This document shows, piece after piece, positions 1 to 64,000 of a stretch of 64,000 nucleotides of DNA. The notes beneath the pieces are model-generated. The model had not been told where the DNA came from. It searched no databases and saw nothing but the letters and a program-made list of their open reading frames with translations. The stretch spans positions 806,001 through 870,000 of the forward strand of contig SNWL01000005.1 in assembly GCA_004362315.1 (NCBI GenBank). The letters are read 5' to 3'. The DNA comes from Mycobacterium sp. BK086 (GTDB lineage Bacteria > Actinomycetota > Actinomycetes > Mycobacteriales > Mycobacteriaceae). How positions within the stretch are numbered: the stretch's first letter is position 1; each line of letters starts with the position of its first letter. The position numbers were made by a program, and so were the translations under genes.

Positions 1-704
1 TAGATGTCGATGACGGAGTTGTTGGACGCCAATGGATCAAGGGTATCGGCGTGGACGTAGGGAAAGTGGTAGCCCTCGAAGTTCACGTCGACGGCGAGTT
101 TCCAATTGCAGGCAAGGTCGAAACGCCGGGTCTCGACATGGTGATTGTGATCAAAGCCGTATTCCGACAACGGCATTGCGATGTCGCCGAGAGCATCGGA
201 GACGTCGACGTCACTGGAGAGCCCCACGACGAGCAGCCCTGCCTGATCGCTGACCGGCAGCGGGATCAGCCCGCGCTGCTCCAGGTCGGCTCCGGCGAAC
301 ATTTTTCGCGCTGGTGTCCCGACCAGCCGGCCGTCCAGTCCGTAGCTCCACCCGTGATACGGGCAGCTGAACATTCGTGTCTTGCCGCAATCGGCCGCGA
401 CCTGCGCCCCGCGGTGGGCGCATCCGTTGACGAATGCGCGCAGCGTGCCGTCCTTGCCGCGGGCGACGAGCACGGGTACGCCCAGCACGTCTTTGGTGGT
501 GTACTGCCCCGGCGCGGCAACCTCACCCGCCCAACCGATCACGTGCGGCACCCGGCGCAACATCTGCACATCGGCAGCGAAGCGGTCCGGGTCGACGTAC
601 GCCTCCCGGGGTTCACACCAGACGTCGTCGGCGACGTCCAGGGTGTCGTTCTCGAAGTGTTTGAGTACCCGGCGTGTCAGTTCCAGGGCTTCCTGTCGCG
701 GCAT
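1..704 (-). CDS. Rieske-type aromatic ring-hydroxylating oxygenase, large subunit (3' end beyond window)
   Basis: Truncated by the left edge; about 234 N-terminal residues are visible and the frame stays open to base 1. A Rieske [2Fe-2S] motif is seen as C95-x-H97, 16 residues, then C114-x2-H117. The start of the mononuclear iron site follows as NFEGYHFPYVH near residues 217-227, as in the alpha subunits of Rieske non-haem oxygenases. These enzymes hydroxylate or demethylate aromatic, alicyclic or quaternary-amine substrates using electrons from a separate reductase. The ATG lies 8 bases after the esterase stop and has a GAGG-type ribosome site, so it is probably the third gene of the operon beginning at 3380. 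No beta subunit or reductase is visible. The substrate cannot be told. Confidence 0.85.
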   Translation of the reverse strand, partial: MPRQEALELTRRVLKHFENDTLDVADDVWCEPREAYVDPDRFAADVQMLRRVPHVIGWAGEVAAPGQYTTKDVLGVPVLVARGKDGTLRAFVNGCAHRGAQVAADCGKTRMFSCPYHGWSYGLDGRLVGTPARKMFAGADLEQRGLIPLPVSDQAGLLVVGLSSDVDVSDALGDIAMPLSEYGFDHNHHVETRRFDLACNWKLAVDVNFEGYHFPYVHADTLDPLASNNSVIDI

Positions 705-712
705 GGGACACC

Positions 713-1612
713 TCACCTCGTCTCGACGAGAGCCGACCGGACGGCACGGCACTGGCTGGCGAAGAACCGTTGAGAGACAGCGGCATTCGATGCGATGAGA
801 TCGAACGCATGGAAGGCGCCGTCGGCGATCTGCTCGTGAACCTGAACGCCGGCCTGACGCAACCGGTCTGCGTACGCGCGGCATTCGTCGTAGAAGAGGT
901 CGCGGCTGCCGACGCCGATCCATGCCGGCGCCAGGCCGGAGAGGTCGGCACGGCGTGCCGGTACGGCCTGCTGCGGGTCGGCACCGGCGAGGTACCACTG
1001 CCAGGCCAGCCGGTTGTCGCTCGCGGTCCACATCACCCGACGTGTCCGCTCCCCGGGTGTCCGGTCGTCGAGCATCGGATACACCATCATCTGCAAGGCG
1101 AGATCGATCTCGCCCCGGTCGTGGGCCAGCTGGGCCACCGCCGCGGTGAATCCCCCACCGGCGCTTGCTCCGCCGACGCCAATGCGTGCCGGGTCCACCC
1201 ACGGCTGCGCCGCGATCCACTGCAGCGCGGCATAGCAGTCTTCCAGTGGCGTGGGGTACGGATGCTCCGGCGCGAGCCGATGCTCGACCGCCACCACGGC
1301 CACGTCGGTGAAGTTGACCAGCTTGCGGCAGAACCGGTCCTCTTGGGCGGCCGATCCCATGATCGTGCCGCCACCGTGGATCCACAACAATGCGGGGCCA
1401 GGAGCCGACTGACCGACAGGACGATGAACCCGCACTGTGACAGCCGGTTTCACGACCGCGACGTCGACATCGCGTACCTTCCCGACCCGGGCCGCGAAAC
1501 CCATCAGGGCGCGGGGCAGCGTCAAACCCCGGTGCAGTGCGTACCCCTTCGGCAGTACGCGCGCGAATGTCCGGAGTTCCGGATCGAACTGGGCGTAGTC
1601 GAGATCACCCAC
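713..1612 (-). CDS. HSL-family alpha/beta hydrolase (esterase/lipase)
   Basis: Cytoplasmic carboxylesterase-type enzyme of 299 residues. It shows the oxyanion-hole motif HGGG (residues 79-82), a nucleophile elbow G-A-S150-A-G, and a C-terminal DGAFHAFD segment supplying the catalytic histidine, the usual hormone-sensitive-lipase arrangement. The frame is open farther upstream, but the GTG at 1612 is preferred because it overlaps the amidohydrolase stop by 8 bases and gives the usual family length. It is the second gene of a three-gene minus-strand operon, and it probably hydrolyses a small acyl ester made in the same pathway. The substrate is not predictable from sequence. Confidence 0.88.
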   Translation of the reverse strand: MGDLDYAQFDPELRTFARVLPKGYALHRGLTLPRALMGFAARVGKVRDVDVAVVKPAVTVRVHRPVGQSAPGPALLWIHGGGTIMGSAAQEDRFCRKLVNFTDVAVVAVEHRLAPEHPYPTPLEDCYAALQWIAAQPWVDPARIGVGGASAGGGFTAAVAQLAHDRGEIDLALQMMVYPMLDDRTPGERTRRVMWTASDNRLAWQWYLAGADPQQAVPARRADLSGLAPAWIGVGSRDLFYDECRAYADRLRQAGVQVHEQIADGAFHAFDLIASNAAVSQRFFASQCRAVRSALVETR

Positions 1613-3380
1613 CGGTCGTCGCACCCGCCGCAACCCGGGGTGCCGGAACCTTTCGCCCGGCGCGCAGGAAGCTGCCGGTGCGCTCGGTCCCCACCAATTC
1701 GGTCGGGACCCCGTTGCGGAAAACCGTTCGGCCGCCGACGAGAACCGCAGCAACGGTGTCGTCATTGCGATTCACCATGCGACTCAGCCCGCCGTACTGT
1801 TCGACGGATTCCTCGGCGTAGACACTCAGTGATTCGTCCAGGTGTGCCGGATCGATGACCGCGACGTCCGCACGGTCGCCGACACGCAGATGCCCCGCGT
1901 CCAGCGAATACCAGTCGGCCAGTTCGCCCGTCAGCCGGTGCACCGCATGCTCGACGGTCATGAATTCCGCTCCGGCCTGCGCGCTTTGATGAACATGCCG
2001 CAGCAGACACAACCCGCTGTTGTAGAACGCCATATTGCGCAGGTGGGCGCCGGCATCGGAGAAGCCGACCTGGACACCCGGATCGACGGCCAGTTTCTTC
2101 AGCACCTTGGGCCGATGGTTGGAGATGACCGTGCGCCACCGCAATGCGCGACCGTGCTCCAAGACGAGATCCAGGAACGCGTCGACGGGATGCAGGTCGC
2201 GGTCGAGGCCGATCTGGCCGAAGGTCTTACCCACCAGCGACCGGTCCGGGCACGACACGATGTCGGCATCGAAGAAGTCCTTGTGCCAGGCGCCGATCTT
2301 GAACTTGTTGTCGTAGTCCTTCCGGAACTGGCGCCGGTAGGCCTCGTCACGCATCAGCTCGTTGCGCTCGACCTCATCGCGCAGATGCAGCGCTGCCGCC
2401 CCGGCACCGAGCTCCTCGAAAATCACCAGGTCGATGCCGTCGCCGTAGACCTCGAACGGCACCGGCAGGTGTTGCCATCGGAAGTCACCGTCGAGCGCAT
2501 TGATGAGGCGCGCCGCGCCGGTGAGGATCCGGTGCCCGATCGGATTCGACTTGGCGTCGGCGGCGGCCAGGAAGCTGATCTTCAACGGCCGGCGCAGCCC
2601 GCCGATCGACCGCGCGAGCTGTGCCGCCACCCGGGGCGGGTGCTGGATGTCGGGCCCGCTCTGCAGGACGCGCCCACGCTTGCGCACCAGCCGGGTGAGC
2701 CGACGCATCTCCTTGCGCTTGACGTACGTCGAAGGCAACGTGCGGGACCGGCAGACATCGCCATCGAGCCGGTCGAACAGCAGTTGTTGGGATGACAGCC
2801 CGATGAAGCCGGCATCGAGTGCCTCGATGAGCCAGTGCTCCATCTTGGTGAGCTCGGTCTTAGTCGGCTGGTCCGCTTTGGTGGTCGCGCGTTCGAGCCC
2901 CATCACCGCGGTGCGCATATCGGAATGACCAAGGAAGGCGGTGACATTGGGCCCGAGCGGACGGGACTCGAGGGCGCGAACGTATTCTTCGGCGCTCGAC
3001 CAGTTCTTGTGTTGGTCGATGGCGGCGATGACGTAGTCACGCGGAATCGCCTCGACCCGGCCGAACAGGTCGCCGGCGTCGACGCCACCGACGTGAACCG
3101 TGGAGATCGAGCAGGATCCCACCACGACCGTGGTGACGCCGTGCCGCAGGGATTCCGGCAGAGCCGGCCCGTTGAGCAGTTCGACGTCGTAATGCGTGTG
3201 GATGTCGATCAGCCCGGGCATCACCCACTGGCCGGACGCGTCGATCTCCTCGGCACCCTCGATCGGCTCGTCGGTGACCGCGGCGATGTGCCCGTCGCGG
3301 ATACCGATATTGCGGATCGCCGACGGGCCACCCGTTCCATCGAAGTAGCGGCCGTTCGTGATCACCACATCGAAGCCCAT
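1605..3380 (-). CDS. Amidohydrolase, N-acyl-D-amino-acid deacylase family
   Basis: Metal-dependent amidohydrolase of 591 residues. The N-terminus has the beta-sandwich lead-in VVITNGRYFDGTG and the metal-binding H61-T-H63 in PGLIDIHTHYD. Further His and Asp residues appear in ISNHRPK and FSDAGAH, and the C-terminus returns to the sandwich with VGDRADVAVIDP. Family members deacylate N-acyl-D-amino acids or hydrolyse related amides. An ATG lies at 3404, but the ATG at 3380 is better: a -10 box TATTGT ends 7 bases before it, fitting a leaderless mRNA. First gene of the operon with the esterase and Rieske oxygenase, and divergent from the gene at 3422. Confidence 0.87.
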   Translation of the reverse strand: MGFDVVITNGRYFDGTGGPSAIRNIGIRDGHIAAVTDEPIEGAEEIDASGQWVMPGLIDIHTHYDVELLNGPALPESLRHGVTTVVVGSCSISTVHVGGVDAGDLFGRVEAIPRDYVIAAIDQHKNWSSAEEYVRALESRPLGPNVTAFLGHSDMRTAVMGLERATTKADQPTKTELTKMEHWLIEALDAGFIGLSSQQLLFDRLDGDVCRSRTLPSTYVKRKEMRRLTRLVRKRGRVLQSGPDIQHPPRVAAQLARSIGGLRRPLKISFLAAADAKSNPIGHRILTGAARLINALDGDFRWQHLPVPFEVYGDGIDLVIFEELGAGAAALHLRDEVERNELMRDEAYRRQFRKDYDNKFKIGAWHKDFFDADIVSCPDRSLVGKTFGQIGLDRDLHPVDAFLDLVLEHGRALRWRTVISNHRPKVLKKLAVDPGVQVGFSDAGAHLRNMAFYNSGLCLLRHVHQSAQAGAEFMTVEHAVHRLTGELADWYSLDAGHLRVGDRADVAVIDPAHLDESLSVYAEESVEQYGGLSRMVNRNDDTVAAVLVGGRTVFRNGVPTELVGTERTGSFLRAGRKVPAPRVAAGATTGG

Positions 3381-3387
3381 CGCGCTA

Positions 3388-3393
3388 ACAATA
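3388..3393 (-). promoter_or_regulatory. Leaderless promoter -10 box (TATTGT) for the amidohydrolase operon
   Basis: On the minus strand TATTGT is followed by 7 bases and then the ATG at 3380, matching the mycobacterial leaderless pattern TANNNT plus 6-7 bases. It faces away from the plus-strand box at 3410, so two promoters share about 40 bases. Confidence 0.55.
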
Positions 3394-3409
3394 CACTTAT
3401 TCATTATTG

Positions 3410-3415
3410 TATGGT
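3410..3415 (+). promoter_or_regulatory. Leaderless promoter -10 box (TATGGT) for the epoxide-hydrolase-like gene
   Basis: TATGGT ends 6 bases before the ATG at 3422, the spacing expected if transcription starts on the A of the start codon. No Shine-Dalgarno sequence precedes that ATG. Confidence 0.55.
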
Positions 3416-3421
3416 CAAGAG

Positions 3422-4321
3422 ATGGCCGAGCCTGAGTTGATCGAATTCGACCTCCCCCACTTGCGAATGAGCGCGCTGTCGTGGGGCCCGGCGGACGGCC
3501 GACTGGCGTTGTGCGTGCACGGATTTCCCGATAGCGCGTACGGCTGGCACGCCATCGCTCCCCTGCTGGCTGCCAACGGGTTTCGCGTCGTCGCGCCGTT
3601 CACCCGCGGGTACGCGCCGACCGGACCGGCACCGGACGGTGACTATCACCTCGGGGCGCTGATGAGCGATCTCGTTGACCTGCATGCCCACCTCGGAAGC
3701 CCCGGCGATGCCGTTCTGATCGGCCACGATTGGGGTGCCTTCACCGTCAACGGTCTCGCGGCCTATCCCGGCTCACCGTTCCGCGCACACATCGCGATGG
3801 CGATCCCGCCGATCCGGGCCTTCGACAACGTCAGTCGGGGGCTCGCGCAGAACCTGCGGATGACGGCGATCCAGCTGCGCCGGAGCTGGTATGTGCTGTT
3901 CTTCCAGCTGCCGTTCCTGCCGGAACGGGTGGTGCACCGGGTGATTCCGAGGCTGTGGAAGGACTGGTCACCGCCGGGAACCGACGTCGCAGACGGGGTC
4001 GGCTCGGCGCTCGCGGCGCTACCGTCGACCACACACCGGCGGGCGGCGGTGTCTTACTACCGCTCGATGGTCCGATTCACCCGCGCCGCAGCACAATACG
4101 CCGGGCTGCACCGGTTCCGGTTCAAGCTCCCCCACGTCCCGATCCTGGTGCTCCACGGCGAGCAGGACGGCGCCATCCAGCTGGGGTATCTCGACGGGGT
4201 GATCGACTCATTGCCGCCGGGCAGCCGAGTCCGCACCATTGCGGGGGCCGGCCATTTCCTTCAGCTCGATCAGCCTGCCGCGGTCGGTGCCGCCATTCTG
4301 GACTACCTGAACGTCAGCTGA
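3422..4321 (+). CDS. Alpha/beta hydrolase, epoxide hydrolase / haloalkane dehalogenase-like
   Basis: 299 residues. HGFP (33-36) is the oxyanion-hole motif of epoxide hydrolases, and the nucleophile elbow is GHD103WG, so the nucleophile is aspartate rather than serine. A distal acid appears in LHGEQDGA and the catalytic histidine in GAGHFLQ. This arrangement fits epoxide hydrolases and, less well, haloalkane dehalogenases. The ATG at 3422 is chosen over an in-frame ATG at 3407 because of the leaderless -10 box. It is transcribed alone, divergent from the amidohydrolase and convergent with the flavin monooxygenase. Confidence 0.87.
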   Translation: MAEPELIEFDLPHLRMSALSWGPADGRLALCVHGFPDSAYGWHAIAPLLAANGFRVVAPFTRGYAPTGPAPDGDYHLGALMSDLVDLHAHLGSPGDAVLIGHDWGAFTVNGLAAYPGSPFRAHIAMAIPPIRAFDNVSRGLAQNLRMTAIQLRRSWYVLFFQLPFLPERVVHRVIPRLWKDWSPPGTDVADGVGSALAALPSTTHRRAAVSYYRSMVRFTRAAAQYAGLHRFRFKLPHVPILVLHGEQDGAIQLGYLDGVIDSLPPGSRVRTIAGAGHFLQLDQPAAVGAAILDYLNVS

Positions 4322-4323
4322 CC

Positions 4324-6264
4324 TCAGCGCAGGTCGTATTCGTCGGGATCCACACGATTGGTCCATCGCCAATAGTCGAAGATGCGGAAGCCATACAGCG
4401 TGGGCAGACCACCGGCAGCGTTCTTGTAGTAGCTGCTGGTGACCGCGGGGTGGCTGTAGACCATCTGGCTCAGCCGCTCCTGGGCACGTCGGTTGTAGTC
4501 GTCGCACACGCCCCTTCGCGGGGTCGCCGAGGCAAAGCCGCCGGCCATCACCATGTCGAGACAGCTCATGATGTAGCGCATTTGGCACTCCGAGTTGTAG
4601 ATGATGCTCGCGCCGTTCACGGCGTTGGTGCCAGGGCCGTACATGCAGAAGAAGTTCGGGAATTCCGGCACCGTGATGCCGAGGTAGGCATACGCGGAAT
4701 CGCCCCAGACCTCGTTGAGTTCCACGCCGTCGAGGCCACGCACATTGATCGGGCCGAGTTGATGATTCACGTCGAAGCCGGTGGCCCACACCAGGACATC
4801 AGCGGGGCGAAATACCCCATCGCCTGTCGTGACACCGTTCGGCATGATCTCCGTGATGCCATCGGTGATCAGCTCGACGTCATCGCGCTGCAACGTCGTG
4901 AGCCAGGTTCCGTTGTCCTGCAACGTGCGTTTGCCCATCGGCGGGTAGTTCGGCGTGACCTTGGCCAACAGCGTTTCATCCGAGCAGAACACCCGCATCC
5001 AGGCGATGAACATCTCGCGGATGGCGTGGTTGGACTCGTTGCACGACAGACCGCCGTTGTCCCACTCCGGGTCGATCTGCACCTGCTCGTCGAGCGCGTC
5101 GGCGATCGGCCACCACGACACGAATCGCAGCCACCGCCCGTAGTACGGAAGATGGCGGATGGCCCACCGGGCGCCATCCGGGATCGCATCGTGATAGATC
5201 GGGTTGGGCGCCATCCACTGTGGGGTGCGCTGGTAGACGTCGACGTGCTGGGTCGTGTCCGCGATCGCCGGCACCAATTGGAATCCGCTGGCGCCCGCGC
5301 CGATGACCGCCACCCGCTTACCCGCCAGCTCGACATCGTCGCGCCAGTCCGCGGTGTGGAACGACGGTCCACGAAAGGTACTGCCGCCCTTGATCTCCGG
5401 GATCACTGAGTTGCTGAATTGGCCAACGGCACAGATCAAGGCCCGCGCGGTGAGGACCTCGACCGCGTTGTCCGAGCCGCGGATGGTCACTCGCCAGGTC
5501 GCCGACTCGTCATCCCACACCGCGCCGGTGACAGCAGTGTTGAAGCGCACGTGCGGATCGATATCGTGCCGGGCGGCGACGTCCTGCAGGTAGCGCAGAA
5601 TCTCCGGCTGCTCGGAGTAGTAGTGCGTCCAGTGGTCGGTCGGCTCGAACGAGTAGGCGTAGTACTGATTGGCGATGTCGACGCGGCACCCCGGATAGCG
5701 GTTGGCCAGCCAGGTTCCGCCGACCGCAGACCTCTTCTCGACGATCGTGAACGGCACCCCGGCGGCCTTGAGCTTGATCCCCGCCAGCAGTCCGGCCTCG
5801 CCGCATCCGATCACGACGACCGGGAAGTCGGCCCGTTCCTCGGCTGTCGAGGCCAGCGCCGGACCGCACCGATCGGCGTCGCTGAACCGCAGATCCGCCG
5901 CGACGTAGTCGACGAACTCCTCGCCCACCGCCCCCGCCGACATCACGTCGAGCATCACCCGCATCTGGTCGGCGTTCGGGACGAATGGGGACGGGCAGCC
6001 GCGATCCCGATAGTCGCGGATCACCTCGATCGCGCGATCGCGGACCTTCTGCTTGTCGGGCTCGCTCATCGCCCCTTGCAGGTCCATCGCGATGAGCATG
6101 AAGGGTTTCGGCAGTTCCTCGAGCAGCGACAAGTCGCCGGTCATGTGGACCATCGACATCAGCAGAGCCGGGACGCTCGCCTCGGCGACGGCGTCGCGGA
6201 TCACGTCATCGGAATCGTCGAACGGCAGACCGAGGAGCGCGCTGCTGTCGGTGTGACCAACCAT
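4324..6264 (-). CDS. Flavin-containing Baeyer-Villiger-type monooxygenase with N-terminal extension
   Basis: 646 residues, with about 145 residues of unassigned N-terminal extension before the flavin core. The core has the FAD motif GCGEAG (153-158), the type I Baeyer-Villiger fingerprint F297-x-G299-x3-H303-x3-W307, and the NADPH motif GAGASG (322-327). Such enzymes insert oxygen beside a ketone using FAD and NADPH, or oxidise heteroatoms. The ATG is 6 bases after a minus-strand TATGGT box, supporting this start and the long N-terminus. Divergent from the hydrolase at 6334. The ketone substrate is unknown. Confidence 0.9.
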   Translation of the reverse strand: MVGHTDSSALLGLPFDDSDDVIRDAVAEASVPALLMSMVHMTGDLSLLEELPKPFMLIAMDLQGAMSEPDKQKVRDRAIEVIRDYRDRGCPSPFVPNADQMRVMLDVMSAGAVGEEFVDYVAADLRFSDADRCGPALASTAEERADFPVVVIGCGEAGLLAGIKLKAAGVPFTIVEKRSAVGGTWLANRYPGCRVDIANQYYAYSFEPTDHWTHYYSEQPEILRYLQDVAARHDIDPHVRFNTAVTGAVWDDESATWRVTIRGSDNAVEVLTARALICAVGQFSNSVIPEIKGGSTFRGPSFHTADWRDDVELAGKRVAVIGAGASGFQLVPAIADTTQHVDVYQRTPQWMAPNPIYHDAIPDGARWAIRHLPYYGRWLRFVSWWPIADALDEQVQIDPEWDNGGLSCNESNHAIREMFIAWMRVFCSDETLLAKVTPNYPPMGKRTLQDNGTWLTTLQRDDVELITDGITEIMPNGVTTGDGVFRPADVLVWATGFDVNHQLGPINVRGLDGVELNEVWGDSAYAYLGITVPEFPNFFCMYGPGTNAVNGASIIYNSECQMRYIMSCLDMVMAGGFASATPRRGVCDDYNRRAQERLSQMVYSHPAVTSSYYKNAAGGLPTLYGFRIFDYWRWTNRVDPDEYDLR

Positions 6265-6270
6265 TCGTTA

Positions 6271-6276
6271 ACCATA
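6271..6276 (-). promoter_or_regulatory. Leaderless -10 box (TATGGT) for the flavin monooxygenase
   Basis: The minus-strand TATGGT lies 6 bases before the ATG at 6264. It is one half of a perfect 7-base inverted repeat (ACCATAC / GTATGGT) whose other half is the divergent -10 box at 6293. Confidence 0.55.
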
Positions 6277-6292
6277 CATAATCAACAAGGCG

Positions 6293-6298
6293 TATGGT
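6293..6298 (+). promoter_or_regulatory. -10 box (TATGGT) for the metal-dependent-hydrolase gene
   Basis: TATGGT predicts a start near 6305 and a leader of about 29 bases that carries the AAGGAG ribosome site at 6321-6326. It faces away from the box at 6271-6276, with only 16 bases between the two boxes. Confidence 0.45.
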
Positions 6299-6333
6299 CT
6301 AAGAATTCGACCCTCGACCCAAGGAGCTCGACG

Positions 6334-7254
6334 ATGTCGAACCTGCAAGTACGACGTGTCCGATTCGATCTGGGCGGTGACGACGTGCCTTTCAACTGGA
6401 ATCCGGAACGGCCGGCGTTCTCGATGCAGTGCAACCTGATCACCTTCTTCGCACCAGGCTTCGAGAAACTCATCGTCGATGCCACCCGCGAGGCGATCCC
6501 GCTGATCCGCGATCAACGGCAAGCCGACGAGGCGAACGACTACCTGCGCCAGGAGGCGCAGCACTCGGCCGCGCACATGAGTCACTTCCGCGCACTCATC
6601 CGGCGCTGGCCGGGCCTGCAGGAGACGATGGACGAGGTCATCGCGTCGTACGACCGGCTAACGGCCACAAAGCCTTTGGCGTGGCGGCTGGCCTATACCG
6701 CAGTCATCGAGAACACCTTCACGCCGTACTTCAAGGTGTTCCTCGACCACGAGGACAAGCTGTTCGCGCCGGGCGACGAGCGGGTCGCGTCACTGTTTCT
6801 CTGGCACTTCGTGGAGGAGATCGAGCATCGCAGCTCCGCGCTCATGGTCTACGACGCCGTGCACGGCGACTTCTGGTACCGGGTGAAGACGATCGGCGCC
6901 GTGGTCAAACACCTCAGTGAAGTCCTCTCGATCGTGTCCCGCGGATTCCAGAAGCATGTGCCGGAGGCCGACGGCGGCCACTACGGCCAGCTCCTGCCCG
7001 ACACGATGAAACCTCGGGCCATGCGGGCGGCCGCACAGGCCGCTCGGCGGCTCACCGGCCCGGGACAGGCCACGTACGCGGGGGTGCCGAAGCGGGAGAT
7101 GCTCGCGATGCTGACCGGTCTGGTCCGGTCGCAGGGGCCCAGCCATGACCCCGCCTTCGAAGACCTTCCGCCCTTTGCCGCGCGCTGGTTCGACAGATAC
7201 GAACACGAGCCCAAGAGCGCGGCCCGCTGGTATTCGGTCGGTGCGCCGATATGA
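6334..7254 (+). CDS. Predicted metal-dependent hydrolase (PF10118-like)
   Basis: 306 residues. The protein resembles the actinobacterial 'predicted metal-dependent hydrolase' family: it is rich in helix-borne Glu and His residues (QEAQHSAAHMSHF, AVIENTFTPYF, HFVEEIEHRSS), which look like di-metal carboxylate/histidine ligands similar to ferritin-like oxidases. The biochemical activity of this family is not established to my knowledge. The start is the ATG at 6334 after AAGGAG (6321-6326); the frame stays open farther upstream but antisense to the monooxygenase. Genes of this family often sit beside Baeyer-Villiger enzymes and TetR regulators in mycobacteria, as here. Confidence 0.82.
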   Translation: MSNLQVRRVRFDLGGDDVPFNWNPERPAFSMQCNLITFFAPGFEKLIVDATREAIPLIRDQRQADEANDYLRQEAQHSAAHMSHFRALIRRWPGLQETMDEVIASYDRLTATKPLAWRLAYTAVIENTFTPYFKVFLDHEDKLFAPGDERVASLFLWHFVEEIEHRSSALMVYDAVHGDFWYRVKTIGAVVKHLSEVLSIVSRGFQKHVPEADGGHYGQLLPDTMKPRAMRAAAQAARRLTGPGQATYAGVPKREMLAMLTGLVRSQGPSHDPAFEDLPPFAARWFDRYEHEPKSAARWYSVGAPI

Positions 7255-7255
7255 T
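7250..7255 (+). promoter_or_regulatory. Leaderless -10 box (TATGAT) for the leader peptide and TetR gene
   Basis: TATGAT overlaps the stop codon of the hydrolase and ends 6 bases before the ATG at 7262. This gives the TetR regulator its own promoter and predicts a leaderless mini-ORF in front of it. Confidence 0.5.
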
Positions 7256-7261
7256 CACGCC

Positions 7262-7282
7262 ATGTCTGAGGTAGGCGCATAG
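7262..7282 (+). CDS. Putative six-residue leaderless leader peptide (MSEVGA)
   Basis: ATG at 7262 follows the -10 box TATGAT with leaderless spacing, and reads MSEVGA before TAG at 7280-7282. The last G of the stop is the first base of the GTG start of the TetR gene (TAGTG), so ribosomes ending here could restart on the regulator. Seen: promoter spacing and the overlap. Inferred: that it is translated and couples to the downstream gene. A chance occurrence is possible. Confidence 0.4.
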   Translation: MSEVGA

Positions 7283-7953
7283 TGGCACGTCGCCATGGGT
7301 GGTCGGGCAACACACCGACCTCCGACGAGGAGGCGATCAGCCGAATTCTCGATGCGGCCGACGAGATCGTCGCCGAGCGCGGATCCGCGATGCGCATCGC
7401 CGATGTCGCCCGCACGCTGGGCGTGACGCGGCAGACGGTTTACCGCTACTTCCCCGGAACCGAAGCGCTCCTGCTCGCGACGGCCATGCGCTCCGGCAAC
7501 GGCTTCCTCGAACAGTTGGCCAACCATGTGGGCGGTGAAACCGACGCCGTTACCGCGGTCGTCGAGGGGCTCGCGTTCGCGATCGAGAACCTGTCGAAGG
7601 ATGACCGCATCGGTTTCATGCTGAGCCAGGGATCGCGCGGCGAGATGGCCCCGTCCTTGACCGCCGACACCGCGCTGGCCTTCAGTCGCTCGATGCTTCA
7701 CCGGTACGACGTCGACTGGGACGCCAACGGTTTCGACGAGGAGTCGCTCAGCGAGCTCGCCGAGTTCCTGCTGAGGATCCTCTACTCGTTCCTCGTCGAC
7801 AGCAACCAGGCCCCGCGCGCCGGGGCGAATCTGCGCGTGTTCCTGGCCCGTTGGGTCGGCCCGGCGGTCGTCTACCCGCGAATGACCGGGGCGATGGAAT
7901 CGGTCGGCAACGCCGCGGCACCCCGACGTTCGGCACGCCGTTCCGCGTCGTAG
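7282..7953 (+). CDS. TetR/AcrR family transcriptional regulator
   Basis: 223 residues with a classic TetR N-terminal DNA-binding domain: RILDAADEIVAERG, then the helix-turn-helix IADVARTLGVTRQTVYRYFP (about residues 35-55). The C-terminal ligand-binding domain is not assignable. The GTG start overlaps the mini-ORF stop. It lies directly upstream of the SDR at 7975 and the transporter, and probably represses these or the divergent monooxygenase/hydrolase promoter. No clear palindromic operator beyond the paired -10 boxes was seen near it. Confidence 0.9.
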   Translation: MARRHGWSGNTPTSDEEAISRILDAADEIVAERGSAMRIADVARTLGVTRQTVYRYFPGTEALLLATAMRSGNGFLEQLANHVGGETDAVTAVVEGLAFAIENLSKDDRIGFMLSQGSRGEMAPSLTADTALAFSRSMLHRYDVDWDANGFDEESLSELAEFLLRILYSFLVDSNQAPRAGANLRVFLARWVGPAVVYPRMTGAMESVGNAAAPRRSARRSAS

Positions 7954-7974
7954 GCGAACAGAGAGGAGCCGGCG

Positions 7975-8829
7975 ATGAACCGTCTCAGCGGGAAAGTCGT
8001 GGCGATCACCGGTGCCGCGCGGGGCCAAGGACGCAGCCACGCGGTGCACGCGGCCGACGAGGGTGCCGACGTCATCGCCCTGGACATCTGCGCCGACATC
8101 GCCACGGCCGAATATCCCATGGCAACACCGGCCGATCTGGAAGAGACAAAAGATCTGGTGGAGAAATCCGGCCGACGGGTCGTGACCGCCCAGGTCGACG
8201 TGCGCGATCGCGTCGCGCTCAAGAAAGCCTTCGATGACGCGGTGTCCGAGCTCGGCGGCCTTGACGTCATCGTCGCCAATGCCGCGATCATGCCGCTGGG
8301 AGAACACATCTCGGCACAGGGATTCATCGACGCGTTCGACGTCGACTTCATCGGCGTGGTCAACACCGTTCACGTCGGATTGCCCCATCTCCACGCCGGC
8401 GGCTCCGTGATCGTCACCGGATCGGTCGCCGGGTTGATACCGCCGACCGGGATCGGCGGTGCCACGCTGAAGGGCCCCGGCGGGGCCGCGTACACCCTGT
8501 CCAAAACAATGATCAGGGACTACACCAAGGCGCTCGCCCTCACGCTCGGACCACAGCGCATCCGCGTCAACGCCGTGCATCCGACGAACGTCGACACCGA
8601 CATGCTGCACAACGAGAACACCTACAAGACGTTTCGCCCCGACTTGCCGAATCCGACACGTTCCGACGCCGAGGTGACGTTCCCCTTCATGCAGGCGATC
8701 CCCGTTCCCTACGTGGATCCCGCCGACGTCTCGCATGCCGTGGTGTACCTGGCGTCGGACGAATCTCGCTATGTAACCGGCCAACAACTGTTCGTCGATG
8801 CGGGCGCGGGCCTGAAGATGGGGTTGTAG
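7975..8829 (+). CDS. SDR family oxidoreductase, mycofactocin-coupled type
   Basis: 284 residues. Glycine-rich nucleotide motif TGAARGQG followed by SHAVHAADEGADVIALDIC, the extended signature typical of mycofactocin-dependent SDRs that keep tightly bound NAD and pass electrons to mycofactocin. Catalytic Tyr-x3-Lys is in AYTLSK. The insertion after strand 1 and the length also fit that subfamily. It likely oxidises a secondary alcohol to a ketone, which would feed the nearby Baeyer-Villiger enzyme. It follows the TetR gene by 21 bases with AGAGAGGAG-type ribosome site. Confidence 0.88.
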   Translation: MNRLSGKVVAITGAARGQGRSHAVHAADEGADVIALDICADIATAEYPMATPADLEETKDLVEKSGRRVVTAQVDVRDRVALKKAFDDAVSELGGLDVIVANAAIMPLGEHISAQGFIDAFDVDFIGVVNTVHVGLPHLHAGGSVIVTGSVAGLIPPTGIGGATLKGPGGAAYTLSKTMIRDYTKALALTLGPQRIRVNAVHPTNVDTDMLHNENTYKTFRPDLPNPTRSDAEVTFPFMQAIPVPYVDPADVSHAVVYLASDESRYVTGQQLFVDAGAGLKMGL

Positions 8830-8844
8830 ACGCCTCAGCCGGTT

Positions 8845-10200
8845 ATGGTGCTGGTGACTTCGATTGCAGGAGAAGACACTTTGCCGACCGGTGATCACAT
8901 AGCGAACACATCTCCCCTCCGTCGGGTGATCACGGGCGCGTCGATCGGCAACGCGGTCGAGTGGTACGACTTCGCCATCTACGGGTTTCTCGCCACGATC
9001 ATCTCGGTGAAGTTCTTCCCGCCGGGCAACGAGACCGCCGCCCTGTTGAACACATTCGCGATCTTCGCCGCGGCGTTCTTCATGCGTCCGCTCGGCGGGT
9101 TCTTCTTCGGACCGCTGGGCGACCGCATCGGCAGGCAGCGAGTGCTGGCCATCGTGATCCTGTTGATGTCGGGCTCGACGCTGGCGATCGGCCTGCTGCC
9201 CACCTACGCTTCCGTCGGCGTGTTCTCCCCGCTGTTACTGCTGCTGTTGCGCTGCCTGCAGGGGTTCTCCGCCGGCGGCGAATATGGCGGCGGCGCATGC
9301 TATCTCGCCGAGTTCTCCTCCGATCGGCGGCGCGGCCTCGTGGTGGCGTTCCTGGTGTGGTCGGCGGTCCTGGGGTTCCTGCTCGGTTCGGTCACGGTGA
9401 CGCTGCTGACCACCGTCCTCCCCGATGGCGCCATGGAGACCTACGGCTGGCGGATCCCGTTCCTGATCGCGGGCCCGCTCGGCCTCGTCGGCCTCTACAT
9501 CCGGCTGCGACTCGACGACACCCCGGCCTTCGCCGAGCTGTCGGAGGCCGACGAGGTGGCCGCCTCGCCACTTCGGGAGGCCGTCACCAAGGCGTGGGTA
9601 CCGATCCTTCAGGTGATCGGCCTGATGATCATCCACAATGTCGGCTTCTACGTGGTGTTCACCTATCTGCCAACGTATTTCATCAAGACGCTGCACTTCT
9701 CGAAGACGGCCTCGTTCGTCTCGATCACCACCGCGAGCGTGGTCGCGTTGCTTCTCATCCTGCCGCTGGGGGCGCTTTCGGACCGGATCGGGCGGCGACC
9801 GCTGCTGATCGGCGGCGCCGTCGGCTTCGCGGTGCTGTCGTACCCGGCATTCCTACTGCTGAACTCCGGATCGTTGGCCACCGCGATCCTGGCGCACTGC
9901 CTACTCGCGGCCATCGAGGCGGTGTTCGTCTCGGTGTCGCTGGTGGCCGCGGCCGAGCTGTTCGCCACCCGGGTGCGCTACAGCGGCCTGTCGATCGGCT
10001 ACAACGTGTCGGTCGCCGTGTTCGGCGGTACGACGCCGTACGTGGTCACCCTGCTGGCCGCCCGCACCGGCAACGACTATGCCGCAGGCATTTACGTCGT
10101 CATCGCCGCGGTGGTGTCGCTGCTCGCGGTCCTCACCGTTCGCGAGACCGCCGCCAAACCGCTACAGACGCTGGGGGTTACAGCTCCAGCAGCACGGTGA
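8845..10200 (+). CDS. MFS transporter, metabolite:H+ symporter (MHS) family
   Basis: 451 residues with about 12 hydrophobic segments. The first helix motif [20 protein letters not shown] and the loop 2-3 motif [13 protein letters not shown] are typical of the MHS branch (ProP, ShiA, KgtP relatives), which import organic acids, betaines or aromatic acids with protons. A second loop motif, [13 protein letters not shown], appears between helices 8 and 9. It follows the SDR closely and so probably imports the substrate or an acid intermediate of the local pathway. The 3' end overlaps the convergent dtd gene by 23 bases. The exact start is uncertain because there is also a TTG at 8881. Confidence 0.88.
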
Positions 10201-10609
10201 CCGGCCCGTCGTTGACGAGCTCGACCTGCATATCGGCCCCGAACACCCCGGTTTCGACGTGGGCGCCCAGCCCGCGCAGGGCATCGGCGAACACCCCGAC
10301 CAGCGGTTCGGCGACGGCACCCGGTGCGGCCGCATTCCACGTCGGCCTGCGGCCCTTCATCGTGTTGGCGTACAGCGTGAACTGACTGACCACCAGGATC
10401 GGTGCGTTGACGTCGGCCGCCGACCGTTCGTCGTCGAGAATTCTTAACTGCCAGAGCTTTTCAGCCAACCGACGGGCGATGTCGCCGGTGTCGGAATGGG
10501 TGACACCGACCAGGGCCAGCAAGCCCTGGCTCGGCGGCCGGATTGCCCCGACCACCTCGCCACCCACCGACACCGACGCCGATGTGACCCGCTGCACCAG
10601 CACTCGCAT
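10178..10609 (-). CDS. dtd: D-aminoacyl-tRNA deacylase
   Basis: 143 residues, full length for bacterial DTD. It hydrolyses D-amino acids (and glycine) mischarged on tRNA. The two diagnostic active-site motifs are present: SQFTL in the middle and NDGPVTV (variant of NxGPVT) near the C-terminus; the N-terminus [15 protein letters not shown] is also characteristic. A housekeeping gene, 18 bases downstream of the aldehyde dehydrogenase and convergent with the transporter; its link to the catabolic operon is probably only positional. Confidence 0.95.
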
Positions 10610-10627
10610 GAGTGCCGATGGTAACGA

Positions 10628-12055
10628 CTACTCCGCCGGTGCGAAGCCCAGGACGGACTTGGACTCGAGGAACTCGTCGAGCCCCTCCTCGCCCCACTCC
10701 CGGCCGTTACCGCTCTGCTTGTAGCCACCGAACGGCGCGCTGATGTCGAACGCGTGGTTGATGGTCACCGCACCGGCCCGGATCCGCCGCGCCAGCGCGC
10801 GAGCCTGGTCCAGGTCGGCGCCCGAGACATACCCGTACAGGCCGTAGTCGGTGTCGTTGCCGATTTCGATGGCCTGATCAAGGTCGTCGTAACCGAGGAT
10901 GCACACCACCGGCCCGAAGATCTCCTCGCGGGCGATCGTCATGTCGTTGTTGACGTCGGCGAACACCGTCGGCTTGACGTAATAGCCGGTGGATAGGCCG
11001 TCGGGGCGGCCGGTGCCGCCCGCGACCACCGTCGCGCCCTCGTCGATGCCCTTCTGGATCAGCCCCTGGACCTTCTCGAACTGCGCCTTCGAGGCCACCG
11101 GCCCGATCGCCGACGTATCCGAGGCGTCCCCGACCTTGACACCCTCGGCGGTCGCGCGGGCCACCGTCACGGCCTCCTCGAGCCGGGTCTTGGGCACCAG
11201 CATCCGGGACGGGGCGTTACAGCTCTGGCCCGAGTTCACCATCATCACCGAGATACCGGCCGCAACGCTTTGGGCGAAGGCCTCGTCGTCCAGCACGATG
11301 TTCGGGCTCTTGCCGCCGAGCTCCTGGGCCACCCGCTTGACCGTCGGAGCGGCGTTACGGGCGACCTCGATACCGGCGCGCGTCGATCCGGTGAACGACA
11401 CCATGTCGATGCCGGGATGGCTGGACAGTGCGGCACCCACTCCGGGCCCGTCGCCGAAGACCATGTTGTACACGCCCGCCGGCAGCCCCGCCGCGTCCAC
11501 GACCTCGGTGAAGATCTGCCCCGAGAACGGTGCGACCTCCGACGGCTTGAGCACCATCGTGCAGCCCGCCGCCAGCGCCGGGAACACCTTGCAGGCGATC
11601 TGGTTGATCGGCCAGTTCCACGGCGTGATCAGCCCGCACACCCCGATCGGTTCCTTGACGACCATCGTGGCGCCGTGCGGCTCCTCGAAGGAGTAGTTCT
11701 TGAGCACGTCGATCGCGGTGGCCAGGTGAGCCAGGCCCATCATGACCTGCGGCCCCGCGGCCAGCCCCTCCGGCGCACCCATCTCCTCGTGCACCGCGGC
11801 CGCGAGATCGCCGGAGCGCTTCTGGTATTCGGCGAGCAGCGCCTGCAGCACGTCGAGGCGCTCTTCCCGCGTCGACTGCGACCAGGTGTTGAAGGCCTTG
11901 CGGGCGGCCTTGACGGCCTTGTCCACGTCGGCGTCGGAGCCCAGGGCGATCGTGCCGCCGACCTGTTCGAGGGTGGGGTTGTCGACGTCAAGGGTCTTCA
12001 GCTCGACCGGGTCAACCCACTGGCCATCGATATAGAACTTCAGATATTCACGCAT
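10628..12055 (-). CDS. NAD(P)-dependent aldehyde dehydrogenase
   Basis: 475 residues, standard ALDH superfamily length. The general base is E245 in ELGGKSP and the catalytic nucleophile is C279 in NSGQSCNAP. The cofactor-binding FTGSTRAG segment precedes them. It oxidises an aldehyde to its acid. It is the last catabolic gene of the long minus-strand operon, 27 bases after the ThDP-enzyme gene; that pairing suggests it oxidises the aldehyde released by a ThDP-dependent lyase. Confidence 0.93.
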   Translation of the reverse strand: MREYLKFYIDGQWVDPVELKTLDVDNPTLEQVGGTIALGSDADVDKAVKAARKAFNTWSQSTREERLDVLQALLAEYQKRSGDLAAAVHEEMGAPEGLAAGPQVMMGLAHLATAIDVLKNYSFEEPHGATMVVKEPIGVCGLITPWNWPINQIACKVFPALAAGCTMVLKPSEVAPFSGQIFTEVVDAAGLPAGVYNMVFGDGPGVGAALSSHPGIDMVSFTGSTRAGIEVARNAAPTVKRVAQELGGKSPNIVLDDEAFAQSVAAGISVMMVNSGQSCNAPSRMLVPKTRLEEAVTVARATAEGVKVGDASDTSAIGPVASKAQFEKVQGLIQKGIDEGATVVAGGTGRPDGLSTGYYVKPTVFADVNNDMTIAREEIFGPVVCILGYDDLDQAIEIGNDTDYGLYGYVSGADLDQARALARRIRAGAVTINHAFDISAPFGGYKQSGNGREWGEEGLDEFLESKSVLGFAPAE

Positions 12056-12082
12056 GGAAGCATCCTGTCACTGGTCGGGTTT

Positions 12083-13798
12083 TCACTGAGTGCCTTCGGC
12101 GTACCAGGTCCTGAATCGGTCGTATTTCGGCATCTCCTCGGAGTTGGCCTTCGGGTCGATGCACACGTGCACCACACCGACTTTGCCACTGGCGTAGGCG
12201 CGCTTGATCGCCGGGCCGATCTCGTCTTCTTTCTCGACGTACTCGCCGTGGCATCCGAAGCCCTCGGCGATCTTGTCCATCCGGACGTCCTTGCTCCAGT
12301 GCACGCCGGGCTGCGGCGACGGCTGCTCGAAAGTGCGCTTGTAGACCCCGACTTCGAGGCCCCACTGGTGGTCCACGCCGACCACGCACACCAGCGGCAG
12401 GTTCTGGCGGGCCGCGGTCTCCAATTCGGCGATATGGAACAGGAAGGCCGAGTCACTGGTCAGCAACATGACCGGACGCGTGCCGCCCTCGGCCACCGAG
12501 GCGCCCACCGCGTACGGCAGCCCGGTGCCGAGGTGGCCGAAGTTCTGGTTCCAGATCACGTCTCGCGGCTTGGTCTGCGAATAGGTCCACTGGAAGATCA
12601 CGGTCGCACCGCCGTCGCGGACCATGATCCCGTCCTCCGTGTACTCGTCGAACGCCTTGGTGGCTTCGACCACGTAGCGGGCCGGGTGCACCGGGGTACG
12701 GCCGCGCGGTGCCTCCTCGGCGACGCGGACCAGCTCGGCGGCGTCGGCCTTGATCAGGTTCTCCAGGTTGGCAGACGGGGCACGCGGGGTGTCGCGAAGT
12801 GCCTCGACCAGCTGCGGCACCACACCGCGCAGATCGCCCACCAGCGCGACGTCGACGGGCCGGTTGACACCGATCGCTGTCGGATCCTGTTCGACGTAGA
12901 CCCACTTGCGGCTCGCGTTGTTGGCCGCCCAGTGCTGAGTCTTGCCGTAGTGCATGGGTTCCCCGAGTTCGGTACCCAGGGCGACGCACAAGTCCGATTC
13001 TTCGACGGCCTCGTTGGCCGCCGGTGAGAACAGGTATGGGAACGTTCGGTCCTGCAGGCCGGGGATGAACGACGTGCCGCCCGAGGTCTGGATCACCGGG
13101 CAGGCCATCAGTTCGGCCAGCTCCCTGACCTCCTGCTGGGTGCGGGAGGTGTGCACCCCGTGGCCGACGAGCAGCACCGGGCTCTTGGCCTCGCGGATCA
13201 GTGCCGCGGCCTCGGCCACCTCACGGCTGCCTGCTCCCTGATTGACCAGCCGGTAGGCGCTGGGCGGCGGTGCGTCGGCGACATCGAGCTCGGAGAGGAT
13301 CACGTGCGACGGGAACTCGACGTAGGTCGGGCCCGGGGTGCCCGACATCGCCTTGCGGATGGCCTCGTGGATGATCTCGTCGGTCTGATCGGCGTACTCG
13401 ATGGAGCTGCTGTACTTGACCGACGCCGCGAAAAGTGGTTCCTGCTGGACGAATTGGATGCGGCCACGGCGCACCCGGCGTTCGGTGACGCGGGCCCGCT
13501 GTCCGCCGAGGAAGATCACCGGCGAGTTCTCGACGAGTGCGCACTGGATCGCACCGGCGATATTGGCCATGCCCGGACCCAGCGTGCCGATGCACAGGCC
13601 GGGCTTGCCGGTCATCCGGGACGCCGCTTCGGCCATGAAACCCGCGCTCAGTTCGTGGTGCGGCGCCACCACCGACCAGCCACGGGCCTCGGCCTCGGTG
13701 AACATGTGCACGAAGTTCGGGTCCGGTATGCCGAACAAAGTATTGACACCCTCGGCCTCGAACAGGTCGAGAATGCGCTTGTAAACCGGTACACCCAT
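12083..13798 (-). CDS. Thiamine-diphosphate-dependent enzyme, acetolactate synthase / 2-hydroxyacyl-CoA lyase-like
   Basis: 571 residues with the three-domain layout of ThDP enzymes: an N-terminal pyrimidine domain with the activating glutamate E49 in PHHELSAGF, a central domain, and a C-terminal pyrophosphate domain. The usual GDG of the metal/ThDP motif reads SDS in LLTSDSAFLFH, similar to the GDSAF form I recall in oxalyl-CoA decarboxylase and 2-hydroxyacyl-CoA lyase. The motif's closing Asn position reads VD. It may cleave or join C-C bonds of a 2-hydroxyacyl or 2-oxoacyl substrate. Location next to aldehyde dehydrogenase favours a lyase. Acetolactate synthase proper is less likely here, with no regulatory subunit. 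Confidence 0.85.
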   Translation of the reverse strand: MGVPVYKRILDLFEAEGVNTLFGIPDPNFVHMFTEAEARGWSVVAPHHELSAGFMAEAASRMTGKPGLCIGTLGPGMANIAGAIQCALVENSPVIFLGGQRARVTERRVRRGRIQFVQQEPLFAASVKYSSSIEYADQTDEIIHEAIRKAMSGTPGPTYVEFPSHVILSELDVADAPPPSAYRLVNQGAGSREVAEAAALIREAKSPVLLVGHGVHTSRTQQEVRELAELMACPVIQTSGGTSFIPGLQDRTFPYLFSPAANEAVEESDLCVALGTELGEPMHYGKTQHWAANNASRKWVYVEQDPTAIGVNRPVDVALVGDLRGVVPQLVEALRDTPRAPSANLENLIKADAAELVRVAEEAPRGRTPVHPARYVVEATKAFDEYTEDGIMVRDGGATVIFQWTYSQTKPRDVIWNQNFGHLGTGLPYAVGASVAEGGTRPVMLLTSDSAFLFHIAELETAARQNLPLVCVVGVDHQWGLEVGVYKRTFEQPSPQPGVHWSKDVRMDKIAEGFGCHGEYVEKEDEIGPAIKRAYASGKVGVVHVCIDPKANSEEMPKYDRFRTWYAEGTQ

Positions 13799-13817
13799 GC
13801 GAAACTCCTTGATTCCT

Positions 13818-14780
13818 TTACAGATAACGTTGAGCGAGCTGTTGGCGATAGGTCGCGGGCGAGCCGAACAGCGAACGGTTCAGCGCGGCCCGCTTGAGGT
13901 AGACGTGGATGCCGCTCTCCCACGTGTAACCGATGCCGCCATGCAGTTGCATGGCCTTGCCTGCGACGTCGACGGCGGCGCCGCAGGCGTACGACTTCGC
14001 CATCGCCGCCTTGACACGCGCGTCGGGCCGGTCGTCGGTCACGGCGTGCACTGCGGCACGGACGAGTTGGCGCGATACCGAGATCGCGACGTAGGCGTCG
14101 GCACACGCGTGCTTGACGGCCTGGAAGGAGCCGATCGGTCTGCCGAACTGCTGGCGCACCTTGGTGTAGGCGACGGTCGCGGCGAGCATGGCCTGCGCCA
14201 CGCCGAGGCTGTCGCACGCCACGGCAACAGCGGCGCGGTCGTGCAGCCGGCGGATCTGAGTCGGCGGATCCCCGTCGAACGCGTACGTTTCGACGACCTG
14301 GCCAGGTGTCACCACGGCCAGCCGTCGTGTCTCGTCCAGTACGGGCTGTGGTGCGACGGTGGCCTGCGTCTCCACCACCCGGTCGCCGTCGATGACGAGA
14401 ATCCGGTCGGCGCCTTCGGCATCGGGCACGTAAGCGAGTGGTTCGAACGCGACCGCCACCCGAGCGCTGCCCGCGGCGATCTCGGACAGCAGCCGATCGC
14501 GGGTATCGCTGGACTGCAACGCATTAACTACACCGACGGCGAGTACGGCGCTGCCGAGAAAACTGTTTGCGCTGGCCGCCCGGCCCATCTCCTCGCAGAG
14601 CACGGCCACCTCGGCGAACGTCGCGCCGGCACCGCCGAACTCCTCGGGCACTTCGAGCCCGACCCACCCCGCGTCGGTGAGCACCGGCCAGGCTGCGGAC
14701 CTGTCCTTGGCCAGCAGGTCGCCGGCCACCGAGCGGAGCTCGGCATGGAATTCGTCGAAAGCGCCTATCTCCGTGGCCAT
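13818..14780 (-). CDS. Acyl-CoA dehydrogenase, short subunit of pair 1
   Basis: 320 residues. The C-terminal half is recognisable ACAD sequence (VRQQFGRPIGSFQAVKHACAD, then AMQLHGGIGYTWE). The N-terminal half is short and diverged. The ATG at 14780 shares one base with the stop of the preceding 388-residue dehydrogenase. Side-by-side pairing of one long and one short ACAD is the pattern of the alpha2beta2 steroid-side-chain dehydrogenases (FadE28-FadE29 type), so this is probably one subunit of a heteromer that desaturates a bulky acyl-CoA. Which subunit carries the catalytic base is not settled here. Confidence 0.87.
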   Translation of the reverse strand: MATEIGAFDEFHAELRSVAGDLLAKDRSAAWPVLTDAGWVGLEVPEEFGGAGATFAEVAVLCEEMGRAASANSFLGSAVLAVGVVNALQSSDTRDRLLSEIAAGSARVAVAFEPLAYVPDAEGADRILVIDGDRVVETQATVAPQPVLDETRRLAVVTPGQVVETYAFDGDPPTQIRRLHDRAAVAVACDSLGVAQAMLAATVAYTKVRQQFGRPIGSFQAVKHACADAYVAISVSRQLVRAAVHAVTDDRPDARVKAAMAKSYACGAAVDVAGKAMQLHGGIGYTWESGIHVYLKRAALNRSLFGSPATYRQQLAQRYL

Positions 14781-15946
14781 CACACCGCACTCGGCTCTCG
14801 CGGCAAACCGAGTCCGCGTTCGGCGATGATGGTGCGCTGGATCTCGCTGGCGCCGCCGGGGATCGTCCACTCCCACGAGCCGATGAAGTCCAGCATCCAC
14901 GAGCCGGACTCCCAGCCGCTGGAGGCCGGTTTGGTGAGTTGGGTGTGGGCGGCCATGCCGCCGATCTCGGCTCCGAAATCGGTCATCCGTTGCAGTAATT
15001 CGCTGTAGAAGAGCTTGACCACCGAGGCGTCCGCGGGACCGACCGCACCGGTGTCGTGCTGCTGCACCAACTCCCGGCACAGCCCGCGCAGCCCGGCGAT
15101 CTCGATCTCGAACTGTGCCAGCCGGTCGGCGACCCGCGCATCCTCGATCGGCCGGCAGGCCTGCACCAGCCAGCGGAAGCCCGCATTGCCCAGTCGTTCA
15201 GCCAGTTCCAGCATGGTCATGCCGCGCTCGGCGCCAAGGGTGGCCTGGGCGACCTGCCAGCCCTGGTTCTCCGGGCCGATCAGGTTCGCGGCCGGGATCT
15301 GCACGCCGTCGAGGAAGATCTCGCAGAAATGCGAGTCGCCGACGGCGTTGCGGATCGGGCGCACCTCCACACCGGGACTGGTCATGTCCAGCAGGAAGTA
15401 CGAGATCCCCTGGCGCTTGGGGGCGTCCGGGTCGGTGCGGGCCAGCAGCAGGCACCAGTCCGCGTGCAATCCCCCACTGGCCCAGAGCTTCTGACCGTCG
15501 ACGATGAACGTGTCGCCGTCTCGTCGCGCGGTGGTGCGCAGACTGGCGAGGTCGGATCCCGCCTCGGGTTCAGAGAATCCCTGTACCCAGATCTCGCCGT
15601 CGAGGATCGCGGGCAGGTGGCGCTTCCGTTGTTCGTCGGTGCCGGCGACCAGCAATGTGGACGCGGCATGGTGGATACCGACGAAGGCCAGCACCAGCCG
15701 CGGCGCGTCGTGGGCCGCCAGTTCGGAATACAGCACGATCTGCTCGTCGACTCCCATGCCGCCGCCCCACTCGGCGGGCCAGTGCGGCACCGCGAAACCA
15801 GCCGCATGCAGCTCGGCGAACCACGCCTTCTGGAACGCCGCGAATTCTGCCTCGCCGGCCCCCGTTTGGGTCGCGCGCCAGTCGGCGGGCACGTGGGTTT
15901 CACACCACGCGCGGACCGTCGCCCGGAAGTCGTCCAGGTTCGTCAT
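14780..15946 (-). CDS. Acyl-CoA dehydrogenase, long subunit of pair 1
   Basis: 388 residues, normal length. ACAD landmarks are the FAD/substrate segment VQGFSEPEAGSDLASL, the beta-domain sequence VDGQKLWASG and the C-terminal GGASEIQRTIIAERGLGLPR. It introduces an alpha,beta double bond into an acyl-CoA using FAD. The start overlaps the Gfo/Idh gene by 4 bases (ATGA) and its stop overlaps the short subunit by 1 base, indicating tight translational coupling and equal expression of the pair. Confidence 0.92.
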   Translation of the reverse strand: MTNLDDFRATVRAWCETHVPADWRATQTGAGEAEFAAFQKAWFAELHAAGFAVPHWPAEWGGGMGVDEQIVLYSELAAHDAPRLVLAFVGIHHAASTLLVAGTDEQRKRHLPAILDGEIWVQGFSEPEAGSDLASLRTTARRDGDTFIVDGQKLWASGGLHADWCLLLARTDPDAPKRQGISYFLLDMTSPGVEVRPIRNAVGDSHFCEIFLDGVQIPAANLIGPENQGWQVAQATLGAERGMTMLELAERLGNAGFRWLVQACRPIEDARVADRLAQFEIEIAGLRGLCRELVQQHDTGAVGPADASVVKLFYSELLQRMTDFGAEIGGMAAHTQLTKPASSGWESGSWMLDFIGSWEWTIPGGASEIQRTIIAERGLGLPREPSAV

Positions 15947-16860
15947 GAGTTGGCCCGCAACTGGTCCATGGTGTGCGCCACCGCCACACCGTCGTCGAAC
16001 GAGGGGGCGATCTGTGTGCCGGTCCGGATCGCGTCGATGACCTCGCCGAGGAACGACGACAGCGCAGGCGGCGGCGATCGCCGTGGTGCAGGAGGAAATA
16101 GAGAAGTCTGCGGATCCTCGCCGGGCCGATACACCACGAGCGACGTGTCGGCGGTCAGCTCGATGGAGCCGGCACTGCCCAGCAGCGTCGCACGCGGTGT
16201 GAGCGGAACCGCCCCGGCGAAGCCCGTGTCGTGTGCGGCCGTGCAGCCGTTGGCCATCGTGAACCAGGCCGAGTAGGCATCCTCGGCGGTGGCCTCGGGC
16301 GGCGACCCGTCGATACGCGTCACACCCCCGCAGTCGGCCACCTCACTGTCGAACAGCCACCGCGTGAAGTCGATCAGGTGCGACCCGTAGGCGCCGATCC
16401 AACCGCCACCGCGCTCGCGGTCGTTGATCCAGCCGTAGCTGCGCCCACGCATACCGCTTCCATAGAACGTCCAGTTCAAATGCGCTGGTGTGCCGATTGT
16501 TCCGTCGTCGGCGAGCGTTTTGAGCTTCGCCCACGCCTCGTTGTAGCGGAACTCGAAGTTCAGGAAGTGCAGTACCCCGGCGTCCCGTGCGCGGTCGCGC
16601 ATCATCTCGGCCTCGGCCGCGTTGCGGCCGAACGGTTTGTCGCACAACACGGCGTGCCCGTGATCGATCGCCCCCAGCACGTGTTCGACATGCATGAACG
16701 GCGGCGAATGAACCGACACCAGGTCGACGTCCGACGCCAGAGCGGCTTCCACGGCCGCCTCGTCGCGGGGGCTGATCACCTCGACGTCGAGGCCGAGACT
16801 TTCGTACACCGGCGCGGCGGCGTGCTTACCGAACCCGGTGCCGAGCACCACGACCCTCAT
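15943..16860 (-). CDS. Gfo/Idh/MocA family oxidoreductase
   Basis: 305 residues. N-terminal Rossmann fold starting VVVLGTGFGKHA, then SVHSPPFMHVEHV, and a DKPFG motif in place of the usual EKP. The C-terminal alpha/beta domain contains WIGAYGSHLIDFTRWLF. Family members are NAD(P)-dependent dehydrogenases, often for sugars or cyclitols. Both ends overlap neighbours by 4 bases (ATGA), so it is fully embedded in the dehydrogenase operon and may reduce or oxidise a ring hydroxyl or ketone of the pathway substrate. That role is inferred only from position. Confidence 0.88.
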   Translation of the reverse strand: MRVVVLGTGFGKHAAAPVYESLGLDVEVISPRDEAAVEAALASDVDLVSVHSPPFMHVEHVLGAIDHGHAVLCDKPFGRNAAEAEMMRDRARDAGVLHFLNFEFRYNEAWAKLKTLADDGTIGTPAHLNWTFYGSGMRGRSYGWINDRERGGGWIGAYGSHLIDFTRWLFDSEVADCGGVTRIDGSPPEATAEDAYSAWFTMANGCTAAHDTGFAGAVPLTPRATLLGSAGSIELTADTSLVVYRPGEDPQTSLFPPAPRRSPPPALSSFLGEVIDAIRTGTQIAPSFDDGVAVAHTMDQLRANS

Positions 16861-17774
16861 GCGAACAGTCCTGTCAGCCCGTGCCCACCGACACGGTGCG
16901 CCAACAACTCTCGGGTGGCCGACAGCCCCAGCGGCAGGCGGCGCAGCGGCTGGCTGTAGCGCGACAGCCAGGACAACGTCGTCTCATCGCAGAAGCCGAC
17001 CGCGCCGTGCAGCTGATGGCACACCCGGAACACCACCTCGGCGGCCTCGATGGCGGCCAGCCGCAACGCCAGCGCATCGTCGAGAGCCTCAGGTCGACCG
17101 GTGGCGATGCTCCACAGCGCGTACTTGGCGAGGATGTCCACGCCACTGCGCTCCACCTCGGCGTCGGTCAGCTGAAACTGCACGCCCTGGAAACCCGACA
17201 GGGTCTGACCGAATTGCTTGCGCAGGCTGACATGGGCGATGGTCAACCCGATCGCGCGATCCAGCATGCCCAGCAGGGTCCAGGCACTCAGCACGAGTGG
17301 CAGCGCGATGTCGCCCGCACCGTTCTCGTCGATGTCGGCCAACTCCAGTTCGGTGACGAACGCCGGCCCGGCTACGCCCTGACCGGTCACCGTGCTGCGT
17401 TTCCCATCTAGAGTCACTGCCGCCCAACGTGATTGAACTCCGGCGATCGCCGCCGACGGGCGGGGTCCCGCCACGACGACCAGGCCACCGACGTCCAGGT
17501 CCGTCGGCGCCGACAACCGCTCCGCGACCGGATACGGCAACGCCCAGTACCCCGCGCTGCGGCACAGTGCCGCGGCCGCCTCCAGGCCGTCGGTATCGGT
17601 GCGCGGGTCGAGCTCCCACGCGCCCAGACCCGCCAGGACCGGGCCGACCAGTGACTCCCTGCTGTCGGGTTTGGCTTCGGCCTGCTGTACCAGCGTGTCG
17701 CCGCCCGCGGCGTCGAACGCACGAAGTGCCTCGCGGCCGAACTCAATCGCATCCTCGGAGATGTCCAGAATCAC
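16857..17774 (-). CDS. Acyl-CoA dehydrogenase, short subunit of pair 2
   Basis: 305 residues. C-terminal ACAD features are LRKQFGQTLSGFQGVQFQLTD and LHGAVGFCDETTLSWLSRY. The GTG start overlaps the stop of the 385-residue partner by 4 bases (GTGA); the open frame farther upstream is only the shadow of that partner. The short N-terminus matches the reduced subunit of heteromeric steroid-type dehydrogenases. It forms the second long/short ACAD pair in this operon. Confidence 0.87.
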   Translation of the reverse strand: MILDISEDAIEFGREALRAFDAAGGDTLVQQAEAKPDSRESLVGPVLAGLGAWELDPRTDTDGLEAAAALCRSAGYWALPYPVAERLSAPTDLDVGGLVVVAGPRPSAAIAGVQSRWAAVTLDGKRSTVTGQGVAGPAFVTELELADIDENGAGDIALPLVLSAWTLLGMLDRAIGLTIAHVSLRKQFGQTLSGFQGVQFQLTDAEVERSGVDILAKYALWSIATGRPEALDDALALRLAAIEAAEVVFRVCHQLHGAVGFCDETTLSWLSRYSQPLRRLPLGLSATRELLAHRVGGHGLTGLFA

Positions 17775-18928
17775 TTGACACCTGCCAGCATGCTGCGCGA
17801 CAACAGGATTCGTTGCATCTCGATGCTGCCGGACGAGACCGTCGATGCCTGCGAGTATTTCCAGTGATCCTCGACCTCGTCGAGAAACCACTTCGCCCGC
17901 GGATCGTCGTGTGACACCGCGGCGGCGATGTCCATCAACACCTCGGCGCTGTCCTGATCCAGCTTGGTGACCGCGATCCGGTAGGCGGCGGCGTCGCCGG
18001 GGCGAACCTGCCCGGTGTTCTGGAGTTCCACGATGCGGTAGGCCATCAGCCGCGCACGACGGCAGTGCGTCAACATCCGCACCCACCGGCCACGCAGTTC
18101 GGCAGGCACTTGGTCCCACCGGTCGCCGAGCACCGCAGGCGCCGCCGTCAGCAGCCGCTCACATCGCGCGTAGCGGGCGATCCCGACCCGCTCGAACGAG
18201 GTCACCTCCTGCACGATCGACCAGCCGTCGTCGACGGTGCCGAGCACATCGGCTTCCGTGACCCGCAGATCGTCGAAGAACACCTCGTTGAGGTGATGCG
18301 GGCCCAACATGGCGCGGATCGGCCGTACCTGGATCGCCGGATTGTCCATCGGCACCAGGAAGATCGTCAGGCCCTGTTGTTTCTTCTCACCCTTGGTCGT
18401 CCGGGCCAGCAGGAAACACCACTGCGCCATGGTCGCGTAGGACGTCCAGATCTTCTGGCCACTCACCAGCCAGCCGTCGCCATCACGACGCGCGGCGGTC
18501 CGCAGTGACGCCAGGTCCGAACCGGCCTCCGGTTCGGAGAAGCCCTGGCACCAGATCACTTCGCCATGGGCGATGGGCGGGAGATGTTTGCGCTTCTGCT
18601 CGTCGGTGCCGTGTCGCATGATGATGGGCCCCACCCAGTTGACACCCATGTACTGGGCGCCGCGGGGTTCGTGGTGCGCCCACATCTCCTCGCGCACCAC
18701 GGTCTGCTCCCATACCGAGACGCCACGACCACCGAACTCCTGCGGCCACGCCGGGCAGAGCAACTCGTGCTCGGCCAGTGTCCGGCAGAACTGTTGCGCC
18801 ACTTCCAGATCGGCGGGGTCGTCGGTGAACGCCCCGAGGAAGGCTTCGGGGACATGGTCTTTCACCAGGCCGCGCAGCTGTGAGCGTAGTGCGTCCGCCG
18901 ACTCCCCCATCTCAAAACTTAGGCTCAT
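17771..18928 (-). CDS. Acyl-CoA dehydrogenase, long subunit of pair 2
   Basis: 385 residues. It has WCQGFSEPEAGSDLASLRT, VSGQKIWTSYATMAQWC and the C-terminal tail STVSSGSIEMQRILLSRSML, all typical ACAD positions. The ATG follows GAGGAGGAG in an intercistronic element (18929-18982), giving a strong new ribosome entry point within the operon. It would act with the 305-residue partner immediately downstream. Confidence 0.92.
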   Translation of the reverse strand: MSLSFEMGESADALRSQLRGLVKDHVPEAFLGAFTDDPADLEVAQQFCRTLAEHELLCPAWPQEFGGRGVSVWEQTVVREEMWAHHEPRGAQYMGVNWVGPIIMRHGTDEQKRKHLPPIAHGEVIWCQGFSEPEAGSDLASLRTAARRDGDGWLVSGQKIWTSYATMAQWCFLLARTTKGEKKQQGLTIFLVPMDNPAIQVRPIRAMLGPHHLNEVFFDDLRVTEADVLGTVDDGWSIVQEVTSFERVGIARYARCERLLTAAPAVLGDRWDQVPAELRGRWVRMLTHCRRARLMAYRIVELQNTGQVRPGDAAAYRIAVTKLDQDSAEVLMDIAAAVSHDDPRAKWFLDEVEDHWKYSQASTVSSGSIEMQRILLSRSMLAGVK

Positions 18929-18982
18929 GCGGCGCTCCTCCTCATCGCTCGTGCCTCGCTCTGCATCGTCGCCGCCGCGGGC
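18929..18982 (-). repeat. Intercistronic element with strong ribosome-binding site
   Basis: The 54 bases between the CoA-transferase and the dehydrogenase read, on the minus strand, as a run including GATGCAGAGCGAGGCACGAG and GATGAGGAGGAGCGCCGC just before the ATG. From memory, near-identical strings precede many genes in mycobacterial genomes, so this looks like a copy of a dispersed intergenic element carrying a GAGGAGGAG ribosome site. The repeat status could not be tested within this window, where I saw only one copy. Confidence 0.4.
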
Positions 18983-20140
18983 TCATGCGCTCTCCACCTC
19001 CGCCAGCCCCAACTCCGCCAACACCGCGGCGGTGTCGGCCCCGAGTTCAGGGGTCGGTCCGGCGATGCGTCCCGGCGTGCGCGAGAACCACGTCGGCACT
19101 CCCGGCATCCGGACCGGACCCTGCGGAGTATCGATCGTCTCGAAAAAGCCGACAGCATTGAGCTGTTCGCTGTCGAACAGTGCCTGCGGGGTGTTCAGCG
19201 GTGCCGCCGGGATCTCCAGCTCGACGAACAAGGTCAGCCACTCCTCGGTGGTGCGTTCGGTCATGGTCTGCGCGACCAGTGAGTACACGGTGTCGATCTC
19301 GGCGGCCCGGGCCGCCAAGGTGGCGTAGCGCTCGGTGTTCCAGGCGGGTTGTACCGCGGTGATGAAGCTCGCCCAGTGCCGGTCGTTGTAGATCAGCGCC
19401 GAGATGTAGCCGTCCTTGGTCCGATACGGCTTGCGGTTGGGGGCGACGGTGCGGTGGTACATCGCCGGCCCGAGCGGCGGGGAGAACATCGCGCCGTTGG
19501 CGTGCTCAACGAGCATGAACGAGGCCATCGTCTCGAACATCGCGACCTCGACTTCCTGGCCCTCGCCGGTGCGTTCGCGGTGAAACAGCGCCATCGTCGT
19601 CGCGTAAACCGCGGTCAGCCCGGCGACCTTGTCCGCCACGATCGTCGCGACATAGTTGGCCTCGCCGGTCAATTCGGCCTGCACGGCAGGCAGTCCGCAT
19701 TCGGCCTGGATGGTGTCGTCGTAGGCGGGCCGGTCACGCTCCGGGCCGCGCCGTCCGTAGCCGTAGCAGTTGGTGTACACGATCGACGGGTTGAGGGCAG
19801 CGACCTCGTCGTACCCGAATCCGAGTTTGGTGATCGCCTTCGCACGCATCGAGTGGATGAACACGTCCGCTCCGGCGATCAGCGCGCGCAGTGCGGCCTT
19901 GCCCTCGTCGGAGCGGAGATCCAGGACCACACTGCGCTTTCCGCGGTTGACGTTGACGAACACCCCGCTCAGTCCGGGGGCGGGCCCCACCGAGACATAG
20001 CGGGTGTCATCGCCGGCCGGCGGCTCGACCTTGATGACGTCGGCACCCATGTCGGCCATGATCTGCGTGCAGTAGGGGCCCATCACCATAGCGGTCAGGT
20101 CGATCACGCGGACGCCCGCCAGCGGGCCGGTGCTGGTCAT
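18983..20140 (-). CDS. CaiB/BaiF family CoA-transferase
   Basis: 385 residues. The N-terminus GPLAGVRVIDLTAMVMGPYCTQ and the ADMGADVIKVEPP segment define family III CoA-transferases; the catalytic aspartate is probably in IVADKVAGLTAVYA. These enzymes move CoA between acids, or act as racemases in the AMACR branch. The ATG overlaps the SDR stop by 4 bases (ATGA). In this operon it may activate the acid formed after ring cleavage, or epimerise a 2-methylacyl-CoA as AMACR does for steroid side chains. Confidence 0.9.
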   Translation of the reverse strand: MTSTGPLAGVRVIDLTAMVMGPYCTQIMADMGADVIKVEPPAGDDTRYVSVGPAPGLSGVFVNVNRGKRSVVLDLRSDEGKAALRALIAGADVFIHSMRAKAITKLGFGYDEVAALNPSIVYTNCYGYGRRGPERDRPAYDDTIQAECGLPAVQAELTGEANYVATIVADKVAGLTAVYATTMALFHRERTGEGQEVEVAMFETMASFMLVEHANGAMFSPPLGPAMYHRTVAPNRKPYRTKDGYISALIYNDRHWASFITAVQPAWNTERYATLAARAAEIDTVYSLVAQTMTERTTEEWLTLFVELEIPAAPLNTPQALFDSEQLNAVGFFETIDTPQGPVRMPGVPTWFSRTPGRIAGPTPELGADTAAVLAELGLAEVESA

Positions 20141-21051
20141 TCTGTGCCCTTTGCCATCGAGAAGCTGTGGCCGATATGAGCGCTGTGCCCGTCCGGCACC
20201 ACCGGGAATTCCAGCGGATCGCTGATATCGCGGATCGCGTCGATGCGCTCGCCGATGTCCGCGACGGTCCACGCCGGCTGGTAGACGCCCGCCGATTCCA
20301 CGACGGCGATCCTGGCGACCCGGCCCGCGATCGCGGTGATGATCTCCCCGGTGATGGAGCAGGATTCGTGAGCCAGCCACCCGACGGCCGGCGCGACGAG
20401 CTCGGCACCCATCGGCGGGTAGGCCGAGGTGTCCAGCCCTTCGGCCATCCGGGTCACCGCCGCGGGGACAATGACGTTACAGCGCACCCCGTGCTCGGCA
20501 CCCTCCAGCGCGACGACGTTCGACAGCCCGGTGATCCCCGCCTTGGCGGCCGCGTAGTTGGCCACCGCGTGGTTGCCGTACAGCCCTCCGATGGAGGACG
20601 TCAGGACGATGCGACCGTAGCCGGCGTGGCACATCTCCGGGAATGCCGCCCGCACAACGTGAAACGCCCCACGCAGGTGCACGTCGAGTACCGCGTCGAA
20701 ATCCTCGGTCGTCATCTCGGCCAACGGTGAGCTCCGCACGATCCCGGCGTTGTGGATCAGCACATCGATGCGGCCATAGTGCCGCGTTGCCGCCGCAATG
20801 ATCGCCTGGCCGCCGACCGCGGTGGCCACCGACTCGGTCGAGACAATCGCTTCCCCGCCCGCCGCGGTGATCTCGTCGACCACCTGCTGGGCCGGACCGA
20901 TGTCGTCACCCTCACCGGTCAGGGCCCCGCCGGGGTCGTTGACCACGACCTTGGCGCCGAGGCTGGCGAGCAGCAGCGCGTACTCGCGCCCGAGCCCGCG
21001 GCCGGCGCCGGTGACGACGGCGACGCGATCGTCGAATCGTGCCTGGGCCAT
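20137..21051 (-). CDS. SDR family oxidoreductase, 17-beta-HSD4 / multifunctional-enzyme-like
   Basis: 304 residues. TGAGRGLGREYALLLASLGAKVVVND is very like the SDR domain of peroxisomal multifunctional enzyme 2; the NNAG-equivalent is HNAG and the catalytic Tyr-Lys is NYAAAK. Proteins of this type oxidise 3-hydroxyacyl-CoA or hydroxysteroids with NAD. The ATG directly abuts the TAG stop of the Baeyer-Villiger gene, and its own stop overlaps the CoA-transferase start. Confidence 0.9.
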   Translation of the reverse strand: MAQARFDDRVAVVTGAGRGLGREYALLLASLGAKVVVNDPGGALTGEGDDIGPAQQVVDEITAAGGEAIVSTESVATAVGGQAIIAAATRHYGRIDVLIHNAGIVRSSPLAEMTTEDFDAVLDVHLRGAFHVVRAAFPEMCHAGYGRIVLTSSIGGLYGNHAVANYAAAKAGITGLSNVVALEGAEHGVRCNVIVPAAVTRMAEGLDTSAYPPMGAELVAPAVGWLAHESCSITGEIITAIAGRVARIAVVESAGVYQPAWTVADIGERIDAIRDISDPLEFPVVPDGHSAHIGHSFSMAKGTE

Positions 21052-22902
21052 CTAGTTTCCGAGTTCCAGGCCGTCGAGGTCGCCGTTGGCCCGCCATTCC
21101 GCGATCAGATCGTCGAAGGCGTAGAAGCCGGGCGAGTAGAAATCGCCGAGGAACGACCCGTTGTCTTTGGCCCCGCCTTGCCCTTCGTTGTTGTAATAGC
21201 CGGGCGTACAGGACAGTTCGAATGCCGAGTTGTCCATCCTGAGCTCGCTGATGGTCGCGACCCAGGCATCCTGGCCTCCCTGGCTTGGTTCGACCGTCGT
21301 CGCGCCGCGCTTCTGCGCCTCGGCGATGATGTAGGCGATGTGCTCGGCCTGCTGCTCGAACATCGCGGTGGTGTTAGCCGAGACGCCCCCCTGGATGAAG
21401 CCCATGAAGAACTGGTTGGGGAAGCCCCGGCTCGTCATGCCATGCAGGGTCTTGTAGTCGTCGTGCCAGTGGTCGAACAGCGACACCCCGTCACGGCCAA
21501 CGATGGACTCGATCGCGAACCGGCGGCTGATCTCGGTCGAGATCTCGAAGCCGCTGGCGAAGATCACGCAGTCGACCTCGTATTCGACGCCGTCGGCGAC
21601 GATCCCCTTCTCCGTCAGCCGCTCCACGCCCTTGGTCTCCGACACATCGACCAGCGTGACGTTCGGGCGGTTGAACGTGGCCAGGTAGTGCTCACTGGAT
21701 GTCGGCCGCTTGCACATGAAGCGGTAGTACGGCTTGAGCGCCTCGGCCGTGGCCGGGTCCTCGACGATCTCGGCCACGAGGCGGCGCAGCCGCTCCATGA
21801 TCTTGAAGTCCTCTTCCTCACGGAACGCCATGATCTGCTCGATGCCCACCGACGCGGGATCCGGGCTCGACGCGATCCGGGCGGTCAGATTGCGCCCGAG
21901 CTCGGTCCAGAAGTCGCATACCAGGTCCGGTTCGCCGAACACCACGCCGACGAACGGCGACCAGTTGTGGAAGTTGCGCTTGCGCTCTTCCTGCCAGCCC
22001 GGTTGCAGCGATGCCGCCCACGCCGGGTCGGTGGCCGGGTTTGTCCTGGCGTCGACCGACGACGGCGTGCGCTGGAAGACGAACAGTTCCTTGGCATCTC
22101 GGCCCAGGTGCGGCACCAATTGGATGCCGGTGGCACCGGTACCGACCAGGGCGACCCGTTTGTCGGCCAGCTTGTGCAAGCCACCGTCGGCGTCACCGCC
22201 GGTGTAGTCGTAATCCCAGCGCGCGGAGTGGAACACGTGCCCGGCAAAGTCTTTGATCCCGGGGATGCCGGGCAGCTTGGGCTTGTTGTAGGACCCTTGG
22301 GCCATCACCACGAACCGGGCGCGGATGTCGTCGCCGCGGTCGGTGGTGATCTGCCAGCGTTGCGTCTCGTCCTGCCAGCGCAATTCGCGCACCTGGGTGG
22401 AGAACAGCGCCCCGTCGTACAGCCCGAAGTGTTTCCCGATGTTGCGGCAGTGCTGAAAGATCTCAGCCCCGTCGGCGAACTTCTTCGACGGCATGAATCC
22501 GAGCTCTTCGAGCAGCGGGATGTAGCAGTACGCGTCGTTGTCGCACTGGATTCCGGGGAACCGGTTCCAGTACCAGACCCCGCCGAAGTCGCCGGCCATC
22601 TCGATGACGCGGATGCCCTCGACACCAGCCTTCTTCAGGTACGCGCCGGCCAGAAGTCCGGCGAAACCACCGCCGAGCACCACGACGTCGACGTCCTCGG
22701 CGATCGGATCACGAGGCGTCACAGTCGAGTAGGGATCGACCTCGTAGAAGTCCGCGTACTCGCCCTCGAGCTCCAGGTATTGCGCCGACCCCTCCGGACG
22801 CACCCGCTTCTCGCGCTCGACGCGATACTTCTCCCTGATCGCGTCGATGTCGATGTCCTGTGGGACATCCGTTGGCCCACAGAGATTTTCCGGGGTCACC
22901 AT
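21052..22902 (-). CDS. Type I Baeyer-Villiger monooxygenase (cyclic-ketone monooxygenase-like)
   Basis: 616 residues, with about 70 N-terminal residues before the FAD motif GGGFAGL (77-83). The FAD-region GGVWYWNRFPGIQCD, the fingerprint F219-x-G221-x3-H225-x3-W229 and the NADPH motif GTGATG (254-259) are complete. This length with an N-terminal extension resembles large-ring and steroid Baeyer-Villiger enzymes. It would convert a cyclic ketone to a lactone. It is downstream of the Rieske oxygenase and separated from it by a hairpin element, and its product could be opened by the propeller protein at 25382. Confidence 0.93.
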   Translation of the reverse strand: MVTPENLCGPTDVPQDIDIDAIREKYRVEREKRVRPEGSAQYLELEGEYADFYEVDPYSTVTPRDPIAEDVDVVVLGGGFAGLLAGAYLKKAGVEGIRVIEMAGDFGGVWYWNRFPGIQCDNDAYCYIPLLEELGFMPSKKFADGAEIFQHCRNIGKHFGLYDGALFSTQVRELRWQDETQRWQITTDRGDDIRARFVVMAQGSYNKPKLPGIPGIKDFAGHVFHSARWDYDYTGGDADGGLHKLADKRVALVGTGATGIQLVPHLGRDAKELFVFQRTPSSVDARTNPATDPAWAASLQPGWQEERKRNFHNWSPFVGVVFGEPDLVCDFWTELGRNLTARIASSPDPASVGIEQIMAFREEEDFKIMERLRRLVAEIVEDPATAEALKPYYRFMCKRPTSSEHYLATFNRPNVTLVDVSETKGVERLTEKGIVADGVEYEVDCVIFASGFEISTEISRRFAIESIVGRDGVSLFDHWHDDYKTLHGMTSRGFPNQFFMGFIQGGVSANTTAMFEQQAEHIAYIIAEAQKRGATTVEPSQGGQDAWVATISELRMDNSAFELSCTPGYYNNEGQGGAKDNGSFLGDFYSPGFYAFDDLIAEWRANGDLDGLELGN

Positions 22903-22919
22903 ACGTTCTCCTAACCTGT

Positions 22920-22968
22920 GATTTCGGCGCGGTTTCGTTCGCTCAGCGACGGTTATCGCGCCGAAATC
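22920..22968 (-). repeat. Intercistronic palindromic hairpin element
   Basis: A perfect 12-base inverted repeat, GATTTCGGCGCG and CGCGCCGAAATC, surrounds a 25-base loop that is itself partly self-complementary. It occupies almost the whole gap between the Rieske stop and the Baeyer-Villiger start. There is no T-run, so it is unlikely to be a simple terminator; it may be a mobile palindromic repeat or an RNA-processing or attenuation site inside the operon. Confidence 0.6.
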
Positions 22969-22969
22969 G

Positions 22970-24382
22970 CTAAATTTCGCGGGGTTCCCCGGTGCCCATG
23001 TACTTCGACAACTGGTAGTGCAGATTGACGGTGCTGCGCTCGCGGTACGGGTTGGGTAGCGTGCCCGGGAACCCGGCCGACTTCATTCCCTGCTGCACCG
23101 CGGCCATGTTCGAGAAGTCCTGCGGCAACACCGACCGCCAGTTCGGTGAATCCTTCGGTGTGTAAGCCCATTCCGTCTCCGGCTCTTGGCCTTTCGGGTA
23201 GAGCTCGAACACGGCCACTTCGAAGATGCACTTGTCGGGGTCGTAGCTCGGATCGGGGCGGGCCGAGTAACACAGCGCGCTGGTAAGCCCCTGTCCGATC
23301 TGGAAGTTGGGGAACAGCTGCCAGGCGGTGCCGCTCTGCCCCAGGATGTCGGGCGGGATGACGGGCCAGATCACTCCCCGCGCCTCGTCGTCGCGGCGGG
23401 CCGAAGCCAGCCAGTGCGCCAAGACCTGATCGGCGGGCGTGCCTTCGGGTAGTTCGTCGACCAGGCGCTTGGCGGCGTCCACCAGCGTCTGCGTGGTGGT
23501 CGCGTTGGTCTCCTCCATCGTGTAGACCTGCATCTCTGCCGTGGAGATACGTGGGTCACCGGTGCCGAGCCGGATCTTGGACTTGGTCTCGTCCAAGCCT
23601 TTTGGCGCGTCATAGCCGATGTTGCTGTGCCGGCCCTGCGCTTTGGCCCAGCCCTTGAACTCCCCGAACTTGTTGAACTCCGGGTGCGTGGTGAACACGT
23701 GGTAGGTCTCGTTGAAGGCCTCCATCGCGACCTTCCAGTTGCAGTCGAAGTACAACCACTTGCGCCACTTGTAGCGCATGTTCTCCAGACCGAACGGGTC
23801 GAGAATCTTGGACGCCGGGAAGAGGTAGTCGGCCAGCGGTTCGCAGTCGGGGTCCATGTTGATGAACAACCAGCCGCCCCAGGTGTCGACCTGGACCGGC
23901 GCCAAATGCGTGTTGCGCGCCGACAGCTTGCCCTTCCAGTCATCCTGCTCGCGAATGTGGATGCACGTCCCGTCCAAACCATATGTCCACCCGTGGAATC
24001 CGCAGACGAAGGACTTGCGGGCCCGGCCGATGGCGTTCTTGGCACCGTCCGGGTTGTCGATCAACCTTCGGCCTCGGTGCATGCACACGTTGTGGTGCGC
24101 CGCAAACTCGTCGGGACCCGTTCGCACCACGATGATCGAGTCGTCGAGGATGTCGTACGTCAGGTAACTGCCGATCTCGGGGAGCTCCTCGACGCGGCCG
24201 ATCTGCTGCCATACCTTGCGCCACAATTTGTCTCGTTCGGCTCGGGCGTACTCCGGCGAGGTGTAGGCCTCCACCGGGATCGTCATCGAGTCAGACAGAT
24301 CCTCGGCGATCTGCCCTGTCGAGTCGTCCGGATCCGCTTCTGTGTCGATCGCGGCGTCGAGATCCGATTCGGTATGGGCCAT
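22970..24382 (-). CDS. Rieske (2Fe-2S) oxygenase, alpha subunit, with long cluster loop
   Basis: 470 residues. The Rieske ligands are C100-x-H102 and C127-x2-H130, but 24 residues lie between them rather than the usual 15-17. The catalytic domain carries EAFNETYHVFTTH, the mononuclear iron site. It hydroxylates its substrate using electrons from an unlinked ferredoxin/reductase; none is in this operon. The ATG shares a base with the stop of the preceding SDR (TAATG), so the longer upstream open frame is rejected. It is the second gene of the long operon. Confidence 0.9.
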   Translation of the reverse strand: MAHTESDLDAAIDTEADPDDSTGQIAEDLSDSMTIPVEAYTSPEYARAERDKLWRKVWQQIGRVEELPEIGSYLTYDILDDSIIVVRTGPDEFAAHHNVCMHRGRRLIDNPDGAKNAIGRARKSFVCGFHGWTYGLDGTCIHIREQDDWKGKLSARNTHLAPVQVDTWGGWLFINMDPDCEPLADYLFPASKILDPFGLENMRYKWRKWLYFDCNWKVAMEAFNETYHVFTTHPEFNKFGEFKGWAKAQGRHSNIGYDAPKGLDETKSKIRLGTGDPRISTAEMQVYTMEETNATTTQTLVDAAKRLVDELPEGTPADQVLAHWLASARRDDEARGVIWPVIPPDILGQSGTAWQLFPNFQIGQGLTSALCYSARPDPSYDPDKCIFEVAVFELYPKGQEPETEWAYTPKDSPNWRSVLPQDFSNMAAVQQGMKSAGFPGTLPNPYRERSTVNLHYQLSKYMGTGEPREI

Positions 24383-25227
24383 TAGATCCTCCTGATCGAT
24401 TCGCGAAAGTTCTCGTCTTTCAGGAACAGCGACGTGTTGTCGGAACCCAGGTGGGTCCATTTCAGGTTCAGGCCGCCGTCGACGAGCAGCGTCTGCCCGG
24501 TGATGTAGCTCGACAGGTCGGACAGCAGGAACAGGATCGCGCCTGCCTGTTCTTCGGGTGTGCCCCGCCGGCCCATGGCGATCGCCGTTCGGTCCCGCTC
24601 GGGATCGTCGTCGACATACGTCGCCGACGCCGCGGTCTCGGTGACCCCGGGCGCGACGGCGTTGACCCGGATATCGTCCAGCGCCAGTTCCAGCGCCATG
24701 GTCCTGGTGGCCGCGACGATCGCCGCCTTGGCCGTGCCGTACGCGATGTGGAACGGGGCGGTGTTCATCCCGCTGATCGAGGAGACCGACACGATTGAGC
24801 CCGGCCCGCCCGCCGACCGGATCTCGGCGGCCACCGCCTGGCTCATGAAGAACATCGTCTCGAGGTTCGCCGTGAACAAGTCCCGCCAGTCGGCTCGGCT
24901 GACCCGGGTGGCCGGCATCCACGTCGAGGGCGCGGCACCGCCGGCGATGTTGACCAGGCCGTGCAGACGTCCGTCGGTGCGGCGCACCGCGTCAAGAACG
25001 GTGGCGATCCCGGCGTCGGTGGCGGCGTCGGCGGCGACCGGCACGATCGACAGCCCACTGTCAACCAGTGGCCCGACGTGTTGGTCGAGGTTGTCCCGCG
25101 AGCGGCTGACGGCGATGACAGTGGCCCCGGCGTGTGCCGCCATCTCGGTCACTGTCGTTCCGATGCCTCCGCCGCCGGCTCCCGACACCACCACGATGCG
25201 GCCGTCGAGTCTGAGGAGATCCGCCAT
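24382..25227 (-). CDS. SDR family oxidoreductase (first gene of the long operon)
   Basis: 281 residues. The cofactor motif is SGAGGGGIGTTV; the NNAG position reads NIAGG; the catalytic pair is in AYGTAKAAI; and the C-terminal TGQTLLVDGG is typical. A tail of about 25 residues after the usual end (down to NFRESIRRI) is unusual for the family. It likely interconverts a hydroxyl and a ketone on the substrate ring. The mRNA leader of about 70 bases contains the palindrome TTGTCCGGACAA. Confidence 0.9.
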   Translation of the reverse strand: MADLLRLDGRIVVVSGAGGGGIGTTVTEMAAHAGATVIAVSRSRDNLDQHVGPLVDSGLSIVPVAADAATDAGIATVLDAVRRTDGRLHGLVNIAGGAAPSTWMPATRVSRADWRDLFTANLETMFFMSQAVAAEIRSAGGPGSIVSVSSISGMNTAPFHIAYGTAKAAIVAATRTMALELALDDIRVNAVAPGVTETAASATYVDDDPERDRTAIAMGRRGTPEEQAGAILFLLSDLSSYITGQTLLVDGGLNLKWTHLGSDNTSLFLKDENFRESIRRI

Positions 25228-25248
25228 GACCCACTTTCATTGCCAGTC

Positions 25249-25260
25249 TTGTCCGGACAA
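25249..25260. promoter_or_regulatory. GntR-type operator 1 (TTGTCCGGACAA)
   Basis: Perfect 12-base palindrome between the divergent SDR and propeller genes. GT-N4-AC at its core is the pattern bound by GntR/HutC-type repressors. It lies about 35-45 bases downstream of the predicted minus-strand start, where a bound repressor would block elongation. A near copy lies at 25346. Confidence 0.65.
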
Positions 25261-25301
25261 ATAAATCGCTTCTGCCGACTGGAGAACATGATTCCGCAGC
25301 A

Positions 25302-25307
25302 GTTATA
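25302..25307 (-). promoter_or_regulatory. Extended -10 box (TG-C-TATAAC) for the long minus-strand operon
   Basis: On the minus strand TGCTATAAC forms an extended -10 element, predicting a start near 25295 and a leader of about 68 bases that includes operator 1. No convincing -35 was seen at 17 bases. Confidence 0.4.
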
Positions 25308-25345
25308 GCACCGTCAAGGGGGTCAACCGAGATAAGTCGCGCCTA

Positions 25346-25358
25346 TTGTCTGGACTAA
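25346..25358. promoter_or_regulatory. GntR-type operator 2 (TTGTCTGGACTAA)
   Basis: Near copy of operator 1, with 10 of 12 aligned bases identical and both GTC/GAC half-sites kept. It sits at about -36 to -24 relative to the predicted plus-strand start at 25382, over the -35 region, a standard repressor position. Confidence 0.6.
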
Positions 25359-25368
25359 GTTCGCTTGG

Positions 25369-25374
25369 TACGGT
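25369..25374 (+). promoter_or_regulatory. Leaderless -10 box (TACGGT) for the propeller-GntR operon
   Basis: TACGGT ends 7 bases before the ATG at 25382, and no Shine-Dalgarno sequence is present, which fits a leaderless transcript. Confidence 0.45.
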
Positions 25375-25381
25375 CACGCCG

Positions 25382-26995
25382 ATGAGCCAGCAGTCGCTAT
25401 CGCAGCAGGATGGGCGCTTCACCCTCACCCATCCCCCGGTTCTGGCCGAGGGATGGCGCGTGGAGCGGCGCACCGCGCCGAGCCGATTGTTCGGTGCCAA
25501 CGGTCTGCGCACCGGCCCCGACAGCCGGGTGTACATCGCCCAGGTGACCGGCAGTCAGATCAGCGCGTTGGACGTCACCACCGGCTTGGTCGACACCATC
25601 AGTGCCAAGGGCGGCGACATCATCGCCCCCGACGATGTCGCGTTCGACAGCGCCGGCAACCTCTACGCCACCGAGGTGATGGACGGCCGGGTCAGCGTCC
25701 GCTCCGCCGGTGGAGCCACCCGGGTGTTGCGCGACGACCTCCCGTGCGCCAACGGCATCACCGTCTACCGGGACCGGCTGTTCATCGGCGAATGCCGCGA
25801 GGGCGGCCGGCTGATGGAACTGGATACGGCCGGCGGCGGCCCGCCGCGGATTCTCTTGGAGAACGTGCCCTCGCCTAACGCCATGGAGGTCGGGCCGGAC
25901 GGGCTGCTGTATTTCCCGGTGATGGGCGCCAACGAGATCTGGCGTATCGATCCCGAGGGCGGCAGTCACGAAGTGGTGGCGACCGGGCTCGGTGTTCCCG
26001 ACGCGGTCAAGTTCGACAAAGACGGCTATCTCGTCTCCACCCAGGTGCACAGCGGTCAGGTGCTGCGGATCAATCCGCGCAACGGTGAACAGACGGTGTT
26101 GGCGAATCTCAATCCGGGACTGGACAATCTGACCTACGTGGGCGACCGGCTCTTCGTCTCGAATTTCACCGGCGAGATCACCGAGGTTCTCGACAACCAG
26201 CAGACCCGCGCGGTGCTGCCCGGCGGCTTGAACTGGCCGCTGGATCTCACGACCGGGCCCGACGGTGAGCTGTATGTTGCCGACGGCACCTACTTCTATC
26301 TCTTACGTGCGGACGGCACACTGCACACACTCGGAATGCTGTTCAGCCCCGGCTATCCCGGATTCGTGCGGGGTCTGACCGCGGCCGGCCCCGGCGAGTT
26401 CGTGGTGACGACCTCCGGTGGGCAGGTCGCACGGTTCCGGCCCGCCGAGGGTGAAAGTGATTTCCTCGCAGACGGATTGGACCAGCTCTACGGCGTCGCC
26501 ATCGGACCGCGCGGCATCGTGGCCGTCGAGCAGGGCACCGGACGGCTGTTGTCAGTGGACGGCGGCCGCACCGAGGTACTGGCCACCGGGCTCGACACTC
26601 CGGTCGGCGTGGCCATCGGGCCGGACGGCAACCCGCTGGTCAGCGAGCGTGGCAGAGTGATCAGGGTGGTCGGCACCGACAAGGAACCCGTGGTCGACGG
26701 ATTGGGTTGTCCGCAGGGAATTCTGGTGGCCGGCGACCTGCTCTACATCGTCGACGCGGACACCAAGTCGCTGATCGAGGTCGATCTGGCCGCCGGCACC
26801 CGCGCGACGATCGCTTCGGGCCTTCCGGTCGGGGCCCCGCCCGGGGTCACCCCCAAACCGCTGCGCGGCATGCCGCCGTTCTCCGGCCCGCAAGGACCGT
26901 TCGCTGGGATCACCGCCGGTCCGGACGGCACTCTGTACGTCTCGGCGGACTCCGAGGGCAGTGTGCTGGCTTTCAGCTCGGCTGGGCTGAGATGA
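25382..26995 (+). CDS. SMP-30/gluconolactonase/LRE-like beta-propeller protein, double length
   Basis: 537 residues made of many repeats of about 45 residues with a PDG/x-LY core (for example GPDGLLYFP, GPDGELYVAD, GPDGTLYVSA). SMP-30 and gluconolactonase proteins are single six-bladed propellers of about 300 residues; this one is nearly twice as long, suggesting two propellers or one extended propeller. No signal peptide. These folds often hydrolyse lactones with a bound metal. As the first gene opposite the Baeyer-Villiger operon, a role opening the lactone product is a reasonable inference. An in-frame ATG at 25346 would place the operator inside the gene, so 25382 is preferred. Confidence 0.85.
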   Translation: MSQQSLSQQDGRFTLTHPPVLAEGWRVERRTAPSRLFGANGLRTGPDSRVYIAQVTGSQISALDVTTGLVDTISAKGGDIIAPDDVAFDSAGNLYATEVMDGRVSVRSAGGATRVLRDDLPCANGITVYRDRLFIGECREGGRLMELDTAGGGPPRILLENVPSPNAMEVGPDGLLYFPVMGANEIWRIDPEGGSHEVVATGLGVPDAVKFDKDGYLVSTQVHSGQVLRINPRNGEQTVLANLNPGLDNLTYVGDRLFVSNFTGEITEVLDNQQTRAVLPGGLNWPLDLTTGPDGELYVADGTYFYLLRADGTLHTLGMLFSPGYPGFVRGLTAAGPGEFVVTTSGGQVARFRPAEGESDFLADGLDQLYGVAIGPRGIVAVEQGTGRLLSVDGGRTEVLATGLDTPVGVAIGPDGNPLVSERGRVIRVVGTDKEPVVDGLGCPQGILVAGDLLYIVDADTKSLIEVDLAAGTRATIASGLPVGAPPGVTPKPLRGMPPFSGPQGPFAGITAGPDGTLYVSADSEGSVLAFSSAGLR

Positions 26996-27732
26996 CGCAC
27001 GCCGAGTCCGGCGACCATCGCTACATCCAGGTGGCGCGTACGCTGCGCAAGGAGATCGTCGACGGGGTCTATCCCGTCGGTTCCCAGCTCCCCACCGAAC
27101 ATGAACTGTGCCAGCGATTTTCGGTGAGCCGCTACACCGTCCGGGAGGCGCTGCGGCGCCTTCGGGAGGACAACCTGGTCTCGTCGCGGCCACGTGCGGG
27201 CACCATGGTGGTCCCACGGCCCTCGTCACACGCCTACGTCCAGGACGTCGTCTCGATCAACGACCTGCTGGCCTTCGCCACGGGTGCCCGCTTCGCCATC
27301 GAATCCATCACCATGGTCACCATCGACGACGAGCTGGCGCAGCGCACCGGGCTGACGATCGGCGACGAATGGCTGGCCGTGCGCGGGTTTCGCCGCGCCG
27401 AACCCGCCGATGCCCCGGTCTGTCGCACCGAGTACTACATCAATCGCGCGTTCGCGGCGGTCGGCCGGATGTTGCAGAACCACACCGGTCCGATCTTTCC
27501 CCTCATCGAGGACCTGTTCGGGCTCAGCATCGTCGAAGTGCGCCAGGAGATCTCCGCTGTCCAGGTGGGCGCGGAATTGGCGGATGGGCTCAAGGTCGAG
27601 CCGGGCACACCCGCGTTGGAGATGCAGCGCACGTATACGACGTCGGACGGCGAGATCGCGCAGGTGACTGTGAACACGCACCCGGGCGCCCGGTTCCGCC
27701 ACTCGATGACGATGCGACGAGTGAAGGGCTGA
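26992..27732 (+). CDS. GntR family transcriptional regulator, HutC/UTRA type
   Basis: 246 residues. N-terminal winged helix: YIQVARTLRKEIVDGVYPVG, then TEHELCQRFSVSRYTVREAL (about residues 36-55), the standard GntR helix-turn-helix. The C-terminal UTRA ligand domain ends with ALEMQRTYTTSDGEIAQV. The ATG overlaps the propeller stop (ATGA), so regulator and propeller are co-expressed and the regulator probably represses itself. The two palindromes in the divergent region ahead of this operon are its likely targets, with a pathway acid or acyl-CoA as effector. Confidence 0.93.
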   Translation: MTHAESGDHRYIQVARTLRKEIVDGVYPVGSQLPTEHELCQRFSVSRYTVREALRRLREDNLVSSRPRAGTMVVPRPSSHAYVQDVVSINDLLAFATGARFAIESITMVTIDDELAQRTGLTIGDEWLAVRGFRRAEPADAPVCRTEYYINRAFAAVGRMLQNHTGPIFPLIEDLFGLSIVEVRQEISAVQVGAELADGLKVEPGTPALEMQRTYTTSDGEIAQVTVNTHPGARFRHSMTMRRVKG

Positions 27733-27738
27733 CCGGGC

Positions 27739-29304
27739 ATGCGGACCGCGTTGCGGAATTCCGAACTGGCCACGCAGGCCTATGCCAGTGGGTTGTGGGT
27801 GCGTGAGACTCTGGCGGATGCGTTGGCCGCGGCCGCGCGGGACACCCCGCACCGGGAGGTCCTCGTAGACGGCCGCGTACGCGTCGACTGCGCCACGTTG
27901 TACGACCGGGCGAGTCGGCTTGCCGGTGCCATGCGGGCCGGCATGCCGACCGGCAGCGTGGTGTCGTTCATGCTCCCGAACTGGCACGAGGCGGCGATCG
28001 TCTATCACGCGGCGACACTGGCGGGCATGGTCGTCAACCCGATCCTGCCGTCACTGCGCGACCACGAGCTGGCCTTCATCCTTTCCGATGCCGACGTCCG
28101 AATGATCTTCATCCCCGCCGAATTCGGTGGCCACGACTATGCGGCGATGCTGCAGCGGGTCACCGCGGCCATGCCCTCGCCACCCGCCGTTGTCGTGGTC
28201 CGCGGTGCGGCGCTGCCGGGCCAGATCAGGTTCGACGCACTCGACGCCGAGGCTCCCACCACACCCCCGGCGGTGGACCCCGACGCGGTCCGGATGATCA
28301 TGTATACCTCGGGCACCACCGGGCGTCCCAAAGGTGTTCTGCACAGTCAGAATTCGATACATGCTCTGATCCGTCAGCTCGGCCAGCACTGGCGCGTCGA
28401 TCCGGGGTCGGTGTACCTGGTGCCCTCCCCGATCGCCCACATCGGCGGTTCGATCTACGCCTTCGAGTTCCCGATCCTGCTCGGCGCGGCCGCGGTGCTG
28501 ATGGAGCGCTGGGATCCGGACGCGGCTGCCGAGATCATGGTCCGCGAGCGGTGTACCCACATGTCCGGAGCCACCCCGTTTTTGACGCATCTCCTGGCCG
28601 CCGCCCAGCGCGCCGGGACCCGGCTACCCGACCTGAGGGTGTTCATCTGCGGTGGTGCCTCGGTGCCACCCGCCCTGATCCGCAGTGCCGCCGACTATTT
28701 CGAGAACGCCGCGGTGACCCGGGTGTACGGCTCGACCGAGGTGCCCGTGATCTCCGTCGGAGCACCCGGCGATATCGACCACGCCGCCGACACCGATGGC
28801 CGGCCCGGAATCGCCGACGTGGTCATCGCCGAGGGCGAGATCCGTGCCCGCGGACCGCAGATGCTGCTGGGCTACCTGCATCCCGAGGACGAGGACGGCG
28901 CGTTCGACACCCAGGGCTACTTCCGCACCGGCGACCTCGGCCACTGGGTCGATGACCACTATCTCGTCGTCACCGGCCGGGCCAAGGACATCGTGATTCG
29001 CAATGGCGAGAACATCGCACCCAAGGAGGTCGAGGATGTTCTGCTCGGCCATCCCGACATCCACGAGATCGCGATCGTCGGAGTGCCGGATCCGCGCACC
29101 GGGGAACGCGCCTGCGCGGTGATCGTGACCGATCGCCAACCGGGGCTCGAGGTCGCCGATCTGCAAGCCTTCCTGCAGGCCACCGGTGTCGCGAAGTTCA
29201 AATGGCCCGAGCAGGTCGTCGTGTGGGACAGCTTGCCCAAGAACGACGCCGGCAAGGTTCTCAAACATCAGATTCGAGCGAGGTTGGTCGAGGCGGATGG
29301 GTGA
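27739..29304 (+). CDS. AMP-dependent acyl-CoA synthetase 1
   Basis: 521 residues. The AMP-binding P-loop motif [11 protein letters not shown] is near residue 190; [11 protein letters not shown] and the C-terminal lysine region [13 protein letters not shown] are present, so both domains are complete. It activates a carboxylic acid to acyl-CoA through an acyl-adenylate. It begins 6 bases after the GntR gene. Another synthetase follows two genes later; the two may act on different acids, before and after ring opening. Confidence 0.92.
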
Positions 29305-30079
29305 CATGCAAGTAGCGGTGGTGACCGGGGCCAGCAGCGGAATCGGATTCGCCTGTGCCACACAGCTCGCCGGGATGGGGATGGCCGTCGTCGGCACCGG
29401 ACGGGACGCGGACCGGCTGGCCGGGCTGGCTGATGCGATCGGTGATCCCGAGCGGATCGCGACGGTGGCCGTCGACCTCACCGACGACGACGCTCCGCAG
29501 CGGATCGTCGACGCCGCGGTCTCCCGCTGGGGCCACATCGACTTCCTGGTCAACAACGCCGGCGTCGGTAGCCCCAAACCCCTGCACGAGACCGACGACG
29601 AGACACTGGATTACTTCCTCGGGATCATGCTGCGCGCGCCATTTCGGTTGGCGCGCGACGTTATTGGCCACATGCGGCCGGGATCGGCGATCATCAACAT
29701 CACCTCCACGTTCGCGGTTGTCGGTGGCTTGCGCGGCGGCGCTTATTCGGCGGCCAAGGGCGGCCTGACGGCGCTGACCACGCACATCGCCTGCCAATAC
29801 GGCGCGCACGGGATCCGGTGCAACGCGGTCGCTCCCGGGGTCACGGTGACGCCGATGGTCGAGAAGCGGCTCGAGGATCCCGGTTTCAAGAAGATGCAGA
29901 CCGAAATGACACCGCACACTCGGCTCGGCCGGGTCGAGGACATCGCCGGTACCGTGGCGTTCCTGTGTTCGCCCGCAGGCAGTTTCATCAACGGGCAGAC
30001 CATCGTTGTCGACGGCGGCTGGAGCACCACCAAATACCTTTCGGACTTCGCGCTGTCCTCGGAATGGGTGGCGCGGTGA
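29297..30079 (+). CDS. SDR family oxidoreductase
   Basis: 260 residues. Cofactor motif [14 protein letters not shown], catalytic YSAAK in [10 protein letters not shown], and [12 protein letters not shown] near the end. The ATG at 29297 overlaps the synthetase stop by 8 bases; an ATG at 29306 is an alternative. It is probably an NAD(P)-dependent alcohol dehydrogenase of the same pathway, possibly acting on a hydroxyacyl-CoA. It is the third SDR of the divergent cluster. Confidence 0.9.
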
Positions 30080-31545
30080 ACCTGTTCGCCACCCTCGATC
30101 AGGCCGCCGCCCGGTTCGGCGACAGCGGTGCGATCTTCCACGGCGAGCGTCAGCTGCACACCTGGCGCCAGCTTCGCCAGCGCGCGCTGCGACTGGCTGC
30201 CGCGCTGCGCCACACGTACGCACCGGGGCAGCGCATCGCGATCGCCAGCGAGAACCGGGCCGAGATCGTCGAACTGTTCTATGCGGTGTGGGCCGCCGAG
30301 TGCGTGGTCGTCCCGGTCAATTTCAAGCTTCATCCCCGCGAGATGGTGCAGATCCTCGAAGACTCGGGCGCGGCAACGGTATTCGCATCTCCGAAGATCG
30401 CCGGGGAGCTGGCGCCGCTATCCCCCGTCGTCGTGGAACTGATCGGCGGTCCGGATTACGAGCAGCTTTTCAACGCACCGCCCGCGCCGGTCCCGTCGAC
30501 CGATCCGTCGACGCTCGCCTGGCTGTTCTACACCAGCGGCACGACCGGACGGTCCAAGGGCGCGATGCTGTCCCATCGCAATCTCACCGCGATGACCGTG
30601 GCGCATCTGGCCGACATCGACTCCCCCGACCAGAATTGCAGCCTGCTGCACGCCGCTCCGATGTCGCACGGCTCGGGGCTCTACATCGCGCCGTATGTCC
30701 TGCGCGGTGCCCGCCAGGTGGTGTCCGCATCGGGTTCCTTCGACCCCGACGAATTCCTCGACCTCTGCGATGTTCACCCCGGATCGTCAGCCTTCCTGGC
30801 GCCCACCATGATTCAGCGTCTCGTCGCGACCGGGCGCAACGCACCCGCCGCGCTGCGCACGATCGTCTACGGGGGCGGCCCGATGTACGTCGACGGCCTC
30901 AAGAAGGCGATGGCCGCGTTCGGCCCGATCTTTGCCCAGATCTACGGGCAGGGCGAAGCGCCGATGACGATCACCGGACTGCGCCGCGCCGACCATGAAT
31001 CCGAGGACGACGCGATCCTCGGCTCGGTGGGCTGCGCGCGTTCCGGCGTCGAGGTGGCGGTGCTGGGCGAGGACGGTGCACGTGCCGAGGCGGGGCAGAT
31101 CGGCGAGATCGTGTGCCGCGGCGACGTGGTGATGTCCGGGTACTGGAACAACGCCGACGCCACCCGCGACACCCTCAGGGACGGCTGGCTCTACACCGGC
31201 GATATGGGGTCGTTCGATCACCGGGGCTACCTCACGCTGCGGGACCGTTCCAAGGACGTGGTGATCAGCGGGGGAAGCAATATCTATCCGCGGGAGGTCG
31301 AGGAGGCACTCCTGGAGCACCAGGGCGTGGTCGAGGCCTGTGTGGTCGGCGCCCCGGACCCCGAGTGGGGCGAGGTGGTGGTGGCCTTCATCGTCGGCAC
31401 CGCGGCCGGCGAGGCGCTCGATGCTCACCTGCTGGACCGGATCGCCCGCTTCAAGCGCCCCAAGCGCTATGTCTTCGTCGATGACCTGCCCAAGAACAGC
31501 TACGGCAAGGTCCTCAAGCGCGAGTTGCGCGCCCGGCTCGGGTAA
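30076..31545 (+). CDS. AMP-dependent acyl-CoA synthetase 2
   Basis: 489 residues. P-loop [11 protein letters not shown] near residue 153, then [17 protein letters not shown] and a C-terminal [16 protein letters not shown] with the catalytic lysine. The GTG start overlaps the SDR stop by 4 bases (GTGA); the frame is open upstream but antisense-type and lacks the family N-terminus. It likely makes the CoA thioester consumed by the dehydrogenases of the minus-strand operon. Confidence 0.92.
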
Positions 31546-31562
31546 CGACATTCTCCTCTGCA

Positions 31563-31568
31563 TAGAAT
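31563..31568 (+). promoter_or_regulatory. Leaderless -10 box (TAGAAT) for the enoyl-CoA hydratase
   Basis: TAGAAT ends 6 bases before the ATG at 31575, so the hydratase probably has its own leaderless promoter in addition to read-through from the synthetase operon 29 bases upstream. Confidence 0.55.
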
Positions 31569-31574
31569 GCCGCT

Positions 31575-32486
31575 ATGTCCCAGGATTACACATTCCTCAC
31601 CTACGAAGAGCTCGATGAAGGCCGCATCGCGCGCATCATGCTCAACCGGCCCGAGGCGCGCAACGCGCAGAACCGCGGCCTGCTGGTCGAGCTGAACGAA
31701 GCGTTTCTGCGGGCTGAGGCCGACGACAACGTGCGGGTGGTCATCCTGGGCGGCCACGGCCCGATGTTCTCCTCCGGCCACGACCTCGGGTCCGCAGTCT
31801 CGCGGGCCGAGTACACCCCCGGACCTGACCAGCACCCCAGCTTCCAGGGCCTGGGCGCCAACCGGGAGGGCGCCGAGAAGCTGATGCTGCAGGAGTGGCA
31901 CCACTTCTTCGCCAACACCCGCCGCTGGCGTGACCTGCGCAAGATCACCATCGCGCAGGTGCACGGTGACGTCTACGCGGCGGCGCTGATGCTGATGTGG
32001 GCGTGCGACCTGATCGTGGCGGCCGAGGGCACCCGATTCGCCGACGTGGTGGGCACTCGGCTGGGTATGTGCGGTGTGGAGTACTTCGCCCACCCGTGGG
32101 AGTTCGGACCCCGCAAGACCAAGGAGCTGATGCTCACCGGTGACGCGATGGAGGTGGACGAGGCCTACCAGCTGGGCATGGTCTCGAAGGTCTTCCCGCA
32201 GGACGAGCTGGCCGACAAGACGCTGGCGTTCGCCCGCCGAATCGCCGAGGTGCCGACCATGGCGGCGCTGCTGGCCAAGGAAGCGGTCAACCAGACGCAG
32301 GACAACATGGGCTTCTACAACGCGCTGAACGCCTGCTTCACCCTGCACCAGCTCAACCACTCGCACTGGGCGCAGGTGCATGAGGAGGGCTGGCCGGTGG
32401 GCCTCGAGTCGGACGGTCTGCCGAACTGGAAGACCGCTCCGCCGATCGTGCCCGCCGTCAAGGACCAGGTTCGCGCCGAGGGCTGA
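31575..32486 (+). CDS. Enoyl-CoA hydratase/isomerase family protein
   Basis: 303 residues. Crotonase-fold signatures are the oxyanion segment SSGHDLGSA and VHGDVYAAALMLMWACDLIVAAE. It would hydrate the enoyl-CoA made by the paired dehydrogenases, completing the beta-oxidation-like steps. The usual catalytic glutamate positions are replaced around RLGMCGVEYFAHPWE, so hydration cannot be assumed; isomerisation, or cleavage of a beta-keto ring as in steroid-ring hydrolases of this fold, is possible. It ends the plus-strand operon at a clear terminator. Confidence 0.9.
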   Translation: MSQDYTFLTYEELDEGRIARIMLNRPEARNAQNRGLLVELNEAFLRAEADDNVRVVILGGHGPMFSSGHDLGSAVSRAEYTPGPDQHPSFQGLGANREGAEKLMLQEWHHFFANTRRWRDLRKITIAQVHGDVYAAALMLMWACDLIVAAEGTRFADVVGTRLGMCGVEYFAHPWEFGPRKTKELMLTGDAMEVDEAYQLGMVSKVFPQDELADKTLAFARRIAEVPTMAALLAKEAVNQTQDNMGFYNALNACFTLHQLNHSHWAQVHEEGWPVGLESDGLPNWKTAPPIVPAVKDQVRAEG

Positions 32487-32504
32487 TCCACCCGTTCGCT
32501 TCGC

Positions 32505-32544
32505 GCCGGCTGTGCGGTTTCGACCGCGCGGCCGGCGTTTTTTG
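32505..32544 (+). terminator. Rho-independent terminator after the enoyl-CoA hydratase
   Basis: CGCCGGC pairs with GCCGGCG, and the interior CGG/CCG can extend the stem; it is followed immediately by six T residues (32539-32544). A textbook intrinsic terminator, uncommon in mycobacteria, closing the plus-strand arm of the catabolic cluster. Confidence 0.8.
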
Positions 32545-32838
32545 TGCAGGTGGCGGCGATCACGGCAAAGCACCGTTTTCGGCTCGCCTGAATCGTTCAA
32601 GTCATTACATACGCGTCACGGAGACGTTGTTGACGATTCGCGGGCTCAACGATCGCTGTGCGATCGCTGACAAAGTCAACTTGCCGAAACACCCTGGTAT
32701 GGCGTTTAATTCGCAGAACGCGCAAAGGTGAAAGATCCGATGTTCTTCTGATTTCTTAGAGAAAATGTTGTGTGCGCCACACGTTTTCACGAAACGTGGT
32801 GCAAAGCACAGACTTTGGTACCCGCGCAAATTACTTGT
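32545..32838. other. Gene-free, AT-richer stretch upstream of the NlpC/P60-like gene
   Basis: No convincing coding sequence. Visible structure: the hairpin GATCGC-TGT-GCGATC near 32660-32675, and a perfect inverted repeat CACGTTT-TCACG-AAACGTG at 32780-32798 just upstream of the -10 box at 32839. The second could be an operator. Base composition is clearly less GC-rich than the flanks (for example around 32725-32775). Confidence 0.45.
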
Positions 32839-32844
32839 TAGTTT
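32839..32844 (+). promoter_or_regulatory. Leaderless -10 box (TAGTTT) for the NlpC/P60-like gene
   Basis: TAGTTT ends 7 bases before the ATG at 32852. This supports that start and argues against a long structured 5' leader. Confidence 0.5.
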
Positions 32845-32851
32845 CGGCCGC

Positions 32852-33427
32852 ATGTTTGCAATCGCGACGTTGATGACTCTGATCAGTCAGGTGTCAGGCA
32901 CGCCGTACATCCCCGGTGGGGACAGTCCGGCGGGCACCGACTGCTCAGGGCTGGCCTCCTGGGTGTCCAATGCGGCCACCGGCAGGCCGGTCTACGGCAG
33001 CCGTTTCCACACCGGCAATGAGGAAGCAGCGCTGCTCGCCCGCGGGTTCCACTACGGAACCGCCCCCAATTCCCTGGTGATCGGCTGGAACGGTGGCCAC
33101 ACCGCCGTCACGCTGCCCGACGGCACCCCGGTGTCCAGTGGCGAGGGTGGCGGCGTGCGGATCGGTGGCGGCGGCGCCTATCAGCCGCAGTTCACCCACC
33201 ACATGTATCTGCCGATGCCCGCCGACGAGATGGCCGACCCGCTGGCCCCGCCGGCCCCGGACGCGCCGGATCTCCCGCCGCCGCCGGATGCCCCGGTGCT
33301 CGTCGACGCTGTGGTCGACGCGCCCCCGCCCGCGGATCAGTTGCCGCCGCCGCCCGCCGGTGACATCGTGCCTGCCGATGCCCAAATGGCACCGCCCACA
33401 GGCGATCCCGTCCCCCAGCCCGCTTAG
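32852..33427 (+). CDS. NlpC/P60-like peptidoglycan hydrolase domain with proline-rich tail
   Basis: 191 residues. The first ~125 residues contain GTDCSGLASWVSNAATG, whose Cys-Ser matches the catalytic cysteine motif of NlpC/P60 peptidases, and GWNGGHTAVTLPDG with the likely catalytic histidine. The last ~60 residues are Pro/Asp/Ala-rich and low-complexity, typical of mycobacterial wall-exposed proteins. A short hydrophobic N-terminus (MFAIATLMTLISQVSG) could be a weak signal peptide. It probably cuts or binds peptidoglycan stem peptides. Monocistronic, with a terminator hairpin right after it. Confidence 0.75.
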   Translation: MFAIATLMTLISQVSGTPYIPGGDSPAGTDCSGLASWVSNAATGRPVYGSRFHTGNEEAALLARGFHYGTAPNSLVIGWNGGHTAVTLPDGTPVSSGEGGGVRIGGGGAYQPQFTHHMYLPMPADEMADPLAPPAPDAPDLPPPPDAPVLVDAVVDAPPPADQLPPPPAGDIVPADAQMAPPTGDPVPQPA

Positions 33428-33441
33428 TATCCCCCGAGACG

Positions 33442-33478
33442 GTCAGCCGCACTGCCACCCCCCGGCAGTGCGGCTGAC
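33442..33478. terminator. Strong bidirectional hairpin between convergent genes
   Basis: A perfect 15-base stem (GTCAGCCGCACTGCC / GGCAGTGCGGCTGAC) with a 7-base loop. It lies between the NlpC/P60-like stop and the ferredoxin stop, so it can serve transcripts from both sides. There is no proper T-run. Confidence 0.7.
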
Positions 33479-33508
33479 TTATGCGTACTGTCAAAAGCCT
33501 TGCGGTGC

Positions 33509-33715
<207 letters not shown>

Positions 33716-33728
33716 TTAAGTGCGATCG

Positions 33729-34928
33729 TCAGGGATTGATCGTGTTTTCCCCGACCTGACGGCCCCAGACGTATTCGGTGAGCAGTGGCTGACCGAGTTC
33801 GAAGTGGTTGTAGGGCGCGATCGACGCGCCGTCGTCGACCACCAGGTAGGGCGCCGGCCAGAAGTTGCGGTCGATCGACTGCCAGCAGCCCGGCGCGCCG
33901 CCAGGACCGCCCTGGCCGTTGGTCCGTGGAAGGTTGTCGGGATAGACATAGGGATTGGGTGCGCCGAGGATCTCGGTCACCGTGTCGAGCGAGTACCCGT
34001 TGCCGCCGAAGGCCGCCAGTGCCGCCGGTGAGGCCTGGGCGATATTGCGCAGGCCGCAGAAGAGTTCGGGGCTGTACTTGTCGAGCAGCCGGGTACTGGT
34101 CACCAGATCCGCCATCGCGCGGACGAAATAGGGCTGCCCCCGCTCGAAGATGTCGGCACCGGTGTTGCCGAAGCCGATCGAGGCCAGCAAGGCGGCGTCG
34201 ATGTCCTTCTGCTGGGCATTGAGCGAGTGCGCGGTGACCGTCAGGTTGTCGAGCGCGTTCCACAGGTCCGGGCTGGCCTTGGTGTAGACGTCGGCGAGAT
34301 CGGACAGCCGCTGGATGTTCTGCCGGATCTGCGGCATCTGGGGGTTGACGTCGTCGAGCACGGCGTTGCCGTTGACGAGCGACTGGCCGAACTTGGAGCC
34401 CAGCCCGTTCAGCGCCTCGGCGGTCGCCGACAGCGTCACGTTGAGCTTCACCGGGTCGACCTTCTCGGCAATCGACGTGACCGTCTCGAAGAGAGTGTTG
34501 AACTCGGTGGTGACCGTGGATGCGTCGATCACATCGGAACTCGTCAGCCGGGTTGAGGCCGGGTTCTTCGGCGACGTGAGCGCGACGTACTTGTTGCCGA
34601 ATACGGTGCTGGCCTTGATATCGGCGTCCACGTTGGACGGGATGTTGGACAGGAAACGGGGGTCGACCTCCAGCGTCACCTTCGCGATCATCTTTCCGTC
34701 GCGTTCGGCCGAGGCCACCTTGGTGACGCGGCCGATGATCACCCCGTTGTAGGTGACCTTCGAACCCGCGTCCATCACCAGACCCGCGCGGCTCGACACC
34801 ATGGTCAGAGCGGTCCGTGGGGTCAGGTCTCCACGGAATTGCAGATAGATCAGCGTGCAGACGGCGACGATGAGGACAAGGAAGATCGCACCGGCGGTCT
34901 TCAACGGAGGACGGTCGCGCCAGCTCAC
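33729..34928 (-). CDS. Mce-family protein, MceA-like, outside an mce operon
   Basis: 399 residues, normal length for an MceA subunit. One N-terminal membrane anchor (about residues 10-28, [19 protein letters not shown]), then the MCE/MlaD domain ([27 protein letters not shown]), a helical middle, and a C-terminal region ending [14 protein letters not shown]. Mce proteins form lipid-transfer tunnels across the mycobacterial envelope. No yrbE genes or mceB-F partners are next to it. The GTG at 34928 gives the family length and has an AGGAG upstream; the open frame extends to 35030. Divergent from aceA. Confidence 0.88.
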
Positions 34929-35327
34929 CGCAGCGACTCCTATCCCCGACCCCGAGCGAAAGGGCGCCCGCCATACCGGCCCCGACCGGTGATGTGGACC
35001 ACAGGAATGTACCCGATTTTGTACCCGCATCGGCGCAATTCGCCGCAGCGACTTTTGGCGAAATCCGGTTGCCGCCTCGTCAATTACCCATCGCCATCGC
35101 TTGAGTCACGGAAAAGCACTGGTGCACAGCACATTACGGAAACAGTTGCGACTGCCCGCCCGGGCGCATGCACACCCCGTGCAGGTGGGCTCGCTCAATT
35201 TGCTGGATTCACGACGCCTCCCGTGTGCTCCAAACCCACTCCAGCCGGAGGTGGAGTCGGGATAATTGACATCGCCGCCCGGGGGCAGCCGCCGGCGGGA
35301 ACCGGCTCAGCGAGGAGCGTGAGATCC
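34929..35327. other. Divergent intergenic region between the mce-like gene and aceA
   Basis: About 400 bases without a credible gene. It holds a tandem repeat TGTACCCG at 35008-35015 and 35020-35027, one helical turn apart, and a 6-base inverted repeat ACTCCA-N8-TGGAGT near 35240-35260. It must carry the promoters of both genes and any glyoxylate-pathway regulatory sites; no recognised RamB-type box was seen. Confidence 0.5.
35008..35027. repeat. Tandem direct repeat TGTACCCG (12-base period)
   Basis: Two identical 8-mers start exactly 12 bases apart, about 80-100 bases upstream of the mce-like start and 300 bases upstream of aceA. They may be a direct-repeat regulator site, or a coincidence. 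Confidence 0.4.
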
Positions 35328-37631
35328 ATGTCCATCATCGAAGCGGACGCAACCACCGAGTCCCCATTCGAGCGCGAGGTCGCCGAGACGCAGCGCTATA
35401 TCGACAGTCCGCGGTTCGAGGGGATCACCCGGCTCTACACCGCACGACAGGTCGTCGAGCAGCGGGGCACGATTCCTGTCGACCACACCGTCGCCCGCGA
35501 GGCCTCCACCGCCTTCTACAAGCGCCTGCGTGAACTGTTCGCTGCCAAGAAGAGCATCACCACGTTCGGCCCGTACTCGCCGGGCCAGGCCGTGACGATG
35601 AAGCGGATGGGTATCGAGGGCATCTACCTCGGCGGCTGGGCGACGTCGGCCAAGGGCTCGACCACCGAAGACCCCGGCCCCGATCTCGCGAGCTATCCGT
35701 TGAGTCAGGTGCCCGACGAGGCGGCCGGCCTGGTGCGCGCGCTGCTGACCGCGGACCGCAATCAGCAGTACCTGCGCCTGCAGATGACCCCTGAACAGCG
35801 TGCGGCGCAACCCGCTGTCGACTACCGCCCGTTCATAATCGCCGACGCCGATACCGGCCACGGTGGAGATCCGCACGTGCGCAACCTGATTCGACGCTTC
35901 GTCGAGGCCGGTGTGGCCGGCTACCACATCGAGGACCAACGCCCCGGCACCAAGAAGTGTGGCCATCAGGGCGGCAAGGTGCTGGTGCCCTCTGACGAAC
36001 AGCTCAAGCGGCTCAACACCGCTCGCTTCCAGCTCGACATCATGAACGTGCCGGGCATCATCGTCGCGCGCACCGACGCCGAGGCGGCCAACCTGATCGA
36101 CACCCGCTCCGACGAACGCGATCAGCCGTTCCTGCTCGGAGCGACCAATCTCAAGGTCCCGCCGTACAAGTCGTGCTTCCTGGCCATGGTGCGCAAGTTC
36201 TACGAGAGCGGAGTCACCGAACTCAACGGGCATCTGCTCTATGCGCTGCCCGAGGGCGAGTATGCGGTGGCCGATGCGTGGCTACAGCGCCAGGGCATCT
36301 CCGATCTGATCGCCGCCCAGGCCGCCGCGTGGCGGGACGGCCAGGAGCATTCGCTGGACGCCCTGTTCGACAAGGTCGAGTCGAAGTTCGTCGACGCCTG
36401 GCAGGACGACGCCGGACTGGACACCTACGGCGACGCGGTGGCCGAACTTCTCAAGTTCCGCGAGGGTGAGGGCGAGCCGCACGAGATGAGCGCGGCGGAC
36501 TGGCTCGCTTTCGCCAAGACGGCGTCGCTGTACGCCGCCCGCGAGAAGGCTCGCGAGCTCGGAGTCGACGCACCGTGGGATCCCGAACGCGCCAAGACTC
36601 CCGAGGGTTACTACCAGGTGCGCGGCGGCATTCCGTATGCGATCGCGAAATCCCTTGCCGCAGCGCCGTTTGCGGACCTGTTGTGGATGGAGACCAAGAC
36701 CGCCGACCTGGCGGACGCGCGCGAGTTCGCCGAGGCTGTGCACGCGGTGTATCCGGACAAGATGCTGGCCTACAACCTCTCCCCCTCGTTCAACTGGGAC
36801 ACCACCGGCATGAGCGACGAAGAGATGCGCGCCTTCCCCGAAGAGCTCGCCAAGATGGGCTTCGTCTTCAACTTCATGACCTATGGCGGTCACCAGATCG
36901 ACGGCGTCGCCGCCGAGGAGTTCGCCACCGCGCTGCGCCAGGACGGCATGCTGGCGCTGGCCCGCCTGCAGCGCAAGATGCGCCTGGTCGAATCGCCTTA
37001 CCGCACACCGCAAACCCTGGTCGGCGGTCCGCGCAGCGACGCGGCGCTGGCGGCATCCTCGGGTCGCACCGCGACCACGAAGTCGATGGGCAAGGGTTCC
37101 ACGCAGCACCAGCACCTGGTGCAGACCGAAGTGCCCAAGAAGCTGCTCGAAGAGTGGCTCGCGTTGTGGAACGAGCATTACCAGCTCGGCGAGAAGTTGC
37201 GGGTGACCCTGCGGCCGCGACGGGCCGGCGGCGAGGTGCTCGAACTCGGCATCTGGGGCACCCGGGACGACGGTGGCGAGGAGGAGCTGCTGGCCAACGT
37301 GCTCGTCGACCCGATCAAAGACCGGCACGGCCGCAGCATCCTCACGGTGCGCGACCAGAACACCTTCGCCGAGAAGCTGCGTCAGAAGCGACTGATGACG
37401 CTGATCCATCTGTGGATGGTGCACCGTTTCAAGGCCGATGCCGTCTACTACGTCACGCCGACCGAGGACAACATCTACCAGGCCGACAAGATGAAGGCGC
37501 ACGGCATCTTCAGCGATGTGCACAAGGATGTCGGCGAGATCATCGTCGCCGACGTCAACCCCGACCGGATCGCCGAGCTGCTCGAGCCCGACCAGGCGGC
37601 CCTCAAGCGGCTGATCGCCAAAGAGGACTGA
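35328..37631 (+). CDS. aceA: Isocitrate lyase, long AceA2 type
   Basis: 767 residues, the length of the mycobacterial long isocitrate lyase rather than the ~430-residue Icl1. It splits isocitrate to succinate and glyoxylate in the glyoxylate shunt and can act as methylisocitrate lyase in propionyl-CoA disposal. The active-site signature K209-K-C211-G-H is intact. The C-terminal extension after about residue 600, characteristic of AceA2, is complete here, unlike the split version known from M. tuberculosis H37Rv. The ATG at 35328 follows GAGGAG (35312-35317). It fits the surrounding lipid and sterol-like catabolism, which yields acetyl- and propionyl-CoA. Confidence 0.95.
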
Positions 37632-37637
37632 ACCGGC

Positions 37638-38420
37638 TTACTTGCGCATCCCCCCACTAACGGTGAGGTCGTCGCCGGTGACAAACGACGATGCCGCACT
37701 GGCCAGATACAGTGCCGGGCCGACGATCTCATGGGTGTCGCCGATCCGGTTCTGCGAGTTGAGACTGGCCAGCCAGGCCAGGGAACCGGGCTGAAATTCT
37801 TCAGCCCGTTCCAGGATGTCGGTCATGAACGAGCCGGGACTGAGGATGTTGGCGCGAATGTTCCACTGCGCCCACACCTTTGACATCATCACCGTCAGGT
37901 GCCGCAACGCCGCCTTCGACGCCCCGTAGGCCACGGCCTCGGGGCTGCCGTCGTAGCCCTGAGTGCTACCGATGTTGATGATGGTGCCGCCACCGCCGTC
38001 ACGCATGACCGGCGCCACGCATTGGCTCATCCGCAGCACGCCCTCGAGGTTGACGCTGAACACCTTGCGCCACAACTCGAGCGTGACGTCGTCGAGGAAC
38101 TGCATTCCCGGATTGATGCCTGCGTTGTTGACCAGCACATCGATCCGGCCGAAATGGTCGACGACCCGCTCGACGCAGGCGGTGATGGCGTCCCAGTCCC
38201 CCATATGGCAGCCGATGCCGATGACGTCGCGGCCGGTAGACGTCCGAATCTCCTCGGCGGCAACGTCTGAGCGCTCCTGATCACGCCCGGTCACCACGAT
38301 CGACGCACCCGCCCGGGCGAATCCCTCAGCCATCGCCCGGCCGAGGCCACGCGTCGAGCCCGTCACGATGGCAACCTTCCCGGCCAGGGAGAACAGCTCG
38401 CGCGGATCCTGATAGCTCAT
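37638..38420 (-). CDS. SDR family oxidoreductase
   Basis: 260 residues. TGSTRGLGRAM, NNAGINPG, catalytic YGASK in AVAYGASKAAL and a C-terminal TGDDLTVSGG are standard classical SDR features. It likely oxidises a secondary alcohol with NAD(P). The ATG at 38420 is 6 bases after a TATGGT box, so it can be expressed independently of the TetR gene located just upstream on the same strand. Its stop faces that of aceA, 6 bases away. Confidence 0.9.
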   Translation of the reverse strand: MSYQDPRELFSLAGKVAIVTGSTRGLGRAMAEGFARAGASIVVTGRDQERSDVAAEEIRTSTGRDVIGIGCHMGDWDAITACVERVVDHFGRIDVLVNNAGINPGMQFLDDVTLELWRKVFSVNLEGVLRMSQCVAPVMRDGGGGTIINIGSTQGYDGSPEAVAYGASKAALRHLTVMMSKVWAQWNIRANILSPGSFMTDILERAEEFQPGSLAWLASLNSQNRIGDTHEIVGPALYLASAASSFVTGDDLTVSGGMRK

Positions 38421-38426
38421 GCCAGC

Positions 38427-38432
38427 ACCATA
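38427..38432 (-). promoter_or_regulatory. Leaderless -10 box (TATGGT) for the SDR
   Basis: The minus-strand TATGGT lies 6 bases before the ATG at 38420. It overlaps the inverted repeat ATACT-GGA-AGTAT (38430-38442), next to the palindrome TTACCGTAA; either could be an operator for the neighbouring TetR protein. Confidence 0.5.
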
Positions 38433-38475
38433 CTGGAAGTATTACGGTAAGCCGCACCCATTGATGTTCTCGGCG

Positions 38476-39096
38476 CTAAGACGATCCCAGGTAGGCCACG
38501 ATCGCGTTGGTCAGCCCTCGGCGGGCTTCGTCGAGATCGCCATAGCTGCCCAACTGTTTCTCCGAGGCGATACCGCGCATGGCACCCGGAATCAACCAGG
38601 CCATCTCACGGATCCGCTGCGGGTCGACGTGCAAGTCCGCGAACGCCTTCTGGCAGGTCTCCTGCCAGCCCTGACCCCAGGAGAACAGCTCGGCCGCAGT
38701 CTGCGGATACTGCTGCTCGAGGTCGGCGTGCTCCCGCGGCAGCGCGGCACGCAGGTTTTCGATGGCCCGGGAGTCCCGGTTCGTCAGCCCGTCGTACAGC
38801 GTGTCGATGATGCCCGCCACGCGATCGCGCAGGCTCGCCGAGGTGTCCGGCGGAGTGAAGATGTTGGCCCGTCGCTCGGCGGTGTAGCGCAGCACCGCCG
38901 CCCAGAACCCGTCGGTATCACCGAATTGGTATTGCACCGTCCCCCAGGTCGCGCCGGCTTCTTTCGCGATGCGATTGGCCGATACCGCACCGGGCTGGCC
39001 GGACGCCAGCGCGGTCAACGCGGCCTCGAGCAGGCTCTCGCGGGTGGCCGAACCGCGCCGGTTCGGCCGTCGTCGCGCACTGTCCGCTTCGGCCAC
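38476..39096 (-). CDS. TetR/AcrR family transcriptional regulator
   Basis: 206 residues. The N-terminal DNA-binding domain is RESLLEAALTALASGQPGAVSANRIAKEAGATWGTVQYQFGDTDG in outline, with the helix-turn-helix around residues 40-60. The GTG start is leaderless (TAGGCT box 6 bases upstream) and the gene diverges from the KshA-like oxygenase, which it probably controls along with the SDR downstream. Confidence 0.9.
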   Translation of the reverse strand: MAEADSARRRPNRRGSATRESLLEAALTALASGQPGAVSANRIAKEAGATWGTVQYQFGDTDGFWAAVLRYTAERRANIFTPPDTSASLRDRVAGIIDTLYDGLTNRDSRAIENLRAALPREHADLEQQYPQTAAELFSWGQGWQETCQKAFADLHVDPQRIREMAWLIPGAMRGIASEKQLGSYGDLDEARRGLTNAIVAYLGSS

Positions 39097-39102
39097 CCCG
39101 GA

Positions 39103-39108
39103 AGCCTA
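39103..39108 (-). promoter_or_regulatory. Leaderless -10 box (TAGGCT) for the TetR gene
   Basis: The minus-strand TAGGCT is followed by 6 bases and the GTG at 39096. Confidence 0.5.
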
Positions 39109-39112
39109 ACCC

Positions 39113-39137
39113 AGATTCATTGACACTTCTATGATCT
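39113..39137. promoter_or_regulatory. Candidate TetR operator between divergent promoters
   Basis: AGATTCAT and ATGATCT form an imperfect inverted repeat (one extra base in the left arm) with a 10-base spacer. It lies exactly between the two divergent -10 boxes at 39103 and 39143, where a bound repressor would silence both genes. Confidence 0.35.
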
Positions 39138-39142
39138 GTTTC

Positions 39143-39148
39143 TAGACT
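39143..39148 (+). promoter_or_regulatory. Leaderless -10 box (TAGACT) for the KshA-like gene
   Basis: TAGACT ends 7 bases before the GTG at 39156, supporting that start codon in the absence of a ribosome site. Confidence 0.5.
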
Positions 39149-39155
39149 CGCCAGC

Positions 39156-40166
39156 GTGGCGAAACCGTCCCTGTCGATGAAGCCCACCGGCTGGTTCCAG
39201 GTGGCGTGGTCCGACGAGATCGCGGTGGGCGACGTCCACCGGATGAAGTACTTCGACACCGACATGGTGGCGTGGCGTGCTCAGTCCGGCGCGCTCACCG
39301 TGATGGACGCCTACTGCGAACACCTCGGCGCTCATCTCGGCTACGGCGGCCAGGTTGTCGGCGAGGTCATCCAGTGCCCGTTCCACGGCTGGCAGTGGAA
39401 CCATGAGGGCCGCAACGTCTGTATTCCCTACCAGGACAGGCCAAATCGCGGCCGCCGCATCCCCACTTATCCTGTGGTCGAACGCAATTCGTCGGTGTAC
39501 ATCTGGCACGACGTCGCAGGTCGCGACCCGTACTTCGAGGCGCCCGACATCTTCGCCGACTTCGGCGACGACAGGACGGCCGACGACTACTACCCGCAGG
39601 CCCGCTTGTATCGGCCGCAGCTCGAGCTGCATCCGCAGTACGTCCTCGAAAACGGGGTCGACTTCGCACATTTCAAGTTCGTGCACCAGACGCCGATCGT
39701 GCCGCTGTTCACTCGCCACGACTTCGACGAGCCGGTGTCCTATGTCGACTTCACGATCACCTTCGAAGGGGACGAGGGCCAGATCATCGACGACATCAAC
39801 AGTGGCGTCGAGGCGATCAACGGTGGACTCGGCGTGGCGGTCACCAAGAGCTGGGGCATGGTGGACAACCGGACGATCTCGGCGGTCACGCCGGTCGACG
39901 AGAACACCTCCGACGTCCGCTTCATGGTCTACATCGGGCGGAAGCCGAGCGATGACAGCCCGAAAGCCGAAGCCAAGGCGCAGGCCTTCGGCCAGGACGT
40001 GATCGATCAGTTCGCCGCCGACATCCAGATCTGGCAGCACCAGCGCTATACCCACCGGCCCGCGCTGGCCACCACCGAGTTCGACGGCTTCACTGCAATT
40101 CGCAAGTGGGCCAGCCAGTTCTACGCATCCGAGAGCCAAGGAGAACCTGCCCATGTCAGCCAATAG
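39156..40166 (+). CDS. Rieske oxygenase, KshA-like (3-ketosteroid 9-alpha-hydroxylase oxygenase type)
   Basis: 336 residues. The Rieske ligands C54-x-H56 and C74-x2-H77 have canonical 17-residue spacing; the iron site lies in VDFAHFKFVHQ. Overall length and the N-terminal PTGWFQVAWSDEI resemble KshA, the oxygenase that hydroxylates C9 of 3-ketosteroids, though substrate identity is not assured. It needs a reductase (KshB type), absent here. Its 3' end overlaps the DapB-like gene by 14 bases, so the two form an operon under the divergent TetR regulator. Confidence 0.87.
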   Translation: MAKPSLSMKPTGWFQVAWSDEIAVGDVHRMKYFDTDMVAWRAQSGALTVMDAYCEHLGAHLGYGGQVVGEVIQCPFHGWQWNHEGRNVCIPYQDRPNRGRRIPTYPVVERNSSVYIWHDVAGRDPYFEAPDIFADFGDDRTADDYYPQARLYRPQLELHPQYVLENGVDFAHFKFVHQTPIVPLFTRHDFDEPVSYVDFTITFEGDEGQIIDDINSGVEAINGGLGVAVTKSWGMVDNRTISAVTPVDENTSDVRFMVYIGRKPSDDSPKAEAKAQAFGQDVIDQFAADIQIWQHQRYTHRPALATTEFDGFTAIRKWASQFYASESQGEPAHVSQ

Positions 40167-41238
40167 CCCGATTCGGGTGTTCCAGGTGGCGACCGGAAAC
40201 GTCGGCACCGAGATGATCAAGCGGATCGGCGCGCATCGCGGCCTGGAGCTCGTCGGCCTGCACTGCTACACCCCGGAGAAGGTCGGCCGCGATGCCGGCG
40301 AGATCGCCGGGATCGCGCCGAATGGTGTCACCGCAACGGGTTCCATTGACGAGATCATCGCCGCCAAGCCCGATGTGCTGACCTTCCACGGTGTCTTCCC
40401 CGATGAGGACCTCTACGTGAAGGTGCTCGAGGCGGGGATCAACATCGTCACCACCGCCGACTGGATCACCGGCTGGCACCGTGACACGAACCACCCGCAC
40501 CACTCCGGCAAGAAGGTCTCCCAGCTTCTGGAGGAAGCGTGCGGTCGGGGTGGATCTTCGTTCTACGGCACCGGCATGAACCCCGGCGTCAACCAGATCC
40601 TCGGCGTGGTCTGCTCATCCGACGTCGCCGAGATCGAGAACATCACCACCATCGAGTCCGTCGACGTGTCCTGCCACCATTCGGCGGACACCTGGAAAGA
40701 GGTCGGCTACGGCCTGCCGGTCGACGACCCGGCACTGCCCGGCATGCTCGAGAAGTACACCCGGGTCTTCGCCGACAGCGTGCTGATGATGGCCGACTGC
40801 TTCGACCTCGAACTCGACGAGGTCAAGTTCACCTATGAGCTCGGCGCCTGCACCAAGGACGTCGACCTGGGGTGGTACCAGCTGCCCAAGGGCTCACTGG
40901 GCGGCAACTACCTCAAATACCAGGGCATGGTGGACGGCGTGCCGCGGGTCGAGACGCATCTGGAATGGCAGATGACCCCGCACACCGATCCGAGCTGGGA
41001 CATCAAGGGCTGCTACATCACGCAGATCACCGGCGATCCGCAGGTCTACAACAAGCACATGATCTTCCCGAAGCCGGGCGTCGATCTGTCCGACGTGGCG
41101 TCGTTCGCCTCCATCGGCATGACCGTCACCGGGTTGCCGGCCCTCAACGCGATCCCCGCTGTGGTGGCCGCCCCGCCCGGATTGATCACGAGTGCGGACC
41201 TTCCGCTGCGCGGATTTGCGGGTCGTTTCAAGAAGTGA
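40153..41238 (+). CDS. NAD(P)-dependent dihydrodipicolinate-reductase-like dehydrogenase
   Basis: 361 residues. N-terminal Rossmann motif VFQVATGNVGTEMIKRI, with a C-terminal domain like the mycobacterial 'dihydrodipicolinate reductase' family (PF19328-like), which includes amine dehydrogenase relatives and is not the lysine-pathway DapB. ATG at 40153 with AAGGAG just upstream, 14-base overlap with the oxygenase. A pathway role next to a Rieske oxygenase suggests it reduces or oxidises the hydroxylated product; its substrate is unknown. Confidence 0.85.
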   Translation: MSANSPIRVFQVATGNVGTEMIKRIGAHRGLELVGLHCYTPEKVGRDAGEIAGIAPNGVTATGSIDEIIAAKPDVLTFHGVFPDEDLYVKVLEAGINIVTTADWITGWHRDTNHPHHSGKKVSQLLEEACGRGGSSFYGTGMNPGVNQILGVVCSSDVAEIENITTIESVDVSCHHSADTWKEVGYGLPVDDPALPGMLEKYTRVFADSVLMMADCFDLELDEVKFTYELGACTKDVDLGWYQLPKGSLGGNYLKYQGMVDGVPRVETHLEWQMTPHTDPSWDIKGCYITQITGDPQVYNKHMIFPKPGVDLSDVASFASIGMTVTGLPALNAIPAVVAAPPGLITSADLPLRGFAGRFKK

Positions 41239-41263
41239 ATGAGGCCCGCGCGAGCGAACTGTA

Positions 41264-41282
41264 ATCCCGACGGTATCGGGAT
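41264..41282 (+). terminator. Hairpin after the KshA-like operon
   Basis: ATCCCGA-CGGTA-TCGGGAT, a perfect 7-base stem with a 5-base loop, 26 bases after the stop codon. It lacks a T-run, so its termination strength is uncertain. Confidence 0.45.
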
Positions 41283-41471
41283 GGATTCGGTTAGATGAAC
41301 AGAAGGTGAACACCCAGGTCAGTCCGTTCTTTCGGGCGTGATCGCAGTGCCGTCGGCGCCTCCGGTGGTCGCTCCGATAGCAACGATCGACACCGTGAAC
41401 GGGGAACAAACGCCCGCCTCGCGGACGCCCGGAAGATAGCGAACGGAGTTCTACCAGCGGAATAGGCCAGG

Positions 41472-41477
41472 TAGAGT
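41472..41477 (+). promoter_or_regulatory. Leaderless -10 box (TAGAGT)
   Basis: TAGAGT ends 7 bases before the GTG at 41485, favouring that start over the in-frame GTG at 41476, which overlaps the box itself. Confidence 0.45.
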
Positions 41478-41484
41478 GCCGTCC

Positions 41485-42153
41485 GTGGGCAGACACCGGT
41501 TAGCCAAGCCGCGGCGCCGTTGGTCGGTCGCCGTGGCTGCGCTCGCCGCACTTCCGGTGGCCGGGATCCTCACCGCCAGCACCGGCGGGACGCCCGTCAA
41601 GGCGATCCCCGGAACCCTCGAATGTTGTGCCAAGCTCGTGGCCGCCAGTGCCCAGGATCTGGGCACCGTGCCGATCGGTGCGCACTACATCGCCATGACC
41701 CAGGCCGAGTTGGTGGCCAGCCGCAGCGCGGTCAACCGCACCACCCTGCACGCACTGCCCGCGGGTGTCGGCGTCGAGCAGGGTCTGCAGATCAAGACCA
41801 TCCTGGCCGAACGTCTCGTCAGCGCGTACTTCCCCGAGATCCACAGCATCGGCGGCGTGCGCCCGGACTACTTGAAGTGGCATCCCAATGGCCAAGCCAT
41901 CGACGTGATGATCCCGAACTATCAGAGCCCGGAAGGCAAGGAGTTGGGTGACCGCATCGCGGCCTTCGCTCTGGCCAACGCCGACCGGATTTCGCTGAAT
42001 CACGTGATCTGGCGGCGCATCATGTACGACAAGGGCGGCAAGCCGTTCCTGATGGGCAATCTCGGTTCCGACGACGCCAACCACTACACTCACGTTCACA
42101 TCGCCACCGACGGTGGCGGCTATCCCACCGGTGACGAAAGTTATTTTGGCTGA
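41485..42153 (+). CDS. Exported LAS-type metallopeptidase-like protein
   Basis: 222 residues. Basic N-terminus GRHRLAKPRRR followed by a hydrophobic stretch (WSVAVAALAALPVAGILTAS) forms a signal peptide or membrane anchor. The rest has the zinc-ligand pattern of LAS peptidases (VanY/D-Ala-D-Ala carboxypeptidase type): WHPNGQAIDV (His and Asp) and NHYTHVHIATDGG (HxH). Similar mycobacterial exported proteins are of unproven function; a cell-wall peptide or glycan substrate is likely. The GTG at 41485 is chosen from the leaderless box. Confidence 0.78.
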   Translation: MGRHRLAKPRRRWSVAVAALAALPVAGILTASTGGTPVKAIPGTLECCAKLVAASAQDLGTVPIGAHYIAMTQAELVASRSAVNRTTLHALPAGVGVEQGLQIKTILAERLVSAYFPEIHSIGGVRPDYLKWHPNGQAIDVMIPNYQSPEGKELGDRIAAFALANADRISLNHVIWRRIMYDKGGKPFLMGNLGSDDANHYTHVHIATDGGGYPTGDESYFG

Positions 42154-42640
42154 TCCCAAGCACTTCGGCGCTGTAGCGCTGCTGATGAGTGCTGCGTTGG
42201 CAGCCGCGCCGGTCGCGCACGCCGACGAAGCATTCTGGGGCGGGTGGTACAAGATCACCTTCCACACCGACCAGAAGTCGGGCACGTCCGTCGCGGCCAC
42301 TCAGCAGGAAACGCCGTACACCGCCGCGTACAAGATCACCACGAACTGTTCGTCGGACATCTGCACCGCGTCGGTTCTCGACGGGCCGACGCCCAAGGAG
42401 AACGCCACGCAGACAACCAGTTTCGTGTGGTCGGGTTCGCAATGGTCGCGGTCCAACAGCTGGCGGTGGGACTGCAACCTGCCGGACAGCACGATCACCT
42501 ACGATCCAGCGCACTCGGTGACCACCTACAAGCCCCAGTCGGACGGCTCACTGGCCGGCACCTTCGAGACCACGATCGAGAGCGGCGCCTGCCAGGGCAC
42601 GGTCGTCATCCCGGTGACAGCGGTCCCGTCTTCCTCCTGA
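42131..42640 (+). CDS. Secreted hypothetical protein
   Basis: About 169 residues with an N-terminal signal peptide (HFGAVALLMSAALAAAPVAHA, cut after AHA). The mature domain has conserved-looking Trp and Cys residues (WGGWYKITFHTD, NCSSDICTAS, WRWDCNLPDS, SGACQGTVV), giving two likely disulphides. I do not recognise the fold; related short exported proteins are common in mycobacteria. The start is uncertain: GTG at 42131 or TTG at 42146, both overlapping the upstream peptidase gene, so the two are probably co-translated. Confidence 0.72.
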   Translation: MTKVILADPKHFGAVALLMSAALAAAPVAHADEAFWGGWYKITFHTDQKSGTSVAATQQETPYTAAYKITTNCSSDICTASVLDGPTPKENATQTTSFVWSGSQWSRSNSWRWDCNLPDSTITYDPAHSVTTYKPQSDGSLAGTFETTIESGACQGTVVIPVTAVPSSS

Positions 42641-42645
42641 CCCTC

Positions 42646-42651
42646 TAGGGT
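42646..42651 (+). promoter_or_regulatory. Leaderless -10 box (TAGGGT) for the purine permease
   Basis: TAGGGT ends 7 bases before the ATG at 42659; the in-frame GTG at 42650 lies inside the box and is unlikely to be used. Confidence 0.45.
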
Positions 42652-42658
42652 GCGAAGG

Positions 42659-44074
42659 ATGAATCGTCTCGATCGCTTCTTCGAGGTCACTGCCCGCGGG
42701 TCAACCATCGGTGCCGAGGTCCGCGGCGGACTGGTCACCTTCATCGCGATGGCCTACATCGTCGTCCTGAATCCGATCATTCTGTCCGGGGCCGCGGACG
42801 TGACGGGCAACAAGCTCGGCTTCGCACAAGTCTCGGCGACCACATCACTGGCGGCGGGCGTGATGACGATCCTGTTCGGGCTGTTCGCGCGAATGCCGTT
42901 CGCCTTCGCCGCGGGCCTGGGCATCAACTCGTTCCTGGCGACCACCGTGGTCGGGACCGTCAGCTGGCCCGAGGCGATGGGCCTGGTGGTGATCAACGGC
43001 CTCATCATCGTCGCGCTGGCCGTCACGGGGTTACGCAGGCTGGTCTTCGACGCCGTCCCCATGCAGCTCAAACTCGCGATCACCGCGGGCATCGGTTTGT
43101 TCATCATGTTCATCGGCCTCGTCGACTCCGGCTTCATCTCGTCGACCGGATTGCCTTCTCCCCCGGTCGGATTGGGCGGCGGCGGCCATGGGTCGATCAG
43201 CACCGTGCCCACCGTGGTGTTCGTGTTCACCCTGCTGGTCACCGGCATTCTGGTGGTACGCCGAGTTCGGGGCGGCATTCTGATCGGGCTGGTGGCAGGA
43301 ACCGTCGTCGCGGTGATCATCGAGGCGGTCTGGCATCTGGGGTCTGCCGTCGAAAAGCCGGGTGGCTGGACGTTGTCGGTGCCGACGCTGTCGGGGTCGC
43401 CGTTCGCCCTTCCAGACCTATCCTTGGTGGGCGCCTTCAGTTTTGACAGCTTCGGGCGGATCGGCATCCTGGCCGCCACGATGCTGGTGTTCACCCTGGT
43501 GTTCGCCAACTTCTTCGACGCGATGGGAACGTTCACCGGGCTGTCGCGCGAAGCGGGCCTGGCCGACGAGAACGGCAACTTCCCGCGGCTGCGGTCGGCT
43601 CTCGTCGTCGAGGGCGCGGGCGCGGTGATCGGCGGCGCCGGTTCCGCATCGTCGAACACCGTCTTCATCGAGTCCGGCGCCGGTATCGAGGAAGGCGCCC
43701 GCACTGGACTGGCCAACCTCGTCACCGGCGCACTGTTCCTGGCTGCCATGTTCGTCGGGCCGCTGGCACAGATCGTGCCGACGGAGGTCGCGGCCGCGGC
43801 GCTGGTGATCGTCGGCACGATGATGTTCTCCCAGCTGCGCCACGTGGACATCTCGGAATTCTCGATCGCGCTTCCCGTTGTGCTGACCATCGCGGTCATG
43901 CCGTTCAGCTATTCGATCGCCAACGGCATCGGCGTCGGGTTCGTGACGTGGGTCGTGGTGCGCTCCGCCGCGGGCAAGGCTCGTGAGATCAGTCCACTGC
44001 TGTGGATCGTGGCTGCCGGCTTCGTTATGTACTTCGCGCGCAGCGGGATCGAGTCCCTCCTGGGCTCGCACTGA
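42659..44074 (+). CDS. NCS2 family permease, AzgA-like (adenine/guanine/hypoxanthine)
   Basis: 471 residues, about 12-14 membrane segments. The N-terminal EVRGGLVTFIAMAYIVVLNP is the hallmark of the AzgA branch of purine transporters, and AAGLGINSFLATTVVG and FANFFDAMGTFTGLS match its helix 3 and helix 8-10 signatures. It imports purine bases with protons. Monocistronic, with the neighbours unrelated. Confidence 0.92.
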   Translation: MNRLDRFFEVTARGSTIGAEVRGGLVTFIAMAYIVVLNPIILSGAADVTGNKLGFAQVSATTSLAAGVMTILFGLFARMPFAFAAGLGINSFLATTVVGTVSWPEAMGLVVINGLIIVALAVTGLRRLVFDAVPMQLKLAITAGIGLFIMFIGLVDSGFISSTGLPSPPVGLGGGGHGSISTVPTVVFVFTLLVTGILVVRRVRGGILIGLVAGTVVAVIIEAVWHLGSAVEKPGGWTLSVPTLSGSPFALPDLSLVGAFSFDSFGRIGILAATMLVFTLVFANFFDAMGTFTGLSREAGLADENGNFPRLRSALVVEGAGAVIGGAGSASSNTVFIESGAGIEEGARTGLANLVTGALFLAAMFVGPLAQIVPTEVAAAALVIVGTMMFSQLRHVDISEFSIALPVVLTIAVMPFSYSIANGIGVGFVTWVVVRSAAGKAREISPLLWIVAAGFVMYFARSGIESLLGSH

Positions 44075-44126
44075 CACCGAAAATTCGGATGCCCCGGGTG
44101 TGCACGGCCAACTACTGTCTGCCCGT

Positions 44127-44567
44127 GTGACACGGATAGCGGAAATCCCTGCGGGTCAAACGAAGTGCGCCGCAGCGGCGATGCTTACGCTTCGACCACG
44201 CTGGCAGACGGTCGAGGCACTGGTCGCGTTCATCGACACCGAGCTTCGGCCCGCTGGCTATCGACTGGCGGGTGTCTTCGATGATGACCCGGACACGGCT
44301 CCATCGGTGATCGGATTCCGTCGGGCGTGGTCGACTGCTTGGGGACACCACCTCTATGTCGACGACGTATCCACCCTCCCGGAAGCACGCGGTCGCGGAC
44401 ATGCCGATGCGCTGATGCGGTGGGTCACCGCGGAGGCTCAGCGGCTGGATTGTGAAGCGATCCATCTGGATTCCGGTGTCGGTGCCGATCGGGCCGCCGC
44501 CCATCGCCTGTATATGCGCAATCGCCTTCACATCACCGCGCATCATTTCGAGCGCTCACTGCGCTAG
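44127..44567 (+). CDS. GNAT family N-acetyltransferase
   Basis: 146 residues, one GNAT domain. The acetyl-CoA motif A is HLYVDDVSTLPEARGRGHADAL (R/Q-x2-G-x-G/A), followed by a HLDSGVGADRAAAHRLYMRN strand-helix typical of the C-terminal half. The acceptor is unknown. A GTG start is chosen at 44127 because a TACTGT box ends 8 bases before it and the domain begins soon after. Confidence 0.85.
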   Translation: MTRIAEIPAGQTKCAAAAMLTLRPRWQTVEALVAFIDTELRPAGYRLAGVFDDDPDTAPSVIGFRRAWSTAWGHHLYVDDVSTLPEARGRGHADALMRWVTAEAQRLDCEAIHLDSGVGADRAAAHRLYMRNRLHITAHHFERSLR

Positions 44568-44601
44568 CGACTCGACAAAAAACTCACGCTCGACGATCAA
44601 T

Positions 44602-44607
44602 TACGCT
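44602..44607 (+). promoter_or_regulatory. Leaderless -10 box (TACGCT) for the MPT64-like gene
   Basis: TACGCT ends 6 bases before the ATG at 44614. A weak match to the consensus but with the expected spacing. Confidence 0.35.
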
Positions 44608-44613
44608 CTCGAC

Positions 44614-45303
44614 ATGCAGAAGCTCACGCTGGCGACAGTGATCACGGCGATCGCGGTCGCAGGTGTTCCCGGTAGCGCCGGGGCCGCACCAAAGGATTAC
44701 TGCGCCGACTTCAAGGGCGTCAACGACGGTCAGAACTGCCAGATCCAGCAGTCCGATCCGGCCTACCAAGTCAGCATCAGCTTCCCCAGCACCTACCCGG
44801 ATTTGAAGTCGGTCGCCGACTACGTCGGCCAGACCAGAGACGGCTTCCTCAACGTCGCGAAGAGCTCCAACCCGCTCAATGTGCCCTATGAGCTCGACAT
44901 CACCGCGACCAGCTACAGCTCGGCGGTTCCGCCGCGCGCCACGCAATCCGTGGTGCTGCAGAACTACGAGAACATCGGCGGCGCTCATCCGACGACGTCG
45001 TTCAAGGCGTTCAACTGGGATCAGACCCAACGCAAGCCGATCAGCTACGACACGTTGTGGCAGCCGGGCTCCGACCCGCTGAAGGTGGTCTTTCCCATCG
45101 TCGTCGCCGAACTGCAGAAGCAGACCGGCCAGCCCGTCTTCGTCGACCCGACATTGGGCATGGACCCGGCGAGCTACCAGGATTTCGCGATCACCGACGA
45201 CGGGGTGATCTTCTTCTTCAGCCAGGGCCAACTGCTTCCCGAGGCGGCCGGCGCCACCCAGGTGACGGTGCCGCGTTCCGCGATCGACCCGCTACTGGCC
45301 TGA
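44614..45303 (+). CDS. MPT64-like secreted immunogenic protein (RsiV/DUF3298-type)
   Basis: 229 residues with a signal peptide cut after about residue 24 (GSAGA/APK). The mature protein matches remembered M. tuberculosis MPT64 and Rv3036c closely: SFPSTYPDLKS, QTRDGFLNVA, GGAHPTTSFKAFNWD, PISYDTLW, the C-terminal QDFAITDDGVIFFF and LLPEAAGATQVTVPRSAID. It is exported; the biochemical role is not established. Cys29 and Cys42 of the N-terminal part probably form a disulphide. The 3' end overlaps the convergent methyltransferase by 12 bases. Confidence 0.92.
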   Translation: MQKLTLATVITAIAVAGVPGSAGAAPKDYCADFKGVNDGQNCQIQQSDPAYQVSISFPSTYPDLKSVADYVGQTRDGFLNVAKSSNPLNVPYELDITATSYSSAVPPRATQSVVLQNYENIGGAHPTTSFKAFNWDQTQRKPISYDTLWQPGSDPLKVVFPIVVAELQKQTGQPVFVDPTLGMDPASYQDFAITDDGVIFFFSQGQLLPEAAGATQVTVPRSAIDPLLA

Positions 45304-46146
45304 GCCACCCGGCGGGGTCACACACGCGACCGCGCTCCACATCTTGTTGCCCGGGTTGCGGGGATTGGGCTGCGGCAAGAGCGCCGCGATCCGCAACAGC
45401 GGCGGCAGCCGACGAAACCGGCGGGCGGCCGTCAGCAGCGATTCCGCCTCGGCAACCGACCAGCCCAGGCCTTCGAAGAAAGCCAGCCCGTTGGCAGGCG
45501 CGAACTGGATCGGCGCGTTGCGCATCATGCCCTCGGTCTTGTCGTTCATCGTCGTCTTGATCCCGCCGGAGCCGAAGTCAAAAGTCCACCAAGCGATTTC
45601 AGGCCGCTGAAACGCCTCGGACAGACCGATGACGTCCGCCTCCGTCAGGTACATCAGCAGACCTTCGGTCAGCACGAAGGCTTTGGTGGCACCGGCCAAC
45701 GCGTCGTCGAGGAACGCGTCCCGGGCAGCCGGGTCGGCGAGGTCGACGGCATGGCGGGACAACCGGCAGCGCGGGGTCTGGTCGGCCAGCAGCTGCTCTT
45801 TCTCGGCGACCAGCGGTGCCAGATCGGCCTCCACCCATTCCAGTTCGGGCGGGAGGTCGAGCCGGTAGGGACGGGTGTCCAGACCGGCGGCCAAGTTCAG
45901 CACCCGGTCGCACCCTTGACTGATCGCCTCGGCGATGAGGTCGTCGATGATCTTGGTGCGGGCGACCAGCCACCAGCCGTCACGGATGCTGCGGGGCGCG
46001 GCGGCGACGATCGCGTGGCCCTGCTGACCCGCGAGCCGTTCGGCCAACGGATCATGGAACAGGGCGTCGGGTCGCGCCGATTCCTTGGCGCGGTGCGCGG
46101 TCACCCAGCGGGCGGTGTCGGAGACGTTCGAGACGAGCGAGTCCAT
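45292..46146 (-). CDS. SAM-dependent methyltransferase (TIGR00027/LCMT-like)
   Basis: 284 residues. It belongs to the expanded mycobacterial family of leucine-carboxyl-methyltransferase-like enzymes: N-terminal SDTARWVTAHRAKES, motif I VLNLAAGLDTRPYRL (SAM-binding), then WVEADLAPLVAEK, and FVLTEGLLMYLTEADV. The substrate is unknown; some relatives methylate lipids or small acids. Starting at ATG 46146, it lies 26 bases downstream of a small ORF, with which it appears to be co-transcribed. Confidence 0.9.
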   Translation of the reverse strand: MDSLVSNVSDTARWVTAHRAKESARPDALFHDPLAERLAGQQGHAIVAAAPRSIRDGWWLVARTKIIDDLIAEAISQGCDRVLNLAAGLDTRPYRLDLPPELEWVEADLAPLVAEKEQLLADQTPRCRLSRHAVDLADPAARDAFLDDALAGATKAFVLTEGLLMYLTEADVIGLSEAFQRPEIAWWTFDFGSGGIKTTMNDKTEGMMRNAPIQFAPANGLAFFEGLGWSVAEAESLLTAARRFRRLPPLLRIAALLPQPNPRNPGNKMWSAVACVTPPGGSGQ

Positions 46147-46172
46147 GCTTGGAAGCTTTCCAGACCGCCGGC

Positions 46173-46358
46173 TCAGAAGACCGGCAGGTGCGCGGCGGCC
46201 ACCAGCGGCAGACGCCCGGCGCTGCGGTCGCGGCCTTCGTCCAGTGCTGCAACGCCCCACCAGGACGCGCCGTAGGACGCATCGATCGGGGTCAGCGGCG
46301 TCGCGCCACCGAAGCTGCGGCCGGCTCGCTCCAACCAGTGTGTGAGTCGAGTCTTCAT
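46173..46358 (-). CDS. Small hypothetical protein (61 residues)
   Basis: An ATG with an excellent Shine-Dalgarno (AAGGAGG, 5-6 bases before it) starts a 61-residue protein rich in Gly, Ala and Trp (SYGASWWGVAAL). It is not recognised and has no clear signal peptide or domain. It precedes the methyltransferase by 26 bases on the same strand; the strong ribosome site argues that it is translated. It could be a leader or a true partner of the methyltransferase. Confidence 0.6.
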   Translation of the reverse strand: MKTRLTHWLERAGRSFGGATPLTPIDASYGASWWGVAALDEGRDRSAGRLPLVAAAHLPVF

Positions 46359-46500
46359 GGCTGACCTCCTTGTTCGGGTTTTTGTCGTTGGGACTGACTC
46401 TCCTCGGTTGGGAACTCCGGCGGGATCGGGCGGCTGGTGGATATCGAGGAGGAATCGCGTGTCCGCCGATCGGGGGACGTTGTGCTGCCATGCTGGTCTC

Positions 46501-47661
46501 ATGCCCCGACTCCCCCGCCGGATCGCGTCGGACCTGACCGCGAGGCTGCGCAGCCCCGAGACCGCCGCGGTGGTGGCGGGACTGGAGAGCAAGCTGACCG
46601 AGCGTCGCCGCGATTTCAAGGTGCAGTCCGGAGCGTTCCGCGGGGTACGGGTGGTCATCTACCACGGGTTCGTCGCCGACGATGTGGCCAAGGTGCGGGT
46701 GCGGGTGATGGAGACTCCGGAATTGCCCGGTGACAGCCGCATTCCGTACTGGGACGTCGCCCAGAGCAATGTGCGTCGCCATGCGGCGCTGTCCATCGTC
46801 GGCGCGGAGGTGGAGCTGAGGATCGGCAAGCACACCGGCACCGCGGTGACCGACAGCCACGGCTTCGCCAACTTCTCGCTGCCGGTCCCCAAGCTTCGGG
46901 TCGGCTGGCACGAGGCCGAGGCGGTCGCCGCCGGGATCGGCGACGACGAACCCGCGGTTGGCGCCGGATGGGTGGTCAAACCGTCACTGGCAGCACCGTT
47001 TCTGGTGATCTCCGATATCGACGACACGATCCTGCTCACCGGTCTGACCGAGGGCTTGACCATGGTGGCCCGGACCCTGCTGCGAGATGTGGAGCAGCGC
47101 AGCGCAATTCCCGGGATGTCGGCGCTGTACCGCGGACTGGCTCGCGGCGTTCCTGGCCGCACGGGCAAGCCCCGCCCGGAGCCGGCGTTCTTCTACGTGT
47201 CGACGGGCAGCTGGGCGTTCTATTCGATGCTCGAACAGTTCGTCGAGCTGCGCGCCTTCCCCAAGGGGCCGATGTTCCTCACCGACTGGGGACCGACCGA
47301 GCGGTACCTGAGGCGAAGCGGTGCCGAGCACAAACGCGCGGCCGTCCGACGGCTGTTCGAGTCCTATCCGGGAATGCGATTCGTTCTGATCGGCGACAGC
47401 GGCCAGCGCGATCCGCTGATCTATGAGGAGATGGCCCGCGAGTTCCCCGGCCGGGTACTGCTGGCCATGATCAGGCAGGTCGGCTCGGACGCCGACGAGC
47501 GCAACACCCAGTTGCGGGAGCACGCCGAAGCGCTTCGCGCCGAAGGCATACCCCTGCACTTGGTGGCCGATGCCGCGCAGGCCGCGGAACTGGCTCACGA
47601 GCTGGGGCTGTGCGGCGCCGACGCGGTGACGGAGGCCCGCGCCGAGGTCGACGATTCCTGA
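46501..47661 (+). CDS. App1-like phosphatidate phosphatase family protein
   Basis: 386 residues. The second half has the HAD-like catalytic motif D172-I-D174-D-T (VISDIDDTIL) and a later IGDSGQRDPLIYEEMAREFPG, matching the App1 catalytic domain (PF09949 type) known from the yeast Mg2+-dependent phosphatidate phosphatase. The N-terminal ~160 residues form an accessory beta domain. It likely dephosphorylates a phospholipid or related phosphoester. Start at ATG 46501; open upstream frame lacks family sequence. Confidence 0.87.
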   Translation: MPRLPRRIASDLTARLRSPETAAVVAGLESKLTERRRDFKVQSGAFRGVRVVIYHGFVADDVAKVRVRVMETPELPGDSRIPYWDVAQSNVRRHAALSIVGAEVELRIGKHTGTAVTDSHGFANFSLPVPKLRVGWHEAEAVAAGIGDDEPAVGAGWVVKPSLAAPFLVISDIDDTILLTGLTEGLTMVARTLLRDVEQRSAIPGMSALYRGLARGVPGRTGKPRPEPAFFYVSTGSWAFYSMLEQFVELRAFPKGPMFLTDWGPTERYLRRSGAEHKRAAVRRLFESYPGMRFVLIGDSGQRDPLIYEEMAREFPGRVLLAMIRQVGSDADERNTQLREHAEALRAEGIPLHLVADAAQAAELAHELGLCGADAVTEARAEVDDS

Positions 47662-47729
47662 CACAACTATTTGCTGAGCTGATAGTCTCTGCTGGCAGTT
47701 GTCAGGGACATCATTGCTCAGGAGGTGGG

Positions 47730-48857
47730 GTGCGGGCGTCGGGCTACGTCGGAGGTGCGGTGATCGCGCTCGGGATCGGTGCCGCGTTCTTCGTCGGCCA
47801 CGGTGTCGCGTCGGCCGCCCCCGACACTGCCTCGGTCCACACTTCCGTCGCGGGCCCGGCCCGGGCGCACAAGCAGACGCACAAGCCGGCGAATCGACCG
47901 AGTGGACGCATCGTCCCTAAGACGGCCCGTCGCGAACTGTCCATCGCGGTGCATCTGCCGCCGATGCCGGTGCGCAACGGCCTGTCGTTCACCGTCTCCC
48001 CCGATTTCATGAAGGGATTCGCCACCGACTACGTCGACGCGGGAGGGGATCCCGCCGACAGTGCGCGATTCTTCTTCGGCGACCTTGCGGTGAAGAGCCT
48101 CGACGCCCTCGCCGAGCCGAGTATTCCGTCCCAACAGGCTCGCCTGCTGCTCGGGAATCTGGCGGCATCGGGCTACTTCGGGGGAATCTGGTTGCGGGAC
48201 AACCTCAGTGGGACCACCGCAGGCGCAGCCACGATCGCGTCGGTGGGCATTCGCCTCTTCGACGCATTGTCAGCCGGCCTGACGGGCGCGTCGGCACGCG
48301 CGCCGGACTGGCTCGTCTCGACCGTCGCGCACGCGTCGGTGCCCGTGCTGCTGGCGCTCTACGGGTACAACCGGGGTTATCTGCAGGTGGTGCTGGAGCA
48401 CCCGCCGGCCGGTGTGCCCTCGATGCAGGACACGTTGACCTGTCAGGGATTCCTGGACTGCAATTCGACCGCCTTCCCGCTGGAATTGGCCACCCGCTAC
48501 GACAGTGTGCTTGGCGAGCTCGATCATCCGGACACCCCCGGCTGGGCGGAGATGGCGCTGTGGACCACCGTGCTCAACGGCGCGACGAGTGCGGGTCGAT
48601 TCGTGTGGGAGGGAATCGCACGTTCGGGCTTCTCACCGGCCTCCTACACCGCACTCGTCGAATTGAGTTCGGCCTATCTGATGGTCAGCAAGGCGGCAGT
48701 GCTGTCCAGCATGGCCGCGTACGCCGACGGTGACGCCGCGACAGGTCGCAGCTCACTACGGCTGCAGGCCGGCCTGTGGATGTGGTCTGGTGCCTACTTT
48801 TCCGGGCTCGCCTCGGGCGCGGGTCGCGGCACGATCCCGACCATCACGGTGTCCTGA
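47730..48857 (+). CDS. Secreted hypothetical protein
   Basis: 375 residues. GTG start directly after a strong AGGAGG ribosome site. A signal peptide (GYVGGAVIALGIGAAFFVGHGVASA) is followed by a basic Thr/His/Lys/Pro-rich linker (residues ~35-65) and a helical domain with internal Ala/Leu-rich segments (GIRLFDALSAGLTG, ASVPVLLALYGYN). Two Cys (TCQGFLDCN) may form a disulphide. I do not recognise the family. It ends stop-to-stop with the permease gene (TGA immediately followed by CTA). Confidence 0.75.
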   Translation: MRASGYVGGAVIALGIGAAFFVGHGVASAAPDTASVHTSVAGPARAHKQTHKPANRPSGRIVPKTARRELSIAVHLPPMPVRNGLSFTVSPDFMKGFATDYVDAGGDPADSARFFFGDLAVKSLDALAEPSIPSQQARLLLGNLAASGYFGGIWLRDNLSGTTAGAATIASVGIRLFDALSAGLTGASARAPDWLVSTVAHASVPVLLALYGYNRGYLQVVLEHPPAGVPSMQDTLTCQGFLDCNSTAFPLELATRYDSVLGELDHPDTPGWAEMALWTTVLNGATSAGRFVWEGIARSGFSPASYTALVELSSAYLMVSKAAVLSSMAAYADGDAATGRSSLRLQAGLWMWSGAYFSGLASGAGRGTIPTITVS

Positions 48858-50525
48858 CTACCGCGACATCAGCCAGGCAACGCCGAAGGCGGTGGCCACT
48901 GAGATGACAGTCAACGGAATACCGAAACGCACGAACGTCGACGTGCTGTAGCCGCCCGGCTTCATGACCATCAGATTGGACTGATGGCTGAACGGGTTGA
49001 GGAACGTGAACGAGATACACGTACCGATCAGCGTCAGGAGCGCAATGGCGTCCAGCCCGGTGGCGGCGGCGATGGTCAACGCCACCGGCGTCACAATTGC
49101 CGCGGCGGCGGCATTGGTGACCACGTTGGTGAGCACCGTGGTGACGACCGCGATCACGAGCAAGACCAGCGCGGTGCTCCCAGTGGACAGCGCCAAGATT
49201 GCCGACGAAATGTGGTCGCCCAGACCGCTGTTCACGACGATCACGCCCAAGCCGATCGAGCCGGCGATGATTGCCAGGATGTTCCAGTTCAGTGCCCGCA
49301 CGGCCGAGCGAGGGGTGAGGACGCCGGTGAGCACCATCAAGGTGGCGCCGGTGACGGCGATCAACTCGATCGGGGCGACGTTGAACGCCGCGCTGGTGAC
49401 GACCCCGACCAGGATGGCCAGCGCGATCCACGTCTTCGCGGTCTGCGGCGCCTTACCCGCAACCGTCTGCCACAGACCGACCAGCGGATGATCGGCCAGC
49501 ACCGATGCGGAACTCGTTGTGACGAGACACATTTCGCCGGGCAGCGCCGGGGTGTCACGCAATCGTTTGGTGGACTGCGCGGCGACCACGTGAACGTCCT
49601 CTTCCTCCTCGAGGTCGCGCACGCTGGCCGATTCGTCGGTGGCGATCGACACCATGTAGAGCGCCTGCGCCGCGTGGCCGAAACGCGGACTGGCCCAGAG
49701 CATCCGAACGCCTGACTCGGTGGCGCGGTAGACCAGGATGTCGTCGGTCTGAACCAAGCTGTCCGGCCCGATGACGTCCCCCCAGCGCTGGATCTCCACC
49801 AACTCGAATTCGGGGGTGGCACGCACCCCGAGTTCAGCACAGGTGCGGCCCACCGCGTTAGCGCCGGCGGCAACGGGAATCTCGGCCCGCCAGTCCAGCT
49901 TTCGCGCGGTCTGCTCGGTACGGCCCCGCAGCATCAGCGGCGCGGCGATCAGCAACACGAGCCACCCGACGAGCGCGACCGGCACCGCGATCGGCACGAA
50001 CGAGAACATCTTGACCTGGACACCGGCCGGTGCCGCGATACCGGCGATCAGCAGGTTGGAGCTGGTTCCGATCAGGGTCGCCGAGCCGGCCAGCGTGGTG
50101 GCGTGCGCGATGGGCAACAGCACCCCGCGGGCCGGGACGCCGGACTGCTGTTCGAGTTCCTTGGTGGCCGGGATCAGCATCGCCACGATGGGGGTGGTGT
50201 TGATCAGTGCCGAGACGATGCCGACCGGCGGGATGAGCCGGCGCAGTACCTGTCCGGTGCTCTGCACCCCGGCAAGCAGGCGATGGGTGACGCGGGTGAT
50301 GACCCCGGTGTAGAGCACCCCCTTCGCGATCACGAGCATGGCCGCGATGGTGACGACCCCGCCGTTGCTCAAGCCGCTGAACAACTCTGCCGGAGTGGCG
50401 ATGCCCGCCAGGCCGGCGACCACGAGCGCACAGATCAGTGCGAGCACCGCCGGCTGCCTGCCTGTCGTCATCACGATCAGGGTGACGACGACGATCACCG
50501 CGGCCAGGATTGTCATGGCGTTCAT
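48858..50525 (-). CDS. SLC13/DASS-type permease with central TrkA-C domain
   Basis: 555 residues: two membrane halves separated by a cytosolic TrkA-C/RCK-C domain (about residues 205-290, from VGRTCAELGV to TDDILVYRATESG). Signature segments include INTTPIVAMLIPATKE, GSATLIGTSSNLLIAG and a mirrored LTNVVTNAAAAAIVTPVA with SFLNPFSHQSNLMV-like terminal motif. Members take up divalent anions such as sulfate or dicarboxylates, with Na+ or H+. The substrate is uncertain. Divergent from the DyP operon. Confidence 0.88.
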   Translation of the reverse strand: MNAMTILAAVIVVVTLIVMTTGRQPAVLALICALVVAGLAGIATPAELFSGLSNGGVVTIAAMLVIAKGVLYTGVITRVTHRLLAGVQSTGQVLRRLIPPVGIVSALINTTPIVAMLIPATKELEQQSGVPARGVLLPIAHATTLAGSATLIGTSSNLLIAGIAAPAGVQVKMFSFVPIAVPVALVGWLVLLIAAPLMLRGRTEQTARKLDWRAEIPVAAGANAVGRTCAELGVRATPEFELVEIQRWGDVIGPDSLVQTDDILVYRATESGVRMLWASPRFGHAAQALYMVSIATDESASVRDLEEEEDVHVVAAQSTKRLRDTPALPGEMCLVTTSSASVLADHPLVGLWQTVAGKAPQTAKTWIALAILVGVVTSAAFNVAPIELIAVTGATLMVLTGVLTPRSAVRALNWNILAIIAGSIGLGVIVVNSGLGDHISSAILALSTGSTALVLLVIAVVTTVLTNVVTNAAAAAIVTPVALTIAAATGLDAIALLTLIGTCISFTFLNPFSHQSNLMVMKPGGYSTSTFVRFGIPLTVISVATAFGVAWLMSR

Positions 50526-50591
50526 TCTGGTGCTTGGCGTGCGCCGGTGTTACGTTCCGTCCGTAATCACTGCGGTGATCGGGGGCAAGAA

Positions 50592-51146
50592 ATGTCAGAT
50601 CAGGATTGGTCGAAGCCTGCCGCGCGGGCCATTCCCGAGGAGGGCTACTTCGAGCTGGAGCGGGGACGCTACGGGCCGGTCTTTCCGCGCACGCCCGCGT
50701 GCTACGGCTTCTCTATCATCGCCAAGGTCAAAGAGGGCCGCGAGGAGACCGTCCGGGCCTACGGAAAGCAGATCGAGGAGGCGATTGCTGCCAGCCCCGA
50801 TGTGCTGGCACCGCTTCGCCTGCACTATCTGCGGTGGGTGCTTTTCGACGTCGGCTCCGGGCTGCATTTTCAATACCAGGGCATCTTCGATACCGACTTC
50901 GACAAGTACACCGAGGACGCGGTGCAACTGTTCAGCCAGACCGGTATCACCACAGTCTTCACCAATCTCGAAGGCTTCCCGGAGGATTGGAAGGAGAATC
51001 CCGACGCCTTCGTGAAGTTCGTGCGTGATCATCAGTGCCCGAGCTTCCTCGAGTACGGCGAATACCCTTACGTCACCGCCGACGAGATCAAGAAGGCGTT
51101 ACGGCTCAAGGACGCATTCTCGACGATGCTCGACCAGATGCAATGA
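50592..51146 (+). CDS. Hypothetical protein, first gene of DyP peroxidase operon
   Basis: 184 residues. Features include YGFSIIAKVKEGREETVRAY, LHYLRWVLFDVGSGLHFQYQ, DTDFDKYTEDAVQLFSQTG and a C-terminal helix KKALRLKDAFSTMLDQM. The pattern of alternating strands and helices resembles a ferredoxin-like alpha/beta fold, the building block of DyP and chlorite dismutase, but I do not recognise the family. Its stop overlaps the next gene by 4 bases (ATGA). Likely a cytosolic partner or small sensor for the peroxidase. Confidence 0.72.
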   Translation: MSDQDWSKPAARAIPEEGYFELERGRYGPVFPRTPACYGFSIIAKVKEGREETVRAYGKQIEEAIAASPDVLAPLRLHYLRWVLFDVGSGLHFQYQGIFDTDFDKYTEDAVQLFSQTGITTVFTNLEGFPEDWKENPDAFVKFVRDHQCPSFLEYGEYPYVTADEIKKALRLKDAFSTMLDQMQ

Positions 51147-51451
51147 CCTCGACGGCACGCGGAGCCGTCCAGCGCTACATCGACGGCTTCAATGCGGGCG
51201 ACGCCGACGCGATGGCCGCGGTCTTGGACGTCAGCGGGTCCATTCTCGACGGCATGGCACCCCCCGTATGGCAGGGTCCGGCTGCGGACCGGGATTGGTA
51301 CCGCGATGTCTTGACCGAGGCCGAGAATCACGGCGCCGCAAACTATCTAGTGACCGTAACCCAGGTAGGCGCCGTGATCACGATGGCCCCGCGGCAACGG
51401 CCCGAGGGTTGGCGGATTGCGGCCAGGGCGTGGACGAAGGGCACCCAATGA
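51143..51451 (+). CDS. SnoaL/NTF2-like small protein
   Basis: 102 residues. AVQRYIDGFNAGDADAMAAVL is the typical N-terminal helix-loop of NTF2-like (SnoaL/limonene epoxide hydrolase-fold) proteins, followed by a mixed beta-sheet ending GWRIAARAW. Proteins of this fold can be small enzymes or ligand-binding subunits. Both ends are coupled (ATGA with the upstream gene, ATGA with the peroxidase), so stoichiometric production with the peroxidase is likely. Confidence 0.75.
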   Translation: MTSTARGAVQRYIDGFNAGDADAMAAVLDVSGSILDGMAPPVWQGPAADRDWYRDVLTEAENHGAANYLVTVTQVGAVITMAPRQRPEGWRIAARAWTKGTQ

Positions 51452-52773
51452 CTGCACTGGAGCTCGACGACATCCAGCACATCCTGCTGACGCGCACACC
51501 GGCCATCACCGGCCGCTACGAGTTCCTGACCTTCGACACCCCGGCGGGCGGACGCGCCTGGCTGACCGAACTGCTCGACAAGGTGCAGTCGGCCGCCGAC
51601 GTGCGGGCGACGATGGACAGCTCCGATCGCTGGGTCACGCTGGCGTTCACGTGGACTGGGCTGCGGGCACTCGGGGTGCCCGAGGATTCGCTGGCGTCGT
51701 TCCCGGACGCATTTCGGGAAGGCATGCCGGCGCGGGCGGAGATCCTGGGCGATACCGGGGCCGCGGCGCCGGAGAAGTGGGTCGGCGGACTGGCCGGCGA
51801 CGATCTGCATGCGATCGCCATCCTGTTCTCCCGCACTGACGATCAGTGCGCGCGCTCGATCGACGAGCATGACAAACTGCTCGCCAGGACCCACGGTGTG
51901 CGCAGCCTGTCGTATCTGGACCTCAACGCAACCCCGCCGTTCAACTACGCCCACGACCACTTCGGTTTCCGGGACCGGTTGTCGCAGCCGGTGATGAAGG
52001 GCGCGGGTGAAGATCCGACGCCGGGCTCGGGAGACCCGCTGGAACCGGGTGAGTTCATCCTCGGCTATCCCGACGAGAACGGCCCGGTGATCAACCTTCC
52101 CCGGCCGGAAGTGCTGTCGCGCAACGGAAGCTACATGGCCTACCGGCGGCTGGAAGAACATGTCGCGGTGTTCCGCGACTATCTACGTGCCAATGCCGAC
52201 ACTCCCGAGGGTGCGGAGCTGCTGGCCGCGAAATTCATGGGCCGTTGGCGCAGCGGCGCACCGCTGGTGCTGGCGCCTGACAAGGACGATCCCGAGTTGG
52301 GTGCCGATCCGATGCGCAACAACGACTACAACTACAAGGAGATGGACCCGTTCGGCTACGCATGTCCGCTGGGGTCACATGCCCGCAGGCTCAATCCGCG
52401 CGACACCGCGCACTACATGAACCGTCGCAGGATGATCCGGCGCGGTGCCACCTACGGCCCCGCGCTCCCCGACAACGCGCCCGACGACGGTGTCGAACGC
52501 GGTATCGCGGCGTTTATCATCTGCGCGGACCTGGTGCGTCAGTTCGAATTCGCCCAGAACGTCTGGATCAACGACAAGACCTTCCACGAACTTGGCAACG
52601 AACATGACCCGATCTGCGGAACACAGGACGGCACACTCGATTTCACCGTACCGAAGCGACCCATCCGCAAGGTCCACAAAGGTATTCCGGCATTCACGAC
52701 ACTCACCGGCGGGGCGTACTTCTTCTTGCCGGGGCTCAACGCGTTGCGATATCTCGCGACGCTCGGCACGTAA
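51448..52773 (+). CDS. DyP-type haem peroxidase
   Basis: 441 residues. The proximal haem ligand is H311 in GSHARRLNPRD (the canonical GSHIRRANPR-like motif), and MIRRGATYGP supplies the family RRGxxYG. The usual GXXDG catalytic motif reads G173-F-R-D176-R177, so the aspartate is kept but the last glycine is Arg. It would oxidise dyes, lignin-like or other substrates with H2O2. No Tat signal and no encapsulin-targeting tail could be recognised. It starts by ATGA overlap with the NTF2-like gene and is followed by an unknown protein after 8 bases. Confidence 0.88.
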   Translation: MTALELDDIQHILLTRTPAITGRYEFLTFDTPAGGRAWLTELLDKVQSAADVRATMDSSDRWVTLAFTWTGLRALGVPEDSLASFPDAFREGMPARAEILGDTGAAAPEKWVGGLAGDDLHAIAILFSRTDDQCARSIDEHDKLLARTHGVRSLSYLDLNATPPFNYAHDHFGFRDRLSQPVMKGAGEDPTPGSGDPLEPGEFILGYPDENGPVINLPRPEVLSRNGSYMAYRRLEEHVAVFRDYLRANADTPEGAELLAAKFMGRWRSGAPLVLAPDKDDPELGADPMRNNDYNYKEMDPFGYACPLGSHARRLNPRDTAHYMNRRRMIRRGATYGPALPDNAPDDGVERGIAAFIICADLVRQFEFAQNVWINDKTFHELGNEHDPICGTQDGTLDFTVPKRPIRKVHKGIPAFTTLTGGAYFFLPGLNALRYLATLGT

Positions 52774-52781
52774 GGATCACG

Positions 52782-53783
52782 ATGCGCGCACGCACCTACA
52801 ACCAGAGCCACGTCGCACGCAACCATGACGGGCGCCGGCGGGTCAGCATCTACTGGACGTGGAGCTATCCGTGGGAGTCTCAACGTGATCCAGCCGGAAT
52901 CTACAACCGGTTCTCGACGATGACCGAAGTGCGCAATGTCGCCTGGCCCGCCTATGAGACGCCCGAGTACGCCGCCGAGAACTTCCTGCAGGGCATCGCC
53001 GGAACGCTGGAGCTGTTTCACCGATCCACACTGTCGTTCCAGGAACTCACCGAAGAGGCCACCGGCCACCCCGTCGCGGTGTTCCAGCGCATCGACCAGG
53101 CCGGCTACCGCCTACCGATCGACGAACGCGTCCTGGCCGACACCGACACGCTGATGGTGTTCGGACTGGACCATCTGCTCTCCGAACAGGAGGCCGCGCC
53201 GGAAGAGATCGCCGCCATTGAAGATTGGCTGACACGCGAAGGCACCTGCCTGCTGCTCGCTCCGCATCACGATGTGGGATTCACCGAGGACTTCGCCCAG
53301 CGCCAAGTCGAATATGAACATCATGGCGACCGGCTGGTCCCCCGGCAGCAGCGCTTCGGTCAGTACACCCGCTCGCTCATGAAGGCGCTACAGGTGCCCG
53401 TGCACAACACCTGGGGACTGCGGCCCGCAGTAGTCGAAGGGACGCGGGAGATCGCACCGCTCACCGGTTTTCGCGATCTGGACTCGGCACGGCTGCTCGA
53501 TAACGTGACGACGTTCAACTTCCACCCACATCTTCCGCACTACGAACTCACCGCACCCGAGAGTGCGAACGTTCGCGTGCTGGGCCGCCAGAAGGTCGAC
53601 CCGAACCGCCCGCATCCGTTCACGCAGGCGGGTGAGACGGAGTTCAACGCGCTGATCTGGATGCCGCCGTCGGGCCCGCGGGCAGGTGACATTGTGCTGA
53701 TCGACTCGACGCACTTCACGACGCTGTTCGGCGGCACCGACAGCTTGCGCAACCTATGGCACAACCTGGTCACGATGGGCTAG
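52782..53783 (+). CDS. Hypothetical protein, last gene of DyP peroxidase operon
   Basis: 333 residues; not recognised. Noticeable segments are SIYWTWSYPWESQRDPAGIYNRF, DTDTLMVFGLDHLLSEQ, LLLAPHHDVGFTEDF, FNFHPHLPHYEL and DIVLIDSTHFTTLFGG. Several His and Asp residues within conserved-looking blocks suggest a metal-binding or enzymatic protein. No signal peptide or membrane segment is visible. It begins 8 bases after the peroxidase stop, so it very likely works with it. Confidence 0.7.
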   Translation: MRARTYNQSHVARNHDGRRRVSIYWTWSYPWESQRDPAGIYNRFSTMTEVRNVAWPAYETPEYAAENFLQGIAGTLELFHRSTLSFQELTEEATGHPVAVFQRIDQAGYRLPIDERVLADTDTLMVFGLDHLLSEQEAAPEEIAAIEDWLTREGTCLLLAPHHDVGFTEDFAQRQVEYEHHGDRLVPRQQRFGQYTRSLMKALQVPVHNTWGLRPAVVEGTREIAPLTGFRDLDSARLLDNVTTFNFHPHLPHYELTAPESANVRVLGRQKVDPNRPHPFTQAGETEFNALIWMPPSGPRAGDIVLIDSTHFTTLFGGTDSLRNLWHNLVTMG

Positions 53784-53872
53784 TGAGCAATTGACAGGAA
53801 TTTCACAGCTCCGCTGGTACCGTGCGGTCTGAGCCGCCAAGCCACGCGCGGCCGGATGAGGAGATCAACGTC

Positions 53873-54517
53873 ATGAAATCTGCTCGCTCGATCGTCCCCG
53901 TCACCGCCGCCGCACTGGCACTCGGACTGGTCGTCGCCGGCTGCGGCAAAGATGATTCGAAATCCGAGTCGTCGTCGGCCAGCTCGACCTCGGCGACCTC
54001 TGCGGCGGCATCGGCCACCAGCACCGAAACCAGCGCCGCGCCTGCGTCGAAGGACTACACGACGCTGCTGATGAAGCCCGAAGACATTCCGCCTACCCCG
54101 GACGGCCCGTTCGTCGCTGCCGAGGATCCGAAGCTGAGCACGACTCCCCCGCCAACCGACGTGTCCCGCATCTACACGTCCGGGCCCAACGTCATCAACG
54201 CGTCGGTCGTGATCAATGACAGCGCCGCCGCCGCCGCGACGTGGCTCGGCGGTGTCGCCGCGAGCCTGCCGACGCATCAGACCGGGACGCCTGTGCCCGT
54301 GCCGTCGGTGACACCCGACGCGATGCTGACCACCGGAACCGATCCGGAGAACAAGCACGCGTCGTCCGCTCTGCTGTTCACGGTCGACAACTACTCGTCG
54401 ATGATCCTGTTCGTCAGCCCAGACGGTGACCTCAACCCGGTGCCGCAGGATTACGTGGAGTCCGTGGGCAAGGCTCAGGTCGCCGCGATCCAGGCAGCTG
54501 CACCCGCCCTGAAGTAG
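53873..54517 (+). CDS. Lipoprotein, hypothetical
   Basis: 214 residues with a lipoprotein signal ending in the lipobox VVAGC (C24), followed by a Ser/Thr/Ala-rich linker to about residue 58. The mature domain (KDYTTLLMKPEDIPPTPDGPF to VGKAQVAAIQAAAPALK) resembles other small mycobacterial lipoproteins of unknown role. A GAGGAG ribosome site is present. A TTGACA sequence at 53791 is a possible -35, without a good -10 at 17 bases. The gene ends next to the stop of the anti-sigma factor gene. Confidence 0.85.
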   Translation: MKSARSIVPVTAAALALGLVVAGCGKDDSKSESSSASSTSATSAAASATSTETSAAPASKDYTTLLMKPEDIPPTPDGPFVAAEDPKLSTTPPPTDVSRIYTSGPNVINASVVINDSAAAAATWLGGVAASLPTHQTGTPVPVPSVTPDAMLTTGTDPENKHASSALLFTVDNYSSMILFVSPDGDLNPVPQDYVESVGKAQVAAIQAAAPALK

Positions 54518-55222
54518 TCAGAGAGCCCGCTCCAGGAGCACGGCGCCCGCATCGGCAGTGACGATCTGGACCGACGCGATCTGGTCGATCGGCATCGAGG
54601 TGCTGGCGCCCAGTGACGCCGGTGTACCGGAGTGTGCGGTCCACGTCGCCAACTGAACGTGGCTGCCGTCGCGCCCCACCGCCACCATGGCCAGCTTGCC
54701 GTCGGCGTCGTCGGCGTAGACGCAGTTCATGTCGACGCGGGTGCCCCACGCCCGGCTGCTGAGTGTGACTGTGGCAGTGAGCGGTACGGGTTTGGTGGGT
54801 GTCATGGCGAGTGCCGCCGGCTGATCCTGCACCGGTGCCATCGCCATCGGGTTGGATTCGATGGCCACGAAGACGCCGATCGCCACCGCGGCGGCGGTTG
54901 TCAGCGTCCACGTCACCGCACGGGAGCGACGCCGATGCGAATTCACCTTGGCCAGAACCTGATCCCGTAGCGGCGGCAGTGCCGCGGACGCCGGTGTGCC
55001 GTGGTCGTCGATGGTGTCGACATAGCCGCGCTCGATCTGCGAGAGCAGCGCCGGCATGCCACTCAGCTCACCGACGGACTCGGCGCACTGCGGACAGGAA
55101 CGCAGATGGGACTCGAATTCGCGCCGTTCCGAACACGACAACGAACCCAGCACGTACGCCGCGTCCCAGAGCGCGTACTCGTGGGTCCCGCCGGGCGACG
55201 GCGAGCCGTCGAGCGTCGTCAT
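54518..55222 (-). CDS. Zinc-binding anti-sigma factor, RslA-like
   Basis: 234 residues. The N-terminal zinc anti-sigma domain has H14 (HEYALWDAAYVLGSLS) and HxxxCxxC at 39-46 (H39, C43, C46). One membrane helix is at about 103-122, and the exported domain ends SIQIVTADAGAVLLERAL-like sequence. As I remember it, this matches M. tuberculosis RslA, the redox-sensitive partner of SigL, along its length. No ECF sigma factor gene is next to it here. Start ATG 55222 is preferred over a GTG at 55225. The preceding TetR gene ends 4 bases upstream, so the two may be co-transcribed. Confidence 0.88.
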   Translation of the reverse strand: MTTLDGSPSPGGTHEYALWDAAYVLGSLSCSERREFESHLRSCPQCAESVGELSGMPALLSQIERGYVDTIDDHGTPASAALPPLRDQVLAKVNSHRRRSRAVTWTLTTAAAVAIGVFVAIESNPMAMAPVQDQPAALAMTPTKPVPLTATVTLSSRAWGTRVDMNCVYADDADGKLAMVAVGRDGSHVQLATWTAHSGTPASLGASTSMPIDQIASVQIVTADAGAVLLERAL

Positions 55223-55226
55223 CACG

Positions 55227-55886
55227 TCACCTCGAGGCCATTCCTTCGATCATCCGGGTGATCAGCATGAGGACGAAGCGATCGAAGTCGCCCCGAAAGC
55301 GCGGCGCGTCGGTCACGAACGGGCGCTGCATCGACATGCCGAGGAGCACGATCTCCATCAGCCGCACCGACTCGTCGATCAGGTCCTCGGGCGCATCGGC
55401 TCCCGTGATGGATCCCAGCAACCCGGCGAACTGCTGGCGCTGCCGGTCGCGAAAATCGAGGTACGCGGTTCGGAGGAACTCGTTGTGGTTGGCCGCCGCG
55501 CCGAACTCGACGACGAAAGTGACCGTGTCGAGGTTGTCGATGAACAGCGTGTAGAGCAGACCGGCCGCATCGGCCAAACCGTCGGGCACGGTCGTGGCTT
55601 GCGTCAACTGAGCTTCGGCCGTCGCGAACAGCTTCGTCGCCACATCGTTGATGGCGGCGTCGAACAGCTTCTCTTTGGTCTCGTAGTGGTAGTGGAGCAG
55701 CGTCTGGGACACCTTGGCGGTGGTCGCGATCAGCCGCATCGAGGATTTCTCATAGCCGTGGGCACGGAAGCACTCGACTGTGGCTTGCAGGATGCGCTGA
55801 CGCGCGTCGACGGGCGTGACCTCAGGCACCCCGACACGGTCGTCCGCCGAAACCGATGGTGTCAACGTCAACACTCCTTGTTCCAC
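55227..55886 (-). CDS. TetR/AcrR family transcriptional regulator
   Basis: 219 residues. N-terminal DNA-binding domain RQRILQATVECFRAHGYEKSSMRLIATTAKVSQTLLHYHYETKE in outline, helix-turn-helix near residues 50-70. The GTG start has AGGAG about 10 bases upstream. Upstream, between 55895 and 55920, are CTGATCAG and a GACTGTC half-palindrome that could be its operator. It is transcribed toward the anti-sigma gene. Confidence 0.88.
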   Translation of the reverse strand: MEQGVLTLTPSVSADDRVGVPEVTPVDARQRILQATVECFRAHGYEKSSMRLIATTAKVSQTLLHYHYETKEKLFDAAINDVATKLFATAEAQLTQATTVPDGLADAAGLLYTLFIDNLDTVTFVVEFGAAANHNEFLRTAYLDFRDRQRQQFAGLLGSITGADAPEDLIDESVRLMEIVLLGMSMQRPFVTDAPRFRGDFDRFVLMLITRMIEGMASR

Positions 55887-55969
55887 GATGACTTTCTCCT
55901 GATCAGACAGTCAGTGTCCCCTAGTGAGACACGTGTGACGGCAGGAATCGGTTCAGTTGCCCGTTCGGA

Positions 55970-56878
55970 CTACGAAGAAGACGCGCTGAGTTCGCCGGCG
56001 TGCAGCTTCAGCACCCGGCGGACCTTGGCCGTGCGGCGCAACGTCCTGCCCCAAGCCACCCCGAACGCGCTGAGCACCAGCACCGACAACGCCACAAGCC
56101 ACGGATAGCCACCATGCCCGTGGACCCACATGACCAAGGCGCTCTGAATACGCCCGGCGGCTGAGATCACCGGATCGTCGGGCGCGGTGGCGCCGTTGAA
56201 GATGCGGATCTCATAGACCCCGTAGTAGGCGACATACAGTCCGACGAACAGGACCAGCGCGCCGCCGATCCTGTTGGTGTACGGCAGGATTCGGCGCATC
56301 CGATACATCCCGACCGGGTTGGCGAATGCTGCGGCAATGGCAAGCACACCGACGATCAGCGACATTCCCGCCGCGTAGACGAGATAGGTCAGCAGACCGT
56401 CGACGATGAGACCGCTACGGAAGCTGGCCGCGGTGACCGCCAGGAACGGCCCGATGGTGCACGACAGTGACGCGATCGCATAGCCGATCCCGTAGCCGAA
56501 CATCGAGCCACCGCGCACCGTCGGCGCCCACCGGCCGCTGCGGACGACCGGATTGAGTCCCGGAAGGTGACGGCCGGCCAACGACCAGACCCCCAGGCCG
56601 ACAAGCACGACGCCGATCAGCACCGTGACGTACGGCAGATACTGCTGGACGGCCGACGCCGCGGACACGGTGAGCAATCCAAAGGCACCGAACACCGTCA
56701 TGAAGCCCAAGACCATCTCGATGGTGGCAACGACAGCGCGGCGTAGTGCGCTGAGCTCACCGGTAGCGTCACCGCGCACGACCAGAGTCATATAGACGGG
56801 CAGCATCGCGAAGCCGCACGGATTGAGTACTGCTACCAATCCGGCTCCGAAAGCAAGTCCGATCAGACTCTGTTCCAC
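55970..56878 (-). CDS. CcdA-type thiol:disulfide interchange membrane protein
   Basis: 302 residues and about seven membrane helices. The two redox cysteines are at C21 in LNPCGFAMLP and C140 in ASLSCTIGP, the CcdA/DsbD pattern that carries electrons from cytosolic thioredoxin to extracytoplasmic proteins such as cytochrome c maturation factors. Starts with GTG. There is no cytochrome-c-maturation partner next to it; in mycobacteria such stand-alone copies may serve other exported thiol proteins. Confidence 0.9.
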   Translation of the reverse strand: MEQSLIGLAFGAGLVAVLNPCGFAMLPVYMTLVVRGDATGELSALRRAVVATIEMVLGFMTVFGAFGLLTVSAASAVQQYLPYVTVLIGVVLVGLGVWSLAGRHLPGLNPVVRSGRWAPTVRGGSMFGYGIGYAIASLSCTIGPFLAVTAASFRSGLIVDGLLTYLVYAAGMSLIVGVLAIAAAFANPVGMYRMRRILPYTNRIGGALVLFVGLYVAYYGVYEIRIFNGATAPDDPVISAAGRIQSALVMWVHGHGGYPWLVALSVLVLSAFGVAWGRTLRRTAKVRRVLKLHAGELSASSS

Positions 56879-57028
56879 GGGGTGCGCCGCGCTAGCTCAT
56901 TCGGGTCACTCTGTCGGTCTCCGCATCGCAAACCCCTGTCTCTCGGCGGCCCGGGAACGTCGTCTGGGTAAGACACGAACCAGAGCGCTCCCGGGTTCAA
57001 CCAAAAGTCAGCGGATTTTCGCGGCGCG

Positions 57029-57319
57029 CTAGTCGGCGTCGAGGTACTGACTCACCCGAGCCAGCGCCTCGTCGAAGACCTCGACTTTTTCGCCGCGCTT
57101 CTCGTTGGCGGGCTGGGCGGCTCCGCGGGCACCTTCGGCCTCGACCCGGGCGGCTCCCTCGCGACGCAACAGGCTGAAGTTCTTCTCACGTGCTTGCCTG
57201 AGCCGATTCTGCAGCTCCTTGAGCTGCTTGGCGTCCATCCGCGCCAGAGCTTCAGGATGGCTTTCGGCGATCAACGAGTCTTCCTGCGGGGTCAGATTCA
57301 CGTGGTGGTTGCTCACCAT
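57029..57319 (-). CDS. Small hypothetical protein with charged coiled-coil
   Basis: 96 residues. The middle is highly charged and helix-forming (MDAKQLKELQNRLRQAREKN), likely coiled coil, with EKRGEKVEVFDEALARVSQYLD at the end. No signal peptide. Similar short proteins occur widely in mycobacteria and are often annotated as hypothetical. The stop lies about 150 bases downstream of the CcdA start, with nothing convincing between. Confidence 0.65.
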   Translation of the reverse strand: MVSNHHVNLTPQEDSLIAESHPEALARMDAKQLKELQNRLRQAREKNFSLLRREGAARVEAEGARGAAQPANEKRGEKVEVFDEALARVSQYLDAD

Positions 57320-57439
57320 GAATTCATAACCCGTCCCGGCCGCGGCTATGCACCGAATCGCCGACCGTTCACGTGGCCGAAGTCGGCCATCGGTTCAAGA
57401 TGGCCGGGCCAGGCGATGCGGGCGAAGACGGTGCACTCG

Positions 57440-57445
57440 TAGTTT
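57440..57445 (+). promoter_or_regulatory. Leaderless -10 box (TAGTTT) for the PGRS-type gene
   Basis: TAGTTT ends 6 bases before the ATG at 57452. Confidence 0.45.
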
Positions 57446-57451
57446 TCGCTC

Positions 57452-58774
57452 ATGACTGCACGCAGCACGTCGCCATTCCCCTGTGTTCGGGGCGCGATCG
57501 CCGGGCTCGCCATCATCGGGAGCGGCTATCTCTTGGCCGCGACGAACGCCGCGGTGGCGGTCGGCGCACCGGAAAGTGCTTCGGGCCCTTGCGATTTCGA
57601 CGTGGCACGATGCGATGGCCCTGGACCCATTGCTGCCTCCCCCGCCGTCGCGGGCAGCCCGATCATGCTCATCGGCAACGGGACCGTCGACCATCCCGAC
57701 GGCGGGCTGTTGGTCGGCAACGGATACAGCCCCGATCCGGACACCTGCGGCACGGCGTGCGACGCCGGCAACGGCGGGTGGTTCGCCGGCAATGGTGGCA
57801 ACGGCGCGAACGGCGGTAGGGGCGGTGACGCCGGCCTGTTCGGCGCCGGCGGTAGAGGTGGCAGCGGGACGACTCAACACATCGACGGTGGATCGGGCGG
57901 ACACGGCGGCGCACTGGCCGGCAGCGGCGGCGACGGGGGAAGCGGTGCCGCGGGCGGCGGCAACGGCGGCGCCGGCGGATCGGCCGGCTTGTTCGGCGGT
58001 GACGGCGGCAGTGGTGGATCGGGCGGCGGCGGATCGGCGGGCGCCAACGGGGGCAACGGCGGTGGCGGGGGCGACGCGGGCCTGTTCGGCGGCCGCGGAG
58101 GCAGCGGTGGCGACGGCGGCAATGGATCTGTGAGCAACGGCGGCGCGGGTGGCGACGGTGGCCGCGGCGGCCTGATGACCGACGGCGGAGCCGGTGGCGG
58201 TGGTGGAAATGGGGGCGCGAATGCCGCCGGCGGGGCGGGCGGTCGGGGCGGAGATGGTGGTGTGCTCACCGGCAACGGCGGGCACGGAGGTACCGGTGGG
58301 AATGCCGGCAGTGGTGGCGGTTTCCGCGGCGGCCGCGGCGCCGACGGCGGTAACGGTGGCGTGTTGGGAGTCGGCGGGGCCGGCGGCGACGGCGGTGTCG
58401 GGGGTGGGGGCACAGGAAAGGGTGGCACCGGCGGTGACGGCGGCACTGGTGGCCGCGGAGGAATTTCCGGCGTTAGCGGCGGATTCGGCGGCCGGGGTGG
58501 CAGCGTCACGATCGGCACCGGTGGTCAGGGCGGCGCCGCCGGCTACGGCGGCGCCGGCGCCATCTTCGGTGGTCACGGCGGCGACGGCGGCAGAGGTGGG
58601 AACAGCAACTCCGGCTCGGGAGGCAACGGCGGCACCGGCGCCAACGGCGGCACGGGCGTGGGCGGAACCGTCGCGGGTAGCGGTGCACACGCGGGCAGCC
58701 CTCCGGTCGGGGGCACCGGGGGCAACGGTGGTCTCGGCGGTCGGGGCGGCCGCCCGGGAGACAGCCCGCTGTAG
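57452..58774 (+). CDS. PGRS-type glycine-rich repeat protein without PE domain
   Basis: 440 residues. It starts with a signal-peptide-like N-terminus (RGAIAGLAIIGSGYLLAAT), a short Cys-containing segment (residues ~45-105), and then about 330 residues of GGxGGx repeats (NGGNGANGG, GGSGGDGG) ending GRPGDSPL. The motif D/S-AGLFGG recurs three times. The repeats match those of PE_PGRS proteins, but no PE domain (with PE/YxxxD/E) is present. It is probably exported by a Sec-like signal and wall-exposed. A complementary-strand Pro/Ala-rich frame is an artefact of the GC-rich repeats. Confidence 0.82.
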   Translation: MTARSTSPFPCVRGAIAGLAIIGSGYLLAATNAAVAVGAPESASGPCDFDVARCDGPGPIAASPAVAGSPIMLIGNGTVDHPDGGLLVGNGYSPDPDTCGTACDAGNGGWFAGNGGNGANGGRGGDAGLFGAGGRGGSGTTQHIDGGSGGHGGALAGSGGDGGSGAAGGGNGGAGGSAGLFGGDGGSGGSGGGGSAGANGGNGGGGGDAGLFGGRGGSGGDGGNGSVSNGGAGGDGGRGGLMTDGGAGGGGGNGGANAAGGAGGRGGDGGVLTGNGGHGGTGGNAGSGGGFRGGRGADGGNGGVLGVGGAGGDGGVGGGGTGKGGTGGDGGTGGRGGISGVSGGFGGRGGSVTIGTGGQGGAAGYGGAGAIFGGHGGDGGRGGNSNSGSGGNGGTGANGGTGVGGTVAGSGAHAGSPPVGGTGGNGGLGGRGGRPGDSPL

Positions 58775-58849
58775 ATCTACATCATTTGACCCATCGGTGA
58801 GCTCGGAGAACACATAGTTCGACCGAAGTTGTGGACGTGACCGGGGCCA

Positions 58850-58855
58850 TAGGTT
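58850..58855 (+). promoter_or_regulatory. Leaderless -10 box (TAGGTT)
   Basis: TAGGTT ends 7 bases before the ATG at 58863. Confidence 0.45.
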
Positions 58856-58862
58856 CATTCGC

Positions 58863-59093
58863 ATGAACACCCTCACTGGCATCAAGAAGCTCGCAGCCTA
58901 CGGCGCACTCCTCGGCGGCATCAGCGCCGCCGCGCTGGGTATCGGAACCGGGTTGGCACATGCCGACTCGCCGACCAACGCCGCCCCGGCGACCCACCAG
59001 TCGGCCCCGCGGCACGACGGCGACCAAGACGTCGTTCGGCGCGGCACCGTCATCCCGATTCACGGCGACGACTCCACGCATCGCGGCCAGTGA
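58863..59093 (+). CDS. Small secreted protein
   Basis: 76 residues. A clear signal peptide (LAAYGALLGGISAAALGIGTGLAHA) is followed by a short hydrophilic mature part of about 40 residues rich in His, Asp and Arg (APRHDGDQDVVRRG). Function unknown; the mature peptide may bind a metal. It has its own leaderless promoter and is followed by the permease gene. Confidence 0.75.
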   Translation: MNTLTGIKKLAAYGALLGGISAAALGIGTGLAHADSPTNAAPATHQSAPRHDGDQDVVRRGTVIPIHGDDSTHRGQ

Positions 59094-59108
59094 ACGCCCA
59101 CCACAACC

Positions 59109-59114
59109 TAAGGT
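59109..59114 (+). promoter_or_regulatory. Leaderless -10 box (TAAGGT)
   Basis: TAAGGT ends 7 bases before the ATG at 59122. Confidence 0.4.
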
Positions 59115-59121
59115 CAGAGAA

Positions 59122-60606
59122 ATGACGGAAGCTCTTGCAGCCAACCAGGCCGCTGACGAATTCTGCGAAGACTGCGGCTACGAGCCGGAACTCAAGCGAA
59201 CGCTGAATGGCTTTCAGGTGTTTGCCATTTCGTTCGCTTCGCTCTCCGTCGCGGTCGGCATCTTCGCCACCTACGACGACGTCCTGCGCGACTCCGGCCC
59301 CGTCGGAATCTGGTTGTTCCCCATCGTCGCGATCGGCCAGATCCTGGTCGCCTTGGTCTACGCACAGTTCGCGGCACGCATTCCGCTGAGCGGATCGTCC
59401 TATGCGTGGGCGTCCCGACTGGCCAGCCCCAAGATCGGGTGGGCGTTCGGCTGGCTTGCCGTCATCAGCGCACTCGCCAGCCCGGTCACGATCGACAACG
59501 CCTTGGCCAGTCAATGCCTGATGCCACTGCTGAATATGGAACCGAATGAGACGACCGCCCGGATCATCACGGTGATCCTCCTGGCCATTCAGGCGGTGCT
59601 CGCCATCGCCGCCACCCGCATCGTGGGGTGGGTCAACTCGCTGTCGGTGGGCGTGGAACTGGGCATCCTGCTCGTGATCGGCATCGCGCTGACGGTCGCG
59701 ATCGTGGTGACCGGAACCGGCACACCGGCCAACCTGTTCTCCCGAGGCATCACCGAGGGTGACCCCAACTTCCTCGCCATCGGCGGTGGCCTGATGGCCG
59801 CATCGATCATGGGCCTGTCCACCCTCGTCGGTTTCGAAACGGCGTCGAATATGGCTGAAGAGGCGAAGAATCCGACCCGCAGCGTGCCGCGCGCGATCAT
59901 CGGGTCCGTGACGGCGGCATCGGTCCTGGGCATGCTGTTCGTGATCATCTTGACCATCTCGATCACCGACATGGCCAAGGCGTCCAACTCCGAGTCGCCG
60001 GTCGCCGAGATCATGAACGAACGATTCGGCCCCGCGTTCGAGCGGCCACTGCTCGCCGCGATCACGCTCGCGTTCTTCGGAGCGGCTCTGGTCAGCATGG
60101 TGTCGGGGGCCCGGTACATCTATGCGATGTCGCGGGATGGACGCTTCCCTGCCTACAAGGTCATGCGCCGGGTGAATCCGAAGACCCGCACACCGATCCC
60201 GGCCACGCTGCTGGTGCTCGCGGTCGGCGTCATCCTGATGGCTCTCATGCCGGGTGATGCACTGCTGCAACTGATCTTGGCCGGCGCCATTGTCACCATG
60301 ATCCCGTATCTACTGACGATCATTCTGTACCTGGCGACGCGTCACAAGCTCGACCGCAAGCCGGGCGGTTTCGACCTCGGGCGCTGGGAGTGGCCCGTCG
60401 CGATCGGAGCGCTTGTCTGGGTGGTCATTTCACTGTTCGTAGTCATCGCGTCATCCACGACACCGGCGCCGATCGTGATCGCCGTCGGGCTCTCCGCGGT
60501 GGGCGCGCTCTACTTCGCCTACATGTGGAAGTTCGACCGCGAAGTGCTCGAGAACGAACCCGGCGACCCCAACATGTTCGACGAAGAGAAGGTGGAGCAA
60601 TCGTGA
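59122..60606 (+). CDS. APC family amino acid permease
   Basis: 494 residues, about 12 membrane helices. ELKRTLNGFQVFAISFASLSVAVGIFATYDD and SGSSYAWASRLASPKIGWAFGW match the first helices of APC permeases of the bacterial amine/GABA-permease branch; GFETASNMAEEAKNPTRSVPRAI is the characteristic helix 6-7 loop. It imports an amino acid or amine. Its stop overlaps the flavoenzyme start (GTGA), so the pair probably share a substrate, likely an amine or amino alcohol. Confidence 0.9.
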   Translation: MTEALAANQAADEFCEDCGYEPELKRTLNGFQVFAISFASLSVAVGIFATYDDVLRDSGPVGIWLFPIVAIGQILVALVYAQFAARIPLSGSSYAWASRLASPKIGWAFGWLAVISALASPVTIDNALASQCLMPLLNMEPNETTARIITVILLAIQAVLAIAATRIVGWVNSLSVGVELGILLVIGIALTVAIVVTGTGTPANLFSRGITEGDPNFLAIGGGLMAASIMGLSTLVGFETASNMAEEAKNPTRSVPRAIIGSVTAASVLGMLFVIILTISITDMAKASNSESPVAEIMNERFGPAFERPLLAAITLAFFGAALVSMVSGARYIYAMSRDGRFPAYKVMRRVNPKTRTPIPATLLVLAVGVILMALMPGDALLQLILAGAIVTMIPYLLTIILYLATRHKLDRKPGGFDLGRWEWPVAIGALVWVVISLFVVIASSTTPAPIVIAVGLSAVGALYFAYMWKFDREVLENEPGDPNMFDEEKVEQS

Positions 60607-61949
60607 ACGCCGTACTCACCGGCCGGGTGGTTCGTCCCGGCGACGCCGACTACCCCGATGCGAGCAGGGGCTGGAATCACTTCTTCACGCACAAGCCTTC
60701 GGCTGTCGTGTTCGCCGAGAGCACCCAGGATGTCGTCAACGCGCTGACCTGGGCCCGTCAAAGCGGACTCCCGTTCCGGGTGCGCAGCGGCGGCCACGCG
60801 CTGGAAGGCTGGTCGGGTCTCGACGACGGCGTGGTGATCGACGTCAGTGGGTTGAAGTCGGTGGTGATCGACGCGGCGGCGCAGACCGCGACCGTAGGCG
60901 CAGGGCTCAAGCAGTTGGAGGCGGTCACCGCCTTGGGTGCGGCCGGCTTCGCGGCACCCACTGGCACCGAAGGAACCGTCGGGCTCACCGGCGCGACGCT
61001 GGGCGGTGGCTTTGGCCTGCTCACCCGGCTCTACGGCATGGCATCGGACAATCTGCTCGCGGCCGAGGTCGTTCTCGCATCAGGCGAAGTAGTGGTCGCC
61101 GACGAGACCAACAACCCCGATCTGCTCTGGGCGTTGCGCGGTGCGGGCAATGGCAACTTCGGCATCGTCAGCTCGCTGACGTATCGGATTCGCCCACTGA
61201 CACAGGCGATTTTCGTGGTGGCGACGTGGACCGGGCTCGAAGACCTCGAAGCGGTCTTCGAGCTGTGGCAGCACTCTGCCCCCTATGTCGACAATCGCCT
61301 GACCAGCCAGCTCGAGATCGAGCGGGACACGTTCGCGATGCACGCTGTCCTCGCCTCCGGGACGGAAGCCGAAGCGTTGCAGCTTCTTTCACCAATGCTG
61401 TCCATCGGAGACCCGGACGTGGTGGTGCAGGACGCGGGGTGGGCTCAGATCTACGCGGGCTTCCAGATTCCCATCGAAAACGAGCCGGCGAACTGGAAGT
61501 TCACCTCGCAGTTCATGACCGAGCAGCTGCCGCCCGAGGCGATCCACACCATCGCCACGTTCGTGGCGAAGGCACCGCCGGGCTGCAACTACTTCACCAA
61601 TGCCCTCGCCGGCGCGGTACTCTCCAGCGAGCCGGCGGGTGGGTCGGCGTACGCGCACCGAAAAGCGCTGTACTACGCCGAACCCGGCGCCGGCTGGGGT
61701 GTCCGCGGCGGGCAGCCCGCATCCGAGGAGGAAACGCAGAGGTATCTGACGTGGGTCGCGGAGTTCACCGAAGCAATGCAGCCCTACGCCAACGGCGCCT
61801 ATGTGAACGTACCCAATGCCGGTGTGCCGGAATGGGAATGCGACTACTGGGGCGCCAACGTCGAACGGTTGCGGGAGATCAAGGCGGCATACGACCCCGA
61901 CAATGTCTTCTCCTACGAACAGAGCATTCGGCCGGTCAGCTCCCGTTGA
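60603..61949 (+). CDS. FAD-linked oxidoreductase, berberine-bridge-enzyme (BBE) type
   Basis: 448 residues. The FAD domain has H65 in RSGGHALEGW, the covalent 8-alpha-histidyl site; the second (cysteinyl) link site reads GLTGATLGG, so FAD is probably singly attached. The C-terminal BBE motif is YWGANVERLREIKAAYDPDNVF. These enzymes oxidise alcohols, sugars or amines with O2. GTG start overlaps the permease stop by 4 bases. The last 14 bases overlap the convergent flavin-fold gene. Confidence 0.92.
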   Translation: MNAVLTGRVVRPGDADYPDASRGWNHFFTHKPSAVVFAESTQDVVNALTWARQSGLPFRVRSGGHALEGWSGLDDGVVIDVSGLKSVVIDAAAQTATVGAGLKQLEAVTALGAAGFAAPTGTEGTVGLTGATLGGGFGLLTRLYGMASDNLLAAEVVLASGEVVVADETNNPDLLWALRGAGNGNFGIVSSLTYRIRPLTQAIFVVATWTGLEDLEAVFELWQHSAPYVDNRLTSQLEIERDTFAMHAVLASGTEAEALQLLSPMLSIGDPDVVVQDAGWAQIYAGFQIPIENEPANWKFTSQFMTEQLPPEAIHTIATFVAKAPPGCNYFTNALAGAVLSSEPAGGSAYAHRKALYYAEPGAGWGVRGGQPASEEETQRYLTWVAEFTEAMQPYANGAYVNVPNAGVPEWECDYWGANVERLREIKAAYDPDNVFSYEQSIRPVSSR

Positions 61950-62421
61950 TCAGTTCCGCCAGGAATGCCGGCAACCGCCCCGCTCCGAAGTCGTAGAACC
62001 GCGCCCACACCGGTTCGATCGAGATTCGGACCATCTGTGGGTAGGTCGCCTGGACGTTCTTCTCGAACTCGGCGAGTTCCTCGCCGTCCATCGAGTTCCG
62101 CGCCGACGCGAGGTACTCCTCGGTGACGCCGTCGACGGTCTCCAGCGTGGCGAGGCCCCGGATCAGCAACGCTCGCGCCTCTTCCGGCGTTGAGCCGCCG
62201 TCGATGGTCAAGGCCACCTGAGGACGGGACGCCAGTGCGCGAGCCTTCGGAGACGTGGGTGCCGTGGAGACGACGATGCGCTCGCCGGTCCAGTGGAACC
62301 CGACCGGGATCACGCGCGGAAAGCCGTCATGTCCGTTGTAGGCCAGTCTGGCCATCGCACCGGAGAGCAATTCCTGGGCACCCGGCTCACCAAGCTCGCG
62401 AGCCAATTCCTCGGCGTTCAT
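61936..62421 (-). CDS. Pyridoxamine 5'-phosphate oxidase-like flavin/F420-binding protein
   Basis: 161 residues, the split-barrel fold of PNPOx-like proteins: SGAMARLAYNGHDGFPRVIPVGFHW at the start, then VSTAPTSPKARALASRPQVALTID. Mycobacterial members use FMN or coenzyme F420. Its substrate is unknown. Its ATG overlaps the stop of the secreted DUF4232-like gene (ATGA). Confidence 0.85.
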   Translation of the reverse strand: MNAEELARELGEPGAQELLSGAMARLAYNGHDGFPRVIPVGFHWTGERIVVSTAPTSPKARALASRPQVALTIDGGSTPEEARALLIRGLATLETVDGVTEEYLASARNSMDGEELAEFEKNVQATYPQMVRISIEPVWARFYDFGAGRLPAFLAELINGS

Positions 62422-62924
62422 TCAGTCGCGGGCTGAAACGGTCCGATGTAGGTCCCGGGGTGGGTAGCCCCGTCCTGCCGGGCGAGCGGAACGCCGCCGG
62501 CGATCCAGGGCGTCTCCATCCGGCCCGGCCCGTTCGGCAGGGTCACCGCGATGGTGTTGGGCACCCAGCCTTCTGCGTCGGCAAGGAAAGTCAACCGGCT
62601 GGTCGCTGACGCGCCGGGCGCCAGCGCGACGGGCTGCGGATCGCCCGCCTGTTGCGGGAGCTGATAGTCCGGACCCCACATCGGGTCGTCGGGACCGATG
62701 AGATCGACGCCTGGATAGCCCATCAGCTCGCAGGACTGCGCGGAGATGTTCGTGACGATCACATCGAAATGGATCTGGCTCTGGTCGCCCGGCGAAGCGG
62801 GCGCACTGGTACTCAGGCTCAGCGTGTCGATGGCGCACGACGGCAGCGCGAACGCGCAGGGACTGGCGAGCACTGGAACGATGAGAGCCGTGGCGGCCGC
62901 TGCGACAGAGTATTTCGAGAACAT
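62418..62924 (-). CDS. Secreted DUF4232-like protein
   Basis: 168 residues. Signal peptide VAAAATALIVPVLASPCAFA, then a beta-rich domain typical of DUF4232 (DVIVTNISAQSCELMGYPGVDLIGPDD, with Cys pair) ending SAARRL-type strands and a basic-aromatic tail. Function unknown; common among exported mycobacterial proteins. A GGAAGGG ribosome site precedes the ATG. Confidence 0.85.
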   Translation of the reverse strand: MFSKYSVAAAATALIVPVLASPCAFALPSCAIDTLSLSTSAPASPGDQSQIHFDVIVTNISAQSCELMGYPGVDLIGPDDPMWGPDYQLPQQAGDPQPVALAPGASATSRLTFLADAEGWVPNTIAVTLPNGPGRMETPWIAGGVPLARQDGATHPGTYIGPFQPATE

Positions 62925-63009
62925 CTCTTCGACCCTTCCTCGTCCGCAACCCTTTCGACGTCGGCATGAACCTTAGCGCGGCGCGCCGTCGGGTATGAGG
63001 CGATCGACG

Positions 63010-64000
63010 TCAGCCCGCTGCGACACCGGTCGGCGGTTCATCCACCTCCGGCGGGACCGGAACAACGATCGTGATGGCCGTGCTGCCACCATGCCCGTCC
63101 GAGGCCCAGATGGTGAAGCTGTCGTGCGTGACGGCGAAGGGGGCGCCGAGCGCGGCCGCGAGGTGACGTTGGTCGGCCGTCGGGTTGTAGGTGAACGTTC
63201 CATCGTCGTACACGTCGACCACGCCGCCGCCCACGCTCGCCCCACTCGTGCTGTAACTCAACGCGTCCAGGTCGGGATCAGTGACACCGGTGACGGAACC
63301 GGTCACCACTCCTACGATGTCGTCGATTTGTAGGCCCGTTATTGCACCACCAGCGGGGTTGCCGTTGACGGGGCTGACGGGCACGGTGATCGTCGCGGTG
63401 GCGACACCACCGTAGGCGTCGCTGGCGTTGACGGTGAAACTGTCGATCGTCGCGGCCTCGGGGGCGTTGATCGCGGCCGCCGCATGGCGGATCTGAGTGG
63501 AGGGCAGATACGTGAATGAACCGTCGGTGTTGATGGTGACAACTCCTCCGAGGGCGCTCGTCGCGGTCCCGGTGAAGGTCACACTGTCCTGGTTGGGGTC
63601 GGCGGCTTGGATCTGGCCGCTTACCGATCCGTCCGCCTCGGATGTGCCACCGGTATAGCCGGAAATAGCCGGTGGCTTGTTGGTCGCGGCGATGTCGACG
63701 GTCACCACGGTTGTAACTGTGTCAGCTCCACTGAGACCGAATCGCCTTGCCAGGGAATGGATTACGGCTTGGAGCCGACCCAGCGGCCCGGGGAGACGAT
63801 ACTGCCCGCCATTGTCCACCACGACCGTGAAAGTGACCGTTCCGCCCAAGTGCCCGGTGTGCGAGTCCGGCGTGACCGTGAAGGTCCCGTCGGGGTTCAC
63901 GTGCACGCGTGCGTTCTCGGGTTGGTTCACGGTGTACGTCAACCTGCCGCCCGAGCCGTGGAGGTCGCCGGTGACGACACCGCTGAGAGGATCTTGGGAC
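63010..64000 (-). CDS. C-terminal part of large tandem-repeat (VCBS/cadherin-like) surface protein
   Basis: The reading frame is open from the right edge for about 329 residues to TGA at 63010; no start within the window. At least three repeats of about 95 residues are visible, each with a G.VTG/GSVTGVTDPD start and a DGTFTYNPTADQRHLAA/DGSFTYLPSTQIRHAAA-type close, followed by DSFTVNASDAYGG or DSFTIWASDGHGG. These match Ig-like VCBS/cadherin-type repeats of large mycobacterial surface or secreted proteins. An internal TTG at 63942 could be mistaken for a start, but the repeat continues upstream of it. Confidence 0.85.
   Translation of the reverse strand, partial: SQDPLSGVVTGDLHGSGGRLTYTVNQPENARVHVNPDGTFTVTPDSHTGHLGGTVTFTVVVDNGGQYRLPGPLGRLQAVIHSLARRFGLSGADTVTTVVTVDIAATNKPPAISGYTGGTSEADGSVSGQIQAADPNQDSVTFTGTATSALGGVVTINTDGSFTYLPSTQIRHAAAAINAPEAATIDSFTVNASDAYGGVATATITVPVSPVNGNPAGGAITGLQIDDIVGVVTGSVTGVTDPDLDALSYSTSGASVGGGVVDVYDDGTFTYNPTADQRHLAAALGAPFAVTHDSFTIWASDGHGGSTAITIVVPVPPEVDEPPTGVAAG

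Follow-up and report, generated by a model that had tools for sequence, protein, structure and literature searches.

The camphor pathway of Pseudomonas putida begins with a P450 and proceeds by hydroxylation, oxidation of the alcohol and opening of the ring by type II, luciferase-like Baeyer-Villiger enzymes to a series of CoA-linked steps, and it is not known to use a Rieske enzyme, ThDP enzyme, CaiB-type transferase or propeller. This pathway, which is named in PMC12239570, resembles the route that is proposed below for a mycobacterial gene cluster. The same paper describes the pdc progesterone cluster of Caenibius tardaugens, a 4.6-kb set of four genes with TetR and LuxR regulators, where a luciferase-like monooxygenase (LLM) performs the Baeyer-Villiger step on progesterone and is interchangeable with a type I Baeyer-Villiger monooxygenase (BVMO) (PMC12239570). 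It is a precedent for an unrelated LLM taking over the role of another enzyme, weakened by the circumstance that the LLM of C. tardaugens substitutes for a BVMO, while the LLM considered here appears to substitute for a ThDP enzyme and an aldehyde dehydrogenase (ALDH), with the BVMO retained. Within the mycobacteria, the C-19+ steroid cluster of M. smegmatis is, like the present one, a second catabolic cluster outside the cholesterol KstR regulon, but in PMC5962712 it is described with kstD, kshA and kshB, and the present cluster has none of the three. Two further candidates were set aside: the enzymes of the lumichrome (lum) pathway are unlike those of the cluster (PMC12752717), and the acetovanillone/acetophenone pathway has a different gene set (PMC9618137).

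The present cluster appears to be a conserved modular catabolic regulon. Our preferred reading, to which we assign a probability of roughly 0.55, is that it is controlled by a GntR protein and acts on a bulky alicyclic ketone or acid, probably an isoprenoid, and that one of its steps would be carried out either by a ThDP lyase with ALDH or by an LLM.

Results

Layout and distribution of the cluster

The cluster occupies positions 10628..32486 of the window, i.e., of the whole stretch of 64,000 nucleotides that was analysed, and consists of a 12-gene block on the minus strand and a 6-gene block on the plus strand, which diverge across about 150 bp. Every enzyme class below is based on open reading frame calls together with Pfam and NCBIfam scans. 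All gene classes that the preliminary description had listed were recovered by these, including its three SDRs (20137-21051, 24382-25227 and 29297-30079) and its four acyl-CoA dehydrogenases, which form two pairs. Several long GTG/TTG frames had been called with the start too far upstream and were corrected; the Rieske gene spans 22970-24382, not 22970-24922, and the propeller is taken to start at ATG 25382, because TTG 25346 falls within an operator-like palindrome. The features are:

10628..12055, minus strand: ALDH, module partner of the ThDP enzyme (PF00171, 486 bits)
12083..13798, minus strand: ThDP-dependent enzyme, 571 aa, probable C-C lyase (PF02776, PF00205, PF02775)
13818..14780, minus strand: ACAD1b, acyl-CoA dehydrogenase subunit, IpdE2-like (PF00441; NF050027 188 bits, cut-off 450 not reached)
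14780..15946, minus strand: ACAD1a, acyl-CoA dehydrogenase subunit, PimC-like (PF02770/PF00441/PF02771; TIGR03204 215 bits, cut-off 624 not reached)
15943..16860, minus strand: Gfo/Idh/MocA oxidoreductase (PF22725, PF01408)
16857..17774, minus strand: ACAD2b, acyl-CoA dehydrogenase subunit (PF00441)
17771..18928, minus strand: ACAD2a, acyl-CoA dehydrogenase subunit, PimC-like (PF02770/02771/00441; TIGR03204 191 bits, below cut-off)
18983..20140, minus strand: CaiB-type family III CoA-transferase (PF02515 382 bits; best PDB match formyl-CoA transferase 10uh, 202 bits)
20137..21051, minus strand: SDR1, PRK07791-like dehydrogenase (PF00106 148 bits; NF005861 227 bits, cut-off 373 not reached; TGAGRGLG and YAAAK)
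21052..22902, minus strand: type I BVMO (motifs FAGHVFHSARWD, GGGFAG, GTGATG and GGVWYWNRFPGIQCD; 5mq6 399 bits)
22970..24382, minus strand: Rieske non-heme iron oxygenase alpha subunit, 470 aa (PF00355, PF00848; CMH..CGFH and NWKVAMEAFNETYH)
24382..25227, minus strand: SDR2, first gene of the minus operon (NF005559 178 bits, cut-off 215 not reached; SGAGGGGIG and YGTAK)
25249..25260, no strand: operator-like palindrome TTGTCCGGACAA
25280..25298, no strand: second conserved element, TGGAGAACATGATTCCGCA in this genome, an imperfect palindrome in relatives
25346..25357, plus strand: operator-like palindrome TTGTCTGGACTA, overlapping a -35-like box, with TACGGT 17 bp further downstream (both boxes judged by eye)
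25382..26995, plus strand: large beta-propeller, 537 aa, SMP-30/NHL-like, possible lactone hydrolase (PF08450 45.7 bits; NF033206 110 bits, above cut-off 80)
26992..27732, plus strand: GntR/HutC-type regulator (PF00392 71.7 bits, PF07702 59.8 bits)
27739..29304, plus strand: FADD1, acyl-CoA synthetase (PF00501 235 bits)
29297..30079, plus strand: SDR3 (PF13561 205 bits)
30076..31545, plus strand: FADD2, acyl-CoA synthetase (PF00501 238 bits)
31575..32486, plus strand: crotonase-fold protein, enoyl-CoA hydratase family (NF006140 395 bits, above cut-off 280)

The best NCBIfam scores of FADD1, 353 bits to NF004758 and 340 bits to TIGR03208 (cyclohexanecarboxylate-CoA ligase), are both far under cut-off, and the usual G.A.GGG.E motif was looked for in the crotonase-fold protein and not found. 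Outside the cluster, a KshA-like gene lies at 39156-40166 of the window.

A Rieske orthologue is present in 228 of 297 sampled genomes of the genus (77%). The operon is met again elsewhere in the Mycobacteriales, in Sphingobium and on a plasmid of Rhodococcus. Since the gene order is maintained in most of the 80 loci examined in the genus, and persists outside it, in further genera and families and even in a second phylum, the arrangement is not due to chance. Among 20 hand-picked genomes, the propeller accompanies the Rieske gene in 14 of 14 and is missing from all six without it; a phage search with the propeller as query gave no match. The acyl-CoA dehydrogenases, the Gfo/Idh gene (18 of 80 loci) and the crotonase gene (1 of 80 loci, and additionally in genomes G004, G024 and G018) are optional modules, and in genomes G022 and G016 the cluster is broken into two parts.

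A pair of palindromes in the divergent promoter

Two palindromes (TTGTCYGGACWA) stand about 96 bp apart in 72 of 73 divergent promoters when at most one mismatch is allowed, and the pair was met in none of 3650 mononucleotide shuffles. The regulator encoded in the cluster combines a GntR helix-turn-helix with a UTRA domain (Pfam), as GntR/HutC proteins do, and the palindromes are its candidate sites. When the cluster is split, as in G022, the half with SDR2 retains an exact site; in G016 no exact operator site was found, which counts against the preferred reading. On the M. branderi plasmid there are six strand matches at three places, where 0.25 would be expected and where none of 100 shuffles did as well. 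A one-mismatch search of the present genome gave 32 strand matches against 23 for a reversed control and is too near that control to resolve a wider regulon. The one other exact site, C7:181268, was rejected as a member, its surrounding stretch containing no cluster homologue above 29% identity, and an operator-like match in Sphingobium (L204:6293) is a single hit that was not used as evidence. The earlier view of a divergent catabolic set under shared control is borne out, in that the two operons are apparently co-regulated.

A proposed route

The gene content is consistent with the following scheme. The Rieske enzyme would hydroxylate a ring, the SDRs would yield ketones, the BVMO would convert a ring ketone to a lactone and the propeller would open it. 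CaiB and the FADD enzymes would then add CoA, and the paired acyl-CoA dehydrogenases would, with SDR1, shorten the product. An additional C-C bond beside a carbonyl would be cut oxidatively: in the present genome the ThDP lyase may release an aldehyde that ALDH takes to the acid, and in genomes that have the LLM, this type II BVMO-like enzyme may give the same acid by insertion of oxygen. The most likely role of the GntR regulator is to keep both operons repressed as long as no pathway intermediate is bound to it.

The ThDP enzyme

The ThDP enzyme has the N, M and C domains of its family, and HHE at 47-49 and SDSAF at 448 hold the catalytic Glu and the Mg-binding Asp. Its best PDB match is acetolactate synthase (191 bits, 214 bits by profile), and it stays under the equivalog cut-offs of OXC (217 and 196 bits against 557 and 739) and HACL (161 against 600). 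It shares its superfamily, and cleavage of a C-C bond beside a carbonyl, with oxalyl-CoA decarboxylase, 2-hydroxyacyl-CoA lyase and cyclohexane-1,2-dione hydrolase, but its scores, from 130 bits (the dione hydrolase) to 202 bits (oxalyl-CoA decarboxylase), are far under the likeness inside its own family, where identity is 70-74% and a Sphingobium relative is 72% identical. As judged from these comparisons, it is probably a C-C lyase and forms a separate subfamily close to acetolactate synthase, oxalyl-CoA decarboxylase and 2-hydroxyacyl-CoA lyase.

From this placement comes the alternative that survives best, which overlaps with the preferred reading: the enzyme would be a 2-hydroxyacyl-CoA lyase in an alpha-oxidation by which one carbon next to a methyl branch leaves as formyl-CoA and CaiB recovers the CoA. 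Oxalyl-CoA decarboxylase and 2-hydroxyacyl-CoA lyases are among its close relatives of solved structure, the closest solved relative of CaiB is formyl-CoA transferase, and a TauD/TfdA dioxygenase gene adjoins ALDH on the Rhodococcus plasmid and lies near the ThDP gene on the M. branderi plasmid. However, acetolactate synthase scores slightly higher for the ThDP enzyme, CaiB is retained in clusters that lack ThDP, and TauD is not linked to ThDP; we regard alpha-oxidation as rather unlikely.

Two enzyme sets that exclude one another

The LLM is absent from the present genome, while the industrial strain M. neoaurum ATCC 25795 (locus L100) has the LLM form of the cluster. In relatives, 32 of 33 loci have the LLM gene flanked by those of the Rieske enzyme and the BVMO (in the 33rd the Rieske gene alone is visible adjacent to it), where the 33 are two pooled sets, some of which may come from common genomes. 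Its best PDB match is the luciferase alpha chain (96 bits), but it is also akin to F420-dependent enzymes (TIGR03619, 119.5 bits, cut-off 166.9), which counts against the type II BVMO-like assignment, and no reductase for it was found in the cluster, which counts against the preferred reading.

When the 297 whole genomes were counted, with a few best candidates scored per genome and at unequal thresholds (E of 1e-180 for Rieske, 1e-200 for ThDP and 1e-160 for LLM), the 228 genomes with the Rieske gene divided into 151 with ThDP, 75 with LLM, none with both and two with neither, the last two being fragmented drafts; among the 69 without it, ThDP occurred in two and LLM in none. A count over the 80 loci gave 43 with ThDP, 26 with LLM, none with both and 11 with neither, but is limited by its 10-kb flanks, and the whole-genome counts are therefore relied on. 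ALDH (73% or more) follows ThDP, being present in 17 of 17 ThDP-positive and 0 of 7 LLM-positive genomes of the genus, as seen in the stretches compared. Against the preferred reading, the Rhodococcus plasmid carries ThDP plus a different LLM, 32% identical.

On the core-gene tree, the two sets have switched at least three and up to five times. That they replace one another suggests that a single C-C bond is cleaved oxidatively by either of two unrelated enzyme solutions. A one-step swap is opposed by the finding that well-supported branches hold only three independent pairs, for which a tree-aware sign test gives p = 0.25, a test that with so few switches cannot reach significance. The small number of switches would also fit two sub-pathways that have a common core but act on different substrates, in place of one step with two alternative enzymes, as would the TauD/TfdA gene, which is commoner in LLM loci (12 of 26) than in ThDP loci (3 of 43). 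Different substrates should, however, leave more genomes with both sets or neither, while exactly one set is found in 226 of the 228 core-positive genomes, and we regard such sub-pathways as rather unlikely.

The substrate

The BVMO has two GxGxxG motifs and an FxGxxxHxxxW fingerprint, which mark type I enzymes. It aligns over nearly its full length with its best solved match, the polycyclic ketone monooxygenase 5mq6. Its score to the PtlE equivalog NF045818 is 690 bits, where the cut-off of 1100 is not reached. With nearest relatives of these two types, polycyclic-ketone and pentalenolactone, a bulky alicyclic or isoprenoid ketone is the best guess for the substrate. BVMOs from Sphingobium plasmids (strains RC1 and TomTYG) are 42-46% identical and were set aside, since the neighbours differ in the one locus viewed. 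The P450s of the M. branderi plasmid reach no curated cut-off and have no telling relative, and therefore no substrate was read from them.

The Rieske protein has the CxH...CxxH motif and the catalytic domain PF00848, and no ferredoxin, reductase or beta subunit for it was found among the scanned cluster proteins. The resemblance of the propeller to SMP-30 and lactonases is weak, which counts against a lactone-opening role; its N167 and D208 are invariant in 15 of 15 sequences and are by position plausibly two of the three metal ligands of the SMP-30/gluconolactonase propeller, the position of the third not having been located.

An IpdE2-like protein and paired acyl-CoA dehydrogenases could also belong to a known mycobacterial steroid cluster, of the KstR/KstR2 regulon or of the C-19+ type, and this we find improbable: Pfam scans of the cluster proteins bring up no domain of the KstD, KshA or Hsa type, and TNNAACNNGTTNNA and GCAANNTTGC, the KstR/KstR2 operator motifs, are absent from the 64-kb window. 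An LLM, MSMEG_4862, is mentioned in an ADD+ cluster of M. smegmatis (PMC12239570), which speaks for a steroid cluster, but the C-19+ cluster is described with kstD, kshA and kshB (PMC5962712).

PtlE (pentalenolactone/neopentalenolactone D synthase) shares a BVMO group with 5mq6 and the cluster BVMO, but it functions in biosynthesis, unlike the catabolic role proposed here. That the cluster makes a pentalenolactone-like lactone, for which the PtlE score and a weak match of accessory TauD proteins to PtlD could be cited, is most improbable, since all PtlE and PtlD scores are far under curated cut-offs, a Pfam scan of the cluster proteins brings up no terpene synthase domain, the CoA ligases, acyl-CoA dehydrogenases and CoA-transferase indicate breakdown, and the prevalence in sampled genus genomes is 77%. 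Breakdown of a betaine or carnitine-like compound is hardly credible either: the closest solved structure to the Rieske protein is carnitine monooxygenase (96.7 bits) and its closest NCBIfam is GbcA glycine betaine monooxygenase (NF058607), but the latter score, 123 bits, is far under the cut-off of 670, and a PtlE-type BVMO with paired acyl-CoA dehydrogenases is unsuited to a small quaternary amine.

Discussion

The preliminary description, which knew of no described mycobacterial pathway with this exact set, agrees with the open-licence literature searched, where no description of the cluster was found. Its reading is supported in part, as regards a catabolic set under apparently shared control, a BVMO and the lack of a published match; it overlooked the spread through the genus and the modularity. 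We see about even odds that this is an undescribed, widespread mycobacterial regulon in which a single oxidative C-C cleavage is served by either of two unrelated, mutually exclusive sets, a ThDP lyase with ALDH or one LLM, which have been swapped several times in an otherwise constant core.

About three quarters of the sampled genomes of the genus carry a cluster of some 9 to 18 genes for which no description was found in the open-licence literature. The compound that it serves is probably a natural and common one. The palindrome provides a handle for finding the inducer, and the clean enzyme split provides a test of the substrate, in that the correct intermediate should react with both enzyme sets.

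Organization of the divergent gene set

The window corresponds to positions 806001-870000 of contig C3 in the 6.93-Mb genome of strain BK086, and the divergent gene set that a preliminary description had pointed out in it is confirmed by ORF calls, Pfam and NCBIfam results. These recover every family in the earlier gene list, which was correct, and place the genes in two blocks:

25227 to 10628, minus strand: 12 genes, in the order SDR2, Rieske oxygenase, Baeyer-Villiger monooxygenase (BVMO), SDR1, CoA-transferase (CaiB), acyl-CoA dehydrogenase subunits ACAD2a and ACAD2b, Gfo/Idh, ACAD1a, ACAD1b, ThDP-dependent enzyme (ThDP, a probable C-C lyase), aldehyde dehydrogenase (ALDH)
25382 to 32486, plus strand: 6 genes, in the order beta-propeller protein (propeller), GntR regulator, acyl-CoA synthetase FADD1, SDR3, second synthetase FADD2, crotonase

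With the chosen starts, the genes overlap at 9 of the 16 junctions inside the blocks and the largest gap is at most 67 bp, a spacing as in tight operons. No reductase partner is encoded among the cluster genes. The crotonase (31575-32486) passes the NF006140 cut-off, yet the usual G.A.GGG.E motif is missing.

Several neighbouring genes are recorded here in their own right. Beside the cluster, at 713-10200, lies a second set with alpha/beta hydrolases, an amidohydrolase, a TetR regulator and an MFS transporter, which also includes:

4324-6264: additional BVMO-like protein
7975-8829: mycofactocin-coupled SDR (TIGR03971, 339 bits against a cut-off of 300)

On the other side, an MCE-family gene (33729-35030) and a long ORF of 930 aa with isocitrate-lyase matches (34839-37631) adjoin the cluster, an arrangement found only in genomes G004, G024 and G018 among the fetched loci. 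At 39156-41238, a KshA-like Rieske oxygenase gene overlaps a gene for a diaminopentanoate-dehydrogenase-like protein; proteins of this latter kind occur in 17 of 86 compared loci. The PtlE-type BVMO profile matches at 37 places across the whole BK086 genome, several of them pieces of one gene, and BK086 is thus rich in monooxygenases of this type.

Conservation and spread

The loci closest to the window's Rieske protein are nearly all from Mycolicibacterium or Mycobacterium. At E 1e-180 or better, 228 of 297 sampled genomes of the genus have an orthologue of the Rieske protein; at E 1e-130, 45 of 397 genomes of the order have one. Among the matches listed, single in-frame stops, possibly marking decayed copies or sequencing errors, are reported within the Rieske orthologues of G152, G555 and G603.

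Among the best 80 of 547 relatives, a sample hence biased toward close relatives, the genes are counted as follows: SDR2 (79), BVMO (78), SDR1, propeller and GntR (76 each), SDR3, FADD1 and CaiB (75 each), FADD2 (72) and the ACAD genes (59-63). The Gfo/Idh gene is found in 18 and the crotonase in 1, while ThDP (at least 43) and ALDH (at least 7) are lower bounds, because flanks extended 10 kb at most and some contigs are short. A TauD/TfdA dioxygenase gene (e.g., L094:14495-15337) occurs in 17 of these 80 loci, in the BVMO-SDR1 interval in 16 and adjoining BVMO in 1; the Rhodococcus and M. branderi plasmids have related genes within the cluster or close to it.

Outside the genus, propeller, SDR2, Rieske, SDR1, ThDP and ALDH are present in each of the six genomes of the order that have a Rieske match, four of which (G330, G321, G522, G555) have the full colinear operon including BVMO and two (G338, G060) a rearranged set. 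The colinear operon is also found on a Rhodococcus plasmid. A Sphingobium plasmid has most of the set split over two loci, with a ThDP enzyme 72% identical and with ALDH and propeller matches that are fragmented and unannotated there. On an M. branderi plasmid, most of the set occurs at two places about 70 kb apart with P450 genes adjoining, and the part compared has no SDR2 match.

Mutual exclusion of ThDP and a luciferase-like monooxygenase

Clustering of the extra genes of the loci revealed a luciferase-like, putative flavin monooxygenase (LLM), which is absent from the BK086 genome. In 32 of 33 LLM loci its gene is flanked by the Rieske and BVMO genes, and in the remaining one the Rieske gene alone is seen beside it. 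Whole-genome searches of the 297 genus genomes find ThDP in 153 and LLM in 75. The 228 genomes with a Rieske orthologue divide into 151 that carry ThDP alone and 75 that carry LLM alone; no genome has both, and the remaining two, with neither enzyme (G083, G136), are fragmented draft assemblies in about 540 and 420 contigs, with a contamination of 7%. Genomes without a Rieske match have ThDP in two cases (G169, G291) and LLM in none. For this exclusion Fisher's p is 1e-58 when kinship is ignored. When the core proteins SDR2, Rieske, propeller and SDR1 are concatenated for a tree (73 loci, after 18 without clear state and 4 duplicates were dropped from 95), the state changes five times, at least three of the changes being forced by well-supported branches; a tree-aware sign test has only three independent pairs, a number that cannot reach significance.

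ALDH goes together with ThDP: in the stretches fetched from genomes of the genus, it is present in 17 of 17 with ThDP versus 0 of 7 with LLM. The Rhodococcus cluster has ThDP plus a different LLM, 32% identical, and the exclusion rule is therefore shown for the orthologous LLM and for this genus only.

Divergent promoter and operator-like palindromes

The roughly 150 bp between the two blocks contain TTGTCCGGACAA on the SDR2 side and TTGTCTGGACTA on the propeller side, candidate sites for the GntR regulator. Both palindromes, with at most one mismatch, occur in 72 of 73 such regions (the window and 72 of the 80 loci; eight were dropped with one gene missing or the pair more than 400 bp apart), spaced by 95-98 bp in 71, and the two-site arrangement occurs in 0 of 3650 mononucleotide shuffles. 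The propeller-side palindrome, judged by eye, overlies a -35-like box. Between the two, at 25280-25298, lies a second conserved element, AACACTATTC in 67 of 72 relatives, where it is the imperfect palindrome TGCGGAA-N5-TTCTGCA; a gene for an IclR regulator is part of the Sphingobium cluster.

Two genomes have the cluster in separate pieces: in G022 the SDR2-bearing piece retains an exact palindrome, and in G016 an exact-pattern search finds none. A second propeller copy in G126 is also accompanied by such a palindrome. The M. branderi plasmid has six strand matches at three places, one of them ahead of the ThDP gene and the other two ahead of a P450 gene, against 0.25 expected and with none of 100 shuffles giving as many; an extra one-mismatch site ahead of its GntR gene is equalled in 7 of 100 shuffles. 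In the window's own genome, the one-mismatch search gives 32 matches, barely above the 23 of the reversed control, and the regulon claim is therefore confined to the cluster.

Proposed chemistry

The ThDP lyase and ALDH would together convert R-CO-X via an aldehyde to R-COOH, and a luciferase-type or type II BVMO-type flavin monooxygenase could perform the same conversion through oxygen insertion and hydrolysis. Given that the two routes would be chemically equivalent, exclude each other and have neighbours in common, the simplest reading is one common oxidative C-C cleavage, done by either ThDP plus ALDH or LLM. Since the Rieske gene adjoins LLM, and adjoins the ThDP gene in Sphingobium, the neighbourhood suggests that the cleaved substrate may be an oxygenated ring ketone produced by the Rieske enzyme.

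The BVMO has its fingerprint motifs, and residues 12-614 of 616 align with 5mq6, a polycyclic ketone monooxygenase. The ThDP protein retains HHE and an SDSAF motif that resembles the GDSAF of oxalyl-CoA decarboxylase and lyases, against which it scores no higher than against acetolactate synthase. The propeller, at 537 aa, has room for two propellers; its best matches are designed propellers, and all 15 sequences compared conserve N167 and D208.

The gene set does not match the mycobacterial steroid clusters known so far: in a Pfam scan, none of its proteins shows a KstD, KshA or Hsa domain, and the 64-kb window has no KstR-type motif. An M. smegmatis ADD+ cluster includes an LLM, MSMEG_4862 (PMC12239570), a possible counterpart of the LLM found here.

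The earlier interpretation, a pathway for a bulky alicyclic, terpenoid- or steroid-like molecule, is partly supported. The gene set is best read as an actinobacterial catabolic regulon with a predicted bulky ring compound as its substrate, and what adds to its interest is its spread across the genus together with the clean swap of ThDP plus ALDH for LLM.
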